Numbered from the stretch's first letter, positions 1 through 63,168 are shown. The stretch is 63,168 bases of DNA from a virus (IMGVR_UViG_3300042878_000174:1-63168); one strand, 5' to 3'. The notes: a model not told the origin generated them from the letters alone. Made by a program: numbers and translations.

Positions 1-506
1 GAACTAGAAAAATCACCAGCAGAGAACAATGTGCCAGTGGTTGAATCTTTAGTTGCGCTACCGCCAATGTTGATAAAGCAACCCGCTACAGTACCCGTGC
101 TGGTCATGGAGAATGACACGGCAGAAGATGTAGCCTTGCTAGAAGCGGCGGCAGAAGCAAATGAAGGCGTAGGACGGTTGCCAGAATATGCAGGAGCGTT
201 AGTGCCACCCACTTCTAACCAGCCTGCGTGGGATGCTTGTGTATCAGCAACGTTAGCAGAACCCACACCCTTCAAGCCCATCACAACTGCGCCAGCGGCT
301 GAGTTGCCAAGGATAGTGTCCAAGGTCAAGTTCTTACCAACAGTTGTTACCAAGTTTTGAATAGGTTCGTCCCACTTGATAAAGCCATCAATGCTGTAGC
401 AGATAGCATGGTATGTACCGTGGATAGCCATCTCGTCAGAAGGCATGGTGTTGTATTTTGTAATTGCTGCTACTTGATCGGTAGCGGTGATTTTGTCCAA
501 GCTCAT
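1..506 (-). CDS. Virion/fibre-like protein, C-terminus cut by window edge (allele of the gene at 62508-63071)
   Basis: Open from an ATG at 506-504 to the left edge with no stop; the complete allele (187 residues) is at 62508-63071. It starts MSLDKITATDQ and is rich in Ser, Thr, Ala and Gly, as in phage fibre or appendage proteins. A good ribosome site (AAGGAGCC on the minus strand) lies just upstream. The visible part differs from the other allele by two Ile/Val changes, so both copies are under protein-level constraint. Function is inferred from its place in the fibre block. No enzyme motif is seen. Confidence 0.8.
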   Translation of the reverse strand, partial: MSLDKITATDQVAAITKYNTMPSDEMAIHGTYHAICYSIDGFIKWDEPIQNLVTTVGKNLTLDTILGNSAAGAVVMGLKGVGSANVADTQASHAGWLEVGGTNAPAYSGNRPTPSFASAAASSKATSSAVSFSMTSTGTVAGCFINIGGSATKDSTTGTLFSAGDFSS

Positions 507-603
507 GTGAGGCTCCTTAATTAGAAGAACGGATCAATGCTGCTGTCGCTGTGTTAGCAGGCATTGTGATGGTGAAATTGGTAGATGTTTTGTCAGACCC
601 AAA
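1..603. repeat. Direct terminal repeat, left copy
   Basis: Matches 62566-63168 over 603 bases with 21 substitutions that I count by eye and no indels. All differences lie between 96 and 478; the flanks are identical. Nineteen fall at third codon positions of the minus-strand gene covering it, and the other two give Ile/Val changes at 380 and 404. The simplest reading is a circular or circularly permuted genome whose assembly ends come from two co-occurring strains. A real tandem duplication is the alternative. Confidence 0.9.
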
Positions 604-930
604 GTCCAACACAGCAATGGATTTGTTACCCTGAGTAACGTTGTAGATCAAGGCACAACGAGCCGTAACAGATGCGTTAAACACCACATCGGCAAAGTCT
701 ACAAAAGCTGTATACCCAGAGGAGCTAATGGTTACGCCAGTCAAGGCCACGCCGCCTGCAACGTAGCCAGTTCCCGTAACCTCGCCTGTGGTCGTGTAAA
801 CAGTGGTTGCCTCGTTTAAATCAGCACTGGCCGTGTACAGGGCGATCTTCAGCGTATCCGTGGATAGGTTGTGGACGGCTGTATAAAGCTCTGTCTTAAA
901 GCTAGTCGTCTGGGTTTGGAGGATGCTCAT
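517..930 (-). CDS. Small beta-rich virion protein (hypothetical)
   Basis: 137 residues, starting MSILQTQTTSFKTEL. Alternating hydrophobic and Thr/Ser/Gly segments suggest an all-beta fold, with no transmembrane segment and a single Cys. Its start overlaps the stop of the upstream gene by four bases (ATGA), so the two are probably translationally coupled. It lies between an adaptor-like gene and the fibre genes, suggesting a tail or head-tail joining role. No family is recognised with confidence. Confidence 0.8.
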   Translation of the reverse strand: MSILQTQTTSFKTELYTAVHNLSTDTLKIALYTASADLNEATTVYTTTGEVTGTGYVAGGVALTGVTISSSGYTAFVDFADVVFNASVTARCALIYNVTQGNKSIAVLDFGSDKTSTNFTITMPANTATAALIRSSN

Positions 931-1778
931 GCTACAGGAACCCTAATCTGACCATCACGATAAGCGTCAGCACGTTGCTTGCCGTCACCCAAGTTCTTGA
1001 GAAGCGCAATAGCCTGAACGTACCGTTCTTGGTACACCTTGTACATGCCGTCTTCCGGTGCGCTCTTCATGTATGTTCCTGCCTCTGCCAGAGTGCCATA
1101 CAGCAATGCAGAGTCAAAGTTATCACCCAGCCATGTGGTCAGGGCGGTAACGATAGATTCTGGGTAATAGTAATAATGCAGTTCTGCGTAGTAATTGGCA
1201 TTAGGCGTAGGGCCAAGGATGAACGACAGTTCATTGACGTTAGCTGACTGCGGGCCAAAGATAGCGTAGTGCTTAGGCTCAGACTGATGTGCACTCAAAG
1301 GATATGCCTCGCGCACGAAGTTCACATCTTTGTTCAGGAGGTACAGGTAGTCGCCTTGGAAGATGACCGTAGTGGACACAGCCCCGCTGTTGGCTACAGT
1401 TAAAGTGATTGTTGTTCCGCTGATGCTGCGAACGATGGCGTTAGTGCCAATGTTTGTGCCTGTGACCTGCTGGCCGACCGCTATGCCAGTTGTACTGGCT
1501 ACCACGATAGTTTTAGCACCAGCCGTGCCGGTGGCCGTTGTGGAGTTGTACGGATATATAGCAAGGCTGTATACCGACAGGAAGTCTTCTGGACAGGCCA
1601 AGTACTTATTGCCGGTAGACAATACACCCGTGACATTCTTACGCAAGTTGGCAATCTGCACCGTGTTATAGATGCGTTGCTCCGCCTGCTTGATCATTGT
1701 ATTGATCGAGGTCGTGTCAAACGTGTTCTGCGTGTAGTCAACTACCGCAGCCACAAGTTGGGCGTATGTCAGTGCCAT
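927..1778 (-). CDS. Head-tail adaptor-like protein
   Basis: 283 residues. The N-terminus (LVAAVVDYTQNTFD, then a helix with MIKQAEQRIYNTVQI) matches the pattern of podoviral adaptor proteins (P22 gp4 / SU10 adaptor type): a short N-terminal helical bundle, a beta insertion (roughly 75-150) and a C-terminal helical region. Such proteins extend the portal ring after DNA packaging. The GTTTAAAC palindrome lies between the Shine-Dalgarno sequence and the ATG. The family assignment comes from residue pattern, so it is moderate. A second adaptor-like protein is encoded at 2638-3567. Confidence 0.75.
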   Translation of the reverse strand: MALTYAQLVAAVVDYTQNTFDTTSINTMIKQAEQRIYNTVQIANLRKNVTGVLSTGNKYLACPEDFLSVYSLAIYPYNSTTATGTAGAKTIVVASTTGIAVGQQVTGTNIGTNAIVRSISGTTITLTVANSGAVSTTVIFQGDYLYLLNKDVNFVREAYPLSAHQSEPKHYAIFGPQSANVNELSFILGPTPNANYYAELHYYYYPESIVTALTTWLGDNFDSALLYGTLAEAGTYMKSAPEDGMYKVYQERYVQAIALLKNLGDGKQRADAYRDGQIRVPVA

Positions 1779-1788
1779 CGTTTAAACC

Positions 1789-2052
1789 TTAAGCCATTGG
1801 GCCACGGGACATAAAGCCTTTGGTCGCTGCACCTGCACCGCGCATCTTGATGCCAGTTGTTTTAGCTGCTGGTGCAGGGCGACGATACACGTTACCTACA
1901 GCCATATTGACTGTTCCGGCATCGCTGTGGTCATCACCACTGCCGGGGTTCTCAGAAGCTTTAACGACTTTACCAGTCATTGTGTGTGGCGTAGCGTAGA
2001 CCTTGGCATCGCCAACTTCTTTACCCATCATTTTTTTGCTAAATGTAGCCAT
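1789..2052 (-). CDS. Small basic phage protein (hypothetical)
   Basis: 87 residues, lysine-, methionine- and glycine-rich, starting MATFSKKMMGKEVGD, with GAGG about six bases before the ATG. The RRPAPAAKTTGIKMRG stretch is low in complexity and probably flexible and nucleic-acid binding. It opens a run of small basic genes (1.8-6.5 kb) between the adaptors and capsid genes. Packaging of these proteins with DNA in the virion is inferred only. Confidence 0.75.
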   Translation of the reverse strand: MATFSKKMMGKEVGDAKVYATPHTMTGKVVKASENPGSGDDHSDAGTVNMAVGNVYRRPAPAAKTTGIKMRGAGAATKGFMSRGPMA

Positions 2053-2054
2053 GA

Positions 2055-2243
2055 TTAGCCTCGTTTCTGTGCGGCAATCTTTGCCAAGTTACGACCCATA
2101 GACAGCATATCGGCATTGGTTTTACCCTTACCTTTACCCTTGCCGCCCATCATTTCCTTTTGGTTTGGGCCGCTATTGCCCAAGTTTTTGCCTTCGGTTT
2201 TGCCCTTTTTAGCAATGCCGTCTGCTGATCGTGTGTAAGCCAT
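2055..2243 (-). CDS. Small Lys/Gly-rich protein with ADGIAxKGKT motif
   Basis: 62 residues. The N-terminus carries RSADGIAKKGKTEGK, a version of the motif at the C-termini of the proteins at 4071, 4563 and 5500. The middle has a run of GKGKGKGK type. The ribosome site GGA is fused to GTTTAAAC, which forms the spacer before the ATG. Nucleic-acid binding is plausible from charge; the function is unknown. Confidence 0.75.
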   Translation of the reverse strand: MAYTRSADGIAKKGKTEGKNLGNSGPNQKEMMGGKGKGKGKTNADMLSMGRNLAKIAAQKRG

Positions 2244-2254
2244 GTTTAAACTCC

Positions 2255-2638
2255 TTAAGATATTGTTACTGTACCAACAAATGTCGTTGCCACCAAGTAG
2301 TTTGGTGTCAATCCTGCATCATTTAAACTGGCTCCACCAACCGGCTGCCAGCCCCACTGTATGTCTCTTGAACCACCAGACAGGTTACCGCTAACGTTTA
2401 CACCAGAGGTGACATACGTTGTATCCCTACGCGGATTGCGTAGAGCTTGCGGATCATCCACTGGAAATGTTCCAAGCATTAACTGAGGTTGATCTGGATC
2501 CCAGCATTCTGGGCACACCAACAACTGATACTGACGCTGCTTAATGACTTCAGTCTTAAGCTTCTTTAACTGATACTGCTGGCCGCACCGATCACATTCA
2601 GCAATCGCTATCTTGCCGGATGCAAATCGGTTACCCAT
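2255..2638 (-). CDS. Small zinc-finger phage protein
   Basis: 127 residues. Two Cys pairs, ECDRCGQ (about residues 15-18) and CPECWD (about 42-45), form a likely four-Cys zinc ribbon. A Gly/Ser-rich beta-like tail follows, with strands such as TTYVTSGVNVSGNLSGG. Its start overlaps the stop of the adaptor-like gene by one base. The zinc site is read from the sequence; a structural or DNA-contacting virion role is inferred from position. Confidence 0.75.
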   Translation of the reverse strand: MGNRFASGKIAIAECDRCGQQYQLKKLKTEVIKQRQYQLLVCPECWDPDQPQLMLGTFPVDDPQALRNPRRDTTYVTSGVNVSGNLSGGSRDIQWGWQPVGGASLNDAGLTPNYLVATTFVGTVTIS

Positions 2639-3567
2639 TACATACTCCCACCAATAAACATCTGACGGGGCACAAAGCGGATGGCCGCTTTCTCTCTGTC
2701 TTCACCGGCTGCCAGATCAAACTGCTCGTTGTATGCAGCCTTAAGCATCTCAAGGCGGGGCATTAACTCAGGCACTTTCATGGCGATGTGATACGCCAGA
2801 CCAGCCACTACACATGGCAGGAAGCGGAAATTCATGTCTGCTGTCTCTGCACCAGCGCCAGCATCCTGAACCCGGCGCAATCTCCAGTACACAAACTGGT
2901 AAGACGTGCTGTTATCAGGCGTAGGCCAGACAGTAACCGCAGGAAGCTGAGGAACAAAGACTGCCGTGCCATCTGCCTGAGAGGCAGCCGTTGTATTGTT
3001 CTGACCACGGAATACACCACCAAGGGTATTCCCTGAGATGTAGCCATAGTAGATGTCTTCACTGTTTAAACGCAGAAAACCAGATCCTGCTAACCCAACC
3101 ACCGTGTTAAGCGTGAGCGTGGTGTCCGTGGAGGAGATGGCTCCAACCAAGACCGCATCTGTTGGGTTAACTTGTCCAGAAAGCCGCTGAACCCACACTT
3201 GAATGGGACGTGCTTGCTGTAGCTTGTTCGGTATGGTCGCATAAGTAGAAACACTAATACGTGTGATTGTTAGGTCAGCCTGCGTGGAAGAGGAGTTCTG
3301 GCCTGTACGGATAACCTGCTCTAACAGATCAATCGTATCTGTAGGCAGGGCGTAGGTAGCAAGACCCGGTGTCAGGTTAATAAACCCTTGCTCCATCGTC
3401 CACATGTTGATGCCACGGTTCTGCCACTCTATGGTCATGAGGTTCATTGATCTGCGTGCTGTACGCAAGTCATAACCTGAACGCATCTCCCGACCCGCAC
3501 GCTCCCATGCTTCCTCGGCAATCTCCGTGAAATCCATATTGAAAAGCGTTGATCCGGTAGTGGTCAT
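2638..3567 (-). CDS. Head-tail adaptor / gp4-like head completion protein
   Basis: 309 residues. The N-terminal segment (EIAEEAWERAGREMRSGYD, then ARRSMNLMTIEWQNRGINMW) is the helical pattern of podoviral head-completion adaptors. A central beta insertion (about 95-215) and a C-terminal helical part (VAGLAYHIAMKVPELMPRL) follow. These proteins bind the portal and seal packaged DNA. It overlaps both neighbours (by 1 and 4 bases), so it belongs to one tightly packed transcript. The P22 gp4-type assignment is moderate. Confidence 0.75.
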   Translation of the reverse strand: MTTTGSTLFNMDFTEIAEEAWERAGREMRSGYDLRTARRSMNLMTIEWQNRGINMWTMEQGFINLTPGLATYALPTDTIDLLEQVIRTGQNSSSTQADLTITRISVSTYATIPNKLQQARPIQVWVQRLSGQVNPTDAVLVGAISSTDTTLTLNTVVGLAGSGFLRLNSEDIYYGYISGNTLGGVFRGQNNTTAASQADGTAVFVPQLPAVTVWPTPDNSTSYQFVYWRLRRVQDAGAGAETADMNFRFLPCVVAGLAYHIAMKVPELMPRLEMLKAAYNEQFDLAAGEDREKAAIRFVPRQMFIGGSM

Positions 3568-3797
3568 CTAAATCCTGCCGTTTTCTTTGCTATTGCTTTG
3601 GGTTGGGCTACAAACTGTTTGCCAGCGGCTTTACCAGCACGCTTGGCCTTGGTTGTAGCCGCATATTCTTGTGGTGACAATGATTTAATTGCTTTCTCTG
3701 GCAAATATCTCTCACCTGTTTTACTTGACGGCTTTCCGCTCTTGGTGCGCCATTTCTGGTCGCCCCATTCTTTGAGGGATTGCTGTGGTGCTTTCAA
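3564..3797 (-). CDS. DUF5872-like small basic protein
   Basis: 77 residues, strongly basic. The core WRTKSGKPSSKTGERYLPEK followed by AATTKAKRAGKAAGKQF is the hallmark of a family I recall as DUF5872, found in phages and giant viruses. Its function is not established; the charge suggests DNA binding. The start overlaps the next gene upstream by four bases, in the small basic gene block. Confidence 0.75.
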   Translation of the reverse strand: MKAPQQSLKEWGDQKWRTKSGKPSSKTGERYLPEKAIKSLSPQEYAATTKAKRAGKAAGKQFVAQPKAIAKKTAGFR

Positions 3798-4069
3798 TCT
3801 CTATACCCCCCACCTGCCGCCTTGTATTTTTTAGCGACAAGCTGTGCTTTCCGTGCTGACCACTGACCTGCGCCAGTACCATGCGTTGCTGCGGCTTTTA
3901 CTTGGGACACAATCCTTTTGCGAAGACCGGGCTTTGTGTAATTACCAGCCGCATTCACTTTACCGCCTTCGGCGTATTGCGTGAAGTCAGTATCATCCCG
4001 ACGAGCTTTACGCTTGCCTTTGGGCATCTTACTGGGGGAGATGGCTCCCATTCCACGGCTGGCTAACAT
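3794..4069 (-). CDS. Small basic phage protein (hypothetical)
   Basis: 91 residues from the chosen ATG at 4069 (MLASRGMG), which lies directly after the upstream stop. A longer start at 4087 would overlap that gene by 17 bases. The C-terminal half (NYTKPGLRKRIVSQVKAA, then GQWSARKAQLVAKKYKAAGG) is a basic, helical module seen in many aquatic phage proteins. DNA or capsid binding is inferred. Confidence 0.75.
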   Translation of the reverse strand: MLASRGMGAISPSKMPKGKRKARRDDTDFTQYAEGGKVNAAGNYTKPGLRKRIVSQVKAAATHGTGAGQWSARKAQLVAKKYKAAGGGYRD

Positions 4070-4070
4070 A

Positions 4071-4553
4071 TCAGCACATCCCACCATTTTTCATGGTGAT
4101 CATAGTGCCTTTAGTTTTGCCTTTTGTGGCGCAACCATCAGCACGGCTAGACGCAGAAGAAACTTTGCCGCCACGTTTAAATGTATCACCTGCGGGATTT
4201 GTATTTTCACCAGTGTTGCGTTTAGTCTTGACGCTTTGAGCACGTTTAGCAGCATCTAAATACGATTTAGTAGCTTCTTCGTCTTCTTTTTTATTGCCTG
4301 CCAAAGTGTGATACATACTCTTAGCACCAAACTTAGCAGACTCAATAATTCCGGGGCTACCGGGTTGTGTCCCTAACAAAGCGCCACCAACAAGAGCACC
4401 TGCGGGGGCCATTGCTGCGCCCGCAGCTTTGCGACCAAGCTTACCAAATGTTGTATCTGGCTCTGGCATTTCTTTGTTGTAGGCTTTGTCAGCCGCTGCC
4501 CGCATTTTGCGGTCGGCTTGTTCTTCACGAGCTTGTTTTTCTGCGGGACTCAT
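4071..4553 (-). CDS. Basic protein with C-terminal RADGxATKGKTK motif
   Basis: 160 residues. The N-terminus is a charged helix (about 1-30). A Gly/Ala-rich hydrophobic patch (about 43-65) could touch a membrane. The C-terminus has SSRADGCATKGKTKG and ends NGGMC. The same tail with a terminal Cys occurs in the next two genes, so the three share a module. Probably a virion-associated protein; no enzymatic motif. Confidence 0.75.
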   Translation of the reverse strand: MSPAEKQAREEQADRKMRAAADKAYNKEMPEPDTTFGKLGRKAAGAAMAPAGALVGGALLGTQPGSPGIIESAKFGAKSMYHTLAGNKKEDEEATKSYLDAAKRAQSVKTKRNTGENTNPAGDTFKRGGKVSSASSRADGCATKGKTKGTMITMKNGGMC

Positions 4554-4562
4554 GATATTTCC

Positions 4563-5489
4563 TTAGCAAATTTTGCAACGTGTCTTGCCTTTAGTGGCAA
4601 TACCGTCAGCACGTCTAGACGCAGATGAAACCATTCCACCGGAGGCATATTGCTTTACTGCACCACCGCGCTTCTTGGCGGTGACATCGGTAACATCAGA
4701 ATCTTTGCGGGGGCCGCTAAGTTTTTTTGTATCCATACCAATTTTTTTGGTACTTAATGCTTTCTTGGCTGCTTTTGCCGCATCGTACATTTTCTTTGCT
4801 TTGTATGCACCAAGAGCACCCAAACCTGCTACACCCGTAGCCATTAAGGCATTGCCAACGTTGCGACCAGTTTCTGAAGAATCAATTTTTTCACCTTGGG
4901 GTGCTTTAGCAGATTGGCCGGGAATCTTAGCGGCGGCAGATTTCTCTTCATCACGAGGGCCACCGTGCGTAGCAATAGGAGGGCTTGTGCCAGCATCACT
5001 ACGCATACCACGTAATGGGCCTGCGTACTGGGGAGCTTGAGGCATACCAATACGATCTTGTTCGGGCTTTGGTTTAGACGCAACAGGCGGTCTAGCAGGT
5101 AACGTAGGCTTATTCATTACCTGACGTGTAGGCTTGACGGTTTCGCTAGAGCTACGACCAGCACTTGGGCCATAGTCTGAATACATGTCGTCAGACAGAG
5201 GACGTGAAGACGCAGCAGGCATAGAAGGGGCGGATGGCATAGGTTGATTAACCGATACCGATTCACCGCGATCACGGCCACGGCCAGCACCAAAGCGGTT
5301 GTATGCTTCCGAGCCGGGCTGGTCAATGTTACCTGCGCGGATGCGTTCAAAGAAGCCTACAGGAGCTTCTTTATTTGACATCTCTAGGCCACGTTTTTTA
5401 GCAGCGGCTTCCATGGGATCCATTTCACCCATAACTTCGCCGCCACCTTCGTAGCGTTTAAACTTCTTCATTGGTTTCTTGGTAGCCAT
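4563..5489 (-). CDS. Disordered basic virion-type protein with C-terminal RADGIATKGKT motif
   Basis: 308 residues, mostly low complexity (Pro, Ser, Lys, Arg) and probably disordered. A short Ala/Gly-rich hydrophobic segment (VGNALMATGVAGLGALGAY) lies near 210-230. The extreme C-terminus SSASRRADGIATKGKTRC, ending in Cys, repeats the tail of its neighbours. The N-terminus is a Lys-rich stretch (MATKKPMKKFKRYEGGGE). No known domain is recognised. Confidence 0.75.
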   Translation of the reverse strand: MATKKPMKKFKRYEGGGEVMGEMDPMEAAAKKRGLEMSNKEAPVGFFERIRAGNIDQPGSEAYNRFGAGRGRDRGESVSVNQPMPSAPSMPAASSRPLSDDMYSDYGPSAGRSSSETVKPTRQVMNKPTLPARPPVASKPKPEQDRIGMPQAPQYAGPLRGMRSDAGTSPPIATHGGPRDEEKSAAAKIPGQSAKAPQGEKIDSSETGRNVGNALMATGVAGLGALGAYKAKKMYDAAKAAKKALSTKKIGMDTKKLSGPRKDSDVTDVTAKKRGGAVKQYASGGMVSSASRRADGIATKGKTRCKIC

Positions 5490-5499
5490 AATTTACTCC

Positions 5500-5964
5500 T
5501 TAGCAGGCTTTGCCGCCCATGTTCATCTTAACCATTGTTGCTTTGGTTTTGCCTTTTGTAGCAATCCCGTTAGCTGATTTGCGGAATGCGCCGCCAGCAG
5601 CCAACTTAGTCATAGGCTGACCTTTGTGCAAACGGCCTTCGTGTTTATTCACAGCCTTCTGCATCATCTTTTTGTCCATCTTGACATCTTCATGAGCCAT
5701 GCCGCCTTTTTTCATCTTGCCAACGCCATCAGCAGCAAAGTCAGGAACCATTTTCCCGCCCTTGTTGACCATGTTTAAACCGCCTGATGCGTATCCACCC
5801 ATGTTCATCTTTTTCATATCACCACCTTTAGAAAATTTACGGCCTTTGTCAGCCGCTGAAAAATCTTTCCCCACAGAGGTGGGAACGCCTGCTTTCTTAG
5901 CAAAAGATGGGTTATTAGCCACCGCTGCCATGAAATTATGTTGAGCTTTACTCTTACTTGGCAT
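5500..5964 (-). CDS. Basic protein with MPSKSKAQ N-terminus and C-terminal ATKGKTK motif
   Basis: 154 residues. It begins MPSKSKAQHNFMAAVANNP, a start found in many phage proteins of unknown function. Lys/Met/Gly-rich repeats follow (KKMNMGG, VKMNMGG), and it ends in SANGIATKGKTKATM and a final Cys. GTTTAAAC at 5773-5780 is in coding sequence. It is likely expressed with the virion genes; DNA condensation or capsid lumen association is possible but unproven. Confidence 0.78.
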   Translation of the reverse strand: MPSKSKAQHNFMAAVANNPSFAKKAGVPTSVGKDFSAADKGRKFSKGGDMKKMNMGGYASGGLNMVNKGGKMVPDFAADGVGKMKKGGMAHEDVKMDKKMMQKAVNKHEGRLHKGQPMTKLAAGGAFRKSANGIATKGKTKATMVKMNMGGKAC

Positions 5965-6212
5965 TATCGTCCCGCTTGAATAAGCTGGTCAATCTTTGCT
6001 TCAAGCTTGTTAAAGCGTTGGTCAATGTGGTTTGTAATGCGATCCACTTCTGCTTGAGTAACGTTATCACGGGCAACCTCCTCGCGTGTTTTGTTCAACA
6101 GAATACTGATACGAGCCAGCTCCCTGAACTTTTCATTCATCATGTAGCCTAGCAGTCCAATCACTAAGGACAGGACGGCAGACCAAGCGGTGTTTAGATC
6201 TAACAATTCCAA
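5964..6212 (-). CDS. Small membrane protein with coiled coil
   Basis: 82 residues. One hydrophobic segment near the N-terminus (AWSAVLSLVIGLLGYMM, about 9-25) is followed by a charged helical coiled coil (VDRITNHIDQRFNKLEAKI). Membrane anchoring with a cytoplasmic or periplasmic coil is the expected topology. It overlaps its downstream neighbour by one base. Its role is unknown; a lysis function is possible but it lies far from the lysis cassette. Confidence 0.7.
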   Translation of the reverse strand: MELLDLNTAWSAVLSLVIGLLGYMMNEKFRELARISILLNKTREEVARDNVTQAEVDRITNHIDQRFNKLEAKIDQLIQAGR

Positions 6213-6445
6213 GCCCTCAATGCTTTATTGATCCGTGAGTTCGGGTCGTTTGCTGTCTTGGCGGAGGTTAGCTTCTTCTTCATGCCACTCATCCTTGCAC
6301 AGAAAGAGTCGCGCCGTGAGCCGCCTTCCGGCTGGGGAGGTTTCAAGTTCATACCTTGCGCTTTCGCGGAGGCCCGACCCTTGGCGTTCAAGCCGCCCTT
6401 CTCGGACTTGCCTTCTTTCCTCTGCCATGCTGGACTCTTAGCCAT
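6200..6445 (-). CDS. DUF6321-like small basic protein
   Basis: 81 residues from the internal ATG at 6445 (MAKSPAWQRKEGK). An upstream ATG at 6466 would overlap the preceding gene more. KEGKSEKGGLNAKGRASAK and the later FCARMSGMKKK are, as I recall, hallmarks of DUF6321, found in phages and metagenomes. It ends ALRAWNC. Function unknown; very basic, so DNA contact is likely. Confidence 0.75.
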   Translation of the reverse strand: MAKSPAWQRKEGKSEKGGLNAKGRASAKAQGMNLKPPQPEGGSRRDSFCARMSGMKKKLTSAKTANDPNSRINKALRAWNC

Positions 6446-6953
6446 AATAAATCTGCGCTGAATCAATAGCAGTCATCAGTGCATAAATACCTTGAGTAGC
6501 TAACACACCTTCGCCCGGAATAACGGGTGCATTACTAAAAGTATCAGTGCCGTCTATTTCGTAAGTCATCAGCCACCGACCACCGCCACTTACATACGAA
6601 GCCGCAGTAGAAGTAATTGTTCCGGTGTTAATGTCTGTTAGCGTAAATGTATCCGCGCCTGTGCGAGTGATAGTGTAATTTCCATCAGTTGCTGATTGAC
6701 TTGTATTGCTGTCAAAGTGAATACCAACAACAGCGCCTGTAGACAAGCCGTGAGCAGTCTTTGTCACCGTCACAGTTGTTCCAGAGCGGGCATAGGTAAC
6801 ACTAGCCGTTACAGGTACAGAAGCGGTATCAAACAACACTAGAGTGCCATCCGTGCCAGAACCAAAAAACGAAATGCCTTTAACGCGATTTCGTCCAAGA
6901 ACAAAAAAACCACTTTGGTTTAAATGCCCTTGCTTAACGTCTGTTTGCATCAT
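6438..6953 (-). CDS. Beta-rich virion protein (hypothetical)
   Basis: 171 residues from the ATG at 6953, which has GGAG seven bases upstream; a TTG at 6959 is less likely. The middle (VTYARSGTTVTVTKTAHGL, then GNYTITRTGADTFTLTD) is a beta-sandwich-like module of the kind found in phage neck, fibre and gp10-type proteins. A similar module occurs in the gp10-like protein at 50980-53064. Probably a structural accessory protein. Confidence 0.75.
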   Translation of the reverse strand: MMQTDVKQGHLNQSGFFVLGRNRVKGISFFGSGTDGTLVLFDTASVPVTASVTYARSGTTVTVTKTAHGLSTGAVVGIHFDSNTSQSATDGNYTITRTGADTFTLTDINTGTITSTAASYVSGGGRWLMTYEIDGTDTFSNAPVIPGEGVLATQGIYALMTAIDSAQIYYG

Positions 6954-6963
6954 AATCAATCTC

Positions 6964-6990
6964 CTTTAAAAAAGGGGCCGAAGCCCCTTG
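6964..6990 (-). terminator. Intrinsic terminator after the 6997-7530 gene
   Basis: On the minus strand AAGGGGC-TTCG-GCCCCTT is followed by a T run (6964-6973), a textbook rho-independent terminator with a UUCG loop. It should end or reduce transcripts from the capsid side. The same stem-loop occurs at 7652-7671. Confidence 0.85.
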
Positions 6991-6996
6991 GGTTGA

Positions 6997-7530
6997 TTAG
7001 GCAGTACGGGTGAACACGTAGGCCGTTGCGCTGGAGAACATGATAGTGAAACGGGCAAGGCCAGTTGCACCTGATGCAATTGTCAAGTCACCAAAGCTGC
7101 CTGCTGTATCAGCAGCAGCGCTAGACAAAATACCGTTGGTTGCAACAGCCATAGTGACTGTGCTTGCGCCAGCGGTGTTGTCAACGTACAACTCCAACAC
7201 AGTACCGCGAGTAGCGCCAATAGCCGCGCCAAGGGCTGTGCCTGTAGGCAATGTGATGGTTGTAGCGGCGGCTGACGTAGAAGTGATGTAGCCAGTTGCA
7301 ACTTCTGCTGCGGTGGCTGTAGCCGTTGCGTTGATAGCGGCTGTTGTTGGGTGGTTTTGATCTGTAAAAACCAGATTTGTGGCCGTTACAGTTGTAGCGG
7401 CCAAAGTAGTCACGCTAGTAGCTGTGCCAAACGTAGCGTCAACGGTGACTGCGCCAGTAGTGGCACTGATAGAAATGTCTTGAAAGCCATTTACGGAACG
7501 AACTGGGCCATTGAACGTGGTATTTGCCAT
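6997..7530 (-). CDS. Virion surface/head fibre-like protein
   Basis: 177 residues, rich in Ala, Thr, Val and Gly, with no charged enzyme-like motif. It begins MANTTFNGPVRSVNGFQD and is dominated by predicted beta strands (TATSVTTLAATTVTATNLVF). Such proteins next to the major capsid gene are often decoration or head-fibre proteins; this is inferred. It stands between two terminators, so it probably has its own promoter in the upstream gap and high expression. Confidence 0.75.
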   Translation of the reverse strand: MANTTFNGPVRSVNGFQDISISATTGAVTVDATFGTATSVTTLAATTVTATNLVFTDQNHPTTAAINATATATAAEVATGYITSTSAAATTITLPTGTALGAAIGATRGTVLELYVDNTAGASTVTMAVATNGILSSAAADTAGSFGDLTIASGATGLARFTIMFSSATAYVFTRTA

Positions 7531-7688
7531 GATGTGTCCTTACATACAAGTTAAGTGCATTGATCTGTATGTCGTCAGCCGGGACTGTTCAATGCACCGG
7601 ATAAGCCCGGATTACCATGTTTATACCACTGTGTTTAAACCAATGCAACAAAAAAGGGGCCGAAGCCCCTTTCTTTTTTTGATGCCTA
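7531..7688. promoter_or_regulatory. Intergenic region downstream of the capsid gene, with a possible minus-strand promoter
   Basis: 158 bases without a gene. On the minus strand TTGAAC, a 17-base spacer and TACAGA form a weak sigma70-like match upstream of the 6997-7530 gene. One GTTTAAAC (7633-7640) and the capsid-gene terminator are also here. The promoter is a weak call. Confidence 0.35.
7649..7680 (-). terminator. Intrinsic terminator after the major capsid gene
   Basis: On the minus strand the stem GGGGC-TTCG-GCCCC is preceded by an A-rich arm and followed by TTTTTT. A T run also lies on the plus-strand side, so it may act in both directions. It should terminate capsid transcripts just beyond the stop at 7689. 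Confidence 0.85.
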
Positions 7689-8597
7689 TTAGGCTCCGGG
7701 TGAACCGAAGATGCCCAAAGGATCAGATACGCCGAAGCTGTAACGCTCACGGGCTTTGTAACGGACGTTGCCGGTATCAAAGTCACCGTCCATGCCGGTA
7801 GACATGGGAGTACGTACAAAGTGCTTCAAACCGTTAGGCACATCTGTACACAGGAACCAAGCATTGGTGTCTGTCAGGTAGTGGTTAACTGTATAACCTT
7901 CAGGGATTGAACCGTTATTCTTCAATGCGTTAATGTCATTGTCGGCTGTAGAAACACGGAGTTCGGTTTCAAGCAAACGTGTAGACACGAACATCAAAGC
8001 AGGAGGAACAATCAACTTTCTAGGTTTAGCAGCAATCAGCAAACCACGCTCGTCTGTCCAAGCAGCGATCTGAATAACGGCATTCTCAAGAGAAGTCTCA
8101 TTCAAGTCGGAAGGAGTAGCGGGAGTGTTGCTGTTAACGCCACCAGACACCAAGGGGTGAGCAGTGTTACACAGGGTAACGCCGTCGCCATATGTTGGGC
8201 CACCTGTGAAGGCGTTGTTCAACACAAAAGCGGCTTTAACCTGCTTGGTGTAAGCCATACCACGGGCCAAAGCCTTGGTATAACGTGAAGACAAGCTGTC
8301 ATACAAGTTATCTTCCACAGCTTCCTCTGTGATGGAGAAGCCCATCGCAATGGTTTCGTGGGTGTAACGTGCAGTGAATGCTTCCTGTGCATTGTCATAA
8401 GCGATGGCAGCGCCCTCGTTTTTGACTGGTGCAGCAGCAAAGCCTGACAGTTTTGTCTCTTCTTCAAAAGAACGCTCAGAAGTCTCTGTTTCGTAGATCT
8501 CTTTGTGCTCTTCGCCGTACTTAGTGTACTCAAGACCAAACAAAGCATTCAGACCGGGGAGCAACTCTTTAAGTAGTTGTGCGCGTGAAATAGCCAT
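7689..8597 (-). CDS. Major capsid protein
   Basis: 302 residues, starting MAISRAQLLKELLPGLNALF. The order E-loop-like region, ITEEAVEDNLYDSLSSRY helix, central CNTAHPLVSGG loop and C-terminal RYKARERYSFGVSDPLGIFG strand fits an HK97-fold head protein of about 300 residues, close to the Mu gpT-like type. It lies downstream of portal and scaffold genes and ahead of a strong terminator, as expected for a highly expressed capsid gene. The identification rests on pattern and context and is strong. Confidence 0.88.
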   Translation of the reverse strand: MAISRAQLLKELLPGLNALFGLEYTKYGEEHKEIYETETSERSFEEETKLSGFAAAPVKNEGAAIAYDNAQEAFTARYTHETIAMGFSITEEAVEDNLYDSLSSRYTKALARGMAYTKQVKAAFVLNNAFTGGPTYGDGVTLCNTAHPLVSGGVNSNTPATPSDLNETSLENAVIQIAAWTDERGLLIAAKPRKLIVPPALMFVSTRLLETELRVSTADNDINALKNNGSIPEGYTVNHYLTDTNAWFLCTDVPNGLKHFVRTPMSTGMDGDFDTGNVRYKARERYSFGVSDPLGIFGSPGA

Positions 8598-8608
8598 GAT
8601 TTAGCTCC

Positions 8609-9211
8609 TTAGATGCCAACGGCGTTAGTGAAAGCGGAAGCGCCGGGATTGAACTTAACAAACACTTCAGTGTAAGTATCAGTCAATGGTGAAGCGAAAC
8701 CGATGATCTTAAACGCAGCGGCAGTCGTTACAACTGTGCTCTCCAAAGCGCTGGTAGAGTTACCTGTACGGGTAGAACCTGTAGAAGTAGACTGAACAGC
8801 AGCAAAGAAGGTGTTTGCGCCAAGAGCGGCTTGAGTAACTTGGCCATCCAATTGAGCTTGGAAAGTCACGTTAGGATCAGTGATAACGTATGCAGTTACC
8901 ACGCCGGTTGTGCCGGAGGGGTAGTACTGGCCGTAAATCTGCTGACCTTGTGCGTTGATGTATGAAGCACCAACAAAAACGCCCCAAGCACCAAGACTAG
9001 AACCACCAAGGTTGTTAGTAGTTAAGTCTTCGCCGTTGGCGGTACACAAAGCGATATAACCGTTAGCATTGATGAGAACAGCTTGTCCATAAAACAAGTT
9101 AGAACCAAGACCTGCTGGGTCAATCAGATACTGACTCGTAGCGCCAGCATAAGGCATGCCGTCGTTACGATTGATGGGACGTAGCCCATAGGGAGCATTG
9201 GTAGTTGACAT
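8609..9211 (-). CDS. Capsid-associated (decoration-like) protein
   Basis: 200 residues, beginning STTNAPYGLRPINRNDGMPY. The NAPYGLRPI-type start is common in small virion proteins encoded next to capsid genes of aquatic phages. It is Gly/Thr/Ala-rich and beta-like, with no enzyme motif. Its place directly upstream of the major capsid gene, with a ribosome site, suggests a capsid decoration or minor head role. Confidence 0.75.
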   Translation of the reverse strand: MSTTNAPYGLRPINRNDGMPYAGATSQYLIDPAGLGSNLFYGQAVLINANGYIALCTANGEDLTTNNLGGSSLGAWGVFVGASYINAQGQQIYGQYYPSGTTGVVTAYVITDPNVTFQAQLDGQVTQAALGANTFFAAVQSTSTGSTRTGNSTSALESTVVTTAAAFKIIGFASPLTDTYTEVFVKFNPGASAFTNAVGI

Positions 9212-9232
9212 TTAAGTCTCCAAAAAATTTAA

Positions 9233-9682
9233 TTACCGTCTTCCGAAAGTTACCTCAGAGCTTCGTTCTCTGAACAAAGGCATCTTAGGATGGCTTTCGC
9301 GCATGTAGGTGTTGTCCACTGACTGCATCTGCCCGTCGGAAATTTTCCGGTAGTGGGCGTTCCGCTGGTCAACAAACTCAGTCGGGGTCTTGCAAAGCAA
9401 CAGTCCACCAATTTCAATTCCATCTGGAAAACGACCGTTAGGGTTGCTTAACAGTTGGAGTTTGGGTTGATCTGCGGCTTTAACAGGCTCCCAACCTTCG
9501 CGTAATTTTGAAGAAATGTTTGACGGATCAGGATTGTTTAGAGTAGCAAGGCGAATCCACCTGAATGCCCAACCAGCTTCTGGTTCGGGATCTGGCAGCA
9601 ACGAAGCGGGCATCCATTTCGAAGGACGCTCAAAACTTGCACGGGACTCTGTAGCTCTTTTTTCACGAATTTGTTCAGCCAT
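9233..9682 (-). CDS. Conserved phage virion protein (hypothetical)
   Basis: 149 residues from the ATG at 9682, which has AAGGA six bases upstream; the ATG at 9688 is too close to that site. The core FRWIRLATLNNPDPSNISSK and REGWEPVKA resembles proteins found beside scaffold and capsid genes in HMO-2011-like and freshwater podophages. Function is unknown; assembly or minor capsid role inferred from position. Confidence 0.75.
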   Translation of the reverse strand: MAEQIREKRATESRASFERPSKWMPASLLPDPEPEAGWAFRWIRLATLNNPDPSNISSKLREGWEPVKAADQPKLQLLSNPNGRFPDGIEIGGLLLCKTPTEFVDQRNAHYRKISDGQMQSVDNTYMRESHPKMPLFRERSSEVTFGRR

Positions 9683-10646
9683 TTTCATTCCTTCTTAATA
9701 TTGCGACCTCACGAGCATAGCGTTCCAAAGGAAGGCCTAGCCGCTTGGCAATAGCCACTTCCGAGGCAGACAATGTGATCTTTTTAGGGGCCACACTGCG
9801 TGTCGCAGAAGCAACAACGTTTGATTTCCTACGCTGCGTCGTATCAGCGGGTTCACCAGATTCAAACTTATCTGGAAACACTTGACGCAATCTACCGTTG
9901 ATGCGTCTGTAGTATTCGTCACTCTGAGGATCCATGCCCTCATCGTTAACCAGCTTTTCATGCACCGCCAGAGCGAATCCGGTCATTTCCTTGTCAGTAC
10001 CAAACCATTTATTGGTTTTTTGCCATTCAACAGCTTTGGTATCAACGCGGGGTGCTTGCTGATATTCGGGTTGTACAACAGTTTTTTCCTCTTGTAAAGG
10101 GGCAGGCTTAAAATTGTTTACACGCTCCGCTTTCATCTTCGCGGTGGTCATATCTTCCTGAGCCTGCACTAGAGCATCTGCGTCACCTGACTCATATGCA
10201 GCTTTGTACCGGTCTTTGGCTTCCTTGACCTCTTGTGCAACAACCCTCTTAGCCTGCTCCAGTAAAGCGCTTTGACTGGTATGTACGTTGTTCTTCAGTT
10301 TCTGATTTTCTTCATAAACTGCTTGAGCAATGCGAATTGCCTCTTCTTTCTCGCGTATCGCGGCCTCTTTGGCCCTGCGTTCGTCGTGATAACCCTTGGT
10401 AAATTCACGAAGTTTGTTGCGATCCTTTTGAGAATAAGCGGCTAACTCTTCATCTGTTGGCTCTTGCGGAGGAGTTTCCATGGGCGTTCTGCCCTTGTCC
10501 TCATCCGGTGTGTCATCGACAACCTCTATCTCAGGTTCTTCTTTGACTTCTTCAGGCTCAGGCTCTACGACCTTGCTGCCTAAACGGCTCTGTTTTGCCT
10601 CGATTTCATCGGGAAACTCAAATTCTGTTTTTTCCATTTCAGCCAT
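9675..10646 (-). CDS. Scaffolding protein
   Basis: 323 residues, highly charged. The N-terminal third is acidic (many Glu/Asp, about 1-70). A long coiled-coil centre follows (KEEAIRIAQAVYEENQKL onward, about 95-180) and a basic C-terminus (KKITLSASEVAIAKRLGLP). This acidic, coiled, basic-tail layout between portal and capsid genes is typical of podoviral scaffolds. The basic end probably contacts the capsid protein. Confidence 0.85.
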   Translation of the reverse strand: MAEMEKTEFEFPDEIEAKQSRLGSKVVEPEPEEVKEEPEIEVVDDTPDEDKGRTPMETPPQEPTDEELAAYSQKDRNKLREFTKGYHDERRAKEAAIREKEEAIRIAQAVYEENQKLKNNVHTSQSALLEQAKRVVAQEVKEAKDRYKAAYESGDADALVQAQEDMTTAKMKAERVNNFKPAPLQEEKTVVQPEYQQAPRVDTKAVEWQKTNKWFGTDKEMTGFALAVHEKLVNDEGMDPQSDEYYRRINGRLRQVFPDKFESGEPADTTQRRKSNVVASATRSVAPKKITLSASEVAIAKRLGLPLERYAREVAILRRNENG

Positions 10647-10655
10647 GGTTTCTCC

Positions 10656-11066
10656 TTAGTAAGGACGTTGAATGCCGCGAGGATCTTGGACTACCGCTTC
10701 TACGCTGTCGTCGTTGATCAAACGCCACTCAGTACCATGAATCTTCATCCTTGTACCGCTGTTAGGGCGGGTAATGATGAAGTCTCCGACCTTGCATGAC
10801 GCTCCTGACGGGAATCGTTTCTCGTCTTTAAACGCATCTGGGCCGATTTTTGCCACAAACAACACGGGAGAAAGAATCTCTTCGTGGTGCATCATGGTTG
10901 CGGATTTTAAAATTCCGCTATCACCCATCTCTTCTTCTGCTCTCGGAAGCATACAAAGGAGGTGATATGTTGCGGGATCGGGCACTTGTTTGGCCTTTTC
11001 CTCACCAGATTTGTTGAGCACGCCCGACAAATCAACTGCACTGACATCGTATTCAGTCATCTTCAT
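10656..11066 (-). CDS. GroES-like co-chaperonin
   Basis: 136 residues from the ATG at 11066 (MKMTEYD), overlapping the end of the upstream gene; an ATG at 11096 would overlap it further. The C-terminal half (FPSGASCKVGDFIITRPNSG, then TEWRLINDDSVEAVV) matches the cpn10 barrel pattern 'kvGDfVl...G...rllnDd.i.avv'. A segment resembling the mobile loop (GDSGILKSATMM) precedes it. Phage GroES-like proteins partner host GroEL in capsid folding, as T4 gp31 does. The location between portal and scaffold genes supports this. Confidence 0.75.
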   Translation of the reverse strand: MKMTEYDVSAVDLSGVLNKSGEEKAKQVPDPATYHLLCMLPRAEEEMGDSGILKSATMMHHEEILSPVLFVAKIGPDAFKDEKRFPSGASCKVGDFIITRPNSGTRMKIHGTEWRLINDDSVEAVVQDPRGIQRPY

Positions 11067-11253
11067 ATCTTTCAAGTTTTCGAACAAGGTCAACAATTAA
11101 AGTCTGTGCGTACAGTAGACCCCGAATTTGGCCGCACATCTCTCGATAGGCTGGGTAGTCATTAGCTGCCCCGCCCCCAAGACTTTCGAGAAGGGTTTTC
11201 TCCTTCTCCCGAAGATCAGATAAAAGATATTTAAAAGCCTGATCTCCATCCAT
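11053..11253 (-). CDS. Small helical protein (hypothetical)
   Basis: 66 residues, mainly helical (AFKYLLSDLREKEKTLLESL; TLIVDLVRKLERYED). A small gene of this kind commonly follows the portal gene in related podophages. It starts two bases after the portal stop and overlaps the GroES-like gene. No known domain. Confidence 0.7.
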   Translation of the reverse strand: MDGDQAFKYLLSDLREKEKTLLESLGGGAANDYPAYREMCGQIRGLLYAQTLIVDLVRKLERYEDD

Positions 11254-11255
11254 GA

Positions 11256-13637
11256 TTAGCTACCTCGTTTAAACAGGTCAACTTGAACCTTTTGGTTGTT
11301 TTGTTTTTCCTGAGCTTGCATACGAGCCATATCAAGTTGAGCCTGCGTGTCGATCCGCTTGTTCTCAAGTTCGAGTTTGGCCTTCCCAAGTTCAATATCG
11401 GCGGCAATCTTCTGCGCCTTGGTCTGTGCTTCCTGACCCTTAAGCTGGAGTTCAGCTTGTTGCATCTGCACCATAGGATCTTGTGCTTGTTGCTGGGCTT
11501 GCTGTTGTTGCTGGTTAGCTTGGTTAAGCTGTAGCAACTGAGCGGAGCCTTGGGCAACCAGACGGGACAACTGCACTTCCACGTCTTCTGGTAGTTTGGA
11601 GTCTGGAGCGGGCAGAGGTACACCGACCTGCTCCTCAACTTTCTTGCGGTACAAGAATGCCAAGTGCTCTGCAATGTGAGCCATCACTGCGGCTTGGATC
11701 TTCTGTGCCATTGGGTTCTGGCCAATCTGGGCTGCAATCATTGGATCCTGCATGAACGCAGTGTGCGCTGCAATGTGCGCTTCTTGATCCTGATAGATGA
11801 ATGCTTTAGTTGGCTTTCCGTTGAGGAATGCCATGTTCTCACTGATCGGATCTTTAGGCGTTTGGTCATCTGCGCCGGGGATCAGTTTGTCTGCGTTTTT
11901 GACACCTAGAACCTCAATCATCTGGCGGTGCAGCAAAGGCAGGTCATAGATCTGCGGAGCACCCTGAGCCAACTGGATCACAGCCTGATACTGCATGATC
12001 CTTTGAGCCATCGTGGAACTATTAGGATCTGATACAGGAATGACCTCGACCATGTCGTAGTCAGATTGTTTTACCTGACGGTCGTTGCCTTGTGGGTCGT
12101 ACTCATACTCAGCGGGAGAGTAGTCCCTGATGATGCCTTTGAGCAGTTTAAACTCTTGCTTCATTGAATAATGAACACGGGCCTGCACTGCGCCCATGGT
12201 CTTCAATGTTCTCTCAAGTAACGCTAAAGTTGTACCGACCGGAGCGTTGGCGCTCATGTCAGAGATCTTCATGTCTGAGATAGAACCCAGACGGCGGCCT
12301 TCTTCTGTGATCCTATCTAGAAGAGTTAACAAAGTGCCACTTGGCTCTTTGTAAGGCAGCATCATAATGTTATCTTTGATGACACCGCTTGGAACATCAA
12401 CGTCCCTGAACTCACCCGGTTGGATAGGTGTGTCGTCGCCTTTGATACGAGCACCACGTGCTTTCAAGCCGCCGGGCAAGTTAGCTAACGTACCTGCGTC
12501 CACCAGTTGACGGATCAAAGATGTACCTGCACGGGCGTAACCACCAATGATGTGGATTAGACCCATACCGTAGAAACCAAAGCCGGGGATGTAGCAGTAG
12601 TCTACAAAGTGCTGCCGTTTGGTCTTCTTAGCATCGTCTTCTAGGTAGTTACGGCGGATGGCAAGAATCTTGTTTGTGCCACGATCAATCGTGATGACAT
12701 AAGGTAGGCCGATGCCTGTCTCTTCGCCTTCAGAATCTGTATCTTCAAAACCTTCTAAGTCCCAATATGCGTGGACTTCCAAGAGTTGGTAGCGGTCGTC
12801 GTCTGTGGCTTTGTAACCTTGTTGGTCGGCCTTCTTCTTCTCAATGTCTGAGAGATGCTGGACAGGCTCACCTAAGTCTATATCCCGATAGAAACCGCTC
12901 ACCTGTAGGCGACGCATTTCATTCTTGGTCTTACGCATCACATGGGTCACACGTTCTGCGTTTTGGAGATTAGAAGCACCGTACGGGACAATCATGTCTT
13001 CGGCAGGAATAAACACTGCGACTTGACGCTCCATAGCTGGGTCGTAGTAAACCTTCTTAAATGCTGCGCCTGACAGACCTAAGGAGTACAGCATCCGCTC
13101 ATGTTCTGGGCGGTACTCAGGCATTTCTTCCGTAAGTTTGAAGTTCATGTCAGCCTGCACACGCTCGGCTGCTTCTTCTTTCAGGCGGTCAATCGCACCG
13201 ATGATCTCTGTCTTAACAGGGCCAGCGGCAGGGAAGGTTTCCATGATGGATTCGGATTGGAACCGAATCGCAGCTTCCGTCAGGACTGTAGAGTAAACAC
13301 CGCAGGCTCCATTCCATGGCTCTGTACGCTCTTCATAATTAACGCCTAGGACTTCCAAGCCTTTGACAAAGCTTTCTGCCCAGTCTTTGCGGGAGGCTAT
13401 GTCAGCTTCTACGAGTTCTACAAGCTCAGAGGCAATCTTGCCTAAAGCACCGTCGTCAAGGATTTCTGCAAGGTTGTCATCAAATTCGCTGTCGTATTCT
13501 GATTCCGGTTCTAGAATAATCTCAACGCTTTCCTCTTCAATGATGAGGGGATCGTCTAATTCAACGTCCACGCCGATGTCTTCGAGGAGGTCTGAAAGAC
13601 CCATAGGTGCTTGGCTGATTGCTTTGTCGATACTCAT
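11256..13637 (-). CDS. Portal protein
   Basis: 793 residues, within the size range of large podoviral portals (P22 gp1 is about 725). The wing/clip region includes WNGACGVYSTVLTEAAIRFQ and YCYIPGFGFYGMGLIHIIGG. The C-terminal roughly 170 residues form a Gln/Ala-rich helical barrel-like coiled coil (QANQQQQQAQQQAQD). Portals form the dodecameric DNA gate and bind TerL and adaptors. It follows TerL with a short gap, as in many phages. GTTTAAAC occurs at the stop (11267) and within the gene (12146). Confidence 0.88.
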   Translation of the reverse strand: MSIDKAISQAPMGLSDLLEDIGVDVELDDPLIIEEESVEIILEPESEYDSEFDDNLAEILDDGALGKIASELVELVEADIASRKDWAESFVKGLEVLGVNYEERTEPWNGACGVYSTVLTEAAIRFQSESIMETFPAAGPVKTEIIGAIDRLKEEAAERVQADMNFKLTEEMPEYRPEHERMLYSLGLSGAAFKKVYYDPAMERQVAVFIPAEDMIVPYGASNLQNAERVTHVMRKTKNEMRRLQVSGFYRDIDLGEPVQHLSDIEKKKADQQGYKATDDDRYQLLEVHAYWDLEGFEDTDSEGEETGIGLPYVITIDRGTNKILAIRRNYLEDDAKKTKRQHFVDYCYIPGFGFYGMGLIHIIGGYARAGTSLIRQLVDAGTLANLPGGLKARGARIKGDDTPIQPGEFRDVDVPSGVIKDNIMMLPYKEPSGTLLTLLDRITEEGRRLGSISDMKISDMSANAPVGTTLALLERTLKTMGAVQARVHYSMKQEFKLLKGIIRDYSPAEYEYDPQGNDRQVKQSDYDMVEVIPVSDPNSSTMAQRIMQYQAVIQLAQGAPQIYDLPLLHRQMIEVLGVKNADKLIPGADDQTPKDPISENMAFLNGKPTKAFIYQDQEAHIAAHTAFMQDPMIAAQIGQNPMAQKIQAAVMAHIAEHLAFLYRKKVEEQVGVPLPAPDSKLPEDVEVQLSRLVAQGSAQLLQLNQANQQQQQAQQQAQDPMVQMQQAELQLKGQEAQTKAQKIAADIELGKAKLELENKRIDTQAQLDMARMQAQEKQNNQKVQVDLFKRGS

Positions 13638-13645
13638 TTGAGTCC

Positions 13646-15142
13646 TTAATAATATTCCATGCGTCTGCGATATACAGGTTCATCTGGCTCATCAGAATCG
13701 ATGGAAATGAACCCGCCTTGACGGAATCTCATCAAAGCTTGGCTGGAGGAGTCAACAAGGTCGTCATGATCGCCATTGGGGAAGGAGGCCAGTTCATCCA
13801 TCACTTCTTCAGCCCAACGAGTCTCTGGACACCAGACAACACCTGAAGCAAACAGATCGGAGATTGCGTTTACACGCGAGATCTTATCGTTTCCTTTGCC
13901 CGGTGTAAACTCAGAAAGCGGAATGCCCATCTTACGCATCTCATAGATGAGCGGAGCACCTGCGGCTCTCTTCTCCACGATCAATGTATCTGGCTCCCAT
14001 TCTTGATAAAGCTCCAAAGCCATTTTCTTAAGCTCTGGAAACTCCATGCGTTGTTTAAACGCATCTAGCAGGATGATGTTTGGCCTCATGTCACCGGATT
14101 TGTTAGGGTGTTGGAAGACACCCCATGTAGTGCAGGCAGAATAGTCTGCGCGGTTGTTCTTTTCAAAGGCCGTGTCCCAGCTTTGGATGATGTAATCGCA
14201 CTGCGGGGGTGTATCTTTGTCCCAGATAGACCATTGTTCCCGCTTAATGATTGCGCCTTCTTCGGATGTGGGGTTCTGTTGGTACTGAGCCTCCCATTTA
14301 GCGACTGGTAGTTCAGCTTTTAGCGCTTCTAGCGCTGTTTTTGACCAAAAAGCTGGCCATAAAGGCGTTCCAGACGGCATGATTGCCGGAAAATCAATGA
14401 TTTCCCACTGATCTACGCCATCTTTCCCTGCGTTTTTGAGAATCTGGCCGGTCAAGTCACGTTTCGACCACCTAGTCATCACAATAATGATGGCTCCACC
14501 CGGCTGTAAACGCTGGCGAGGGCCAGATGTGAACCACTCATAGACATTATCAAACACCGCAGGGTTGCCTTGCTTGGCTTCCTGCTCCGAATGAGGGTCG
14601 TCAATGATTAAAAGATCGGCTCCTTTACCTGTGACAGCACCCCCAACGCCAATAGCGAAGTAATCACCACCCACGTGAGTATTCCAGCGACCGGCGGCCT
14701 TTGAATCGCTCGATAGCTTTGTATCAAATACCTTCTGATAGTTCTCTGAAGAGACAAGATTCCTAACCTTTCGTCCAAAGCCTGTAGCAAGTTCTGCGGT
14801 GTGTGCAGTCTGAATGATCTTCTTCTCAGGAAACTTACCCAAGAACCACGACGGGAGCAGATAAGAAGCAAACTCAGACTTTGTATGCCGGGGCGGCATG
14901 TTGATGATCAGGCGCTTGAGATCACCACGGGCAACCCTTTCAAAGGCATCGGCCATTATGGCGTGGTGTTTGCCAGAGATGAAGATAGGCCACATCTGCT
15001 GAACAAAGAACAAATAGGATTCTTTGCATCTCTCAACCCGATCAAACTCTAGGAGCTTCTGAACCTTGGCTCTTTCTGCGGGAGGGGCAGTGTCGGCAAG
15101 CGTCAAATAAAGCTCAATCTCTTTGCGGGTCAGTAGGCTCAT
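13646..15142 (-). CDS. terL: Terminase large subunit
   Basis: 498 residues. An ATPase domain has a Walker A-like motif NMPPRHTKSE (about 81-90) and Walker B LLIIDDP (Asp181-Asp182). A C-terminal RNase H-like nuclease has SWDTAFE (Asp323), LIVEKRAAGAPLIYEM and a final acidic cluster GDHDDLVD. It translocates DNA into the prohead and cuts it. Its start overlaps the winged-helix gene by four bases (ATGA). All key motifs are present. Confidence 0.93.
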   Translation of the reverse strand: MSLLTRKEIELYLTLADTAPPAERAKVQKLLEFDRVERCKESYLFFVQQMWPIFISGKHHAIMADAFERVARGDLKRLIINMPPRHTKSEFASYLLPSWFLGKFPEKKIIQTAHTAELATGFGRKVRNLVSSENYQKVFDTKLSSDSKAAGRWNTHVGGDYFAIGVGGAVTGKGADLLIIDDPHSEQEAKQGNPAVFDNVYEWFTSGPRQRLQPGGAIIIVMTRWSKRDLTGQILKNAGKDGVDQWEIIDFPAIMPSGTPLWPAFWSKTALEALKAELPVAKWEAQYQQNPTSEEGAIIKREQWSIWDKDTPPQCDYIIQSWDTAFEKNNRADYSACTTWGVFQHPNKSGDMRPNIILLDAFKQRMEFPELKKMALELYQEWEPDTLIVEKRAAGAPLIYEMRKMGIPLSEFTPGKGNDKISRVNAISDLFASGVVWCPETRWAEEVMDELASFPNGDHDDLVDSSSQALMRFRQGGFISIDSDEPDEPVYRRRMEYY

Positions 15143-15369
15143 AACGCAGCCATTTCTTTAACAGACTTATCCACCAGCTTAATGGAATGGAACTTGTACG
15201 GACGAACCGTTAGGTGGCCATCCTCTTTAAGGCGATGAATGATGCGATGCACATTCGACTTAGAACTCAATCCAATTCCTTTGGCAATAACTTCATAGGA
15301 CGGAGGCACGCCATGGAGCCGAATATACGCCCGAATGAAATCTAGTACTAATTGCCTATGCTCGGTCAT
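15139..15369 (-). CDS. LexA-type winged-helix DNA-binding protein between TerS and TerL
   Basis: 76 residues from the ATG at 15369; a TTG at 15405 would add 12 residues. RQLVLDFIRAYIRLHGVPPS, IAKGIGLSSKSNVHRIIHRL and a DGHLTVRPYK wing match the LexA N-terminal DNA-binding fold. There is no peptidase domain. Lying between the terminase subunits and next to a G-rich gap with two GTTTAAAC sites, it could regulate packaging genes or bind a packaging site. The fold is likely; the role is inferred. Confidence 0.78.
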   Translation of the reverse strand: MTEHRQLVLDFIRAYIRLHGVPPSYEVIAKGIGLSSKSNVHRIIHRLKEDGHLTVRPYKFHSIKLVDKSVKEMAAL

Positions 15370-15594
15370 TGATGTGAGTTTAAACGATAATGAGAACGTT
15401 CGCAAGTGTTTAAACGAAAATATATATAGGGTGGGGGGTTTGGATTTGGATTGGATAGGGGGGGGTGTTCTGTGGGAGATGTATGGAAGAGTGGAATAGA
15501 GCGTAATAGACGGGCGGGTGGTCAGCGGCTACAGCGGGGGGTGCGGGGGCGGTGGGTGACGCACGTCCACGCACATCAAACGGGTGGGGCATCA
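15370..15594. other. G-tract and GTTTAAAC-bearing gap between terminase genes
   Basis: About 225 bases without a convincing gene. It holds two GTTTAAAC sites 30 bases apart (15378, 15408) and several long G runs on the plus strand (15429-15468 and 15536-15558), able to form G-quadruplexes. The position beside TerS is where headful phages often carry a pac site. An antisense open frame here is low-complexity Pro/Ala and is not accepted. Confidence 0.5.
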
Positions 15595-16242
15595 TCACGT
15601 CACGCGCTGTTTAAACGCGGTGGCTTGCACGTCTTGCACCGATGACCGATCCCCCTTGAGTAGACGCAAGTGGCTTGCAAGTTCACGCTTGAGTTGGTCA
15701 GCAGTGACAGGCGCTTTGTCTTGAACATCACTAGGTGTAAACAGGCCACAGGCTTTACCCATTAGTTCCAGTGCTTTAAGTTGTGTGCTTGGTTGACTGT
15801 CTTTACTGAGTGCAAGCAAGCCCTTGAGCACATACCTTTTAGATGCAACCATGTCATCTACCAAGTGCTCTATGGTTTCCCCCCAAGCTTCTTTGAGCAG
15901 TGCTTGAACCCTTGGATCACGCATCAGCTTGTTGGCATTGGCTGATATAGATGCATCGCTCCCTGTCGAGTTTTTGAAGCCCTCACGGTAGCTTTGCCTG
16001 AGGCTTTGCCCTCTTATAACCCCTTGCACGAATGCCATCGCAGATGGCGACAACGGCAAGCTTCTTTTGTGCTCCCCTGCTACTGGTAGTCCGTCTCTCC
16101 GCTTCCTAGGCTTAGGTGCATTCTTAGCTAGAGCATCAGCCAACTGTTTCGCTTCGCTCATGGGTTCTGCGCTCTGATCCTCCCATTGCCCCTCGGCCTC
16201 GGCCAAGGCCTCTCGATACTCAGCCTTTGTAGTCTTACTCAT
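15595..16242 (-). CDS. terS: Terminase small subunit
   Basis: 215 residues from the ATG at 16242, which has GGAGG eight bases upstream; the ATG at 16257 lies before that site. The N-terminus is charged. A helix-turn-helix-like segment follows (SAMAFVQGVIRGQSLRQSYR; NANKLMRDPRVQALLKEA), then an oligomerisation helix region (YVLKGLLALS; TQLKALELMGKACGLF), as in TerS proteins that recognise pac DNA. It is separated from TerL by the winged-helix gene. GTTTAAAC overlaps its 3' end. Confidence 0.8.
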   Translation of the reverse strand: MSKTTKAEYREALAEAEGQWEDQSAEPMSEAKQLADALAKNAPKPRKRRDGLPVAGEHKRSLPLSPSAMAFVQGVIRGQSLRQSYREGFKNSTGSDASISANANKLMRDPRVQALLKEAWGETIEHLVDDMVASKRYVLKGLLALSKDSQPSTQLKALELMGKACGLFTPSDVQDKAPVTADQLKRELASHLRLLKGDRSSVQDVQATAFKQRVT

Positions 16243-16326
16243 AAACACCGCCTCCATTTTGTGACTGACCAGTTCAATAAATGCTCACTTAGTCCACGTT
16301 ATGAACTGTTCGTATTATGCAACAAG

Positions 16327-16436
16327 TTATCCACAAAGTTATTCATTTTGGTGCACTAAGGGTTTTCCCACGTTATCCACACCAGCCCGAAAGTTATCCA
16401 CACAAAAAGTGGCCAAAACAGGGGTAGTTATCCACA
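16327..16436. other. Candidate replication origin: four DnaA boxes
   Basis: Four perfect copies of the DnaA box TTATCCACA lie on the plus strand at 16327-16335, 16373-16381, 16394-16402 and 16428-16436, within 110 bases of the gap between divergent packaging and replication operons. GGCCAAAA-type repeats occur at 16411, 16570 and 16582, and an A/T-rich stretch at 16530-16565 could be the unwinding element. Four exact 9-mers in this space cannot be chance. Use of host DnaA is inferred. Confidence 0.8.
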
Positions 16437-16707
16437 AAATCAGGGTTTACCCTATGGCCTCTAGAATCGATTTTAAGGCCTCTCTGAGCGTCCGTTTTCC
16501 GAAGTGGCTACCCAGCCCTTGACCCCCTCAAAAAAAACGCACCTAGACGTTTTGTTGTTTTTAAACCACGGCCAAAAACAGGCCAAAAAATGACCGTTGG
16601 CACGCATCATGCTACGCGCACGCGCACGCCTGATTTCTTTTTTGATGGCCTAGAAAACCATGCCAATCCAATAACCCCACAACTTAGTCAAGTAAATATT
16701 GCCATGC
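16437..16707. other. Rest of the divergent intergenic region
   Basis: No gene is seen. The stretch has A/T tracts (16530-16565), two GGCCAAAAA repeats (16570-16590) and an alternating purine-pyrimidine run CGCGCACGCGCACGC near 16616-16630 that could adopt Z-DNA. It likely belongs to the origin and promoter region. Confidence 0.4.
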
Positions 16708-16737
16708 TTGTGTAAACAATATCAATGCCCCTAAAAT
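16708..16737 (+). promoter_or_regulatory. Candidate sigma70 promoter of the SprT-MoxR-VWA operon
   Basis: TTGTGT (16708-16713), an 18-base spacer and TAAAAT (16732-16737). The -35 is weak and the -10 is good. The start site would fall at about 16744, inside an inverted repeat that could act as operator. Confidence 0.5.
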
Positions 16738-16742
16738 GCACA

Positions 16743-16760
16743 CATGCCAAATTCGGCATG
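16743..16760. promoter_or_regulatory. Inverted repeat / candidate operator
   Basis: CATGCC-AAATTC-GGCATG, a perfect 6-bp inverted repeat with a 6-base centre, begins at the predicted transcription start of the plus-strand operon. The geometry fits a repressor operator or a 5' hairpin in the mRNA. Confidence 0.5.
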
Positions 16761-16781
16761 CAACCTAAAGGTGCTTACATC

Positions 16782-17369
16782 ATGCTTATTCATACTGAGA
16801 GAGAAACCTACTTACAGAGTGCAGTCGAGGAGTTACGCCCCTCATTCTCAGCCAACGGCCACACACTGCCATTGGCAATTCGCGTGTCATGCGCTCTGCC
16901 CTCTAATGCTAAACGCTCAGGGGCAATTGGCGAGTGTTGGGCTGACACCCGCTCAAGTGACGGCCACTATGAAATTTTCATCAGCCCCACACTGGACAAC
17001 CCCGCACGTGTTTTTGACGTGCTCATTCATGAACTCTGCCACACGGCCAAGGGGTGCATGAACCACGGTGTTAACTTCCAAAAACTGGCTGAGGCCATGC
17101 TCTTGATTCCCGCCTCGAACACTTGGAAGGCGACTGTCGGTGCACCCACTTTCATGGCCGCTTATGGGTCAATCATCGAGGGCTTAGGCGACTACCCTCA
17201 TGCCGCCCTTGACATGTCATCGCGCAAGACGCAAGGCACTCGCATGTTGAAGGCCTCTTGCCCCTCATGTTCCTACACTGTTCGCCTGACGGCCAAGTGG
17301 GCATTCGACTCATACGGCAACCCCCGCCTACCCATCTGCCCCTGTGGCGATACCTTAGCCCTCGTTTAA
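16782..17369 (+). CDS. SprT-like zinc metalloprotease-type protein
   Basis: 195 residues from the ATG at 16782, with AAAGG upstream; an ATG at 16725 would precede the predicted transcription start. The zincin helix VLIHELCHTAKG places HELCH at residues 83-87. A C-terminal zinc ribbon has two Cys pairs (CPSCSY and ICPCGD). This SprT/Spartan-like layout is known from DNA-protein crosslink repair proteases. Here it opens the operon beside the candidate origin. Its stop TAA lies within GTTTAAAC. Proteolytic activity is inferred from the motif. Confidence 0.82.
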   Translation: MLIHTERETYLQSAVEELRPSFSANGHTLPLAIRVSCALPSNAKRSGAIGECWADTRSSDGHYEIFISPTLDNPARVFDVLIHELCHTAKGCMNHGVNFQKLAEAMLLIPASNTWKATVGAPTFMAAYGSIIEGLGDYPHAALDMSSRKTQGTRMLKASCPSCSYTVRLTAKWAFDSYGNPRLPICPCGDTLALV

Positions 17370-17388
17370 ACATAGGAGAGTCAACATC

Positions 17389-18810
17389 ATGGCAACTGCA
17401 AATCAAACCCTCAAGCTTCAAATTGCACGTATCAAAAACACCGTGCTCAATGGGGCAATGCTCCAGTTCAAAGGCCGTCCCATGGCCAACAAAACCGAAG
17501 CCATGGAGGCACTGGCTGAAATGGTTATCGCGGGTAGCATCACCCTTGAAATGATTCAAGCCGCCCCTGAGACGGCCATCAGCGCGACTGAGTCAGTCGA
17601 TGCCTCTATGGTGCAAGCCGTGGGGAGTGTGGCATCACGTGCCGAGCAAGTGGCACTCGATGCCCTAAAGCTTGGCATCAAGGCCGAGGCCATGGCCGGA
17701 AACCTTGAGAGCGTGATCACTGAATTGCGCGATGACCTCAAGGCCATGGGCAAGCAAGCCGCCAAGGGCATCGATGCCGCCTCGATCCAAGCGCAAGTGA
17801 CCAAGGCCGTGGCCGATGCATTCAAGCCCTTTAATGAGGCCGTGCAAGCCACTGGCTCACATGCGACAGTCGCGGCCATGGCATCGGTGCATGTCATCGA
17901 TCGCAAGCCCTGTCTTGACGTGTTCGGCATTGATCTGCGCGACATGAAGGGCGACCCCATGATGGTTGACATTTACAACGCACCCGATGCCCCGCCTGTA
18001 GATCCTCACTTTGTGTGGACTGAGGGCATTTTGCGTCACTTCATTTTGTCTCAAGACACTGGCGAAAACACGTTCATGGGAGGCGATAAAGGCACTGGTA
18101 AAAGTCAAAGTGCCGCCCAGTGGGCAAGCCGCACAGGCCGCCCCTACGTGCGCTATAACTTTCACAAGCAAACCACTGCCGACGATTACGCGGGTGCTCA
18201 GGCCTTGGAAAATGGTTCGAGTGTGTTTAAACGTGGCGACTTTTTACAGGCATACGTCAGCCCCGCGACCGTGATTCTGCTCGATGAAATTAGCTTTGCG
18301 AATGCGGGAAACCTTGCCACATTGAACGGCTTTTTGGAGGCCGATGCCGTGGTGAACTATGGCGGCATGACGCATCGCAAGGCACAAGGTGTCATGATTT
18401 TTGGGGCTGATAACACATTCGGCAATGGCGATGAAACAGGCCGTTATGCGGGGACAACCCCCATGAACTCGGCAACCCTCGATCGCTTTAGCCGCATTGT
18501 GCCGTTTACTTTCATGCCCCTTGACTTGGAAACCAAGGCCGTGGTCAATCGCACTGGATGCGATCCTCGCCTCGCTGAACACGTGCTCAAGGCCATCAAT
18601 GTGGCGAGGGCTAAGGCGAAGACAGGCGACATTGTAGAAGCCCCCTCGATTCGCTCTGTAATGTCATTCATTCGAGCCGTCAAGGTAATGACCGTAGATG
18701 AGGCTTGGAAGACAACCGTGGCCGCACGTCAGCCCTCTGAGTCAGCCCCAGTGCTTGAGTCGATAAAGCTTTCATGCATCGATTCCAAGCTGATCAGCAC
18801 TTTAATTTAA
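17389..18810 (+). CDS. MoxR/CobS-type AAA+ ATPase
   Basis: 473 residues. The N-terminal about 180 residues are helical and unassigned. The AAA+ domain has Walker A GGDKGTGKS (231-239), Walker B VILLDE (295-300) and the sensor-like IFGADNTFG, followed by an arginine-rich LDRFSRIVPF segment. This is the CobS/MoxR branch, which works with VWA partners to remodel proteins or insert metal. The next two genes supply such partners. GTTTAAAC at 18225 is in coding sequence, and AGGAG precedes the ATG. Confidence 0.85.
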   Translation: MATANQTLKLQIARIKNTVLNGAMLQFKGRPMANKTEAMEALAEMVIAGSITLEMIQAAPETAISATESVDASMVQAVGSVASRAEQVALDALKLGIKAEAMAGNLESVITELRDDLKAMGKQAAKGIDAASIQAQVTKAVADAFKPFNEAVQATGSHATVAAMASVHVIDRKPCLDVFGIDLRDMKGDPMMVDIYNAPDAPPVDPHFVWTEGILRHFILSQDTGENTFMGGDKGTGKSQSAAQWASRTGRPYVRYNFHKQTTADDYAGAQALENGSSVFKRGDFLQAYVSPATVILLDEISFANAGNLATLNGFLEADAVVNYGGMTHRKAQGVMIFGADNTFGNGDETGRYAGTTPMNSATLDRFSRIVPFTFMPLDLETKAVVNRTGCDPRLAEHVLKAINVARAKAKTGDIVEAPSIRSVMSFIRAVKVMTVDEAWKTTVAARQPSESAPVLESIKLSCIDSKLISTLI

Positions 18811-18825
18811 TAGGAGCGTTTAAAC

Positions 18826-19908
18826 ATGAAGAACACTTATTTTGGTTGGGAGTTCCGCCCTGCCGTTGAATTATTCGGGCACAAGGTTTGTGCCGCTTTG
18901 ACACTGCCCTCAGTGACCATCGAATGGTGCGAAGGCACTCAAACTGCCGCCATCAGTTCCAAGGGCAAGATTCGCCTCGCCAACGTGCGCGATGACGCGA
19001 TCATGACTCGCAAAGACCTCGCCAAGTATGTTGGCTTTGTGATCCATGAATTACTGCATCGCAAGTACACCAACTTCAACGTGCGTGCCAATAGCCAATA
19101 CGTTGACGCACTGCACAACGCGATCGAAGACGCTTGGATCGAGTCCACTGCCATCAAGGCGGGACTCACAGGCAACATTGCTGAACTGCTCGGCACTCTC
19201 ATCGATGACATGGCAACGCAAGCCCTTGACCACGTTCAAAGCGATGGCAACAAAATCGACTGGTCAGATCCCGCGCAATACCCCTTTGTGCTTGCAGTGT
19301 ATGCACGTCCCCACGCGACAGTGCAAGTGCCCATGGCCAAGGGCTTGAAGCCCATCTTTGAAGAGGCCGTGAGACGGACTGCCCTGTGCTCTAGTTCATT
19401 CGATACCTTGGCCGTGGCCGTGTGGGTGTATGAGCGTTTAAACATGCTAGACCAAGAGCAACCCCCTCAGCCGCCTGTTAACCCTGAGCCGCCCCCACGT
19501 GGCAAGCCCAGTGACAAGCCCAAGGGCAAAGACGTAGGTCAGCCCTGTGATGATGGCGAACCCGCTGAAGGCGAAGAGGGCGAAGATCAAGGCCAAGGCG
19601 GCACTGGTGAGGGTGAGGGCGAAGACGGCCAAGGCGATGGCGACGACCAAGGCCAAGGCGACAAGGGCAAGGGCGATGCCGAGGGCGAAGGCTCAGGAGA
19701 CGGCCAAGGCGAGGCTGAGGGCGACGATCAAGGCGAGGGCGGGGGTGGGATAGCACGTCCCCCAGTGCGCGTGAATGCGGCCAACGTAGAGCCTCAGAAC
19801 CGCGCCCCTAAGGGCACTGAGTCCACAGGCACTTACTCTGCACAATTCCGCTTGGCACGTGATGCGTACCACGTGGGCGACTCTCCTAAATTTAACTTGA
19901 AAGGCTGA
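18826..19908 (+). CDS. CobT-like protein, N-terminal part: zincin motif plus acidic linker
   Basis: 360 residues. GFVIHELLHRKYTNF places HELLH at 74-78 inside a helical domain with IEDAWIES, a pattern of VWA-associated putative peptidases. Residues about 215-310 are a Gly/Glu/Asp/Gln low-complexity linker. In CobT-like proteins such a domain and linker precede a VWA domain in one chain; here the VWA is a separate gene starting two bases after this stop. GTTTAAAC forms the spacer before the ATG, and another copy encodes RLN at 19436. Metal binding is likely; activity untested. Confidence 0.82.
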   Translation: MKNTYFGWEFRPAVELFGHKVCAALTLPSVTIEWCEGTQTAAISSKGKIRLANVRDDAIMTRKDLAKYVGFVIHELLHRKYTNFNVRANSQYVDALHNAIEDAWIESTAIKAGLTGNIAELLGTLIDDMATQALDHVQSDGNKIDWSDPAQYPFVLAVYARPHATVQVPMAKGLKPIFEEAVRRTALCSSSFDTLAVAVWVYERLNMLDQEQPPQPPVNPEPPPRGKPSDKPKGKDVGQPCDDGEPAEGEEGEDQGQGGTGEGEGEDGQGDGDDQGQGDKGKGDAEGEGSGDGQGEAEGDDQGEGGGGIARPPVRVNAANVEPQNRAPKGTESTGTYSAQFRLARDAYHVGDSPKFNLKG

Positions 19909-19910
19909 TC

Positions 19911-20597
19911 ATGATTCCCGCCAAATTACGTTATGAAGTTAAGCGTTTGTTTGAGAACACCGCGACCGAATCATTCGAGCGCAACCTTAAGTCAGGCCGT
20001 TTAAACGTTCGGGCACTGACCAAGCATTCCATCAGCCCCAATCTGTTTCAGCGCAGATATGAGGAAGAGGGAATCGACTCTGCCGTGGTCATTCTGCTTG
20101 ACGTGTCCGGCTCGATGTATGACGGCATCAGGGGCAAGGCCGGACAACCCCGCACAACCCGCATGGCATCAGCCGCCCCTACGTGCGCGGCTCTGCTTGA
20201 AACCCTGAGCGCGGCTCAAGTGGCGACTGCCCTTGTGACATTCGACGATTACACGTCAGTGCTTAAGCCTTGGAACATGAATCACAAAAAGGCGATCACC
20301 CTCTTGGAGTCCATCGATGGCATGGGCGGCTCAGATGACGCGACCGCCCTCGCGCACGTGCACAACATGCTCTACAGGCGGCCTGAGCAGAGGCGGCTCT
20401 GCTTTGTGCTGACGGACGGCCAAGGCGACATACGTCAGGCCAAGGCTCAAGTGGCATCAGCCGCCCGACTAGGGGTGACAACGATCGGCATCGGCATCAA
20501 TGCTGACGTGTCGCACGTCTACCCGAACCACGTGCAGATCGACTCGCTCGATGACCTAGGCCGAGTCACATTCACCAAGCTTAAGCTTGCCGCCTGA
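19911..20597 (+). CDS. VWA (MIDAS) domain protein, CobT C-terminal-like
   Basis: 228 residues. VVILLDVSGSMYDG carries a MIDAS DxSxS motif (Asp64, Ser66, Ser68), with later MIDAS-type residues in TFDDYTS and FVLTDGQGD. The fold is that of CobT/ViaA-type VWA domains, which bind a divalent metal and couple to MoxR/CobS ATPases. It follows the zincin gene with a two-base gap and a frame change, so the CobT-like protein is split. GTTTAAAC (19999) encodes RLN. Confidence 0.87.
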   Translation: MIPAKLRYEVKRLFENTATESFERNLKSGRLNVRALTKHSISPNLFQRRYEEEGIDSAVVILLDVSGSMYDGIRGKAGQPRTTRMASAAPTCAALLETLSAAQVATALVTFDDYTSVLKPWNMNHKKAITLLESIDGMGGSDDATALAHVHNMLYRRPEQRRLCFVLTDGQGDIRQAKAQVASAARLGVTTIGIGINADVSHVYPNHVQIDSLDDLGRVTFTKLKLAA

Positions 20598-20658
20598 GGG
20601 GGGCTTACCCCTCATGACCGTAGTAGAAGATAAGCGTTTAAACACTAGGAGAGAAACC

Positions 20659-20886
20659 ATGGACGGATTAGACAATCATTACTCTGCGCTTTGGGTTGCC
20701 AATGAGCAGAGCGCACGACCGCGCCTCAAGACTTACACCGTGTCAGTGGCCGTTGAAGGCTACGTGGACGTGGTTATTGATGCCGCTAGTAGGGAAGAGG
20801 CCGAAGCCTCAGCCCTCGACAAGGTAGAGGTACAGGGCATGCTTGTAACTGAATTAACAGTAACTGACGTGGAGCAATGGACATGA
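20659..20886 (+). CDS. Small protein with DpnD/PcfM-like core (hypothetical)
   Basis: 75 residues from the ATG at 20659, preceded by AGGAGAG. The segment LKTYTVSVAVEGYVDVVIDA then SREEAEASAL is a beta-beta-alpha pattern seen in small DpnD/PcfM-like proteins. The next gene has the same pattern (MKTYKVIASL, ESEEQAYDIA), so the two are likely tandem paralogues. Function unknown. GTTTAAAC at 20636 lies upstream of its ribosome site. Confidence 0.72.
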   Translation: MDGLDNHYSALWVANEQSARPRLKTYTVSVAVEGYVDVVIDAASREEAEASALDKVEVQGMLVTELTVTDVEQWT

Positions 20887-21065
20887 AAACCTACAAAGTG
20901 ATTGCCTCGCTGACAACGTACTTTTTTGAGTACGTAGAGGCTGAGAGCGAAGAACAAGCTTATGACATCGCCAAAGACATGGACGGAGGCGCGTTCATCC
21001 CTGTAGACCAAGGCGTGGGGGGTGACTGGTCTATTGATTCAGTTTATGAGGTGACCAATGACTGA
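20883..21065 (+). CDS. Small DpnD/PcfM-like protein, paralogue of its neighbour
   Basis: 60 residues from the ATG at 20883, which overlaps the upstream stop as ATGA and has GGAG eight bases ahead; an ATG at 20877 is possible. It is acidic, with KTYKVIASLTTYFFEYVEAE and SEEQAYDIAKDMDGG. Function unknown. Confidence 0.7.
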   Translation: MKTYKVIASLTTYFFEYVEAESEEQAYDIAKDMDGGAFIPVDQGVGGDWSIDSVYEVTND

Positions 21066-21252
21066 CGCACAAAAAATTAAATGGCTGACCACGGCCTTAC
21101 GTGATCTTGCCATGTCGGCTGATCGATATATTGATGACGGCTCATGGATTGATCACTTGTACAACGATATTCAAGAGGCAAAAAATGCTCTTGCTTATAT
21201 GCAAAAAAACAAAGGGGGGAAGAATGATGCACACACGATGGCAAAAGCTTGA
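21058..21252 (+). CDS. Small helical protein (hypothetical)
   Basis: 64 residues, MTDAQKIKWLTTALRDLAM onward, two predicted helices, acidic then Lys-rich C-terminus. GAGG precedes the ATG and the start overlaps the previous stop. Nothing further is recognised. Confidence 0.65.
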   Translation: MTDAQKIKWLTTALRDLAMSADRYIDDGSWIDHLYNDIQEAKNALAYMQKNKGGKNDAHTMAKA

Positions 21253-21316
21253 GCGAGTACTGCTCTTGGTGGGACTTATTGTCCTGATGCTTGACCTATT
21301 CTATTGGAGGCCATGA
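21224..21316 (+). CDS. 30-residue single-span membrane protein
   Basis: MMHTRWQKLERVLLLVGLIV then LMLDLFYWRP: a basic N-terminus and one hydrophobic helix. GGGGGAAG lies just before the ATG at 21224, and the stop overlaps the next start as ATGA. Coupling on both sides supports it as a gene despite its size. Role unknown; small membrane proteins in early phage operons often target host envelope functions. Confidence 0.65.
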   Translation: MMHTRWQKLERVLLLVGLIVLMLDLFYWRP

Positions 21317-21579
21317 TGTTTAAACATATTACATCGCACCCTTGGACTGTTGGCCGTCGAGGCCTCAAGACCAGTAACTCAGTTTGGGGATATGAGGGCG
21401 ACCATGGCATTCCGATCGTGGCCGACTGCTTCAGCAAGGGCACTCCCATAGCGACTCAGAGGGCGAATGCCCGACTGATAGCGATCGCCCCTCAAATGTT
21501 CGAGATCATTCAGAAGATGCACGGCAACGCTGAGGCCATGGCCTTGGTGGCTTACATGGAGAAAAGCCATGAAGATTAG
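21313..21579 (+). CDS. Small phage protein (hypothetical)
   Basis: 88 residues, MMFKHITSHPWTVGRRGLK. The start codon pair runs straight into GTTTAAAC (21318), with GGAGG upstream. The RANARLIAIAPQMFEIIQ segment recalls short conserved phage proteins of the 'ANARLIAAAPDML' type, whose function is unknown. Confidence 0.72.
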   Translation: MMFKHITSHPWTVGRRGLKTSNSVWGYEGDHGIPIVADCFSKGTPIATQRANARLIAIAPQMFEIIQKMHGNAEAMALVAYMEKSHED

Positions 21580-21808
21580 AACCCCAAAAGACCAAGACTT
21601 TGAACGCATTTACAAGGCCTATGCGGGGCTGATTGAATGGATCGGAGGCAATGACGTAGACGGACAGGAAACCCTTGGCCTACTTGTCAAAGCCTCGGTG
21701 GCCTTGGCCGTGTCGAATGATGTCTCAAAAGAGGACATGTTGGAGGTGGTGGGTGTTACGTATGAAATGGAACGCATGATGCGTCCCCCATCAGGCGAAG
21801 TGCATTGA
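21569..21808 (+). CDS. Small acidic helical protein (hypothetical)
   Basis: 79 residues, MKIRTPKDQDFERIYKAYAG, three predicted helices, Asp/Glu-rich. It overlaps both neighbours by a few bases, typical of this operon. No family recognised. Confidence 0.68.
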   Translation: MKIRTPKDQDFERIYKAYAGLIEWIGGNDVDGQETLGLLVKASVALAVSNDVSKEDMLEVVGVTYEMERMMRPPSGEVH

Positions 21809-22050
21809 TGTTCAAGGTCAAAGCAATAACCCATCATGCACCCGATTTTCTCAAAGCCGCTTACAAACACGGAAACATAATAGATCTTATGAATCATGAA
21901 CGCTTCATAGAAATTGGCGAGGCCTACATCACGTTTGCCGCGCCTAAAAGTTTCCGAGTTTATAAGATGGGACAACATCGAGTGCCCCGATATTGTGGTC
22001 AATACGATTCAATCATGCGTGCAGCTTTTTATGCACGTTTAAACAGGTGA
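21808..22050 (+). CDS. Small basic protein (hypothetical)
   Basis: 80 residues from the ATG at 21808, overlapping the previous stop; a TTG at 21805 is less likely. It has aromatic and basic residues (FRVYKMGQHRVPRYCG) and ends ARLNR, where RLN is encoded by GTTTAAAC at 22037. Last gene before the operon terminator. Confidence 0.65.
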   Translation: MFKVKAITHHAPDFLKAAYKHGNIIDLMNHERFIEIGEAYITFAAPKSFRVYKMGQHRVPRYCGQYDSIMRAAFYARLNR

Positions 22051-22095
22051 CGCTGTCGCTGCTGTCCGCTGCTGGCTGCTGTGGACGTTTAAACA

Positions 22096-22120
22096 GGGGG
22101 CATTTAGCCCCCTTTTTTTT
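22096..22120 (+). terminator. Intrinsic terminator of the 16.8-22.05 kb operon
   Basis: GGGGGC-ATTTA-GCCCCC followed by eight T. It closes the plus-strand operon before the converging minus-strand genes. GTTTAAAC lies directly upstream (22087). Confidence 0.9.
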
Positions 22121-22508
22121 ACCAAATTAAATCGTCTAACAAGTTTATAAACATGGGGGTACGCTCACCCACATAAGCCCCTCGGATATTGAACTCGTAA
22201 TACTCTGCGGCCTCGTCCCGATCCATGCCGTCCCGCTCACATAGAACATCAATGATCTTAGATATATCGTAGACCACGGCCTCACGCATACCAATGCGCT
22301 CAGAAATGCCAACGATTGCCGCATCAAACTCAGGCTCTGACAGAAATAATAATTCCCCATCCCCGTATTGATTAAAATGTTCACGTATGTTTAAACGATA
22401 GTCCTGAAGTTGAGCTGGAGCTTCAGGAGTGTTTAAACGCTTTGAGCTGGCCAGCTCACCTGCAAGCTCACCAGATGAGCCACCCTTGTTTAAACGATTA
22501 GAAGGCAT
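22119..22508 (-). CDS. Conserved phage protein with three RLN-encoding GTTTAAAC sites
   Basis: 129 residues. The C-terminal part (AAEYYEFNIRGAYVGERTPM) matches a small acidic family common in phages ('YNIVGAYVGE.TP.F'), function unknown. The N-terminal 45 residues look unconserved and contain three RLN tripeptides, each encoded by CGTTTAAAC (22389, 22431, 22488). It overlaps the primase-helicase gene by 11 bases. Confidence 0.78.
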   Translation of the reverse strand: MPSNRLNKGGSSGELAGELASSKRLNTPEAPAQLQDYRLNIREHFNQYGDGELLFLSEPEFDAAIVGISERIGMREAVVYDISKIIDVLCERDGMDRDEAAEYYEFNIRGAYVGERTPMFINLLDDLIW

Positions 22509-24180
22509 CTAGATTCTCCGAGTAAGTTCCTGCCGTTTTGTTGTAAAGCATTGTTGTTTCCCCTTGTGTACCCACCCACCGATAGCGACATTTCCACACT
22601 GCAATTTCTACGTGGTGCTCTTTGCGATGGACAGTCAATCCGCAGTCGGTCTTTGCCCACCACGCCATCGATCCCGCAATCGACATTCCGTCGGGGCGAG
22701 GTTGCTCCATTCCGTGTCGGGTCACCTTAGATGGGTGAGCGATGAACCAAGTATGAACGTCATGTGCCTTGCAGAACTTCTGAACCCTCGTCAGCATATC
22801 GCTGATGGCCGCAGTCTCTGTGCCGTCGCCCTTGGGTAACTCTATGTAGTTATATGGGTCAATGACTAAGCCTCTAACACCCATGCGCTTGACTGCCGCA
22901 CGTGCCCTCTCAAGTATCGAGTCCAACGTGCTTGGCTCTTCTCCGTTCGTATCGATGAACAAGAAATGATCCTTAACGAATTTAAACGCTATGTCTTTGT
23001 CCTGTTCCGTCATTCTGTCTTTGCCTTCAAAGAACCTACGCTTGGTGTAGATCTCCATGAGCCTACTGATATGGATCTCAGGCTGATTCTCAAATGAACA
23101 CACTGCGAACTTCCACTGATGATCACGTGCAAGGTTGACCATGATCTGATCAATGAAGTTGGACTTACCCGATGAAGGGTAGCCCGTTACAACAGTGAGT
23201 TGTGCCGGTGCGACTGTGTAAACGCTATCGACCGACGAGTACCCTGTTGAGAACCCCTTGCCCGTGCCCTTTGTATAAAGATCGTTTAAACGATCAAAGT
23301 ACGTCCCAGCATCGCTGATTCCTGAGATCGGATACGCAGCGGCAGAGTCTATGACTTTAAACACCTCACCAGTCCGTGCCGGGTCGTCAAGATGTACCTC
23401 GTTTAAATCCTTCTTGGCAAACTTGGCCAGCCGACATTTCTCTTTGCCGATCCTTCGGGCTAGTTCTTCTGCGAGTGCTTGCCCTGCGTTGTCCTGATCC
23501 GTGGCTAAGACTACGTAGGGTGCGGCATCAATGATCTCTCTTGCGTTCCATACATAGGCAAACTTCTTATCCTCGGACGGCAAGACCTTACCATCAGCCA
23601 CCTTGATCGGAGCACCCGATGGCACACTCACTACGTTCTCGATGCCTAGTTCGAGGAGGGTCAAGCAGTCTATCTCCCCCTCTACAATGATTAAAGGCTC
23701 ACCCTTCTTGACCATATCAATGCCAAAGAAGTCATGAGCACCGCCTGAGTCTTGGGTAAAGTCTTTGTCGGGGAATGATCGGTACTTGGCCGCGACCAAT
23801 GCACCGTTGCGGAAGTAAGGAAAGCCAATTGCATCTGCGCTTCGACCTAACTTACCAAAATACTTCTCTGATGCAAACAGCTTCATCTTGTCTGCTGTCT
23901 GTTGTGAAATGCCCCGCTGCTGTAACCAGTCGTAGTGTAAACGCTCTAGTTTGTTTGAAACAATCGTTGGGTTGGGAACTGCTGACAATTTTCTCTCCTG
24001 TTGTGGTTGTACTGAGCCGCTTGTCTGGCAATGATGGCAGTGGAACACGACCGCCCCGTCTTCTTTGCGGGTTAAGGTCATGTCCTTTGAGTTAGCCTTC
24101 TTGCGTTCTGTCGAGCAATAAGGGCAAGCTACCCTCGTTGACTCGTTGAAGTGGAATTGATCCACAAAAGCAGGAGTCAT
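22498..24180 (-). CDS. Bifunctional primase-helicase (T7 gp4 / Twinkle type)
   Basis: 560 residues. An N-terminal zinc finger (CPYCSTERKK then CHHCQTSG, about 19-56) is followed by a TOPRIM domain (IIVEGEIDCLTLLELG, LATDQDNAGQ) and a RecA-like hexameric helicase with Walker A GYPSSGKS (333-340), VCSFENQPE, Walker B-like GLVIDPYNYI and AHPSK. It should unwind DNA and prime the lagging strand. No phage DNA polymerase was found, so host polymerase use is likely. GTTTAAAC at 23284 encodes RLN. Confidence 0.92.
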   Translation of the reverse strand: MTPAFVDQFHFNESTRVACPYCSTERKKANSKDMTLTRKEDGAVVFHCHHCQTSGSVQPQQERKLSAVPNPTIVSNKLERLHYDWLQQRGISQQTADKMKLFASEKYFGKLGRSADAIGFPYFRNGALVAAKYRSFPDKDFTQDSGGAHDFFGIDMVKKGEPLIIVEGEIDCLTLLELGIENVVSVPSGAPIKVADGKVLPSEDKKFAYVWNAREIIDAAPYVVLATDQDNAGQALAEELARRIGKEKCRLAKFAKKDLNEVHLDDPARTGEVFKVIDSAAAYPISGISDAGTYFDRLNDLYTKGTGKGFSTGYSSVDSVYTVAPAQLTVVTGYPSSGKSNFIDQIMVNLARDHQWKFAVCSFENQPEIHISRLMEIYTKRRFFEGKDRMTEQDKDIAFKFVKDHFLFIDTNGEEPSTLDSILERARAAVKRMGVRGLVIDPYNYIELPKGDGTETAAISDMLTRVQKFCKAHDVHTWFIAHPSKVTRHGMEQPRPDGMSIAGSMAWWAKTDCGLTVHRKEHHVEIAVWKCRYRWVGTQGETTMLYNKTAGTYSENLDAF

Positions 24181-24428
24181 TTCATGCTGCCGTCTGGGTT
24201 ACGTTTAAACGAACGGTTGGCCGCAGCCGGTTTCGCTCGTAAGTTGCTGATGACCGTTGTCCCACCCTTGCTCAAAGGTTTTTTGTGGTCAACGTCTTTG
24301 CCATCTCCCTTGTGCACCACACCTTTTGCTTCAAGCATTCTGCGGGCTTTGTTTCTCTGCGCTCTTTTCTTCTTGACGGCCTCAGTGCCATCGTAGTTAG
24401 CGTATTCCTGTTTGTAATCCCTAGTCAT
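24177..24428 (-). CDS. HNH-type nuclease-like protein
   Basis: 83 residues, basic. DVDHKKPLSKGGTTVISNLR followed by AANRSF is a compact HNH motif (His in DHKKPL, Asn in SNLR, Asn/Arg in AANRSF). No zinc Cys pairs are present. Small HNH proteins act in packaging or as homing nucleases; here it is coupled to the primase-helicase gene by a four-base overlap. Activity is inferred. GTTTAAAC at 24203 is in coding sequence. Confidence 0.78.
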   Translation of the reverse strand: MTRDYKQEYANYDGTEAVKKKRAQRNKARRMLEAKGVVHKGDGKDVDHKKPLSKGGTTVISNLRAKPAAANRSFKRNPDGSMK

Positions 24429-24747
24429 TTTTAATCACTTTCATCACTCGTTGCGATCTACCTGATGCGGCCTTACGCCTTTCGCCAGTGTCGGCAATGA
24501 AACCTTTGCGTATCAAAGGAGCAAACCGAGGTGATATGGTTTGAACACCGTGATGGGGAAAATGTCTCATGACTTCGTCGGACGTACAGCCATTTGGATA
24601 CTTGGCAATGACCTCGTAGACCATTGCTTCAAGCTGAGTTGAGTCTACAGAATTGGCCGCGCTTACGCTAGTGTCCGGATCAGTATTTCGCACCATCTCT
24701 TGCGGTGCTGTACCAAATATTCTGTCAAATAATGATTTTTGTTCCAT
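24421..24747 (-). CDS. Winged-helix protein
   Basis: 108 residues. After a variable N-terminus, STQLEAMVYEVIAKYPNGCT, SDEVMRHFPHHGVQTISPRF, APLIRKGFIADTGERRK forms a winged helix-turn-helix, as in phage wHTH proteins that use antiparallel recognition helices. It could regulate the replication genes or assist replication initiation. GGAG precedes the ATG. Confidence 0.78.
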   Translation of the reverse strand: MEQKSLFDRIFGTAPQEMVRNTDPDTSVSAANSVDSTQLEAMVYEVIAKYPNGCTSDEVMRHFPHHGVQTISPRFAPLIRKGFIADTGERRKAASGRSQRVMKVIKND

Positions 24748-24768
24748 GCTTCTCTCCTATGTTGAAAA

Positions 24769-24972
24769 TTAAAGTTCTAATTCAATTTGCTCAGGTGCGG
24801 TGTAGTTCTCTATTGGTACTCCTTTGTCTAGTTGGTTAATAATATCTTCCTGTGTGGCGACTCGTATTGTCATAATCCCTAATGACACATGCGCTATCGC
24901 TTGTCTGCGGTTGGATGCACGAATCAGCCTGACCTGATCTCCTACGCCTATCGTGTAAACACGTTGCTTCAT
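24769..24972 (-). CDS. Small protein (hypothetical)
   Basis: 67 residues. MKQRVYTIGVGDQVRLIRAS then NRRQAIAHVSLGIMTIRVAT is the layout of small phage proteins I associate with 'a.sn..qA..hva' motifs of unknown function. Acidic C-terminus. Two bases separate it from the gene upstream. Confidence 0.7.
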   Translation of the reverse strand: MKQRVYTIGVGDQVRLIRASNRRQAIAHVSLGIMTIRVATQEDIINQLDKGVPIENYTAPEQIELEL

Positions 24973-24974
24973 GC

Positions 24975-25208
24975 TTATCCCCTTGCTCGGATGCGCTCTG
25001 CAAGGAGTGCCGCATCAACACGCCTATGGTTAGAGACACGATCATCCCGCGCTCTTGCTTCACAAATCATTGCACACTCCTCACGCTCTTGCTCAATGGC
25101 TAATTTAACCAAAGCCACTAAATGTGGCGTTGATACAGTCCACGTTGTGTAATGCTTGTTCTCTTGGATCACTTTGTGCAGTGCCTCTAGAATTTCATCT
25201 TGTTTCAT
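24975..25208 (-). CDS. Small helical phage protein (hypothetical)
   Basis: 77 residues: LVALVKLAIEQEREECAMIC then a basic segment and AALLAERIRARG. The 'A..ERe.CA.ic' pattern is common in short phage proteins without a known function. It overlaps its upstream neighbour by 14 bases. Confidence 0.72.
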   Translation of the reverse strand: MKQDEILEALHKVIQENKHYTTWTVSTPHLVALVKLAIEQEREECAMICEARARDDRVSNHRRVDAALLAERIRARG

Positions 25209-25494
25209 GTTCTCTCCTTACATATTTTTTTACGAACGTTGGTATGTCCTTGTAGTAATACCATACGTATTTGCCCTTAACACACCATTTACATTTAGAC
25301 ACCGCCACAATGAATTTTCGGTTGACTAGCAAGCCATGCTCATCCTGATCAACCTGACATCCTTGCTCCAATAATGCAATCTCCAGTTCCATTCTGCGTT
25401 GTGGATTACTGTTGAACACATCACTGTCTGCGGTGCGGTCTAGTTCAGCCTGTATCCCTGCTTTTAATGCTTTAATCCTTGCCTCGGTGTCCAT
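25195..25494 (-). CDS. Small protein with C-terminal aromatic/basic region (hypothetical)
   Basis: 99 residues from the ATG at 25494, with AGG seven bases upstream; a GTG at 25500 is possible. An N-terminal helical half (MDTEARIKALKAGIQAELDR) is followed by SKCKWCVKGKYVWYYYKDIP, with a CxxC pair. No family recognised. Confidence 0.65.
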   Translation of the reverse strand: MDTEARIKALKAGIQAELDRTADSDVFNSNPQRRMELEIALLEQGCQVDQDEHGLLVNRKFIVAVSKCKWCVKGKYVWYYYKDIPTFVKKYVRREHETR

Positions 25495-25621
25495 ATACAC
25501 GCCTGTACTCCCTGTTATAAGCCTCTAGCTTTCCCCTTTGGTGAATGTTTGAACAAAGCACAGCCTTACCGTGGTCATAACCAAAGTTCGCACTGTGCTG
25601 TGATTTCCCCTTCGGAGCCAT
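25472..25621 (-). CDS. 49-residue basic protein (small gene)
   Basis: Reads MAPKGKSQHSANFGYDHGKA, ending VYGHRGKD. GAGGTG lies five bases before the ATG at 25621, and the 3' end overlaps the next gene by 23 bases, as is usual in this operon. It is basic and His/Tyr-rich. Support is the ribosome site and coupling; no family is known. A hairpin (AGCACAG/CTGTGCT, 25557-25599) lies in its coding sequence. Confidence 0.6.
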   Translation of the reverse strand: MAPKGKSQHSANFGYDHGKAVLCSNIHQRGKLEAYNREYRRVYGHRGKD

Positions 25622-25768
25622 GTCATCACCTCGCACTAACCCAGACTATTTCAACCACCGCGCTCTAGGTTTCGCCCACGCTCCCTGCTTTGGCTTGCTC
25701 GTGTAACAGGGTATTTAACAGGCGACCACCGACGTACCGCATCGCTTGCGAGTTGTCGTAGGAGGGGG

Positions 25769-25857
25769 TGAGACTAGGACTGCTTCACATAAAGCAGTGT
25801 GTTTCAAAACGAAAGGAAGTCACAATGGCGCTAACCCATTGCACAGTCCTAGTCTCA
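25769..25857 (+). ncRNA. Candidate structured RNA 1 (14-bp closing stem)
   Basis: TGAGACTAGGACTG (25769-25782) pairs perfectly with CAGTCCTAGTCTCA (25844-25857). Inside are a CTGCTT/AAGCAG hairpin (25780-25797, partly competing with the outer stem) and a CAATGG/CCATTG hairpin (25823-25841). A perfect 14-bp stem closing an 89-base element is unlikely by chance. The strand is not determined; DNA cruciform function is the alternative. Confidence 0.5.
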
Positions 25858-25863
25858 AAATGA
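25825..25863 (+). CDS. Possible 12-residue leader peptide
   Basis: MALTHCTVLVSK, starting at an ATG preceded by AAAGGAAG at good spacing; the stop overlaps the next start as ATGA. It lies across the 3' arm of the 14-bp stem, so translation would open the structure. Only the ribosome site and coupling support it. Confidence 0.35.
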   Translation: MALTHCTVLVSK

Positions 25864-25973
25864 CAAAAGCCGTTACAACTGCCCTCGGTAGGAACCCAAA
25901 GGTAAAGACCAAGGGCGAGAGCATGTGTAACGGCTTTAAATCATTGCTTCCTACGGCAACGATTGAATTATAA
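25860..25973 (+). CDS. Possible 37-residue protein (doubtful)
   Basis: MTKAVTTALGRNPKVKTKGE onward, ending ATIEL; basic. It is coupled to the 12-residue frame by ATGA and spans the second inverted repeat. It may be a real small gene or chance reading of a structured RNA. Confidence 0.3.
   Translation: MTKAVTTALGRNPKVKTKGESMCNGFKSLLPTATIEL
25866..25937 (+). ncRNA. Candidate structured RNA 2 (12-bp closing stem)
   Basis: AAAGCCGTTACA (25866-25877) pairs perfectly with TGTAACGGCTTT (25926-25937). An inner near-perfect GCCCTCGG/CCAAGGGC stem (7 of 8) lies within. It begins nine bases after structure 1, so the two form a tandem. Confidence 0.5.
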
Positions 25974-26019
25974 GCACAACTAATTGGGTTGTGTCAAGCG
26001 GTATCAAAAATATTTTTTA

Positions 26020-26058
26020 AGGTACGTCTCGGCGGGTTTTAGGTACGTCTCGGCGGGT
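26020..26058. repeat. Tandem 18-bp direct repeat, 21-bp period
   Basis: AGGTACGTCTCGGCGGGT occurs exactly at 26020-26037 and 26041-26058. The 21-bp period (two helical turns) and adjacent A/T-rich DNA recall replication iterons. Confidence 0.8.
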
Positions 26059-26059
26059 G

Positions 26060-26143
26060 CGTTTAAACATCAGCAGGTGAACCCGGCGGAGCATTTTGGT
26101 GCGTTTAAACACCAACCAGCAAACCCGGCAGGCCGAAATTCTT
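26060..26143. repeat. Degenerate 42-bp tandem repeat carrying GTTTAAAC
   Basis: Two imperfect units start GCGTTTAAACA at 26060 and 26102 and share the later AACCCGGC. With the 18-bp repeats they form a 21/42-bp periodic block. Confidence 0.65.
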
Positions 26144-26163
26144 CGGAAAAGCCGAAAACGGAA

Positions 26164-26192
26164 CTGACAAAACTGACGAAACTCCTTATAAT
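26164..26192 (+). promoter_or_regulatory. Strong sigma70-type promoter
   Basis: CTGACA (26164-26169), exactly 17 bases, then TATAAT (26187-26192): 11 of 12 consensus bases with ideal spacing. Transcription would start near 26199 and meet an intrinsic terminator ending at 26268. Confidence 0.75.
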
Positions 26193-26198
26193 CAAGGT

Positions 26199-26268
26199 TC
26201 TCTCTCCTCTCAGCAGTTGCCTTTGTTGAGATTAGCCCCGTCTGGTTCGCTTGACGGGGCCTTTTTTT
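26199..26268 (+). ncRNA. Predicted ~70-nt small RNA or attenuated leader
   Basis: Bounded by the strong promoter and the terminator, with no good start codon inside. It may be a free-standing small RNA. It may instead be an attenuator leader for the plus-strand recombination operon at 26689, whose read-through would be antisense to the RusA gene. Predicted only. Confidence 0.45.
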
Positions 26269-26669
26269 GGCGCTACCTCAGGGATCTTTTCAATGATCAT
26301 CTCTGTGCGGGGGTTCTCAGGGTCTAGCCCCCAGTAGCAATGCCTCTCTTTAACCTGACGATCGTTCTCATATATAAGACCCTGCATCAGGTCTAGGATC
26401 AGGCTCTCATCCAAGTCGGGTCGCCTTGAGGCGTAATAAATATGCAGAGTAATCCGCAGATCCCCTGTCATTAGTGTAGCTAACGGCTTGCACTGTTGTT
26501 TAAAAACATCAGAGTAACTTAATGCTTTCTTAGACTTAATCAGTCTAGACATACCACCGAAGCGTACAACCCTCCTCGAATTTGCTTTCGAAGCTGGCTC
26601 ACCAAAAATAATTTGTGATAGCACTTGCAATTCTGATGTAACATCACTATCATTGTAGTTCGGATTCAT
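26232..26669 (-). CDS. rusA: RusA-like Holliday junction resolvase
   Basis: 145 residues from the ATG at 26669, with AAGG upstream; an ATG at 26726 would run into the divergent gene. FGEPASKANSRRVVRF near the start, then RRPDLDE (Asp85, Asp87), LDLMQGLIYENDRQV (Asp103) match RusA, which uses Asp residues to bind Mg and cut four-way junctions. Likely resolves recombination intermediates before packaging. Start codons of this and the divergent nuclease gene are 19 bases apart. Confidence 0.85.
   Translation of the reverse strand: MNPNYNDSDVTSELQVLSQIIFGEPASKANSRRVVRFGGMSRLIKSKKALSYSDVFKQQCKPLATLMTGDLRITLHIYYASRRPDLDESLILDLMQGLIYENDRQVKERHCYWGLDPENPRTEMIIEKIPEVAPKKGPVKRTRRG
26235..26268 (+). 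terminator. Intrinsic terminator overlapping the 3' end of the RusA gene
   Basis: GCCCCGTC, a 10-base loop, GACGGGGC, then C and seven T on the plus strand. The stem also encodes the last codons of the minus-strand RusA gene, so one sequence serves both. Confidence 0.85.
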
Positions 26670-26688
26670 AAACAACCTTGGAGAGAAG

Positions 26689-27567
26689 ATGAAGATAACC
26701 AACAAACAGAATCTGCCCGCACCCATAGTGGCTTTAGTCTCACGTAACTACTACAGTAAAGGCGCTTCACAGTATAGCGTTACTGAGTTAATGTCGCCAC
26801 CAAAGATTAGAAGGTTACGCGAACAGTACGATTCAGAGATGGAGATTGACGTGACTAAGCTGATCGCATCTCAGCTAGGCACATTCATGCACGGCAAGCT
26901 TGAGGCCAAAGAGTGTGAGGGCTACACCAACGAGGAACGCATCTTTACGGAAGTCGATGGCGTGGTGATCAGCGGAGCGATTGATCTGCAACAACAAGTC
27001 GAGGGCGGGGTAGTGATCATTGATTACAAGTTTGTCAAGGCTTGGTCAGTGATGCAAGCTATGGCACGTAACAAAGATGACTGGGAGATTCAACTAAACA
27101 TCTACAAGTGGCTTGTGGAGTCGGTCAAACGTGTGCCAGTCAAGGGCTTGCAGATCTGCGCGATCATCAAAGACTACACGCCCCACTCTGCTCAGGACAA
27201 CTATCCCGAAGCTGAGGCCGTGATGATTGACATCCCAATGTGGGACTCTGTAACCACAGAGGCCTACGTCCGTAAGCGTTTAGAGATGCACCGCAATGCC
27301 AAGGTGAATCATGAGTTTGGTGAGGAGCTACAGGCTTGCACCGATGAGGAAAGATGGATGAGCGAAACCGTCTTTGCTGTAAAGAGAGAAGGACGCAAGT
27401 CTGCGATCCGTTTATTTCAAACCATAGAAGAAGCCACAGAGTTGGCAGAAAAGGAAAAAGGCTATGTCGAAACCCGCCAAGGAGAACCCAAGCGCTGCAC
27501 AGGAGATTTCTGTGGAGTCAGCAAGTGGTGTAAACAGTACCAAGGAGAAATCAATGTCACCGCATGA
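26689..27567 (+). CDS. PD-(D/E)XK recombination nuclease
   Basis: 292 residues. The core is His68 in FMHGKLE, Asp99 in SGAIDLQ, Asp112-x-Lys114 in IIDYKFVKAW, and a downstream QLNIYKWL helix, the RecB/Cas4-like nuclease arrangement. The C-terminus has a Cys cluster (RCTGDFCGVSKWC) that may bind zinc or an iron-sulphur cluster with an upstream Cys. It overlaps the single-strand annealing gene, so the pair is probably a Red-like exonuclease and annealase. GGAGAGAAG precedes the ATG. Confidence 0.85.
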   Translation: MKITNKQNLPAPIVALVSRNYYSKGASQYSVTELMSPPKIRRLREQYDSEMEIDVTKLIASQLGTFMHGKLEAKECEGYTNEERIFTEVDGVVISGAIDLQQQVEGGVVIIDYKFVKAWSVMQAMARNKDDWEIQLNIYKWLVESVKRVPVKGLQICAIIKDYTPHSAQDNYPEAEAVMIDIPMWDSVTTEAYVRKRLEMHRNAKVNHEFGEELQACTDEERWMSETVFAVKREGRKSAIRLFQTIEEATELAEKEKGYVETRQGEPKRCTGDFCGVSKWCKQYQGEINVTA

Positions 27568-28243
27568 TTTACTTAAGCTTAACGTCAACGAGCACACCGA
27601 AAAGAAGAATGGCCTTACGTACCTTTCATGGGCGTGGGCATGGGCTGAGGCTCTTAAGGCCGACTCCACTGCATCATTCATTGTCCACACGTTCGCTGAC
27701 AAACCTTACATGGATGTCAACGGCACAGGCATGGTATGGGTCACCGTCACTATGTTTGGCCAAGGCCGTACATGCATGTTGCCAGTGATGAACCACCGTA
27801 ACCAACCTATCCAAAGCCCTGACGCTTTCCAAGTCAACACGGCCATCATGCGTTGCATGACCAAAGCGCTTGCCTTGCATGGACTTGGCCTGTACATCTA
27901 TTCGGGAGACGATCTTCCGCAGTCAGACGATGCCCCTACCACCATGGGCGAATTGACTAAAAAGGAAGATGGGCCGAAGTACGAAAAGATCATTGCCAAG
28001 ACTGCGCCTAAGAAGACGATTCAGCCCACTACATGGGATCCGTCTGATGAGAGCCGTAAGTTGTTTACCGAAGGAATGATTGAGTGGACGACCCACTGCA
28101 CCACAGTAGCAGGTTTAAACAGCTACTGGAAGAGCAATGAACTTCAGCTTGATTCGCTGAAGGAAACGCACCCTCCTCTGTACGAGGAGATCTTAAGCCG
28201 CTTCAAAACCTTGAAGCTACAACTAACTGAGGAAACAAAATGA
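27554..28243 (+). CDS. Sak/DUF1071-type single-strand annealing protein
   Basis: 229 residues from the ATG at 27554, with AAGGAGAA five bases upstream; an ATG at 27464 would overlap the nuclease gene by 104 bases. LTYLSWAWAWAEALKAD, then FQVNTAIMRCMTKALALHGL and GLYIYSGDDLP match DUF1071 (Sak-like, Rad52 superfamily). The C-terminal region is variable. It should anneal single strands in recombination-dependent replication, with the nuclease before it and the SSB-like protein after it. Confidence 0.88.
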   Translation: MSPHDLLKLNVNEHTEKKNGLTYLSWAWAWAEALKADSTASFIVHTFADKPYMDVNGTGMVWVTVTMFGQGRTCMLPVMNHRNQPIQSPDAFQVNTAIMRCMTKALALHGLGLYIYSGDDLPQSDDAPTTMGELTKKEDGPKYEKIIAKTAPKKTIQPTTWDPSDESRKLFTEGMIEWTTHCTTVAGLNSYWKSNELQLDSLKETHPPLYEEILSRFKTLKLQLTEETK

Positions 28244-28557
28244 GTACATACGCAAAGAAACCTTTCGAGACACGCCCCGATTCGGGAAATCTGTTTGCCG
28301 AGCCAGTCAAGAAGACTACCCTGTCTCCTGACTACTCAGGCACGATCGCCCTTAACTTGAAGGACATGACGGCCATCAAGACCGAGAACGGCCTGACCAT
28401 CATCAAGCTATCCGGTTGGAAGAACGTCAGCCCAACCAGTGGCAAGACCTACTTGGCCTTGAAAGTAAACCGCTTTGTTCCCGAAGAGCAAGGCAGTCCC
28501 CGCCATGAGAACCAAGCCCAACAATTCCCTGTCGATGACAACGAAGTCCCATTCTAA
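28240..28557 (+). CDS. SSB-like single-stranded DNA-binding protein
   Basis: 105 residues. A beta-rich centre (TIALNLKDMTAIKTENGLTI, KLSGWKNVSPTSGKTYLALK) suits a compact OB-like fold, and the tail DDNEVPF is an SSB-type acidic tip ending in Phe. Coupled by ATGA to the annealing gene. The tail and context are convincing; the OB fold is inferred. Confidence 0.75.
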   Translation: MSTYAKKPFETRPDSGNLFAEPVKKTTLSPDYSGTIALNLKDMTAIKTENGLTIIKLSGWKNVSPTSGKTYLALKVNRFVPEEQGSPRHENQAQQFPVDDNEVPF

Positions 28558-28566
28558 GGAGAGATC

Positions 28567-28938
28567 ATGATTAACAAAGCAAAACAAATACGAGAGTTTA
28601 AAGAAGCCAATCCTTCTGCACCCATCAATAAAATTGCGGATGCATGTAACGCAACGGTTGCTTATGTGTACCAAGTGTTGCATAAGGTAAAAGTTAAAAA
28701 GGCAAAGCCGGTAGCTACACCACCCACTGCCGGTCAAGACGTGCTGCGTAAAGAGATCACTCGTTTAAACAACGAGATTGATAAATGGAAAAATGCTGCT
28801 GAGTTTCAAGAGCGTCGAGCCAATGAATGTTTGAAGCACAACCGAGAACTGAAGCTTCACCACAACGGCCTTGAGTATGTGATCTCTTACCTTGAGTCAC
28901 GCCTTGGTATCAAAGAACAAGATGGCACTACAGTTTGA
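28567..28938 (+). CDS. HTH plus coiled-coil protein
   Basis: 123 residues. KQIREFKEANPSAPINKIAD then ACNATVAYVYQVLHKV is a helix-turn-helix, followed by a coiled coil (VLRKEITRLNNEIDKWKNAA). RLN at the start of the coil comes from GTTTAAAC at 28763. Possibly a regulator of this operon. Confidence 0.75.
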   Translation: MINKAKQIREFKEANPSAPINKIADACNATVAYVYQVLHKVKVKKAKPVATPPTAGQDVLRKEITRLNNEIDKWKNAAEFQERRANECLKHNRELKLHHNGLEYVISYLESRLGIKEQDGTTV

Positions 28939-29314
28939 AGCCCGTAAGGTAGCGCTCAAGCAAGACCGCACAGGTTTTATCTTGACGCTTGCTCTGCACC
29001 CTGACGAAGTACCGGAAGAGATTCTGCGTGACTTTGTTGGGGCGAGGTATGCCTGTGCGGTGGTTCGCATCCAAGATGATGAGTCACCCACGCCATACGA
29101 CAACCGAGTTCAAAAGGCCGGAATGCTTTGCCGTGACCCTGACTTCCAAGAGTTCTTGTCATGCGACAACGAGATAGACGCAACCCACTTGCTGTCTAAA
29201 CGCTGTGGTATTGAATCAAGAACGGAGCTTCATGGCAATGTAGAAGCCAAAGCTAAGTTTGATTTACTCATCCGTTCATACGAGAAAACGAAGGTAATTG
29301 ATGACCCATTTTAA
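28922..29314 (+). CDS. Conserved phage protein (hypothetical)
   Basis: 130 residues from the ATG at 28922, inside the previous gene's end. MALQFEARKVALKQDRTGFI, LALHPDEVPEEILRDFVGAR and RYACAVVRI form a beta-alpha-beta start common to a family of phage recombination-module proteins of unknown role. C-terminal helices follow (LLSKRCGIESR, KFDLLIRSYEK). Confidence 0.75.
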   Translation: MALQFEARKVALKQDRTGFILTLALHPDEVPEEILRDFVGARYACAVVRIQDDESPTPYDNRVQKAGMLCRDPDFQEFLSCDNEIDATHLLSKRCGIESRTELHGNVEAKAKFDLLIRSYEKTKVIDDPF

Positions 29315-29609
29315 GAAGTTTAAACCGTTCATGACGTATGTGTCGGAAGACGAACATCTACGCATGAAGAAGTTTGCAAAGCTTAAGAAGATCACGATGG
29401 CTCAAATGATTCGGGAGGCGATTGACAGTCGCCTGTCCACTGGGGATCCATACACATCAGGGTTCAACGCAGGGATTGAGAAGGCCATAGCCGTGGTCAA
29501 TCAAAACAATGCGGCCAAGATGAGGTTCCCGTCAGGCAAATCATTTGCTGAACTGATTATCGAAGAGCTTTCGGTCGAACGCAGATTAGAGGTTCCCAAT
29601 GAAACTTAG
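29301..29609 (+). CDS. Ribbon-helix-helix-like small protein
   Basis: 102 residues from the ATG at 29301; a TTG at 29298 is less likely. FMTYVSEDEHLRMKKFAKLK then KITMAQMIREAIDSRL is the strand-helix-helix pattern of ribbon-helix-helix repressors. The C-terminal part has GFNAGIEKAIAVVNQN, a helix. A regulatory role is likely but unproven. GTTTAAAC at 29318 is in coding sequence. Confidence 0.72.
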   Translation: MTHFKKFKPFMTYVSEDEHLRMKKFAKLKKITMAQMIREAIDSRLSTGDPYTSGFNAGIEKAIAVVNQNNAAKMRFPSGKSFAELIIEELSVERRLEVPNET

Positions 29610-29814
29610 TGGATCAAGGAATCAATGCACTGGCTGTAATGAATATTTCAACAGCAACAAAGCCTTTGACAGACATCGAACCGGAGAGCATGGCAAAGAC
29701 CGAAGATGCCGCACACCAGACGAAATGATTGCCAAAGGCATGTCAAAGAACCCCGCTGGATTTTGGATTACAGAACTTATGTTGGAGAGATTTCATGAAA
29801 ACGACACCGTATAA
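29599..29814 (+). CDS. Small C2H2-like zinc-finger phage protein
   Basis: 71 residues. CTGCNEYFNSNKAFDRHRTG has a Cys pair and a His (C-x2-C ... FDRHR), followed by DRRCRTPDEMIAKGM and NPAGFWI. This is a familiar small phage zinc-finger family ('F..H..G.....R.C....EM...G') of unknown function. Confidence 0.78.
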   Translation: MKLSGSRNQCTGCNEYFNSNKAFDRHRTGEHGKDRRCRTPDEMIAKGMSKNPAGFWITELMLERFHENDTV

Positions 29815-29998
29815 CACTGGCAAGGTCTTGATTGGATGCATGTATGAGCAACCGGCTCCTGAGGTCACGCCTGAGGAACTGTGGGTTCAATCCACTCTAT
29901 TAGGCAATTCACCGCATGACGAAGATTTGATTTGGACGTGTATCTGCTCAGTGGCAATCATATTGATTGTGCTCATCATGAATGTTTACACGCCATGA
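29795..29998 (+). CDS. Small membrane-anchored protein
   Basis: 67 residues from the ATG at 29795 with GGAGAG upstream. YNTGKVLIGCMYEQPAPEVT is a conserved phage N-terminal motif; the C-terminus IWTCICSVAIILIVLIMNVY is a transmembrane helix. Overlaps both neighbours. Function unknown. Confidence 0.72.
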   Translation: MKTTPYNTGKVLIGCMYEQPAPEVTPEELWVQSTLLGNSPHDEDLIWTCICSVAIILIVLIMNVYTP

Positions 29999-30201
29999 AG
30001 TCAAAAGCTGTTTTGGAGTTTGATTATCCTGACGATGAGACTCAACTGCTGTTTGCCTTGAAGGGTGTAGACATGTACGCAACACTGGCCAACATCAAGC
30101 TGGCCATTACACGTGAGTTTAAACACAAGGCAGACATGGAAGCCGCGTTGCTGCGAGTCAGAGAACTGACGGACGAAATGTTGGCCGAACTAAATAAATA
30201 A
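29995..30201 (+). CDS. Small acidic protein (hypothetical)
   Basis: 68 residues from the ATG at 29995, coupled by ATGA. MKSKAVLEFDYPDDETQLLF, then a helical C-terminus. The 'lef.lPdD..el..al.g' pattern is found in many small phage proteins of unknown role. GTTTAAAC at 30117 is in coding sequence. Confidence 0.72.
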   Translation: MKSKAVLEFDYPDDETQLLFALKGVDMYATLANIKLAITREFKHKADMEAALLRVRELTDEMLAELNK

Positions 30202-30213
30202 GGAGAAGAACAC

Positions 30214-30417
30214 ATGAAGCCCTTGAGTGAAACAACTGCACGAACAACCATCGGCATGATGCGTTCAATAGCAAGCCACAAACCAATTAGTCCGTTTCAT
30301 TTAATGGCGGCTGATGAGATGGAGCGTTTACTTAACGAAGTATTGGAATACAGGAAACCAAATGAAAGTCAGAATAAACAAACACCTAATCCTCGCAAGA
30401 GTGCAAGCAAACAATAG
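30214..30417 (+). CDS. Small basic protein (hypothetical)
   Basis: 67 residues, MKPLSETTARTTIGMMRSIA, helix with MAADEMERLLNEVLEY, Lys/Asn-rich tail. AGGAGAAG precedes the ATG. No family recognised. Confidence 0.65.
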   Translation: MKPLSETTARTTIGMMRSIASHKPISPFHLMAADEMERLLNEVLEYRKPNESQNKQTPNPRKSASKQ

Positions 30418-30523
30418 GTATCGTTGGTTTGTGATGCCCATGATTAAGGCCTCAGAGCAAAAGCGGATCACCAACGAGAAGATCAAAGCAATGGTAGACA
30501 AAGCCTTTCCGGAGTTAGCATGA
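30362..30523 (+). CDS. Small basic protein (hypothetical)
   Basis: 53 residues from the ATG at 30362, inside the end of the previous gene, and coupled to the next by ATGA. MKVRINKHLILARVQANNRY, basic and helical. Its ribosome site is weak, so the start is uncertain. Confidence 0.5.
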   Translation: MKVRINKHLILARVQANNRYRWFVMPMIKASEQKRITNEKIKAMVDKAFPELA

Positions 30524-31722
30524 CAACCCTAGCATATTCACTCATAGACAAAGTTCGCAGCTTCATCAACCATCTGTTTAAACACTTTAGAACAACAAGT
30601 GTTAAGCCTGAAGTTCCACCCAAAGTTTTACCTGAGGTTCAACCTGAGGTTAAGTTTGAGGCTCCTGTAGCAGTGGAGCCACGTCAGCCCCGCAAATACG
30701 ACAAAGAAAAGAAACAGGATTTCTCAGACCTACTGGATCGACTGGAACACACATTTAATAATGTAAAGCTTCCAACCATGAGCGGATCTTGGATCCCAAA
30801 GGATTCAGTTGTTGGCCTAAAGAAGCTTGGTGTCCATGTGCCAAATCCATTCTTAGTGTCGTGGGATGATGAGACTAAAGTGGTGGATGTAACTAAGCCG
30901 CTACCGGCAATCATGTGCATCTCTGCATCGTGCGAAGAAACTATAAATACTAAGAAAAAATTCTTTGCAAAATTTGTATTTGCTATCAAAATGAAAAAGC
31001 TACCTTGGCACGTATCACAGGCATCTGGTGTTCCGTACCAATTTGGAATGTCTTTTGATTACCGTGGCAAGTTATTGTGGGTCAATATGTACATTACCGT
31101 CAACAAAAAGACGGGGGTCATAAGTTTCTGCGATGAACTAAGAACCATAGCGCATACAGTTCCGGCAAAAAATCCAAACTCCCGCAAGGCAAACGGCCAA
31201 TCATCCGTTTTTTATAAAAAATCTTGGAGTCCGGCAGAGTATCTGGAAGATGAAGAGAGATCAATTCAGGAGTGCAAAGTTATTGCTCAGAACTATTTTG
31301 TTGCGGCACACGACTGGTGGTCAGAGCGAGAAAACCGTTGGAATGTTATTGTCAAAAAGAACGGTGATCGCGTAACCTTTGGCGTAAACAATGACCAGAC
31401 CCCGTATTATTTCAAGGACAGAGACAAGAGCATCCGGACACCATCAGGCCAAGCCAAAAAGATTGTGCATTACGTCAAGGAGCATGAACGAAAGTATGGC
31501 GACAAAACAACGGTAGTTAAAGAACACATCCGTGGTTTACAGGAGTTTGAGTGGGCAGGCTATGAATGCCACGTTGTTTCACCAAGGCTTCAAGCGGGCA
31601 CGGCGGCAACGTTTACGGCGGCATCAACAATGCTTGAGGATGATCAAGAGACAAGCGAACTCATTTACCTTAGCAAGCTTGGGAAAATATTGGCAGATAA
31701 CGAAGAAAGGCAGGCAGCATGA
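30520..31722 (+). CDS. Unrecognised 400-residue protein
   Basis: The N-terminal about 60 residues hold Pro-Glu-Val repeats (VKPEVPPKVLPEVQPEVKFE) after a helix. The rest looks like a globular alpha/beta protein, basic, with FGMSFDYRGKLLWVNMYITV, RWNVIVKKNGDRVTFGV and HDWWSERENRW. No catalytic motif is clear to me. It is by far the largest gene among small ones here and is AT-richer than the 17-20 kb operon. A DNA metabolism or takeover role is possible. It overlaps the next start. Confidence 0.75.
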   Translation: MTTLAYSLIDKVRSFINHLFKHFRTTSVKPEVPPKVLPEVQPEVKFEAPVAVEPRQPRKYDKEKKQDFSDLLDRLEHTFNNVKLPTMSGSWIPKDSVVGLKKLGVHVPNPFLVSWDDETKVVDVTKPLPAIMCISASCEETINTKKKFFAKFVFAIKMKKLPWHVSQASGVPYQFGMSFDYRGKLLWVNMYITVNKKTGVISFCDELRTIAHTVPAKNPNSRKANGQSSVFYKKSWSPAEYLEDEERSIQECKVIAQNYFVAAHDWWSERENRWNVIVKKNGDRVTFGVNNDQTPYYFKDRDKSIRTPSGQAKKIVHYVKEHERKYGDKTTVVKEHIRGLQEFEWAGYECHVVSPRLQAGTAATFTAASTMLEDDQETSELIYLSKLGKILADNEERQAA

Positions 31723-31928
31723 TTGAAGAGCGTTTAAACATATGGGAGCGTGCGCTGGGATGGCGCAAGCGGCAGATGATCATGAAGCAACTGGATCCTG
31801 TAAGCAATCAGATTAGGAACAACACCTTGGAAGAGGTGGCTAAGGAGTTTGAGGCTATGAAAAACGGTGGCGACACTACGTCAAGCTTTGCCGCTTATGT
31901 AAGGAGTATGAAGCGTGCCCAGACCTAA
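31719..31928 (+). CDS. Small helical protein (hypothetical)
   Basis: 69 residues, MIEERLNIWERALGWRKRQM; RLN is encoded by GTTTAAAC at 31732. Charged helices (NTLEEVAKEFEAMKNG) resemble small phage proteins of the 'r..vLe.vA.efe.m' kind. Start coupled by ATGA. Confidence 0.7.
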   Translation: MIEERLNIWERALGWRKRQMIMKQLDPVSNQIRNNTLEEVAKEFEAMKNGGDTTSSFAAYVRSMKRAQT

Positions 31929-32103
31929 GCCACCTATGCCACTTAAGCCACGTAACATGCGTATGTCTGACCTTGAGTGGTTGATGTTTCAAGAACTGGG
32001 CGGGGCTGACTGGCTCCGCAAATTTGTAAAGACCAAAGCAAAGTTCCCGGCACAGCACTACATGTTTAAACTAAAGGAAGAAGATGATAAACAGAGCAGA
32101 TGA
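31915..32103 (+). CDS. Small phage protein with GTG start (hypothetical)
   Basis: 62 residues. The start codon is GTG at 31915 with AGGAG eight bases upstream. The Pro-rich N-terminus (MPRPKPPMPLKPRNMRMSD) and EWLMFQELGGADWLRKFV resemble small phage proteins that may have a helix-turn-helix-like core. Function unknown. GTTTAAAC at 32064. Confidence 0.72.
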   Translation: MPRPKPPMPLKPRNMRMSDLEWLMFQELGGADWLRKFVKTKAKFPAQHYMFKLKEEDDKQSR

Positions 32104-32314
32104 TTACCAAGTTGATGGCGACCATTACAAAACCATGGATATGCAACCATGGGAGGTCATGGAGTCAGTCCTAACACCTGAGGAGTTCGTGGGCTTCCTT
32201 AAGGGCAACGTCATCAAGTACGCCATGAGAGCCGGACGCAAGGAGGGTACTGACGACGCAGAGAAAGCCCGTCACTACGCCAAGAAGCTGGCAGAGTTTC
32301 AGGCATTCCTATGA
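32084..32314 (+). CDS. DUF3310 family protein
   Basis: 76 residues. VDGDHYKTMDMQPWEVME, FLKGNVIKYAMRAGRKEGTD and DAEKARHYAKKLAE are diagnostic of DUF3310, a small phage family sometimes labelled nucleotide-kinase-like, role unproven. AAAGGAAG precedes the ATG. Confidence 0.88.
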   Translation: MINRADDYQVDGDHYKTMDMQPWEVMESVLTPEEFVGFLKGNVIKYAMRAGRKEGTDDAEKARHYAKKLAEFQAFL

Positions 32315-32520
32315 ACGAGTGTAAACAGGAGTACTGCGATTTTGTTGGCAGCAAGGCGTTCGAAGACGACGGAGGCTGGAGCTACGAGGTTTGGCAGGCA
32401 GCCCAGCAGGCTGCGTTTAAACGACTAGCTGAACGATTCCGCAGCTACGGCAACATCGACTACACCGGCAAAGAGATTGCTCAGTACATTGAATTTATAA
32501 GTAAACAAGATGTACCGTAA
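32311..32520 (+). CDS. Small protein (hypothetical)
   Basis: 69 residues, MNECKQEYCDFVGSKAFEDD, then WSYEVWQAAQQAAFKRLAER. 'YEVWqAA..a' is common in small phage proteins that pair with DUF3310. Coupled to its neighbours on both sides. GTTTAAAC at 32414. Confidence 0.7.
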   Translation: MNECKQEYCDFVGSKAFEDDGGWSYEVWQAAQQAAFKRLAERFRSYGNIDYTGKEIAQYIEFISKQDVP

Positions 32521-32803
32521 CAGGAAACTGCTTGACCTTGTACGAGACTGCCCTTGTCAGAGGTGCGGGGCTGAGGATGGGACGGTTGTAGCCGCCCATT
32601 CTAACCAACAACGCGATGGCAAGGGCATGGGCATCAAGGCTCACGACTACCGGATCGCGGCCTTGTGCCACACATGCCATATGCTCATAGACCAAGGCAA
32701 AGACTTTGGCAAGCAGGCTAGGTTTGATGCGTGGGATGAAGCCCATCGAAAGACCATTGGATGGCTATTCGAGGCGGGTCATCTCACATTACATTCGCCC
32801 TGA
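32510..32803 (+). CDS. YbcO/DUF1364-like nuclease
   Basis: 97 residues. CPCQRCGAEDGTVVAAHSNQ, GKGMGIKAHDYRIAALCHTC and RTIGWLFEAGHL match the YbcO (DUF1364) family, a zinc-bound HNH-like fold with Cys pairs and His in AAHSN and HDYR. Related proteins of lambdoid phages act in recombination regions. Its 3' end overlaps the convergent virion gene by 20 bases, and no terminator is seen between them. Confidence 0.87.
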   Translation: MYRNRKLLDLVRDCPCQRCGAEDGTVVAAHSNQQRDGKGMGIKAHDYRIAALCHTCHMLIDQGKDFGKQARFDAWDEAHRKTIGWLFEAGHLTLHSP

Positions 32804-35800
32804 TCATGTTGATGTTGGCGGTTAAGGCGTTCTGAGCTTGGTTGATTCTCAGAAGAGCCTCTCGCTTGGCATCGGCATCCATCCTAGAGCTACGGATCAG
32901 GACTTGCATCTGACGGAACTCTTTCATGGTCTTCTCTAGGTCAAGGATGTAATCCTTGTTTGCAAGCATCCTGATGTTGTCTTGCATGTACTTGTTACGT
33001 TCCTCAAAGTCCATCGTGCGCTCAAGTAAGCTGGATGTTCGTACAGCTTCATCCGTGGCGTTTTTGAGGTTGTAGTAGCTGGTGACCGTACCTCTGGCCT
33101 CTGGATCCAACGCAAAGCGTTTGATGAGTGGCAACTGCTCAAAGCGTTTAGACGCAACAGGCGTGTCGGTGTTCATGTTTATAACACCATCCAAGGCGCT
33201 GACCATGTACATACCCATCGTACCCGTGTAGCCACCGATCAAGTGGTCGATCTTCATAGGCGACATGCCCAAGGTAGAACCTAAGGTAGCGGCAAGCGAT
33301 GAGGTTCCGGGGCCAACTTGGAACTCCGGGGCAACACCCTCAAGACCTTGGCCAACAATAGGTCTGCGTGTAAACAGGGAGAAGTTAGTCTCTGTCTCCA
33401 CGAACGGCTTGATGGCCTGCGGCAAGTAGTCAATGGCCAGTGTCGAACGCAGATTCCGAATCATGGATTCCATGAAGTCTTTGTTCGTATCCTCACCCAA
33501 GGTCAAAGCCATGAGCCTCTCAGGTATGACTTTGAAGATCACACCGATCTCAAACGGGATAGGGATCTTAATACCCAAGGATGGGATCAGCCAGTTGTTA
33601 TCTTTGGTTTCCTGTTCCTGACGCTTGTATTCTTCATCGTCATGGGTGAGAGTCCAGTACATGGCTGACAGGGCGGCCATGGTCAAGCCACGGACAATGA
33701 AAGCCTTCTGCACTGACTTTTCTCTATCCGTAGGCTTTTCCCCATACATAAGCTGACGGAAGGTCGGGCTGATACCAGCGCGGTACAGAACGTCCAGACC
33801 TTGCATACGGGCGTTTAAGAAAGGGATGGCCGCTGTCATGATACGCACCACAGCAGAACTTCCCTTGCGGTTAAAGTTCATTACCTCAAGCGCACGGTGC
33901 AAAGCCTCTGCCTCGTTCTTGGTTTCTGCGAGGGTGCGTTTATACACCTCAATCCTCGTGGCAGCGTCAGATGCGGTTGTGCCTTTCTCTAAGGCATCCC
34001 ACAAAGCCCTAGGCGCAGACATGGGGTTGAGCATACGTTGGAACGTAGACTTACCCTCGTACTTCTTCTTAAGCTCACGTTCAAACGCCTCAGCGCTTGT
34101 CTCGATGTTCTGTGAAAACTCGTAGCCGCCCAAGATACCAGCGTTTAAAAGCGCCTCGTACTCTGGCGATGTGTTAGCCATGGCCTTGCCAAAGTTCCTA
34201 ACAGTATCTGCGATTGGAGTCATCTTGACTCCGCTCGTTACGTATGCCGCCATGGAGTCTCGAACCATGTTAGCCAACATAAATCCGGGATCCTTAGTAA
34301 CCATGTTCCTTAGGAAGTTGGCCGGGCCAGACAACAGACCGATGAACGGCAAGTCAGGCATGTTTAAACTCTTAACAGCCTCGATAAACATGTGGTCTGC
34401 TACCTGATAGGTAACGACTTGGCCTTTTTCCAACACCTGAACTGTGTCGAGTCCCGCCTTAGATTTGGGTGGCAACTTCTCAGCCATATCGATCTGCATG
34501 GCTACGTTAATTGCACGTTGCGCCGCCACGTTCTTCATGCCCATCTGGATGGAAGACTGCGTGTTACGTACAACAGTTTCTAAGAAATCGGCTAGAGGTG
34601 CTTTGTCTGTGCCTTCGCCAAGCTTTTTAGGTTTCTTAACACCAGAGATAGACTGGAACAAGTTTGGCCCGATGGTCTTCTCGCCTTCCATCTGACGATA
34701 GAAAGGAATGTAGTCGGAGTATTCAGTGAACCTTGCCTTGTCGCCCTCGGACAGAACTCCTGTGTCTACCAAGAACTGAACCAGTCCATTGTTAAACGTT
34801 GTCCATTCTTCTTGGATCTGACGGAACTCAGGATGGTCTTTCTCCAACTGCTGGGCTTTCCTCAAATCCTCATCCGTAAAGATGTCTGGCCTGCCCTGTT
34901 CGTTTAAACGAGAACCACGCTGTGCAGCAGCCCAGAACTGGTAAAGCTGGTAGATGTATGGATCGTTGTATTTTGACAACGGAGCAAAGATAGCCACTGG
35001 GCCTTTAATCTTGCCATTGTCGTTGAAAGCTTTAGTCACGCCATTGGCATACACAGGAATACCACCGTTGCGGTCGTGTACACCCAAGACAGATGCGGTA
35101 ACCCCTGCGGCCAAGTCAGACTGCAAGGCTCCCGCTTCAGCACTAACATCAGCCATCAAAGCCACGCCACCCATCCGCTTGGCTAACTCTTTATCGTACT
35201 CAGCAAGGCGCTGGTATCTGTTTAAAGCTTGCTGACGCAGTACAGAGAAGGAGTCTCCGCTGAACGCTTTAGTGATGCGATCGGCAAAACCCTTCTCTTC
35301 GCGGGTGGTGGTTGTTGCGTTTACACGATTAACAGTTGCCGGGTCAGTGGACTCACGCAGGCTGTAGCGCACATCAGGGTTGTACTTGCTGTATGCGCCC
35401 GTATTGTCTGTGGCAGACTTAATTTGCGTTGACTCAAATGGCACATACGAGTTGCCTGCGCCTTCCATTTCGTTGCTGTAAACAAGCCCGTCATAACCAG
35501 CTTTTTGGAGAATCTTGACAAGGGCTGCACCAATTTCTGGTTCGCTGCTGTACTTGTCCCTAAATGAGTCGTACTTCTCCACGCTGATCAAGTCCATATC
35601 CATCATCTGATCTGCTAGATGATCAGGCGCATACGATGCCATGTGGCTTACTTCTAACGGGTTTTGGATTGACAGGTAGTAGTCACCCATCGTTGGTGAG
35701 CGCGAGTCAAAGTCGTACTGAGTACCCCTGAATTCAGCTTGCTCTTTAGTTCCAAAATGAAAGCCCATGCTAGATAAGTCTGTCTTGTACTTCTTGTCAA

Positions 35801-38800
35801 AGACAGTGGGTTTGGCTTTGGAAATGTGGCTAACAACTAAAGGCTTGCCATCTGCATCCACAATCTTGCTGTCACCAAACCATTCTTTAAACTCAGCCGT
35901 ATCGGGTGCTTCACGTAAGCTATAACGAATGTCGGGATTGCCGCTTCCATATGTACCTACGTTGCCTATAGAAGATTTAACTTGTGAGGATTCAAAAGCA
36001 ACCCAATGCCTGCCATCTTTAAAGCCATCGTAGTTTCCAGCTTTCAGGATGCGCTGCATGGCATCGCCATCACCGTTTAAAGCATCAGCACTAGGCAATC
36101 TACCATCCGTAAAGAATGGAACTTTAGTTTTAGCCCATTCTGCCGCACGCTCATTACTCATGTGCTGATTAGATGCAATCATCTCTTGGAGGTACGCATC
36201 CTTCATGGCGGGGGTGACACGGCTTTCACCAGCAATGTAAGGCCGCTTGATGTTTAAATACACAGGAAGAACTTGTGAACCTTCTTGGTATTGTCTGGTC
36301 TTTCTGTCTGCGGCATAGTCAGATGCTTCATCTGCGTATGGAGTAAAGTAATAACCAGCTACATTACCCGCCCTGTTCTTACGCTCAACTTTGCCGGTAA
36401 ATGCATTACCTTTGAAATCTGGTGAGCCATGATAAACAACAAGCGGTTTACCATCTTCATCTACCACCTTGCTGCCGCTGAACCACTGTTTAAACTCAGG
36501 GGTATTAGGAGCTTCACGCAGGCTTAGTCTTTCGTTTGATTTAACTGACGGCTTTTTAGGTTCGGCAGTTTTGCGGGCTTTGTTGAGGAATGCATTGCCT
36601 GCACTGGCAAAAGATCTAGGCAAACTAGATGCGCCTTCGCCACCATATTGTTTCTTACCTGAGGCAGAGACTTCGCTTAAGTAGTCACTCAAGCCGTCCA
36701 TGTCTCTGGTGTCCAGCACAAACTTAGATGTCATGTAGTCATCAGAGATGGCGTACTGAGCGGATGGAACAAAATCACGCAGTTCTGCAAGGTCAGATCT
36801 GTTGTCAAACACAGCATCAAAGTAGCGTTGTTCATCCTCTGTCAAAGAAACTTGACGTAAGCTGAACCGTGGTTTCTTAGAGAATGTGACTGGCTGACCT
36901 TGGTTGCCTTTTAGCTTCTCTTGGTTGGGGATAACCAATGTATCGCCATCACGCTCAGGATCGTAATCAAGGAAGAAACCATTGTGCTTCTCTGCCGCAT
37001 CCTCAGGCTTGGTGGTGTTGTCTTTGTTAGTCAGGCCAATGATCAAGCCGTCACCGCCCTCTTTGACTGGGTCAAGGAAGCGGGCATCGTACTCATCACC
37101 ATTCCACACCTCAAACGTTTTGCCAGTTCTTTCGTCCTTAACAAACTTAGGCATGGATGAGCGGCTTGTAAACGCCATAGCCACATTGCGACCGCTAGGC
37201 AGAATCTTGTCTACCATGCGATCCCAGTTAGAGAACTTGTTAAAGATCGTCTTGTTACCAACAACCTGAGATGCACCAGTTGAGCTATAGGTCAAATGAT
37301 GGTTAGGTGCAATTGGCTTGGTATCTAGCTTTGTGTAGTCGTAGAAGGTCACATCAGGGAACATGTTGATGATGTTCTCAAACGTGCTGGGGTTGAAGTC
37401 AGAGGTAACGTTTAAACGAATAGCCGGGTGGTAATCCAAATCTCGTGCTGCTTTGCGGAATGATTCAATCTGCTTGATCATGGCAATAGCAAATGCCTCA
37501 GGGTTTACCACTAGAGCTTCAGTCTTTAAGTACTGAGACAGGCGTGGGCCTGAGCGCCACTGGCCTTCGCCACCGTACAGTAAGTTCTGCCCAGAGGTTT
37601 CTCCAAGGCACAAGTCCTCGCAGATGCCTGACTGAGGGCACGTGGTAGCACGTTGCTCATCGTTAATCTTCTGAGCAGACGCAAAGCCAAGTCCTGTAGA
37701 CATGACCTTCTTGCCGTTGTAAGTAAGGCCGTATTCACCGATGTTGGTTTTCTCCAACTTGGAGTTAGCACCAAACAAGCGGCTGATGTTGTGCTCTGCA
37801 CGGAGCACATCCTTAGCGTTGCGTGCCATGATGCGACGATCTGCCGCAGAAGAGTTAGCCCACTTAGTGGCCGCATCATTCACTGCGGTCGTGACTTGCT
37901 TCAGAGTGCGGTCAGGATGCAGGCCTTTGGTACGCGGCGCATTGAGTGTAAACAGCTTGGTCTGAGCCATCTTCTTCTCAAACGCTTTGCCTTCTGCGAT
38001 TGGGATAAAGAAGTCTTTCCGGCCATCTGGGTACTCTTCCAGTATATGGATCACAGATGGATCCACTTGAAGCAATACGTTTGCACCACCCACAGGCTGA
38101 TCAATCATACCGGGCTTGTTTTCAATAGCCGCTGAACTAGATTCGTTGGTCAAGTAGATGCGGTTGGCTGTAGGCGAGTGACCCTTGAGCTTACGGGTTG
38201 CCGCAAGATCTCTGGCAGACTCGTTGGTCGTTGGGTAGTACAACGTCACTGTGCCGTTAGCGTTTAAAGGCAGACCTGTAATTGGGTCGTTCTTTAATGT
38301 CTCGTCTTTGCTCAGTTTCTTCTGATCATAGGGTTGCTTTATGGAGAAGCGTGTGTTGTCGCCATCCAGCGGAACGTTGATCTGACCCTCAGAGGTATAC
38401 GGATCAATTCCAAACTTCATGGAGTACTTGACCGCATCCTCTTTAACTTTGTCGTTAGCCTTCCATGCGCTTGGCTTTTGGGACAGTTCGCCACGTTCAA
38501 TCTTGCCAAATACATCTTCGTAAGTCTGGAAGCCAGCACCGCTCAGTGCATTACGCAGCGCAGTGAAGAAGTCGTTTAAACGTTTAAGCAGCGCAGCCAG
38601 CATTCCTGCTGGTGGCTTGTTGTTGGCAAAGTCGGCAAATGCTTCAGCAATGGCTTCTTCTGTAACCTTGGCCATGTCATTGTTGTAGATGTCAACATAA
38701 GCGTCATAGGCAGACATGCGCTCACCCTTGTGCTCGACAATCTTTTTCTTCAGATACTTGTCAGTCCACTCGCTCTTCGCCATGCGCTCAAGCGCATTCC

Positions 38801-41711
38801 ACTGCTGAGGCGTAAAGAAATTCAAATCCTTCAGGGCGTGCAAAGCCTCATGGCGCAAGATACGCACTGGTTCTTTTTCTTCCAAGGCAATCTTAATCAG
38901 GCTCTCGTTGTAGGAGCCTTCTGAGTCCAGCTTCTCAACAAGGTTTAGCTTGACATTACCAAGGCCAAACTTTTCGAGGATGGGTTTGAGTTGGGCTTCG
39001 ACAGCCGCCATCTTCTCTTTGAGGCCGGGTGTCTCTTTGGCCGCTTCAGCCTTTGCCTTGGCGGCTTTGGCTTCAGTTTCAATGCCTTCCAGAACCTCAG
39101 ACACAGGCTTGCCTTCTGTAGGTTTGGGTGCAGTTCTGCGTTCCAGTTCAGCCTGAGCCTTCTTACCTACTGCCCGACGGCCTTGTTGCTGAGTCAACTC
39201 TTGCAGTTGCTTCTCATCCATGTCGGCCAAGATGCCTTCTTCAGCCGCCTGACGGGATGGATATGTAGCACGTGCCTGACCCTGTTCAAACACGGTATAG
39301 CCTTTACGGCCAATAGCTTTAGTGCCTGTTGGCTTGACTGCAAGCGCAGTAACCTTAGGATCAAACTTCTTGATCTCTTCTGTCAGGGCGGCAATCTTTG
39401 CCTGTGTGTCTTCAACCAACTTGGCGTGCTTACCGGCGGCCTTTTGGTAACCAGTCGTCTGACCTTTGCCTTGAGCCTCCATGGTGGTTAAACGCTTCTG
39501 GCTGGCTTCGATGGCGTTGTTCAACTGCGTGATTTGATTCTCACGAGCGTTAGCCATACCAGCGCGGGTACGCTCAAAGCTGTCCTTCTTGGCGTTGGCT
39601 TCTTCGATGGTGTTAGCTTTAAACAGTACTTCGTCACCGGCCAGCACGTCGTATCCTGCTGGGGCTTCACCCTCTTTAAACGCACCTTCACGGATGTCAA
39701 ATCCTTCGGGCAGCGTGGCGGAGGTGGCGGGGGCAGCGATGGCATCTGTTGTAATCTGCCTAACGTTTAAACCACGCTTGGCCGCAGCAGCGCGTGCAGC
39801 AGTTCTAGATGTGTAGGTAGACGGAAGGGCAGTTCCCGTCTTGGGATCATAGATCTCATAGCGAGGAGTCTTGATCAAGTCAACGTCACCATTCTTAATG
39901 GCCGTATCAAGGATAGCTCCCGCATGGGAATCTTCTGTAAGGTTCGTGTATTCCTTGATAGTCTTGATGACCTCTTTAGGATCTACAGGAACGCCTAGTT
40001 CTGCCAGTAGAACATCCACACCCTTGATGGCTTTGTCGTATTGCTTCTCATCAAACCGGCGTGCGTTTGTGCCTTCGGGCAGGATGTTTAAACCTTCCGA
40101 CGCGGGCAGGCTGTTTAATGATTTAAACGCAGCATGTAGCTGCGGCTGTGACATCTGCTCCAGTGCGCTTGCACCAGTCGTTCTGGCTAAGAAGTCTTTG
40201 AAGCCTTTAGTACTAGTATCTACGTTCTTCAGCTTGGCTTGATTCAGGATGTCTTGTGCGGTGTACTTTTCACCGGCATAACCAGACTTGGCGGTGATAA
40301 GTTCATCCAACAAGCCTTGCTCGGCCTTAGGGTTAACCCCCGGCATAGCATCCACAAAGTCCTCAATCGAGTACTCCTTGAGCTTGGGAAGTCCAGCTTG
40401 CTTGCGGTAGTCATCAATCTGTTTGTAGATGTCAAAGGGGACTTCGCTCTTGCGGATGTTGCCTAAAGGATTCTTAAGCGGGTCTGTCTGTACTTCTTCA
40501 ACGGGGATTTCCTCAGACGGCGCAGGCAAAGCAATAGCCTGCTGTTGCTCCATTTGCTGACGGATTTGATCGGTCTGTTTCTGAAGAACAGCACGCTCGG
40601 CTTCTGCCTTTTGTGTCGCAGCTTGTATTTGTGCGTCAGCTTCGGCTTGTTTTCTAGCTTGTTCATCGGCTAATGTCTGTTTGTATTGACGTTGCAGATT
40701 AGACATCTGCGCGGGGGAGACAGCAAGACCTAAGACTGATCCAACCAAAGCGTCGTGTGCAACTGTACCGGCCAGACCTTCGGTTAAATCTTTCTCTACA
40801 CCAGATTGGTTCAAAGCGATGTTAGTGCCAACTTGTCCTACCGCAGCTTGTACAGCTTCAGGTGCGGCTTCACCCAACATAGTCAAGCCAATTGCTTGCT
40901 TGTAGCTTGGCGCATCCAGAGAAGGCGCTCCCACGCCCTTGCTAACCTTCTTAGCCGCATTAGCGATTACTTGCTCGACACCGAACATACCCTCTAATGC
41001 GCCTGCACCGCCAGCCAATAATTGGCGGGGTAAGTTTTCTCCTGAATATGCAGATGCCTCAAGCGCTCTCTGTTCTGCAATAGCAGGGTCTAAACCTTTG
41101 GCAAGCAAAGCTTCTTTCACTGCCTCGTAGTCTTGGCCCTTCTGACCACCAACGCCCATCAATCCACCGATACCAGTTGCACCACGTGCACCGGCCAATG
41201 CTCTAGCACCAAAGCCTGCGCCTGCGGCTACTTGACCACCGGGCAACAGACCCGCAGCAATGATTGGTGCGCTGCCAAGCAATGCGTTTACAGTGCCCTG
41301 TACGGGAGCCTGTGTAAACCTACGTATGCCAGTGCCAACCTCGTTAGCCAAACCAGTACCTTGAGCGCGGTTCTCAAGTTCGGCTTGAATAGCTAATTCT
41401 TCCTGACGGGCAGGAGTCAGGTTTTCTTGTGCATATTGTTGGATAGATCCCAAGCCTTTGGAGACTGGGTTATCTACACCTGCAATGTTTGTAAGTGCCT
41501 GTACGCCACCGGCCAGTGCACCTAGGCCGCCTAGACCAATGTCTTTGATGGTACTGGGAGCACGTGGGGTTTCTTCCAGTTCCTTGGAAGTCAAACCCGC
41601 CATAGGGTTCTGGCGCAGTAACTCTGCTTCTACTTGGCGCTGAGTTGCCCCGTCTGGGCCTTGAACTTCGTATGTGCGGCCATCAGGGGCAGTAATTCTA
41701 TACAGTGCCAT
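32784..41711 (-). CDS. Giant polyvalent virion/ejection protein (2975 residues)
   Basis: Multidomain. The N-terminus is a short module (ITAPDGRTYEVQGPDGATQR) and Gly/Ala-rich hydrophobic stretches (about 55-330). A Gln/Ala coiled coil lies at about 340-395. A zincin motif HEALHALK has its His at 954. A Cys-rich GP88-like region (TTCPQSGICEDLCLG, about 1355) runs to about 1560. Two tandem ADP-ribosyltransferase-like domains, each starting with a 'W.G.SKVVD.DGKPLVVYH' type block, lie at about 1735-1925 and 1933-2120. A C-terminal region of LPD38 type (about 2440-2750) follows. Such polyvalent proteins are thought to be injected with phage DNA. Five R-[FYL]-S-[LI]-[RK] motifs stand before domains. 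Confidence 0.85.
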   Translation of the reverse strand: MALYRITAPDGRTYEVQGPDGATQRQVEAELLRQNPMAGLTSKELEETPRAPSTIKDIGLGGLGALAGGVQALTNIAGVDNPVSKGLGSIQQYAQENLTPARQEELAIQAELENRAQGTGLANEVGTGIRRFTQAPVQGTVNALLGSAPIIAAGLLPGGQVAAGAGFGARALAGARGATGIGGLMGVGGQKGQDYEAVKEALLAKGLDPAIAEQRALEASAYSGENLPRQLLAGGAGALEGMFGVEQVIANAAKKVSKGVGAPSLDAPSYKQAIGLTMLGEAAPEAVQAAVGQVGTNIALNQSGVEKDLTEGLAGTVAHDALVGSVLGLAVSPAQMSNLQRQYKQTLADEQARKQAEADAQIQAATQKAEAERAVLQKQTDQIRQQMEQQQAIALPAPSEEIPVEEVQTDPLKNPLGNIRKSEVPFDIYKQIDDYRKQAGLPKLKEYSIEDFVDAMPGVNPKAEQGLLDELITAKSGYAGEKYTAQDILNQAKLKNVDTSTKGFKDFLARTTGASALEQMSQPQLHAAFKSLNSLPASEGLNILPEGTNARRFDEKQYDKAIKGVDVLLAELGVPVDPKEVIKTIKEYTNLTEDSHAGAILDTAIKNGDVDLIKTPRYEIYDPKTGTALPSTYTSRTAARAAAAKRGLNVRQITTDAIAAPATSATLPEGFDIREGAFKEGEAPAGYDVLAGDEVLFKANTIEEANAKKDSFERTRAGMANARENQITQLNNAIEASQKRLTTMEAQGKGQTTGYQKAAGKHAKLVEDTQAKIAALTEEIKKFDPKVTALAVKPTGTKAIGRKGYTVFEQGQARATYPSRQAAEEGILADMDEKQLQELTQQQGRRAVGKKAQAELERRTAPKPTEGKPVSEVLEGIETEAKAAKAKAEAAKETPGLKEKMAAVEAQLKPILEKFGLGNVKLNLVEKLDSEGSYNESLIKIALEEKEPVRILRHEALHALKDLNFFTPQQWNALERMAKSEWTDKYLKKKIVEHKGERMSAYDAYVDIYNNDMAKVTEEAIAEAFADFANNKPPAGMLAALLKRLNDFFTALRNALSGAGFQTYEDVFGKIERGELSQKPSAWKANDKVKEDAVKYSMKFGIDPYTSEGQINVPLDGDNTRFSIKQPYDQKKLSKDETLKNDPITGLPLNANGTVTLYYPTTNESARDLAATRKLKGHSPTANRIYLTNESSSAAIENKPGMIDQPVGGANVLLQVDPSVIHILEEYPDGRKDFFIPIAEGKAFEKKMAQTKLFTLNAPRTKGLHPDRTLKQVTTAVNDAATKWANSSAADRRIMARNAKDVLRAEHNISRLFGANSKLEKTNIGEYGLTYNGKKVMSTGLGFASAQKINDEQRATTCPQSGICEDLCLGETSGQNLLYGGEGQWRSGPRLSQYLKTEALVVNPEAFAIAMIKQIESFRKAARDLDYHPAIRLNVTSDFNPSTFENIINMFPDVTFYDYTKLDTKPIAPNHHLTYSSTGASQVVGNKTIFNKFSNWDRMVDKILPSGRNVAMAFTSRSSMPKFVKDERTGKTFEVWNGDEYDARFLDPVKEGGDGLIIGLTNKDNTTKPEDAAEKHNGFFLDYDPERDGDTLVIPNQEKLKGNQGQPVTFSKKPRFSLRQVSLTEDEQRYFDAVFDNRSDLAELRDFVPSAQYAISDDYMTSKFVLDTRDMDGLSDYLSEVSASGKKQYGGEGASSLPRSFASAGNAFLNKARKTAEPKKPSVKSNERLSLREAPNTPEFKQWFSGSKVVDEDGKPLVVYHGSPDFKGNAFTGKVERKNRAGNVAGYYFTPYADEASDYAADRKTRQYQEGSQVLPVYLNIKRPYIAGESRVTPAMKDAYLQEMIASNQHMSNERAAEWAKTKVPFFTDGRLPSADALNGDGDAMQRILKAGNYDGFKDGRHWVAFESSQVKSSIGNVGTYGSGNPDIRYSLREAPDTAEFKEWFGDSKIVDADGKPLVVSHISKAKPTVFDKKYKTDLSSMGFHFGTKEQAEFRGTQYDFDSRSPTMGDYYLSIQNPLEVSHMASYAPDHLADQMMDMDLISVEKYDSFRDKYSSEPEIGAALVKILQKAGYDGLVYSNEMEGAGNSYVPFESTQIKSATDNTGAYSKYNPDVRYSLRESTDPATVNRVNATTTTREEKGFADRITKAFSGDSFSVLRQQALNRYQRLAEYDKELAKRMGGVALMADVSAEAGALQSDLAAGVTASVLGVHDRNGGIPVYANGVTKAFNDNGKIKGPVAIFAPLSKYNDPYIYQLYQFWAAAQRGSRLNEQGRPDIFTDEDLRKAQQLEKDHPEFRQIQEEWTTFNNGLVQFLVDTGVLSEGDKARFTEYSDYIPFYRQMEGEKTIGPNLFQSISGVKKPKKLGEGTDKAPLADFLETVVRNTQSSIQMGMKNVAAQRAINVAMQIDMAEKLPPKSKAGLDTVQVLEKGQVVTYQVADHMFIEAVKSLNMPDLPFIGLLSGPANFLRNMVTKDPGFMLANMVRDSMAAYVTSGVKMTPIADTVRNFGKAMANTSPEYEALLNAGILGGYEFSQNIETSAEAFERELKKKYEGKSTFQRMLNPMSAPRALWDALEKGTTASDAATRIEVYKRTLAETKNEAEALHRALEVMNFNRKGSSAVVRIMTAAIPFLNARMQGLDVLYRAGISPTFRQLMYGEKPTDREKSVQKAFIVRGLTMAALSAMYWTLTHDDEEYKRQEQETKDNNWLIPSLGIKIPIPFEIGVIFKVIPERLMALTLGEDTNKDFMESMIRNLRSTLAIDYLPQAIKPFVETETNFSLFTRRPIVGQGLEGVAPEFQVGPGTSSLAATLGSTLGMSPMKIDHLIGGYTGTMGMYMVSALDGVINMNTDTPVASKRFEQLPLIKRFALDPEARGTVTSYYNLKNATDEAVRTSSLLERTMDFEERNKYMQDNIRMLANKDYILDLEKTMKEFRQMQVLIRSSRMDADAKREALLRINQAQNALTANINMIRANVM

Positions 41712-41719
41712 GTTTAAAC

Positions 41720-43504
41720 TTATGTAGGATTAACAGGTTTAAATGTACCAAATCCGGGGCTAGGTGTGTTGACATCTTGCGTACCAGATTTACCAGTAAG
41801 CAATCTTTGATCAGCCATAAAGCGCTCAATAACCTTATTGCGCTGTGTAACCAAAGCTTTTTCTTCAGCAGATCCGGGCTTGAGCACGCTCAATTGTTGG
41901 TCAATCATCTTAGTCTTCTCAGCCAAAGCGTCAGCAACCGCTTTAGCTTGACGCTGTGCGGCACTTTGATACTGACCACCAGCAATCAAAGCTGCGGCAC
42001 GATCAGATGCTTCGTTGAAAGTCATGCCCTGATTCTGGCGCATGATCTCTTGAGCAACTTGAATAATCTGCGGTGAACGAGCGGCAGTGGCAGCTTGGAT
42101 ACTGTTGCCACGGGCTTGTTCTTTAAGCTTGGCAATGTCCATCTCGTTGGAAAACTTCTTCTGCTCCAATTCCAAACCAATCTTTTCTGCATCTTGCTTA
42201 TGTTTAAACGCAGCTTCAAAGTCACCACGCGCTTCAGCACGACGGGCAGCTTCAAGTTCAGCACGCATCTTAGCCATGCCCATCTCTTGCTCACGACGCA
42301 TCTTGGCTTGTGCATCGGCACGCTCAAATGCAGCCGCTTCAGAAGCGCCAGCAGATTTACCAAAGCCACCTAACAAAGCACCCAGACCTTTTTGACCACG
42401 GGTAGATTCGCCTGCGGCAATTAAAGCTTGGAAAAAGTCAGAACGTGTACGAGCTTTTTCTTGCTCTGATACACGGCCACGGTCGGCTTCATCTTGTTGA
42501 GCCATCTTATTAAGCAACGCCTCAAACCCAGCCCCAGCCATGCCGGGGTTAGCTTGTTTAAACTCAGCCAATTTTTTGCTGTAAGCCTCTGGGTCAGGTG
42601 CTGTAAACGATGGAGCACCGGGCATCTTGATACCGGCAGGGATACCACCACCGGTTCCGGGCATAGGTGGCATAGGAGGTGCGGGAGGAGCGGCTACAGA
42701 TGCAATGCCAGAAGCGCCTGCGTTTTGACGCAACAAGCGGGCAGTCTCTGCGGCACTTTGATCATTAGGGCTTGTAGGAACATTAGGCGCACGGCTTTGT
42801 TGGCCGCGCCTTAATTCATCCATGGCAGGCGTAGCCGTGCTTGTGTCAATCATGGAGCCAAGATAAGGGATCTCTTTACCAGATAAAGCACGGGCTGGGC
42901 GGATTAACGCAGTGTCAACTGCACCAGCTAAACCACGAGGAATTAGGGTGGCAACGTCATATCCTGCCGCACTCATTTTGTCAATAATTTCTGAAACGGC
43001 TGCACGATCGCCTTTGAGTTGAGCACGTGCCAGTTCTTCTTTGGCTTTGTCTTCAACCACATCGCCGTTGGCAAAAGCAACAACACCGCCACCGCCTGCG
43101 AATTTAAACATGTCATTGGTTGGCAGGGAAGTCAATCCACCCGCAGCCATCTGGGGCATCTCTGGCATCTCTTCCTCTTGCTGAGGAGGCTGAGGTGTAC
43201 CTTCTGGTACTGGTTGAGGCTGACCCATCAGGCTTTGCTGAAGTTGCTCATTAGACTGCGCTTGACGGGCAGCACCGGCCTGCATGAGGTCGGTAGCCTG
43301 TCCTGTAATCTCTTTCTCAAGCTTGTCTTTGACTGTGCCTTCAGGAGGTGTTCCTGTCCTTGCAGACTGCTCCATCTGCTTGCGGCGGTTTAGTTCACCC
43401 AAAGCCAAATAGGGAGGAACTTGTGGGTTCTTCCCGTTAGCGTATTCCATGATTGCCCTCATGGGCATATCCTTGAGGTGCTCTTGTACTTGGATCAGAT
43501 TCAT
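41720..43504 (-). CDS. Virion/ejection-type protein (594 residues)
   Basis: The N-terminus has IMEYANGKNPQVPPYLALGE, a short module common in phage internal virion proteins. Pro/Gln-rich and Gly-rich linkers (about 85-145 and 270-300) and a long charged Ala/Glu/Arg coiled coil (about 370-480) follow. No enzyme motif. Being next to the polyvalent gene on the same transcript, it is probably an internal virion or ejection partner. Confidence 0.75.
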   Translation of the reverse strand: MNLIQVQEHLKDMPMRAIMEYANGKNPQVPPYLALGELNRRKQMEQSARTGTPPEGTVKDKLEKEITGQATDLMQAGAARQAQSNEQLQQSLMGQPQPVPEGTPQPPQQEEEMPEMPQMAAGGLTSLPTNDMFKFAGGGGVVAFANGDVVEDKAKEELARAQLKGDRAAVSEIIDKMSAAGYDVATLIPRGLAGAVDTALIRPARALSGKEIPYLGSMIDTSTATPAMDELRRGQQSRAPNVPTSPNDQSAAETARLLRQNAGASGIASVAAPPAPPMPPMPGTGGGIPAGIKMPGAPSFTAPDPEAYSKKLAEFKQANPGMAGAGFEALLNKMAQQDEADRGRVSEQEKARTRSDFFQALIAAGESTRGQKGLGALLGGFGKSAGASEAAAFERADAQAKMRREQEMGMAKMRAELEAARRAEARGDFEAAFKHKQDAEKIGLELEQKKFSNEMDIAKLKEQARGNSIQAATAARSPQIIQVAQEIMRQNQGMTFNEASDRAAALIAGGQYQSAAQRQAKAVADALAEKTKMIDQQLSVLKPGSAEEKALVTQRNKVIERFMADQRLLTGKSGTQDVNTPSPGFGTFKPVNPT

Positions 43505-43513
43505 AGTGAACCC

Positions 43514-44422
43514 TTAGGTCAAATTAAATTTCTTGAGGGAGTCCATGATGGATCCCATACCGCCAACGGAGGACACTAACGAGCCTAAACCGCTCATCTG
43601 GGCAGGTGTAGAGCTAACAGTGGAAATAGGCAGGCCTTGAAGCATGGACTGCAAGTACTGCGTCTTCTTCATTGGATCATCACGTTGTGCGAGGAATTCG
43701 TTGTAGTCTGCGCTGATACCTTGTTGCTCAATGCCACGCTGTTGACCACCAGCCTCAGACATCATGTCAGCCAAAGTCTTGGCTTGACCTTGCTCCACAT
43801 TAAACTGACCCATGGCTTTGTCGTAGGCACTTGCGTACCCAGTACCAATAGCTTTGTTCTGCTCTTGGAGCAGATTGCGGTTAGCCTCAGACTCCATGAT
43901 GGCCTGACGGCCACCACCATAACCACCGGATTGGGTCATCTTGGCTAGACCGGGCTGAAGGTTGATTTCAGACTGACGGCGCAGTTCGGCCAACTGAGGC
44001 TGAAGGACTGCATCTAAGTATGGGTTCATGTACTGCGAGGCAACGCCAGTCTGGCCGCTTGACTGGCCGCCCATGGGAGCGCCCATGCCGCCCATAGGAG
44101 CGCCAGCACCTGTACCAATAGGCTGAGTGTTATAGATGCCGGGAGTCATGCCGGGAGGCTGATACGCACCTGTAGAGCTAAAAGACTGACCAAGCTGACC
44201 GGGGAAGGACAGGTTACCCAAGCCTTGAAAGACTTTAGATTGCAGGCCAGACTCAGCCGCAGTCTGTGGGCCACCGTACACAGCATAAGGCTGATCGGCA
44301 ATAGCTTGGGCTTTGCCAAGCATATCCGTTACATACGGGCCTGCCCATTCAGAAAGAGTCTGTTGGTTAGACCCGCCTGTTGAGGGCATGGAGAAAGTAG
44401 AAGCTGGTGTAGGAGCGGCCAT
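43514..44422 (-). CDS. Virion protein with YMNPYLDAV motif
   Basis: 302 residues. YMNPYLDAVLQPQLAELRRQ, then SGGYGGGRQAIMESEANRNL form a helical pattern common in internal virion proteins of marine and freshwater podophages. Pro/Gly-rich segments flank it. GTTTAAAC is fused to the Shine-Dalgarno sequence right before the ATG. Role inferred. Confidence 0.78.
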   Translation of the reverse strand: MAAPTPASTFSMPSTGGSNQQTLSEWAGPYVTDMLGKAQAIADQPYAVYGGPQTAAESGLQSKVFQGLGNLSFPGQLGQSFSSTGAYQPPGMTPGIYNTQPIGTGAGAPMGGMGAPMGGQSSGQTGVASQYMNPYLDAVLQPQLAELRRQSEINLQPGLAKMTQSGGYGGGRQAIMESEANRNLLQEQNKAIGTGYASAYDKAMGQFNVEQGQAKTLADMMSEAGGQQRGIEQQGISADYNEFLAQRDDPMKKTQYLQSMLQGLPISTVSSTPAQMSGLGSLVSSVGGMGSIMDSLKKFNLT

Positions 44423-44431
44423 GTTTAAACC

Positions 44432-45382
44432 TTATGCTGGTAAATGTTTGTCAGCCTTGGAATTGGCTGCAACGTTCTTTAAAGTCTTGCCACGAGCTTT
44501 TTGGATACGATCCATCATGGCATATAGTTTACGTGCTCCTGCGTCTGTAGATCCATTACCGATCTCAGAAACAATACGGGCTGGGATGACAAACTCGCCA
44601 TCGGCCAGACGGGCTGGTTGGTTCTTCCCAATCATCGCAGGGATGTCATCAGACACACCATCGCCCGGCCCTTTAAGGAGGCGACCGCCATCGGAGTAGC
44701 TACCCAAAGACCCTAGCCCACCCTGAGCCATACCGCCTTGAGCGTATCCGGGTTCTATGATGGGATTGGCTTGTACGGGTGCGGGAGCCTCTACAACCGG
44801 AGCGGCTGCCGGGGCAGCAGCCTGAGGCGTGTAAACCATAGGTGAGAAGTACGTTACGCCACCTGAGCCGGGGCGACGTGCCATGCCTGCGTTTGGCCCC
44901 ATAGCCGCTTGATAGCGAGATTGAATATCTGCCAAAGGAGTTTGAGTTACGTCAGCAATTTGCTGCGGTGCAACACCAAACTCATTCATAGAACGAGCAA
45001 TCATTGAGTCGTTTAAACCGGGTCTTTTAAGATAATTTAAAACTTCTTCGTTAGACGGTGCTGGGCCACGGTTTACTGTGCTGACCGGAGGAGCGTACTG
45101 TGTACGTGAAGCTGTGTACTTTGGTATGCTTCCTTGGTATCCCTTGAAGCCACCACCGCCAGAACCACCCATAGAATTGAGCAAAGCGCCCAAACCGCCA
45201 AGACTTGCAATCTGCGCCATGGATCCAGATTTGCCGGACAAGATTCCGCCAATAGAACTAAGGATACCGGGGTCGTAATTTATATCCGACAGGATTTGGG
45301 AGTTAGATGGAGATGCCCCCAAGTCATTGTAGGCAAACGCATCGTTCCTAGGATCCGCAAAAAAATCGTATTCTTCACCCAT
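44432..45382 (-). CDS. Virion protein with DGEFVIPA motif
   Basis: 316 residues. The C-terminal block GDGVSDDIPAMIGKNQPARL, ADGEFVIPARIVSEIGNGST and GARKLYAMMDRIQKAR is conserved in tail-region proteins of many podophages. The centre is Pro/Ala-rich linker. It likely joins the internal or tail-tip assembly with its two neighbours. Confidence 0.78.
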   Translation of the reverse strand: MGEEYDFFADPRNDAFAYNDLGASPSNSQILSDINYDPGILSSIGGILSGKSGSMAQIASLGGLGALLNSMGGSGGGGFKGYQGSIPKYTASRTQYAPPVSTVNRGPAPSNEEVLNYLKRPGLNDSMIARSMNEFGVAPQQIADVTQTPLADIQSRYQAAMGPNAGMARRPGSGGVTYFSPMVYTPQAAAPAAAPVVEAPAPVQANPIIEPGYAQGGMAQGGLGSLGSYSDGGRLLKGPGDGVSDDIPAMIGKNQPARLADGEFVIPARIVSEIGNGSTDAGARKLYAMMDRIQKARGKTLKNVAANSKADKHLPA

Positions 45383-45383
45383 A

Positions 45384-48300
45384 TTAGCCTCTTGCTTGAA
45401 TAATTTGCATTAACTCTTCTTGCGTCATATTGTTGTTGCCAGAAGACATGATTTGTTGTAACAGCGCAGATATATCATTTTCGCTGTCTTTTGCCTCTTG
45501 TGCAACAGGAATTGCTGGAAGAGGCGCTTCTGCTCCCGCCTTGGTAACACTTAACTCATTGTATGGAGCCATCATTAAGTCGCCTGTCGGGGCAACTTGC
45601 TGCTTCTGACCGCCAAAGTCTTTGCCGTAATAGAACACACTTGCCAGCGGAGCCACCATAGACTCGCCTCCACCACCGCTTTGTGGCATCTGCATTGGAG
45701 TTGATGCCGTTTTCTTGGTTGGAGGCTTTTTGGTTGTAGGTGGCTGTGTTACCGGCGTAACTGGTGTAACTTCTGGAGTTGTTGTAATTGGCGTAGTTGG
45801 CGTTAAAACGCTTGGTGGCGTATATGTTCCGGGAATACTAACTCCACCCACATTGATTGAGTCAGGCGTAGAAACGTTAACGTTAGTGTTAATGTTTGGC
45901 GTAACTTGTGGCGTAACTTGAGGTGTTACCTCTGGCGTAACTTGGGGGGTTACTTGCGGAGTCACTTGTGGGGTAACTTGCGGCGTGACCTGAGGCGTGA
46001 CCTGAGGCGTGACTTGCGGGGTCACTTGTGGAGTTACTTGAGGTGTAACTTGGGGCGTGACTTGTGGGGTAACCTGAGGAGTAACCTGAGGAGTAACCTG
46101 CGGCGTTACCTGAGGCGTTACCTGAGGCGTTACCTCTGGTGTGACTTGTGGGGTAACTGCTGGTGTAGTAGCTGGAGTGCTTGCTACAGTTGTCGCTGTA
46201 TTAGTTGCAGGATTTACAACGACAGAACTTCCCACTGTAACATCGCCAGCAACATTAACTATACTAGTACCAGTTGGACTTGTAACTATAGCTTGTCCAG
46301 TAGAAGCATCAATTGCCAAAACAGTGGATGTTTGATTAGCCTCTGTAGCAGCGGTGCTTGTTGCGCTTGCCGGTGTGGTTCCTACAGTACTGGTGGTAGT
46401 AGATCCTGTTGTAGCTTGAGATGGCCCAGTCGCAGTTGTGGCAGTTGTTGCAGGTGTAGTGGTGGCAGTTGTTGCCGCATTATTATTTGCAATTTGTGTT
46501 GCTAAAGAAATAGCAGTTTGATCTGTAACTTTTAATCCCAAATCCGCCATAACAGCTTGAGCTTCTGCCGCAGTCATGGGTGTGGTTGCTACATTTGAAG
46601 AAGTCGCGGGCGTGCTGGTTGAAGTTGTTGTTGAGCCTGTGGTGGGCAGAGAACTGACAGGAGTACTGCTTGTAGTCGTGCCTGCATTTAAAGTAGTCTT
46701 GCTTTGCTCTGGGCTTAAAATATTGTTGATGTAAGACGATAAATTAGCATCTTGAGCGTTTGTAGTGTTTCCAGAAATTACTTGTTCAACTGTAAGCTGT
46801 GCACCATTTGGAGCAGTGGCAACAATAACATTTGAATTGGTTAAATTGCTGGGTAGCAAATTGCCTACTACGTCACTACCAAAACCAATATTATTACCAT
46901 ACATCATTGATGCACCAACAGTGATGTTGCTACCGTTATCTGATGTTGCAATTGGTATGCTTGTATTGACTGAAGACAAATCAATATTACTGCCACCGTT
47001 CAACACTTGTTGGACAGTGACTGGATTGCCTGAATAATCTCTTCCAATAACTGCCGCTGTGTCTACAACCGTACCGGGTGTACTAAATGCAGTCTGTACT
47101 GTGCCACCAATAAAGCTTTCAAAAATACCATTGGAAAGTGCAGCCCCTACCGACGCAGTGTTTGGATTTGTAACATATGCGGTTGTGTAGTTTTGTGCTG
47201 CTCCTGCAACAAAATTGGTTACAACGCCAACCGCAGAACTAGTTGCATAACCCTTACCAATATTTGCAAGAGTTTTATCAGCCATACTTTTCATAAGCGG
47301 AGCAACAATTGCTTTATCCGCAAGGAAGTCTGGCCCCATCTCAAATAACGTATTTAAACTCGCAGTAACGTATGATTTATCTCTGGCTGTTTGTTCTGAA
47401 TCACCTTGTGCTTTAGCTTTTTGATAAGCTTCTTTTCCTGATGAGCCAAATGTTTCAAGAAAAGAGCCGGTAAGGCTGGCAGTGCCTTGAATAATTCTTG
47501 CACCAGTAACGCCTAAAGAAGCGCCCCCAGTCAGCATAGCAGCGCCAACTTGAACAACAAGGTCGGGTATTTCTTCGACAGCTTCAGTGCCAAAGAAATC
47601 AAAAAACCCTACAGGATTTTTAACAACGGCAGATCCAACAGTTTTTAGTTTATCGTAAAACCCTTGCGTTTCAGACTGTTCAACAGCTTGCAAAATCCTA
47701 TCTTTTTGTACATCTATACCGTAGCCGTCTTTACTTTTTGCAATTTCTTCAAGTTCTTTTCCAATTCTTGTAGCGGCATTTTCATAATTAAAATCACCTG
47801 TTAATTGGGCATAAGTATTACCGACATTGGAAATAAAACTGCCTGCACCCCTAATAGTAGTGCCTAATGCTTGAGCACCTATGGCGCTTATATTGTCCAT
47901 AGCTGAACGTTCGCCCGCTTCCATCAATCTTTGCGTTTCAGCTTTAGACTCATTTGGTGCGTTACCTAAAACTAAGGTATTGTTAAGAGCAGCTAAACGT
48001 TTAGTTTCTGCGGCATTTTGATTTGGAGCGCCAGCAACAATCCTTGCCAACTCGTCGGTTTGCGCTGCAACCGTGTTAGATGCGTTGGTTGTTGTAGAAA
48101 GATTAGATGCGTTTAAAGCATTTATTGCTTGGTCTGCTGCGGTGATGTTTAAATCAGGACGTTCTGCTGCTGTAGCAGTGCTGTACTGTTTGCCGTTATA
48201 TGTAAACGTTTGGTTAGGGCCAAGCGCTGTACGGGCTGCGGCATAGGCGGCATTAAAATTAGGTGCGTTTTGAATGTCTTGAAGCGCAGTGTCTCTTTGA

Positions 48301-50636
48301 GTAGTGGCCAATGCTGCGTTTACATCAGCATTAGATGTGCCCAATGTGTAAGTTTTGCCATCAAAGGTGAAGGTCGTGCCGGTTGGATTACGTGACCTAG
48401 CTAAAGCAGCAGCTTGTGTTACATCGTCAGCTTCTGCATTACCAATAACTGTATTGTTTGCCGCAGCGTTAGCCGCTACAGCGGCATCTACACCGGCAAA
48501 TTCACCACCGGCTAGATTAGATGTTGTGGTGGCGGCAAGATTGTCAGCCGCAACAATTCTTTCTAAATCGGCAATTGTTGTAGCGGCGTTATTGTTGTCA
48601 ATGGTGTACGTGCCACCACCAAACGTAAATGTATTTGACCCTGCATTTGAAGCGGCGTTGGCGGCTGCATTTATATCAGTTGCCCCAGAACCGTCAAAAG
48701 TTAAAGATTGGGTAAGTTGATTGGAAATCTGAGTGTCAGTATCGTCGGCAGTATTTGCATCTGCAAATGATGCTGCGCCTGAATTATTTACCAAGCCAGC
48801 ATTTTGCAACTGAGTTGTAATGTCTTTATTTCCACCCGTAGCATTATTTACAACGGCATTACCAGCGGCAATGGCTGTGCTAACAGCTATCTTATCTATC
48901 GTCTGGCCTGACAATGCACCCGTTACGGCGGTGGTAACAAGGTTTTTATTGGTATTAGATAAGTCTGAAAACCCGTCAATACTACCTAGCACTGTATTGA
49001 CTACACCGCTTAAACCGCCTGATGTTGCGCCTGCAAGCGCTGCGTCAACAATGTCATTACCTGTTACTGCGGCTGTAACACCCGCCACTGTGGCTTTATT
49101 AAAAGAATTGGTTAAGGTATTTGTAATGTCTGCTGACAACCCAAGATCTTTAATGAAAGAGCCACCTTCTTTCATAAAGTCCATGCCCGGAATTTGTGCT
49201 CCTACATAGCTCACTGCGGCATTCTTAATTGCGTCGCCAATGTCGTTGCCGCTTAAAACGCTGATAGCCAAGTTAGCCGCAATCTGTTGCGGTATAGATA
49301 GACCACCCGTAGCAATTGCAAGACCAATTTGTCCAATTGGCCCTAGATCCTGCATCAAGATTGCAAGGTCATTAGATGTGGCTTGCGTTGTATAGAAAAT
49401 AGGAGTTCCGTCTGCTCCAAACTGCACTCGGTAGCCGGTGTTGCCTTTGCCCTCAAACGTGCCACCAAAAGCATTGCCTGTCTGGCGTTCGCCATATGTA
49501 CTGGCAACTTCTTGCCCAGTCAGTTTATTGCCAAATACTTCTTGCTTGCCTACAGGCGCAACATAGACAGTTTGGTCACTTCCGCTTTCACCGCCATAAA
49601 CAGTTTCAGTTTTAACCAAATTAGGATCAACCGGCTTGCCATCTTGGTCTGTATAACCAACAATTTTTTGAGAAAAGATAGGGCCATTTTCATCATAGCC
49701 CCCAGTATCAAACGTTTCAAAAACAGGTTGTACAGTAGCATCAACAGTTTTAGTTACCTTGCCAAACTGGTTAATGTCTGTAGCACCAGTATCGGCAATG
49801 ATCCGGGCCATATCCCTTGCATTTGCCTCGGCGGAGCCTTTGCCCTCGCCCTTCCACTTACTACTTACGCCTTGGGCTAAGATTTGCTGCGTAATTTTTT
49901 CTACGGCGGCAGCTTTGTCCATTGGCGCGGCGGTAGTTGCGGTAGCTTGAGTGGTTGCGGCTGGCAACGATGCAATACCTGCGGGTTGAGTGACAGCGGC
50001 AGGCGCTGCTGGCAAACTACTGTAGGCGGCATTAACTTGAGCGGCACTAATTCCCATGCCCGCTGCTGCTGCCGTAATGTCAGCTTTACTGGCATTAGGA
50101 TCATTTTTAAGCGCATCAACTAATGCTTGGTTAACTTCCGCCTGCGTATACGTTTTGGCTACGGGGGCCGCTGGCAAAGATGCAATCCCCGCAGGCTCAC
50201 TTACCGTCACTGGAGGCGGAGGTGGAGTAGGTGGAGGAGGCGGAGGTGGTGGCTCCGGTGGTGGCGGCGGAGGGGGTGGAGGCGGAGGGGGTGGTTCAGC
50301 AACAGTTACTGAAGAAGCCGCACGACCTTCATTTGCCCCATAGTTGGTGTAGTGAAAATCAGCAAACTCTTGAGGAGTCATACCATAGCTATTGTCTTGG
50401 TATGCGTTAGCAACGTCTTGGTTAGCATCAAAATATGCAGGAGCTGATACAACAGCCGGAGGTTCTACGCCTGCGTTACCAAAATAACCACCAATATCAG
50501 CAACAGAAAAACCTGTGGCTCTGGATAGGTCGGCCATTGACACGCCAGCAAGAGCCGCAGCCTCTGCAATAGCCGCAGGGTTGTCTATGTTTGCTTCTAC
50601 ATAAGCGCGTATTTCTGCGTCTGAAAACCTTGCCAT
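45384..50636 (-). CDS. Giant repeat-rich virion protein (1750 residues)
   Basis: Starts at the ATG at 50636 (TAATG overlap with the upstream gene, AAGG upstream); an ATG at 50651 is possible. Order: an N-terminal domain with YFDANQDVANAY and DFHYTNYGANEGR, a poly-Pro tract (about 115-140), repeated 'FTF-G-YT' beta units (about 640-860), hydrophobic Gly/Ala segments (about 1020-1200), Thr/Ser-rich linkers, a run of 4-residue TPQV repeats (about 1493-1580) and a C-terminal domain. No enzyme motif. It could be an ejection or tail-spanning protein. GTTTAAAC is absent from it. Confidence 0.8.
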   Translation of the reverse strand: MARFSDAEIRAYVEANIDNPAAIAEAAALAGVSMADLSRATGFSVADIGGYFGNAGVEPPAVVSAPAYFDANQDVANAYQDNSYGMTPQEFADFHYTNYGANEGRAASSVTVAEPPPPPPPPPPPPPEPPPPPPPPTPPPPPVTVSEPAGIASLPAAPVAKTYTQAEVNQALVDALKNDPNASKADITAAAAGMGISAAQVNAAYSSLPAAPAAVTQPAGIASLPAATTQATATTAAPMDKAAAVEKITQQILAQGVSSKWKGEGKGSAEANARDMARIIADTGATDINQFGKVTKTVDATVQPVFETFDTGGYDENGPIFSQKIVGYTDQDGKPVDPNLVKTETVYGGESGSDQTVYVAPVGKQEVFGNKLTGQEVASTYGERQTGNAFGGTFEGKGNTGYRVQFGADGTPIFYTTQATSNDLAILMQDLGPIGQIGLAIATGGLSIPQQIAANLAISVLSGNDIGDAIKNAAVSYVGAQIPGMDFMKEGGSFIKDLGLSADITNTLTNSFNKATVAGVTAAVTGNDIVDAALAGATSGGLSGVVNTVLGSIDGFSDLSNTNKNLVTTAVTGALSGQTIDKIAVSTAIAAGNAVVNNATGGNKDITTQLQNAGLVNNSGAASFADANTADDTDTQISNQLTQSLTFDGSGATDINAAANAASNAGSNTFTFGGGTYTIDNNNAATTIADLERIVAADNLAATTTSNLAGGEFAGVDAAVAANAAANNTVIGNAEADDVTQAAALARSRNPTGTTFTFDGKTYTLGTSNADVNAALATTQRDTALQDIQNAPNFNAAYAAARTALGPNQTFTYNGKQYSTATAAERPDLNITAADQAINALNASNLSTTTNASNTVAAQTDELARIVAGAPNQNAAETKRLAALNNTLVLGNAPNESKAETQRLMEAGERSAMDNISAIGAQALGTTIRGAGSFISNVGNTYAQLTGDFNYENAATRIGKELEEIAKSKDGYGIDVQKDRILQAVEQSETQGFYDKLKTVGSAVVKNPVGFFDFFGTEAVEEIPDLVVQVGAAMLTGGASLGVTGARIIQGTASLTGSFLETFGSSGKEAYQKAKAQGDSEQTARDKSYVTASLNTLFEMGPDFLADKAIVAPLMKSMADKTLANIGKGYATSSAVGVVTNFVAGAAQNYTTAYVTNPNTASVGAALSNGIFESFIGGTVQTAFSTPGTVVDTAAVIGRDYSGNPVTVQQVLNGGSNIDLSSVNTSIPIATSDNGSNITVGASMMYGNNIGFGSDVVGNLLPSNLTNSNVIVATAPNGAQLTVEQVISGNTTNAQDANLSSYINNILSPEQSKTTLNAGTTTSSTPVSSLPTTGSTTTSTSTPATSSNVATTPMTAAEAQAVMADLGLKVTDQTAISLATQIANNNAATTATTTPATTATTATGPSQATTGSTTTSTVGTTPASATSTAATEANQTSTVLAIDASTGQAIVTSPTGTSIVNVAGDVTVGSSVVVNPATNTATTVASTPATTPAVTPQVTPEVTPQVTPQVTPQVTPQVTPQVTPQVTPQVTPQVTPQVTPQVTPQVTPQVTPQVTPQVTPQVTPQVTPEVTPQVTPQVTPNINTNVNVSTPDSINVGGVSIPGTYTPPSVLTPTTPITTTPEVTPVTPVTQPPTTKKPPTKKTASTPMQMPQSGGGGESMVAPLASVFYYGKDFGGQKQQVAPTGDLMMAPYNELSVTKAGAEAPLPAIPVAQEAKDSENDISALLQQIMSSGNNNMTQEELMQIIQARG
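45893..46160. repeat. 12-bp coding tandem repeat (TPQV/TPEV units)
   Basis: About 22 degenerate copies encode Val-Thr-Pro-Gln/Glu on the minus strand. Third positions vary freely while the peptide is kept, so the protein repeat is under selection. Not a CRISPR array: no spacers, in frame. Confidence 0.9.
50215..50297. repeat. Poly-proline coding tract
   Basis: A GGA/GGT/GGC-rich plus strand encodes long Pro runs broken by Glu and Thr in the N-terminal region of the 1750-residue protein. It probably forms a stiff polyproline II rod. Translation may depend on EF-P. Confidence 0.85.
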
Positions 50637-50983
50637 TATCCAACCTTCCAATTTGTTCCGTCAGAATATACAGGCACAGCCACTGCGCCGCCAGTCACCA
50701 CGGTTGCCCCAAATGTTGGGCCTAAAGCATCTGTTACAAAAGCTCTTGCACCTTTGCCTGAAGTGACTGCGCTTGGCAGCGTAGCCACGGTGTAATTAGT
50801 TAAAGGAGGCACTATGCCAGAAGCCATCAACTGAGTAGTTAACGCATCAATCCTGTTGAAGTACAGACGCAAGATGTTTAGCATCTGGTCAAAATACACA
50901 CGGTTGTACGCGTCCGGAGGTAGCGGCAAGTTAGGTGCGGCTACCTTGTTAAGCTCAAACTCTGACGTAATTATGTAGGTCAT
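50636..50983 (-). CDS. Small virion protein (hypothetical)
   Basis: 115 residues. LPPDAYNRVYFDQMLNILRL and YFNRIDALTTQL form a helical N-terminus seen in short tail-associated proteins; the rest is beta-like (ARAFVTDALGPTFG, PVYSDGTNWKVG), close to the 'v.DA..PT....v.GGG...vpVysDGt.W' module of phage neck and fibre proteins. Coupled on both sides. Confidence 0.78.
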   Translation of the reverse strand: MTYIITSEFELNKVAAPNLPLPPDAYNRVYFDQMLNILRLYFNRIDALTTQLMASGIVPPLTNYTVATLPSAVTSGKGARAFVTDALGPTFGATVVTGGAVAVPVYSDGTNWKVG

Positions 50984-53064
50984 CGTCTGCCGTCCGGTCT
51001 AATGTCAATACGGGTAGCACCCAACTGCCAAGCTGTTCCTAGATTGTCTGAGCTAACTTTGAGAATTAACTGCCTGCCCCGCACACGAGTATTAATCTGG
51101 CCTGTAAAGCCCTCAGTCACTACGTATTGAGCGCCGGTTAATTTGTCTACATCTTTATTTACCGCAGTACCTGTGCCAGAGCCTGAGTTCTGCATTGGGT
51201 ACAAAGTGTACGTAACCTGCGGAGTTGGAGATGCGCTTGATCCAGAGAACGTCAAGTCAGGCAACATTCTCCAAACAAATCCAAAGTGTTCACCGTCCTC
51301 AATGTCAAACTCTGCGGATGAGATGTAAGCCTCAATGCCTGCTGGCGTACCTGTTTCGTTATTGTCTAAACCAAACTCCTGATCAACCAAGTTATAGCTG
51401 TATGTTGCGGCTATTGGATAATTACGCAGACCAGAGTCAAGCCATGCCGTTCGCGCCATCGTGCCGTAGTACCAGACCTTTTCAAGGTAGTTGTACACCA
51501 CATAACGATCAACAGTCAAACTATTGGCAGAGCAATAGAACCACCAAATTTCGTTAAACCCTTCGTTAGTACTTGCAAAAACCTGTTGATTCTGGTCAAG
51601 GTTAATGTCTTGATAAATATACCGGCGAAGATCACAAGGTAAAGTCTGCAAGCGTCCATCGTACAGATAGAACTTATCAACGCCCATCCAATACACCACA
51701 CCAGAGGCTTGGGCCGCTGCGTTCTGACCAAGGATAGATATGTTATCTCCCATCAACTGACTAGACCAAACCACTGGCGGGCCAATGTATTGGAGTGAAT
51801 AGATAGCTGAATCAGTCCAAACCAAAATCTCTTGGCGGGTCTGGATGGCAGTTACGATGCTTGAGCCGTGAGATAACGTAACGCTACCAGCCTGATTGGT
51901 TGCGGCTGGTGTCCAGTTAACCACAGACTCTTGATCTGACCAGCGAACAAGCATAGGGCTTTGGGCTGTAGCACCATAGTCATTACAGCCAAACGCAAAC
52001 ACAAATCTACTTACGTCAGATACAAAGATAAAGTTTTGAATAATGGGGCAGTCTGATGCACCAGATAAATTAACAATGTTTACACCGCTAGGCATGATGT
52101 AATGAACGCCAGACTGCGATCCAGAGGTATTGATGGCCGCACCGCCGGGTGTAGCGGATAGGTTAAATGTTGTACCGGTGGAGTTCTTTACGTAATAAAT
52201 AGTGCCAACTACGAGGCCAGTAGGTAACGCAGACGGAAAGCCTTCGTTAGTCAAAATCACGGGCAGATTATTTGCCAATGAGATTGCTGTAGTGACAACC
52301 GCAGGAGAGCCTATGGTGACCGTAAATGATGCTGGTGACAGACCAAACGAAGCATCCCAGTAGTAAATAGGGCCGCCACGGAAACCATATATTAAGTCTT
52401 CACCAAAGTTATTCTGACTCCACAGACGCAAAGCAGCGTTACTTGTACCGCTAAAGCCCCAAGTGCCAGACCCCCAAGAACCTGCGCCCCATCCTGTTTG
52501 CGGGGTTTCGTAAGCTACGCCAGTGTTAATCTGGTAGACAGCAGACACTGTAGTGCCGCCGCCGGTTGCAGTAGATGAAGCCGCAGAAGCCGCTGTAATG
52601 TTGTAAGTATCTGCGTCAATTAGAGTAATCTGATATTCATTGTTTAGGTTTAAACCACCAACAGTAGCTACATTGCTAAAGCTTACAAAGTCTCCATTAG
52701 CCGCGCCATGCGCTGAATCAGTGACTAAAACCGTGGTGCTTGTATTGGTGGTAGTAAAAGGATTGCTTAGTACAGCTGCCGCACGGATTGGCGTAATGTC
52801 GTAATAATCGCCACCATTCTCAAGGTAAAACTTAAGGTTAGTACCTACACCAATTAGGTTCAAATTCTCAAGCGTAATCCAGTTCCACAAAGAACGGCAT
52901 ACACCTTGAAAATAAGACACTGAAATACGTGCCCAGCCACCGATCTTTTCAGGCGTACCTTGGCGAAACCGCACTTTGTCGGACTCATACCAACCGTTCT
53001 CGTTGGCATAACGGGTGTTCTCCCGGTTAATGCCCGGCTTCAATATAAGTTTTTTAAGCGCCAT
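50980..53064 (-). CDS. Packaged DNA stabilisation protein (P22 gp10-like)
   Basis: 694 residues. The N-terminus KPGINRENTRYANENGWYES then KVRFRQGTPEKIGGW is characteristic of the phage stabilisation family (P22 gp10). Long beta-rich body with FRGGPIYYWDASFG, VRWSDQESVVNWTP and WTDSAIYSLQYIG. These proteins plug the tail channel after packaging and join adaptors to the needle. The single GTTTAAAC of the right-hand 17.5 kb lies here (52648). Confidence 0.87.
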   Translation of the reverse strand: MALKKLILKPGINRENTRYANENGWYESDKVRFRQGTPEKIGGWARISVSYFQGVCRSLWNWITLENLNLIGVGTNLKFYLENGGDYYDITPIRAAAVLSNPFTTTNTSTTVLVTDSAHGAANGDFVSFSNVATVGGLNLNNEYQITLIDADTYNITAASAASSTATGGGTTVSAVYQINTGVAYETPQTGWGAGSWGSGTWGFSGTSNAALRLWSQNNFGEDLIYGFRGGPIYYWDASFGLSPASFTVTIGSPAVVTTAISLANNLPVILTNEGFPSALPTGLVVGTIYYVKNSTGTTFNLSATPGGAAINTSGSQSGVHYIMPSGVNIVNLSGASDCPIIQNFIFVSDVSRFVFAFGCNDYGATAQSPMLVRWSDQESVVNWTPAATNQAGSVTLSHGSSIVTAIQTRQEILVWTDSAIYSLQYIGPPVVWSSQLMGDNISILGQNAAAQASGVVYWMGVDKFYLYDGRLQTLPCDLRRYIYQDINLDQNQQVFASTNEGFNEIWWFYCSANSLTVDRYVVYNYLEKVWYYGTMARTAWLDSGLRNYPIAATYSYNLVDQEFGLDNNETGTPAGIEAYISSAEFDIEDGEHFGFVWRMLPDLTFSGSSASPTPQVTYTLYPMQNSGSGTGTAVNKDVDKLTGAQYVVTEGFTGQINTRVRGRQLILKVSSDNLGTAWQLGATRIDIRPDGRR

Positions 53065-53073
53065 GAGCCACCT

Positions 53074-53511
53074 TTATTTACTGGCAACGCCTTTGGTCTT
53101 CTCAAAAGAACGCATACCGGCAATGCCCAAGATGCCTGATAATATCACCCAAAGTTGGTCTGCGTCTAGTACTGGCGGGGGATCCATACCAAGAGGAACC
53201 CAGCCCATAGCTTGCAAATATTTCCAGCACCACTGGAACAGTGGATACAGCAAAAACTGATAGCCCATAGCAGCTACACCGATCCACCCAATGGCAGGTC
53301 GCCAGCCTGAAACAAACACACTGGATGATGCAGCTTCAATCTTGTTAACCTCTATCTGGGCTAGGTCTGTGGCTTGGTCGATGCGCTTCTCTTCAAGATC
53401 AAGCTTACGCTGCTCAATCTCCATTTCCATGCGTTCTTTGTCGGTAGTGACCAGATCACCAGCAACTTTACCAACAGCTTCAATAATTGATCCAACGGCA
53501 AGCAAGCTCAT
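53074..53511 (-). CDS. Holin (GTA_holin_3TM-like)
   Basis: 145 residues from the ATG at 53511, which overlaps the endolysin stop as ATGA; a start at 53541 is less likely. An N-terminal helical part (IIEAVGKVAGDLVTTDKE, then KLDLEEKRIDQAT) is followed by hydrophobic segments (SGWRPAIGWIGVAAMGYQFL and LWVILSGILGIAGMRSFE). This is the layout of the gene-transfer-agent type 3TM holins. It should form membrane holes releasing the endolysin encoded just upstream. Confidence 0.88.
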   Translation of the reverse strand: MSLLAVGSIIEAVGKVAGDLVTTDKERMEMEIEQRKLDLEEKRIDQATDLAQIEVNKIEAASSSVFVSGWRPAIGWIGVAAMGYQFLLYPLFQWCWKYLQAMGWVPLGMDPPPVLDADQLWVILSGILGIAGMRSFEKTKGVASK

Positions 53512-54023
53512 TTCAAACCTTTCAATGTGCGGTTTAGCCAACCTTTGAGGAACTTGACCTGCACGGGGTTCTTATTGCATATCTCAACGTAACGGGCAAT
53601 CTTAGCCAAGGCATACTGCTCCTTAAACCGCTGGCCATCAGGAATCTGGTTGAGTCGCTCAATGGTCTTTGCCCCGATACCGCCGTCAGGGGTAGCCCCA
53701 ACCACAAGCTGGGCCAGCTTTACAGCCATGCCCATACCTGCGTTTACGCCAAAGTTAAAGATGGTGTTTGCTACGTCTTGGTTTGAAATCTCATTACCAC
53801 GCATTTTGTCCCAAAACTCTGTACGGTAGAACTCACGCACCATAGGTGTTAAAGAGCCGCCAAACTCTTTCTTGTCCACCAGCGCCCAACCGGGCCACTG
53901 AGGGTTTTTGTTCCTAGCAATACCAGCGTAGGTCATACCGCCCGTGTCGCCGGGTACTTCGTGGAGGACGTAGCCGCCCTCGTCTTGCATCATGAGTTCA
54001 AAGGCTGGTTCAAACTGCGCCAT
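53508..54023 (-). CDS. Endolysin, GH108 muramidase
   Basis: 171 residues. MMQDEGGYVLHEVPGDTGGM carries the catalytic Glu (residue 15) and the 'GD.GG.T..GI' pattern of GH108 lysozymes. The C-terminal part (INFGVNAGMG-like FNFGVNAGMG, DGGIGAKTIERLNQI) is the peptidoglycan-binding half of that family. It cleaves the glycan backbone; no signal sequence, so it depends on the holin. Coupled to its neighbours on both sides. Confidence 0.92.
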   Translation of the reverse strand: MAQFEPAFELMMQDEGGYVLHEVPGDTGGMTYAGIARNKNPQWPGWALVDKKEFGGSLTPMVREFYRTEFWDKMRGNEISNQDVANTIFNFGVNAGMGMAVKLAQLVVGATPDGGIGAKTIERLNQIPDGQRFKEQYALAKIARYVEICNKNPVQVKFLKGWLNRTLKGLK

Positions 54024-54304
54024 TATTTGTCCTTTGGTTTAGTGTCTTCATTCTGCATGAGTTTGATACCAGACAGGAACCCAATCATGCCGCCGATAAG
54101 AGTAGAAAAAGCGGGTGAAATCATTTTGAAAATCTCGGCGTTGTCCACTTCCTTGGCCCACAGACCCAACATAAAGGCGGTTACCATGGCCAATACGGAG
54201 ATGCACAGGGTGGTGCTGACCATCAAGGTTACCCACAGCGTCAACTTTTCTTTTGTTTCCATCTGCGGCTTCCTGACTGGTCTGACTATTGGTTTCTTGG
54301 TCAT
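54023..54304 (-). CDS. Two-span membrane protein of the lysis cassette
   Basis: 93 residues. A basic N-terminus (MTKKPIVRPVRKPQ) precedes hydrophobic segments TLWVTLMVSTTLCISVLAMV and SPAFSTLIGGMIGFLSGIKL. Class II holin or anti-holin features. Its position directly upstream of the endolysin suggests a second holin or timing regulator. Confidence 0.75.
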   Translation of the reverse strand: MTKKPIVRPVRKPQMETKEKLTLWVTLMVSTTLCISVLAMVTAFMLGLWAKEVDNAEIFKMISPAFSTLIGGMIGFLSGIKLMQNEDTKPKDK

Positions 54305-54540
54305 ACGTATTTGTCAAAATATCTTGTGCTATTAAATATTTCCAACTCAATTGTTCGTTGCCGCGCCCGTTTGTTGTACAACTCAATTTCAAGTGCGTCA
54401 ACTGCCTTCTCTATCTTTTTGGCTTCTAACGCCAGTTTGTATTCATACTCAAGTCGCTCGGCTCTTTTCTCATGGGCTATTGCTCGTACATCGTAGGGAC
54501 TGGGATGCACAAACGGAAACCATTTGTGAAGCTGAATCAT
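54301..54540 (-). CDS. Coiled-coil small protein of the lysis cassette
   Basis: 79 residues. MIQLHKWFPFVHPSPYDVRA then a long charged coiled coil (EKRAERLEYEYKLALEAKKI). No clear transmembrane segment, so a spanin role is doubtful. Four-base overlaps on both sides tie it to the lysis transcript. Confidence 0.68.
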   Translation of the reverse strand: MIQLHKWFPFVHPSPYDVRAIAHEKRAERLEYEYKLALEAKKIEKAVDALEIELYNKRARQRTIELEIFNSTRYFDKYV

Positions 54541-54824
54541 TTCTTTTCACGTTTAATCGCTTCTTCATAACCACGCAAAATTAAAGATCGGGCTTCTGCC
54601 GAATCTGCTGTACCCGCCCACATAGGCAGGTTGTTCCAAATAACCACATAATCTTCGGATTTGCAATACTGTGCGTTGTTCTTTAGCCAAGCGATCATTT
54701 GCTGATGGCGCTCGGATGGGTTGTGAATTGTGTAGCCAATTCCATAGAACTCGCGCACATGGCAACCATTCTTGGCTACGGCCCCAACTAGCCCCAACAG
54801 CAGTAACAGTATGAGCCAACGCAT
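54537..54824 (-). CDS. Secreted or membrane-anchored small protein
   Basis: 95 residues. The N-terminus MRWLILLLLLGLVGAVAKNG is a strong signal sequence or anchor. The rest has two further Cys residues after Cys21 region and a conserved-looking HNPSERHQQMIAWLKNN, possibly periplasmic. The gene starts two stops after the 30-residue gene upstream. A spanin-like or periplasmic lysis role is inferred. Confidence 0.7.
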   Translation of the reverse strand: MRWLILLLLLGLVGAVAKNGCHVREFYGIGYTIHNPSERHQQMIAWLKNNAQYCKSEDYVVIWNNLPMWAGTADSAEARSLILRGYEEAIKREKK

Positions 54825-54827
54825 TCA

Positions 54828-54920
54828 TCACACCAAAGTCCATGCAATTATGTACGTGCCAAAGATGACAAAGGCCACTAGACAGGCTGCGGCAATGAAT
54901 GCTTCAGCCCAGTCCCACAT
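54828..54920 (-). CDS. 30-residue transmembrane protein (hidden small gene)
   Basis: Reads MWDWAEAFIAAACLVAFVIF then GTYIIAWTLV. An acidic, Trp-rich N-terminus is followed by one hydrophobic helix. GGAG lies seven bases before the ATG, two bases separate it from the fibre gene stop, and it ends in two consecutive TGA codons just before the next start. The neat fit between genes and good ribosome site support it. Likely a lysis-cassette membrane peptide. Confidence 0.75.
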   Translation of the reverse strand: MWDWAEAFIAAACLVAFVIFGTYIIAWTLV

Positions 54921-54922
54921 GG

Positions 54923-56566
54923 TTAGCTCCACTTGATGATTACGATGCCAGAGCCGCCGTTAGCGCCTTTGTAAGTGGGGTTAGGTGTTGTACCTGAACC
55001 GCCTCCACCTCCACCACCAGTGTTTGTCGATCCAGAAGTCGGCAAAACAGTATTCCCAGTACCGCCTGATCCGCCACCACCTAAACCACCTGCGGATGTC
55101 ACACCGTCTTTACCACCTCCACCGCCGCCTGCGTAATAGATAGATGTTCCTGTAATGGAAGAAGCTAGACCAACACCTCCGGGGGATATAGCACCCTCAA
55201 CATTACTAGCGCCAATAGCGCCTGCACCACCACCGCCAGAGCCGTATTGGATGCTACTAGTATCACCACCAGCAAATCCTTGACCTGCTGGTGAAGCCGC
55301 ACCTCCAACATTATTGTTCTTACTTGCGCCACCACCCGAACCACCAGCCGATCCGTTAGTGGTGCTTCGCGATGCGCCGCCGCCCCCGCCCGTAGAAGTG
55401 ATAGAACTGAAGGAAGAGTCTGTCCCATTAGCTCCATTTAAAGTTTCAAGAGTAGAACCCAAACCACCCGCACCTACAGAAATAATGTAAGTAGTACCAG
55501 CAGTTACTGAGAATCCTGTGGCTGTCTTATAACCACCCGCACCGCCACCACCGCCGTAGTATCCCGCACCGCCACCACCACCACCAGCAACTACCAAGTA
55601 TTGAACCTGTGTTGCGCCAACAGGGGCTGTCCATGTGTTGGACGAGAAAAATACAATTGTGTTTGCACCAAGCAAATCTGTTGGCGTAGTAGGTGCCAAT
55701 GTGCCTGAAGATGTAAACGTATGAACGACATGACCAGCGGCATAAGCTACTGTGCCACCAGTAAAATATTGAATTGAGCCGGGGTAGCGAAGAATGACTA
55801 TGCCTGAACCGCCTGCGGCACCAGTAGCTGTGGAAGTTACGTTTTCAGATGCTCCGCCACCACCGCCGCCTGTGTTTGCAGTTCCAGCGGTTGCGTCTGT
55901 AGTAGTAGACTTAGCGCCACGACCACCACCACCCGCACCACCATAAGATATTGGGGATGTGCCTTCCACGCCCATGCCACCACCACCAGCATAAGTAGTT
56001 ACGGTTCCAGAGATGGCTGACGCAATGCCCGATCCACCGTTGCCACCAAAATAGCCTAGACCCGCAGACCCAGCTCCACCGCCGCCGCCGTAAATACTTC
56101 CGCCGTTATTTCCCTGTCCTGATATGCCTATGCCACCGCCAACACCGCCAGCATATTCACTACCGCCGCCACCAGAACCGCCATTACCGCCAACACCATA
56201 GGCGGCGCTTATTTGTTTGCCGCCACCACCGTAACCACCTCCAGTGGCAACAATACGCCCCGTGTATGCAAGAGAGGTTGTGGAATCAAAAACGGAGTTG
56301 AAGCCGGGGTTGCCGTATATACCTGCACCAACCGCCGCTCCACCACCACCTACAGTAACAAAGTAAGAAGCGCCAAGAGTGATGCCTGCATAGCCTTGAA
56401 GCAAGCCGCCTGCGCCCCCACCACCGCCATAGAATCCACCACCGCCTGAACCACCACCAGCAACTACCAAATACTCAATGACAGACGGAGGAATGCCTGT
56501 CCAATTCAGGTTTTTGACCGCCTGACTGACTTGACTCAGTGTCCACATTCCGCTGTATGTTGGCAT
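54923..56566 (-). CDS. Glycine-rich tail fibre/adhesin 1
   Basis: 547 residues. A short N-terminal attachment segment (MPTYSGMWTLSQVSQAVKNL) precedes two tandem glycine-rich domains. Each begins with YLVVAGGG and contains 'GGGGAGG', 'TVGGGG' and 'NTGGGGGG', ending GGSGIVI(L/I). This is the Gly_rich adhesin type that in some phages determines receptor choice through polyglycine II layers. Two domains in this copy (about 30-280 and 325-547) indicate internal duplication. Three more paralogues follow. Confidence 0.85.
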   Translation of the reverse strand: MPTYSGMWTLSQVSQAVKNLNWTGIPPSVIEYLVVAGGGSGGGGFYGGGGGAGGLLQGYAGITLGASYFVTVGGGGAAVGAGIYGNPGFNSVFDSTTSLAYTGRIVATGGGYGGGGKQISAAYGVGGNGGSGGGGSEYAGGVGGGIGISGQGNNGGSIYGGGGGAGSAGLGYFGGNGGSGIASAISGTVTTYAGGGGMGVEGTSPISYGGAGGGGRGAKSTTTDATAGTANTGGGGGGASENVTSTATGAAGGSGIVILRYPGSIQYFTGGTVAYAAGHVVHTFTSSGTLAPTTPTDLLGANTIVFFSSNTWTAPVGATQVQYLVVAGGGGGGAGYYGGGGGAGGYKTATGFSVTAGTTYIISVGAGGLGSTLETLNGANGTDSSFSSITSTGGGGGASRSTTNGSAGGSGGGASKNNNVGGAASPAGQGFAGGDTSSIQYGSGGGGAGAIGASNVEGAISPGGVGLASSITGTSIYYAGGGGGGKDGVTSAGGLGGGGSGGTGNTVLPTSGSTNTGGGGGGGSGTTPNPTYKGANGGSGIVIIKWS

Positions 56567-56578
56567 CTCTTGCTCCGA

Positions 56579-56953
56579 TTAAGCTGGTGTTTCTGGTGTT
56601 GGAAGTGTTATTTCAACCCAAGAAGTTGTTTCTTCGTTCCATTGGAAGAACTTGCCTTCCTCAACAGGCATAGGTGTGGGAGGACTCCAATGACAAGTGT
56701 CTTCATTCAAAGTCCAAGACGCAAACGGCTTGGGGGGAATAAACGCATCACGACCTGAGTCGTATGTGTAACCAATACCAGCGTAGTTTTTACGCAGGGG
56801 TGTGCCGCCTAGACGGTGTACGCCGCCAGAGGTGTTGTAACTTGTCTGAACCCAAGATGCTGGGTCGCCCCAGTGACCAAGGTTTAAAACGTCCTGCTCG
56901 ATGACGATGACTTGCGTCACTACACCGTTCTCTACTTTTGCGAAATGGCTCAT
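56579..56953 (-). CDS. Tail fibre-associated small protein
   Basis: 124 residues. MSHFAKVENGVVTQVIVIEQ, PASWVQTSYNTSGG, NYAGIGYTYDSGRDAFIPPK and TCHWSPPTPMP form a family frequently encoded among tail fibre genes of cyanophages and freshwater phages. It may cap or assist fibres. It sits between two glycine-rich fibre genes. Function inferred. Confidence 0.8.
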   Translation of the reverse strand: MSHFAKVENGVVTQVIVIEQDVLNLGHWGDPASWVQTSYNTSGGVHRLGGTPLRKNYAGIGYTYDSGRDAFIPPKPFASWTLNEDTCHWSPPTPMPVEEGKFFQWNEETTSWVEITLPTPETPA

Positions 56954-56962
56954 AGTTGCTCC

Positions 56963-58060
56963 TTAGAAAATGATTGAACCAGAAGAAGTCCAAGTGTAAA
57001 TTTGATAACCGTCACTATAGTTTACTTGAGGGGAACCTGTCACCAAAGCTGGCGCAGAATTGATTTGTGGGTAACGAACAATAACGATGCCAGAAGCGCC
57101 ATTACCACCAGCATTGCTACTGTTACCGCCACCACCGCCGCCAGAACCTGTGTTAGCGGTTGCTGATAAACCAACAGAATTATTACCACCATTGCCACCA
57201 CCAGCGCACCCTAAACCAGCACCCGATGTTTGCGCACCTGCGCCACCGCCACCAGCATAAAAAACTCTTGCGCCTGTAATGGTTGAACAGAGTCCTGCGC
57301 CGCCGTTACCAGAAAAAGGAGTAGGCGAGTTGCTAGAAGTGCCTTGCGACCCTGCACCACCTCCTCCACCACCTCCAGCCAAAACTAATGGTATTCCACC
57401 ATCGTTACCTTGACCTGCTGTGCCTAATCCATAAGATGATTGTGTGTTTCCACCGCCGCCTGAACCACCGCTTAACGATGCTTGAGACTCGGCATAGTAA
57501 GCGCCTCGACCGCCGCCAGTTGCGGTAATACCGCTAAATACAGAGTTTGAGCCGCTTGTTCCAGAAGCACTAACGCCAGCACCACCAGCGCCAATAGTCA
57601 CAGTTAAAGCAGAGCCTGCGGCAACAAGGTATTGTGAAGCAGTAAGCAAACCTCCTGCACCGCCACCTCCGCCTCCGCCATTACCAGCACCGCCAGAACC
57701 ACCACCAGCGACTACCAAGTACTCAACCGTATTAGGAGCGCCAGCATAGGGATTAAATGCGCGTTGGGTTACGGCAGTGTGAGTACCAGAACCTGAACTA
57801 TTTGTGAACGTGACAGCAGACCCGCCAAGCGTTGTGGAGAATTGGCAAGTGTTTGTGCTTGTGCTGATAACGTAGTATGTTGTATTTGTAGACAAGCCTG
57901 TAGGCAAAGTGCCAGTGGTCGTGAATTGCACAGCCTGACCCACAGCAGGCGTTGCCGTTGTTGAAGTAAAGGTAAAAGTCGGTGAAGTTACAGCCGTGAA
58001 CGTACCAATCGACACATTGGTGTTCTGCCCTGCAATAAAACCACCTAATCTATTACTCAT
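56963..58060 (-). CDS. Glycine-rich tail fibre/adhesin 2
   Basis: 365 residues. An N-terminal beta module (about 15-100: TPAVGQAVQFTTTGTLPTGL) is the type found in many phage fibre proteins. A glycine-rich domain follows (YLVVAGGGSGGAGNGGGGGG onward), ending GASGIVIVRYP, and a C-terminal SDGYQIYTWTSSGSIIF shared by its paralogues. Likely receptor-binding. Confidence 0.83.
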   Translation of the reverse strand: MSNRLGGFIAGQNTNVSIGTFTAVTSPTFTFTSTTATPAVGQAVQFTTTGTLPTGLSTNTTYYVISTSTNTCQFSTTLGGSAVTFTNSSGSGTHTAVTQRAFNPYAGAPNTVEYLVVAGGGSGGAGNGGGGGGGAGGLLTASQYLVAAGSALTVTIGAGGAGVSASGTSGSNSVFSGITATGGGRGAYYAESQASLSGGSGGGGNTQSSYGLGTAGQGNDGGIPLVLAGGGGGGGAGSQGTSSNSPTPFSGNGGAGLCSTITGARVFYAGGGGAGAQTSGAGLGCAGGGNGGNNSVGLSATANTGSGGGGGGNSSNAGGNGASGIVIVRYPQINSAPALVTGSPQVNYSDGYQIYTWTSSGSIIF

Positions 58061-58069
58061 GTCTATTCC

Positions 58070-59578
58070 TTAGAAGGTGATTGAACCACTGGTTGTCCAA
58101 GTGTACACACGGTTTTTGTAGCCTGCACCAGTAACAAATGGAGACTCTTGGTTCCAAAGTGGCTGTGTTCCCGAAGACGTAAAAAACGCATAAGCGTTTG
58201 AAGAAGCGTCCAAGTAGGGAGCGCCAGATGCTGTATTCATCAAAAGTGCAGTTCCTGTAACATTTGCAAGAGGGCCTGTTGGAACGGTAAACCCAGCCAA
58301 TGAATAAACAACCGTGTTGGTTAATCTTAAATTAGAGACGTAGCCGGGAAATTGATAAGTAGCGGTGTAACCACAAACTTGTAAAAAACCTGTTGCAAAC
58401 AGAACGTCAGTAAAAGCTACCGACCCTTGCAAAACGCCGTTTATAAACCCATAAATCGTTGACCCAGACCTTATCAAGCAATAATGAAACCATGTATTTA
58501 TTGCTGGCGCTCCACCTGAAATGGCGATTTGTCTTTCTACACCTGTTGTTGAACTATTGACAACAAAATTTCCAGTGTACAAACCAACATAATTTGCACC
58601 AGTAGCTGTACCCGCAAACAATCTGTAACTTGATGTGGTTGAATAATTCATCCAGCACTCTAGTGTGAAATCTCCAGACTGCGAAGGCGCGGTAGTTTGA
58701 GACTGTAGAGTACCTGCGCCATTTGGGTATAAGCTACCCGACCCACTTGTAGTTGCAGTTGCATTGACTGTTGTTGCCGCCGCATATACGTCTGGGTATG
58801 AAACAATGACAATGCCAGAGCCGCCTGTGCCGCCAGTAGCAGTAGCACCACCTACCCCTCCGCCACCACCACCACCGCCTGTGTTTGGAGATCCGTTAGT
58901 ACCTGTATAAGGTGCTGTGCCCGCATTACCAGCACCACCTCCGCCAGCACCACCAGTGCATTGCCCCCCATAGCGACCACCACCACCGCCACCGCCAGCA
59001 TAAGCGGTTAAAGTACCAGAAATAGCTGACGCAATACCTGCGCCCCCAACTCCGGGCACTGCTGTGCCGCCAGTCCATGTACTAAGACCTACAGTGCCAG
59101 CACCGCCGCCGCCAGAACCAGTCCAGTTATTATTGTCACCACCAAACCCGCCAGCGTTACCTTGACCACTAATGTTGTTTCCATTAAACGTAGCAAATGT
59201 TCCGCCGCCGCCGCCTGACCCGCCAGAGCCACCTTCAGAAACAGTTCCCAATGATGAAGGCCCACCAGTACCGCCTCCAGTAGTGCTGATTAAACCAAAA
59301 ACAGAGCTTTGCCCAGCAGCAGGGTTGGTGTAGCTTCCGCCGGTATAAATTCCACCAGCACCGCCACCGCCAACAGTAACTAATAAAGTTTGTTCATTTG
59401 GCACAGGGTCAGTGCCTGTAAGTAAACCACCAGCACCGCCACCGCCACTATTAGCCGAACCGCCACCACCTCCACCAGCAACAACTAAGTATTCAACTGC
59501 GGGAGTTTTTTGAGCAGGCCATCCACCTTGTTGAACAGCTTGCATGACCTGTTTGAGATTAAATAAACCGTTTGCCAT
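58070..59578 (-). CDS. Glycine-rich tail fibre/adhesin 3 with LamG-like domain
   Basis: 502 residues. N-terminal MANGLFNLKQVMQAVQQGGW resembles the start of adhesin 1. A glycine-rich domain (about 28-262) is followed by a LamG/concanavalin-like domain (about 295-460: SGDFTLECWMNYSTTSSYRL, INTWFHYCLIRSGSTIYGFI), probably carbohydrate-binding, and the shared RVYTWTTSGSITF end. It combines two binding folds. Confidence 0.83.
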   Translation of the reverse strand: MANGLFNLKQVMQAVQQGGWPAQKTPAVEYLVVAGGGGGGSANSGGGGAGGLLTGTDPVPNEQTLLVTVGGGGAGGIYTGGSYTNPAAGQSSVFGLISTTGGGTGGPSSLGTVSEGGSGGSGGGGGTFATFNGNNISGQGNAGGFGGDNNNWTGSGGGGAGTVGLSTWTGGTAVPGVGGAGIASAISGTLTAYAGGGGGGGRYGGQCTGGAGGGGAGNAGTAPYTGTNGSPNTGGGGGGGGVGGATATGGTGGSGIVIVSYPDVYAAATTVNATATTSGSGSLYPNGAGTLQSQTTAPSQSGDFTLECWMNYSTTSSYRLFAGTATGANYVGLYTGNFVVNSSTTGVERQIAISGGAPAINTWFHYCLIRSGSTIYGFINGVLQGSVAFTDVLFATGFLQVCGYTATYQFPGYVSNLRLTNTVVYSLAGFTVPTGPLANVTGTALLMNTASGAPYLDASSNAYAFFTSSGTQPLWNQESPFVTGAGYKNRVYTWTTSGSITF

Positions 59579-59584
59579 AAAACC

Positions 59585-60493
59585 TCAGAATGTGATAGTG
59601 CCAGAGGCAACAAATTTGTACACGCGCCATGCGCCTGCAACGTACATTTCAGGCCCACCTGTTGTTGATGTAGCTGGGGCTTGGTATGAAGGGTAGCGGA
59701 TGATGACTATGCCAGAACCGCCTGCGGCTCCGACTTTAGAAGAAGCGAAGTTTCCAGAACCACCGCCACCTCCACCGGTGTTGGGAACACCGCTTGTAGC
59801 TTGAAAACGTATTGCGCCAGAACCAGTGCCGCTTCCGCCATTTCCGCCACCACCACCGCCACCTATAGTTTTAAACCCAAGGTTATTTGGATCATAAACC
59901 CCACCAGCACCACCACCAGCGTATTGAATCGGTGATCCTGTTATTGATGAAACAGCCCCTGTTCCTCCTGAATAGCCAAATGGAGTAGTATTTTCAGAAG
60001 TTCCAACGCTTCCAGCGCCACCACCACCACCGCCCCAATACAAAGTCCCACTAAATCCATTAGTAAATGATGCGCCATCGTTTCCTTGACCGAGGGTTTT
60101 TGCTCCACCAGCAAACCATCCTGCGCCACCGCCAGACCCGCCTGCGCCGCCGGGCGTTGTACCCGCAGAACCGCCTCCTCCGCCATAACCGCCACCAATA
60201 GCCGTAATGTTGCCAAAAACTGAACTAGCACCTTGAACAGCCGCTACCGAAGTGTTTGGCGCACCAGCGCCTCCAGCACCAACAGTAACAGTAATAGAAG
60301 TACCCATAGCCACGGGATAACCTTGAGCAGTCAAAAAGCCACCTGCGCCACCTCCACCACCGCAACCAGAGTTATAGTTTTCCGATCCACCACCACCCCC
60401 GCCAGCCACGACAAGGTACTCCACCGCTGTGACAGGTGAATTGATGCCGTCAAGCCCGACAGAAAGAATGCCGCCAACTCTATCAAGAGACAT
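59585..60493 (-). CDS. Glycine-rich tail fibre/adhesin 4
   Basis: 302 residues. MSLDRVGGILSVGLDGINSP is followed by the YLVVAGGGGGGSENYNSG glycine-rich domain, with one domain and the common WRVYKFVASGTITF end. It shares the modular plan of adhesins 1-3 with different loops. Likely receptor-binding. Confidence 0.83.
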   Translation of the reverse strand: MSLDRVGGILSVGLDGINSPVTAVEYLVVAGGGGGGSENYNSGCGGGGGAGGFLTAQGYPVAMGTSITVTVGAGGAGAPNTSVAAVQGASSVFGNITAIGGGYGGGGGSAGTTPGGAGGSGGGAGWFAGGAKTLGQGNDGASFTNGFSGTLYWGGGGGGAGSVGTSENTTPFGYSGGTGAVSSITGSPIQYAGGGAGGVYDPNNLGFKTIGGGGGGGNGGSGTGSGAIRFQATSGVPNTGGGGGGSGNFASSKVGAAGGSGIVIIRYPSYQAPATSTTGGPEMYVAGAWRVYKFVASGTITF

Positions 60494-60505
60494 ATCAGCC
60501 TCCCT

Positions 60506-60904
60506 TTACGCTATGAGTTCGTAGCTGATGCTGTAAGTAATGCCGCTGGCTGTGCCGGATGTAACAGTGATTGATGTGCCTTCCATCAGATACAAAGCTG
60601 ATGTTTTATCCACAACAATTAAAGATGCACCAACAGGCACAGACACTGTAGAAGCAATCGGGAAGGCCGTTCCGCTAGATGGAGCAGAGCCTTGAGATTG
60701 AGCGCCGTTAGTGTAGATAGACACAGTTGTATTTACTGCCGCAGAGCCGCTGACGTTAGCAGCCACGATCTGGTTGATCTTCATCACTTGACCGCTAGAA
60801 GCAGCATTAGGAAGAAGAACCACGGCAGATGTACCGCCGGGTGTTAGATAGGTAGTTACACCGTAAATCGTGGTTGAACTGCCAGCAATATTTGGATTTG
60901 CCAT
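60506..60904 (-). CDS. Small beta-rich virion protein
   Basis: 132 residues, MANPNIAGSSTTIYGVTTYL; Ser/Thr/Ala-rich, beta-like throughout, with a conserved-looking SGQVMKINQIVAANVSGSAA. Probably a small tail or decoration protein in the fibre block. No family identified. Confidence 0.72.
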   Translation of the reverse strand: MANPNIAGSSTTIYGVTTYLTPGGTSAVVLLPNAASSGQVMKINQIVAANVSGSAAVNTTVSIYTNGAQSQGSAPSSGTAFPIASTVSVPVGASLIVVDKTSALYLMEGTSITVTSGTASGITYSISYELIA

Positions 60905-60913
60905 GATGTTTCC

Positions 60914-61720
60914 TTAAAAGCCAAAGACGAGAGCCATTGCCACTGCTTGACCGCGAGTAGCGCCAGTAGCGGCTGGGGTTGTTGATGCCCAAGTTGTACC
61001 ATTAGATGTCAACACATTACCAGCAGTACTGGGGGCAACAAAAGTTGGTGTTGAAGTGCCGTTACCCAGAATGACGTTGTTAGCAGTCAGCGTGGTTAGA
61101 CCTGTACCGCCTTGGTCTACACCAAGAGTTCCAGTAGACACCAAGTTCTTACTGCCGTTTGTAAATACAGGCTTGCTGGCTGTCAGTGAAGAATCAATGA
61201 TGTCATTGGCTGTCAGCGTTGTACCGTCAAAAGTCAAGTTAGCAGAAGCACCAAAAGCGCCAGAGCTATTAAACTGAACCTGAGTATTGGAGCCAGCCGC
61301 AGAGCCACCGCCCACATTAACAAAGTTAGTACCGTCCCAAGCCACAATAGCCCGTGTACCAGCCGCTACAGTAACGCCTGTACCAGTCACACCTTGAATG
61401 GTAATTGACTGAGTACTGGATGTTTTGTTAATCACCACATAAGTTTTAGACTGTGCAGGGACTGTGATTGTGCGGGTAACTGTACCGCCAGCAGTCCATA
61501 GGATCACTGCGTACTGAGAGCTATTGGCTGTCAGACCTGTACTTGCGTATGTGCCTTCAGTAACAGTCAGCGTAATGTCTGCATCCGCAGAAATTGTTTG
61601 AGTTCCAGCAACGGCAACATCCACAATCTGCGAGATGGCGTTATTGATGGTGTCACCCCACTGACCGGACAGCGTACCTGTTGCCGGAAGGGTTAGACCT
61701 ATAAGGGATGTCTTTGCCAT
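60914..61720 (-). CDS. Tail fibre-like protein
   Basis: 268 residues. GLTLPATGTLSGQWGDTINN at the N-terminus, a beta-rich middle and LGVDQGGTGLTTLTANNVIL then TSNGTTWAST form a repeat module common in phage fibre and appendage proteins. The N-terminus probably docks to the tail. Confidence 0.82.
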   Translation of the reverse strand: MAKTSLIGLTLPATGTLSGQWGDTINNAISQIVDVAVAGTQTISADADITLTVTEGTYASTGLTANSSQYAVILWTAGGTVTRTITVPAQSKTYVVINKTSSTQSITIQGVTGTGVTVAAGTRAIVAWDGTNFVNVGGGSAAGSNTQVQFNSSGAFGASANLTFDGTTLTANDIIDSSLTASKPVFTNGSKNLVSTGTLGVDQGGTGLTTLTANNVILGNGTSTPTFVAPSTAGNVLTSNGTTWASTTPAATGATRGQAVAMALVFGF

Positions 61721-61729
61721 TTATTGCTC

Positions 61730-62506
61730 CTACTGAGTAGAAATTACTGTCCAACCGGGCGATTCCGTTGTATCAACAGCACCCCAGCCCGGTGTTTGCG
61801 GATTGCTGATATTTTGCCAGTTTACGCCTTGCGTGTCATCAATAATTTCCCACAAGTAACGTCCACCGTTTATTTCTGTCAATGCCATCGTATCCGACAC
61901 GCTCAAATTGTAATTTGCAATCCCGCCATTTGTCTCAACGATTACCGCAGACTCAGTTAAAAACTCTTGGTAAAACGTACCTACAGTCGTTCCTTCTTCA
62001 ATAGCCATCGACTCTACGATGGTCATAATCAGCACAGCCACCTGTGCTTCTGCTATTGCAATCGACTCCGATATATTACCCAAGAATGTAGCAACTACTT
62101 CTTCTACACTCACAATCCCTAACGAATCCGCAACACTTTCTGTGTAACTTGTCTGCGCGGCCTCGTCATCTGTAATGGTCTGGCTATCTGCCACACTGAC
62201 GTTGTAGCTGGTTATTGCCTCGTTTACATCAGCAATTGCCACAATTTCAGCAACAGTATCCGCATACGCAACCAGAACAGACTCAGCATCCGCTATTCCC
62301 GCTGTCTCACTTACCGCCACATTCAACGTGACAACGACAGTCTGAATATCCTGAATACCTGCCGTGCCGTTCCACGACCCAGAACCCCAAGTATCTTGTC
62401 CCCAAGATGAGCCGTTCGTTAATGACTCGGTGACGCTGACCTCATAGGTGGTTTCACCACCCCAGCCTAGATCGCCCCAAGCATTATCGCCCCACCCGTT
62501 TGCCAT
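61730..62506 (-). CDS. Fibre-like protein with imperfect repeats
   Basis: 258 residues. An N-terminal W/G-rich part (NGWGDNAWGDLGWGGETT, SWGQDTWGSGSWNG) precedes about six imperfect 'V-(A/S)-(D/E)-(T/S)-x-(A/G)-I-x-(D/E)' units of 20-27 residues, rich in Glu/Asp/Ala. Acidic repeats suggest a fibrous, metal-binding shaft. It ends PGWGAVDTTESPGWTVISTQ. Confidence 0.78.
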   Translation of the reverse strand: MANGWGDNAWGDLGWGGETTYEVSVTESLTNGSSWGQDTWGSGSWNGTAGIQDIQTVVVTLNVAVSETAGIADAESVLVAYADTVAEIVAIADVNEAITSYNVSVADSQTITDDEAAQTSYTESVADSLGIVSVEEVVATFLGNISESIAIAEAQVAVLIMTIVESMAIEEGTTVGTFYQEFLTESAVIVETNGGIANYNLSVSDTMALTEINGGRYLWEIIDDTQGVNWQNISNPQTPGWGAVDTTESPGWTVISTQ

Positions 62507-62507
62507 A

Positions 62508-63071
62508 TTAGGTCAATGTCAATGTGTACGTAACCGCAATCGTGTCACCATTAACAACAGCCTTAGAACTAGAAAAATCACCAGCAGAGAACAATGTGCC
62601 AGTGGTTGAATCTTTAGTTGCGCTACCGCCAATGTTGATAAAGCAACCCGCTACAGTACCTGTGCTGGTCATAGAGAATGACACGGCAGAAGATGTAGCC
62701 TTGCTAGAAGCGGCGGCAGAAGCAAATGAAGGTGTAGGACGGTTGCCAGAATATGCAGGAGCGTTAGTGCCACCCACTTCTAACCAGCCTGCGTGGGATG
62801 CTTGTGTATCTGCAACGTTAGCCGAACCCACGCCCTTTAAGCCCATCACAACTGCGCCAGCGGCTGAGTTACCAAGGATGGTATCCAAGGTCAAGTTCTT
62901 ACCAACAGTCGTTACTAAGTTCTGAATAGGTTCGTCCCACTTAACAAAACCATCAATGCTGTAGCAAACAGCATGGTATGTACCGTGGATAGCCATCTCA
63001 TCAGAAGGCATGGTGTTGTATTTTGTGATTGCTGCTACTTGGTCGGTAGCGGTGATTTTGTCCAAGCTCAT
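62508..63071 (-). CDS. Fibre/appendage-like protein, complete allele
   Basis: 187 residues, complete copy of the gene truncated at the left edge. MSLDKITATDQVAAITKYNT starts it; Ser/Thr/Ala-rich C-terminus with beta pattern (SFSMTSTGTVAGCFINIGGS, GDTIAVTYTLTLT). The gene downstream starts one base after its stop. No enzyme motif. Likely part of the tail appendage. Confidence 0.8.
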   Translation of the reverse strand: MSLDKITATDQVAAITKYNTMPSDEMAIHGTYHAVCYSIDGFVKWDEPIQNLVTTVGKNLTLDTILGNSAAGAVVMGLKGVGSANVADTQASHAGWLEVGGTNAPAYSGNRPTPSFASAAASSKATSSAVSFSMTSTGTVAGCFINIGGSATKDSTTGTLFSAGDFSSSKAVVNGDTIAVTYTLTLT

Positions 63072-63168
63072 GTGAGGCTCCTTAATTAGAAGAACGGATC
63101 AATGCTGCTGTCGCTGTGTTAGCAGGCATTGTGATGGTGAAATTGGTAGATGTTTTGTCAGACCCAAA
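62566..63168. repeat. Direct terminal repeat, right copy
   Basis: Counterpart of 1-603. The last 125 bases and first 95 bases are identical to the left copy, and the middle differs at 21 mostly synonymous sites. Confidence 0.9.
63082..63168 (-). CDS. C-terminal fragment of the 137-residue virion protein (window edge)
   Basis: Identical to 517-603, the 3' end of the gene at 517-930, cut by the right edge. It is the overlap of the circular genome, not a separate gene. Confidence 0.85.
   Translation of the reverse strand, partial: FGSDKTSTNFTITMPANTATAALIRSSN

What the first reader, a model, noticed from the sequence alone, without database searches (positions are those of the whole stretch)
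1780..52655. Genome-wide excess of the 8-bp palindrome GTTTAAAC
By eye I count 49 exact copies, against about one expected for a random 8-mer in 62.5 kb. Starts include 1780, 2244, 3064, 5456, 5773, 7633, 11267, 14053, 15378, 15408, 15609, 17364, 18225, 18818, 19436, 19999, 22037, 22087, 22389, 22431, 22488, 26061, 26103, 31732, 32414, 41712, 44423 and 45011. It occurs in several codon frames (Arg-Leu-Asn, Phe-Lys, Val-stop) and in non-coding DNA. Selection must therefore act on the DNA itself. Phages usually avoid long palindromes because of restriction. Analogues are HIP1 of cyanobacteria, stoperators, Chi and uptake sequences. One-base variants such as GTGTAAAC also seem common.
Basis: seen in the sequence. 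Interest (0 to 1): 0.92.

Follow-up and report, generated by a model that had tools for sequence, protein, structure and literature searches.

The report
Phage protease's scattered DNA landing sites
A single 8-letter DNA word occurs about 50 times in this phage instead of once, and across hundreds of unrelated phages it goes together with one poorly understood protease-like protein whose zinc-binding tail most likely recognises it, which points to a new genome-wide control system in phages.

Summary
GTTTAAAC occurs 49 times in the window, against 1.2 expected, and is the most enriched 8-mer. Close relatives (584 vs 11) and many unrelated phages share the excess. It is absent from the five nearest named relatives by terminase.

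Comparing gene content singled out one family: the SprT-like protein at 16782-17369 (+). I then sampled viral contigs only by its C-terminal zinc-ribbon motif KQ[GST]TR. The 343 contigs held 2590 GTTTAAAC against 54 expected; the reversed control word occurred 38 times. Cultured phages of Streptomyces, Arthrobacter, Microbacterium, Dinoroseobacter, Methylophilales and Burkholderia carry both ribbon and word (GTTTAAAC or GTGTAAAC). SprT-like proteins lacking KQxTR come with no sites. Contigs whose protein lost the protease motif but kept the ribbon are still site-rich, and two contigs seem to carry the ribbon alone.

Most likely the ribbon binds GTTTAAAC. A site lies in the sprT promoter in 11 of 14 cultured or window cases, suggesting an autoregulated repressor with dispersed sites, working like stoperators. 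Binding and regulation are inferred. No earlier report was found.

The parts
16782..17369 (+). sprT-like gene, probable start ATG 16782 (open frame from 16725): zincin domain plus C-terminal zinc ribbon; proposed reader of GTTTAAAC
   Evidence: only family shared by the site-rich contigs and absent from site-poor relatives; AF2 model pLDDT 91.8
17028..17042 (+). HExxH (HELCH) metalloprotease motif
17226..17369 (+). C-terminal zinc ribbon, K-T-Q-G-T-R...C..C.Y..R...C.C, proposed DNA-binding domain
   Evidence: Q, T, R, K, C and R invariant in the family
16710..16717 (+). half-variant site GTGTAAAC 64 bp upstream of sprT ATG 16782, proposed operator
794..801 (+). half-variant site GTGTAAAC
2396..2403 (-). 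half-variant site (GTTTACAC on + strand)
10116..10123 (-). half-variant site
13868..13875 (-). half-variant site
13903..13910 (+). half-variant site
15735..15742 (+). half-variant site
23216..23223 (+). half-variant site
23935..23942 (+). half-variant site
24953..24960 (+). half-variant site
27528..27535 (+). half-variant site
29984..29991 (-). half-variant site
32319..32326 (+). half-variant site
33368..33375 (+). half-variant site
35319..35326 (-). half-variant site
37946..37953 (+). half-variant site
41312..41319 (+). half-variant site
44829..44836 (+). half-variant site
52078..52085 (-). half-variant site
1780..1787 (.). GTTTAAAC site, gene junction
2244..2251 (.). GTTTAAAC site, intergenic
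3064..3071 (.). GTTTAAAC site
5456..5463 (.). GTTTAAAC site
5773..5780 (.). GTTTAAAC site
7633..7640 (.). GTTTAAAC site, intergenic
11267..11274 (.). GTTTAAAC site
12146..12153 (.). GTTTAAAC site
14053..14060 (.). GTTTAAAC site
15378..15385 (.). GTTTAAAC site
15408..15415 (.). GTTTAAAC site, intergenic
15609..15616 (.). GTTTAAAC site
17364..17371 (.). GTTTAAAC site containing the sprT stop codon
18225..18232 (.). GTTTAAAC site
18818..18825 (.). GTTTAAAC site between Shine-Dalgarno-like sequence and ATG
19436..19443 (.). GTTTAAAC site
19999..20006 (.). GTTTAAAC site
20636..20643 (.). GTTTAAAC site, intergenic
21318..21325 (.). GTTTAAAC site
22037..22044 (.). GTTTAAAC site
22087..22094 (.). GTTTAAAC site, intergenic
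22389..22396 (.). GTTTAAAC site
22431..22438 (.). GTTTAAAC site
22488..22495 (.). GTTTAAAC site
23284..23291 (.). GTTTAAAC site
24203..24210 (.). GTTTAAAC site
26061..26068 (.). GTTTAAAC site, intergenic pair
26103..26110 (.). GTTTAAAC site, intergenic pair
28113..28120 (.). GTTTAAAC site
28763..28770 (.). GTTTAAAC site
29318..29325 (.). GTTTAAAC site
30117..30124 (.). GTTTAAAC site
30576..30583 (.). GTTTAAAC site
31732..31739 (.). GTTTAAAC site
32064..32071 (.). GTTTAAAC site
32415..32422 (.). GTTTAAAC site
34362..34369 (.). GTTTAAAC site
34902..34909 (.). GTTTAAAC site
36488..36495 (.). GTTTAAAC site
37410..37417 (.). GTTTAAAC site
38574..38581 (.). GTTTAAAC site
39765..39772 (.). GTTTAAAC site
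40086..40093 (.). GTTTAAAC site
41712..41719 (.). GTTTAAAC site filling the gap between two genes, adjacent to ATG
42202..42209 (.). GTTTAAAC site
42556..42563 (.). GTTTAAAC site
44423..44430 (.). GTTTAAAC site at gene junction, adjacent to ATG
45011..45018 (.). GTTTAAAC site
52648..52655 (.). GTTTAAAC site, the only exact one in the tail region

Best explanation
GTTTAAAC (tolerating GTGTAAAC, flanked Y...R) is the binding site of a phage-encoded SprT-like protein (window 16782-17369, +). The protein's C-terminal zinc ribbon, marked by K-Q-x-T-R, reads the word. The protein sits on an operator in its own promoter and on tens of further sites, in promoters, gene junctions and genes, densest in the early or replication region of many relatives. 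It therefore works most likely as an autoregulated, genome-wide repressor or transcription roadblock, functionally like stoperators. Shown here: the excess, its near-obligatory link with the ribbon motif, the base tolerance of the site, and the site in the sprT promoter. Inferred: direct binding (about 0.85), negative autoregulation (about 0.65), the roadblock role of internal sites (about 0.45). The role of the protease domain is open; it may act as a switch.
For: (1) Gene content: of about 2000 proteins in 39 site-rich contigs and 5 site-poor relatives, one family is in 31 (34 by HMM) rich contigs of unrelated phage types and in 0 of 5 poor ones. (2) Sampling blind to the word: 343 contigs chosen by the KQ[GST]TR ribbon in an SprT-type frame hold 2590 GTTTAAAC vs 53.7 expected, control word 38; nine chance matches of the same DNA pattern hold 0 vs 1.9; 274 of 310 pieces of at least 4 kb are enriched. 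(3) Cultured phages: the word or its half-variant is the top-ranked 8-mer in Venkman (34 vs 1.7), R26L, R5C, Mica, Yang, IAmGroot, JackieB, Zeta1847 and 4A. SprT-like proteins without KQxTR (Bordetella CN2, Pseudomonas PSA20, Microbacterium Kieran and Armstrong, three IMG contigs) come with no sites. (4) Contigs whose ORF lacks HExxH but keeps the ribbon stay rich (995 vs 14.3); contigs G042 and L177 seem to carry the ribbon only. (5) Tolerance profile: T3 to G 6.0x, T3 to C 2.9x, G1 to A 2.0x, every other substitution at most 1.2x or depleted. (6) Autoregulation: a site within 200 bp upstream of sprT in 90 of 190 genes vs 35 expected; 11 of 14 cultured or window cases, often right after TATAAT or between -35 and -10, including Achromobacter phage Mano, where one of the only two sites in 30 kb is there.
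Against: No binding, expression or mutant data. Covariation between residue x of KQxTR and tolerance of GTGTAAAC is largely confounded with GC content (GC-stratified permutation p=0.03) and Zeta1847 contradicts it. Zeta1847, R5C and 4A have no site in the sprT promoter. E. coli-type phages and Mano have only 2-6 sites. Among all sites, promoters are a small minority. Five site-rich contigs lack the gene in the sequence held. An Omnitrophota MAG has 289 copies vs 27 of the control without a detected SprT relative. Sampling needed KQ[GST]TR, so contigs related by descent recur.
Confidence: 0.72

Rival explanations
1. Tethered protease: the sites recruit the SprT-like metalloprotease along the phage genome so that it strips or cleaves proteins on phage DNA (host silencers, crosslinks). 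Regulation would be secondary.
For: HExxH is intact in the window and in 280 of 343 sampled loci; the family falls with SprT/Spartan-type zincins, and Spartan is known as a DNA-dependent protease (PMC5127644).
Against: A whole clade lost HExxH yet is among the richest in sites, and two contigs seem to keep only the ribbon. Sites sit in the sprT promoter.
Confidence: 0.15
2. Host-driven palindrome: as with HIP1 or a host methylase target, the phages have adapted to a host rich in GTTTAAAC.
For: Many of the phages come from freshwater metagenomes, and the window's host is unknown.
Against: The excess follows the phage gene across phages of Streptomyces, Arthrobacter, Microbacterium, Dinoroseobacter, Methylophilales and Burkholderia and is missing from phages with ribbon-less SprT.
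Confidence: 0.04
3. Another regulator reads the sites, for example the LexA-type HTH protein at 15139-15405 (-), and sprT merely travels along or is one of its targets.
For: The window encodes an 88-aa LexA-like HTH (phrog_362), and sites lie in the sprT promoter.
Against: The HTH family occurs in only 6 of 44 contigs. No other family spans the rich contigs. Presence of sites depends on the ribbon motif KQxTR within the SprT family.
Confidence: 0.07
4. Replication or partition sites: the word marks origins or iterons, and the protein is a replication or segregation factor.
For: Clusters at about 42-46 bp spacing in intergenic DNA; densest in replication regions.
Against: In actinophages sites spread over the whole genome, structural genes included; Mano has only 2 copies in 30 kb.
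Confidence: 0.06

Closest known systems
Stoperators of cluster A mycobacteriophages (L5 gp71 / TipsytheTRex repressor; PMC9283540)
   Same: More than twenty dispersed copies of one site read by one phage protein, in promoters and elsewhere.
   Different: Stoperators are asymmetric 13-mers whose direction follows transcription and are read by a two-domain HTH repressor.
SprT / Spartan (SPRTN) metalloproteases (6mdw, 6mdx; PMC5127644)
   Same: Zincin domain with HExxH; Pfam SprT-like matches 42 of 47 members.
   Different: No sequence-specific DNA binding is described in what I found; here the ribbon is kept even where the active site is lost.
Metalloprotease-repressor pairs (ImmA-ImmR, IrrE-DdrO, CapP-CapH)
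   Same: Zinc metalloprotease coupled to control of a prophage or defence operon (own knowledge); CapP is a weak structural hit.
   Different: Two proteins there; here protease fold and proposed DNA-binding domain are one chain.
HIP1 (GCGATCGC) of cyanobacteria
   Same: Over-represented 8-bp palindrome in coding and non-coding DNA.
   Different: A feature of host chromosomes; here it is tied to a phage gene.

Membership tests
Stoperators (cluster A mycobacteriophages) | many dispersed copies of one site in the phage genome | tested here: met
   49 vs 1.2; excess shared by relatives
Stoperators (cluster A mycobacteriophages) | asymmetric 13-bp site oriented with transcription | tested here: not met
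   palindromic 8-mer; half-variant in both orientations 51:54 in five actinophages
Stoperators (cluster A mycobacteriophages) | HTH immunity repressor as reader | tested here: not met
   linked protein is SprT-like with zinc ribbon
Stoperators (cluster A mycobacteriophages) | blocks transcription, gives superinfection immunity | not testable with these tools
   needs experiment; no integrase recognised in the window proteins scanned
SprT-like / Spartan metalloprotease | zincin fold with HExxH | tested here: met
   HELCH at 17028-17042; Pfam PF10263 E=3e-4 for the window protein (below the curated cut-off), 42 of 47 family members match; PDB fold hits weak (abylysin E=0.014), viral SprT-like models E down to 3e-18
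SprT-like / Spartan metalloprotease | DNA-dependent protease activity | not testable with these tools
   no assay possible
HIP1-type genomic palindrome | excess in the host chromosome | tested here: inconclusive
Chi / uptake sequence | strand-oriented asymmetric word | tested here: not met
   perfect palindrome
Restriction or methylation target | cognate methylase in the phage or modified bases | not tested
   no methylase recognised among the window proteins scanned; modification data not available

The most novel reading that the evidence does not exclude
A new class of sequence-specific DNA-binding module: a KQxTR zinc ribbon, fused to or freed from a SprT metalloprotease, that reads the same 8-bp word in phages of Actinobacteria and Proteobacteria and decorates whole phage genomes, with the protease acting as a built-in switch (self-cleavage or cleavage of neighbours) that releases or reshapes this coat during infection.
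Probability: 0.25. Interest if true: 0.93.

Novelty: new variant of a known kind. Interest (0 to 1): 0.86.

Why it matters
Phage SprT-like proteases are annotated in many cultured phages (163 records match) without a known role. This gives them a concrete, testable one and a 16-bit DNA word that can be scored in any phage genome. One recognition word kept across phages of Actinobacteria and alpha-, beta- and probably gammaproteobacteria is unusual, because phage operators normally diverge quickly. The word can also help to link phage contigs to this gene, and a compact zinc ribbon with 8-bp specificity would be a useful tool.

Tried and rejected
HIP1-like host amelioration: a scan for three sites in close spacing across cellular genomes gave mostly CRISPR or tandem repeats and ordinary counts. 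LexA-like HTH as the general reader: only in 6 of 44 contigs. Coding artefact: rejected, both frames and gene junctions are used. General promoter element: only a small minority of 4028 sites lie in sigma70-like promoters, 92 against 36-71 in shifted controls. Strict specificity code at residue x of KQxTR: looked near-perfect in the first 41 genomes but weakened in the unbiased sample and is mostly explained by GC content. Alternative word for ribbon-less SprT phages: Kieran's AGTTCCTC is codon-like and intragenic, not convincing. Alignment-based collection scans failed for lack of conserved stretches. Structure search of the ribbon gave only generic zinc-ribbon resemblance, nothing below E=0.001. 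Literature: no paper linking GTTTAAAC or GTGTAAAC to phage regulation in the open-access library.

Full report
Observation. The window (63,168 bp, 49% GC, an IMG/VR virus record with unknown host) holds 49 exact GTTTAAAC; order-1 and order-2 Markov models expect 1.2, and no other 8-mer is as enriched. Among one-base variants only GTGTAAAC/GTTTACAC is clearly raised (13+6 vs about 2). Forty-eight of 49 copies lie in the first 45.4 kb; the tail region has one. Twelve are not wholly coding, in DNA that is 92% coding; coding copies are split 20:17 over the two possible frames. Selection therefore acts on the DNA.

Who shares it. Eighty contigs with related terminases hold 584 copies against 10.9 expected. 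The nearest named relatives by terminase (DSL-LC04, 023Pt_psg01, HTVC027P, HTVC023P, MinM2; 47-58% identity) have 0-3 copies and no comparably enriched palindrome. A scan of viral contigs for three sites in close spacing found about 100 stretches. Many had no nucleotide similarity to the window but 1-4.7 copies per kb. Most of the whole contigs checked carry 12-54 copies against 0-4 of the reversed control word. In many of these the sites crowd one block of about 7.5 kb.

The partner gene. I called ORFs in 39 site-rich contigs and 5 site-poor relatives and clustered the proteins. One family, window 16725-17369 (+), is present in 31 rich contigs across otherwise unrelated phages and in none of the poor ones; an HMM finds it in 34 of 39, and four of the five contigs without it are pieces of 7-14 kb. 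It is a SprT-like zincin with a C-terminal zinc ribbon. In a 40-kb phage clade the HExxH motif is gone while the ribbon is kept, and in contigs G042 and L177 only the ribbon seems to remain. Residues invariant over the family include the ribbon's Q, T, R, K, C and R.

Test independent of the word. I scanned viral contigs for DNA encoding KQ[GST]TR..K..C and kept hits in SprT-type frames. These 343 contigs contain 2590 GTTTAAAC (53.7 expected; 38 of the reversed word) and 419 GTGTAAAC/GTTTACAC (70 expected). Nine chance matches of the pattern hold 0 (1.9 expected). At 60% protein identity there are 141 clusters; of the 119 clusters with a single x residue, 91 are enriched, and 274 of 310 pieces of 4 kb or more are enriched. 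The 63 loci without HExxH in the frame are at least as rich as the rest (995 vs 14.3).

Cultured phages. tblastn finds the family in 163 named records. Methylophilales phage Venkman, Dinoroseobacter phages R26L and R5C and Burkholderia phage Mica have GTTTAAAC as top 8-mer. Arthrobacter Yang, Microbacterium IAmGroot and Zeta1847, Streptomyces JackieB and phage 4A have the half-variant as top 8-mer. E. coli phages ECO1230-10 and Bas97, Salmonella phage PT1 and Achromobacter Mano have 2-6 copies, more than expected but few. Bordetella CN2, Pseudomonas PSA20, Microbacterium Kieran and Armstrong and three IMG contigs have SprT-like proteins whose tail lacks KQxTR, and they have no GTTTAAAC.

Shape of the site. 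Over the sampled contigs the third base tolerates G (6.0x) and C (2.9x), the first base A (2.0x), and all other substitutions are at most 1.2x or depleted; flanks prefer Y before and R after. In actinophages the half-variant occurs in both orientations about equally (51:54), which argues for recognition of double-stranded DNA, not RNA.

Where the sites sit. A site lies within 200 bp upstream of sprT in 90 of 190 genes (35 expected). In 14 cultured or window cases, 11 have one 15-65 bp before the sprT start or its operon, commonly right after TATAAT (Bas97, ECO1230, PT1) or between -35 and -10 (JackieB); in the window it is GTGTAAAC at 16710. Chance for each is 0.5-8%, although the E. coli-type phages are related to each other. 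Elsewhere sites fall in gene junctions, often directly before ATG (ATG at +8/+9: 345 and 252 against about 140), and inside genes.

Structure. AlphaFold2 models the window protein well (pLDDT 91.8). PDB hits are weak (abylysin zincin E=0.014, the TFIIE-alpha zinc finger, CapP), and viral models confirm SprT-like kin. The isolated ribbon resembles zinc ribbons only in general terms.

Interpretation. The simplest account is that the ribbon binds the word and the protein represses its own promoter while occupying many further sites, working like stoperators. An early impression that residue x in KQxTR sets tolerance of GTGTAAAC did not hold well in the larger sample, where GC content explains most of it (GC-stratified p=0.03). 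Direct binding, repression and the role of the protease domain remain to be shown. I found no earlier report of this link in the open-access papers searched; subscription journals and preprints were not searchable.

Noticed in passing
window 15139-15405 (-): 88-aa protein that is a LexA-type HTH DNA-binding domain alone (phrog_362); found in 6 of 44 contigs.
   Followed up: partly
window 32784-41711 (-): 2975-aa polyvalent protein with ADP-ribosyltransferase, LPD38 and GP88 domains.
   Followed up: no
window 17389-18810 and 19911-20597 (+): MoxR/CobS-like AAA ATPase and CobT-like VWA protein next to sprT.
   Followed up: no
window 26041-26130: Two near-repeats 42 bp apart, each with GTTTAAAC, in a long intergenic gap; possible iteron or regulatory pair.
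   Followed up: no
L321 (contig G024, around 53186-55354 of the contig): AT-rich phage in which several GTTTAAAC sites form the centre of longer near-perfect palindromes in intergenic DNA, possibly terminators built around the site.
   Followed up: no
L231 (Omnitrophota MAG, G014): 289 GTTTAAAC against 27 of the control word in 1.8 Mb, without a detected SprT relative; unexplained.
   Followed up: partly
L169 3063-3153, L102 3923-4020, L331 4027-4123: Three sites at about 37-46 bp spacing in a similar intergenic position of related 40-kb phages.
   Followed up: no
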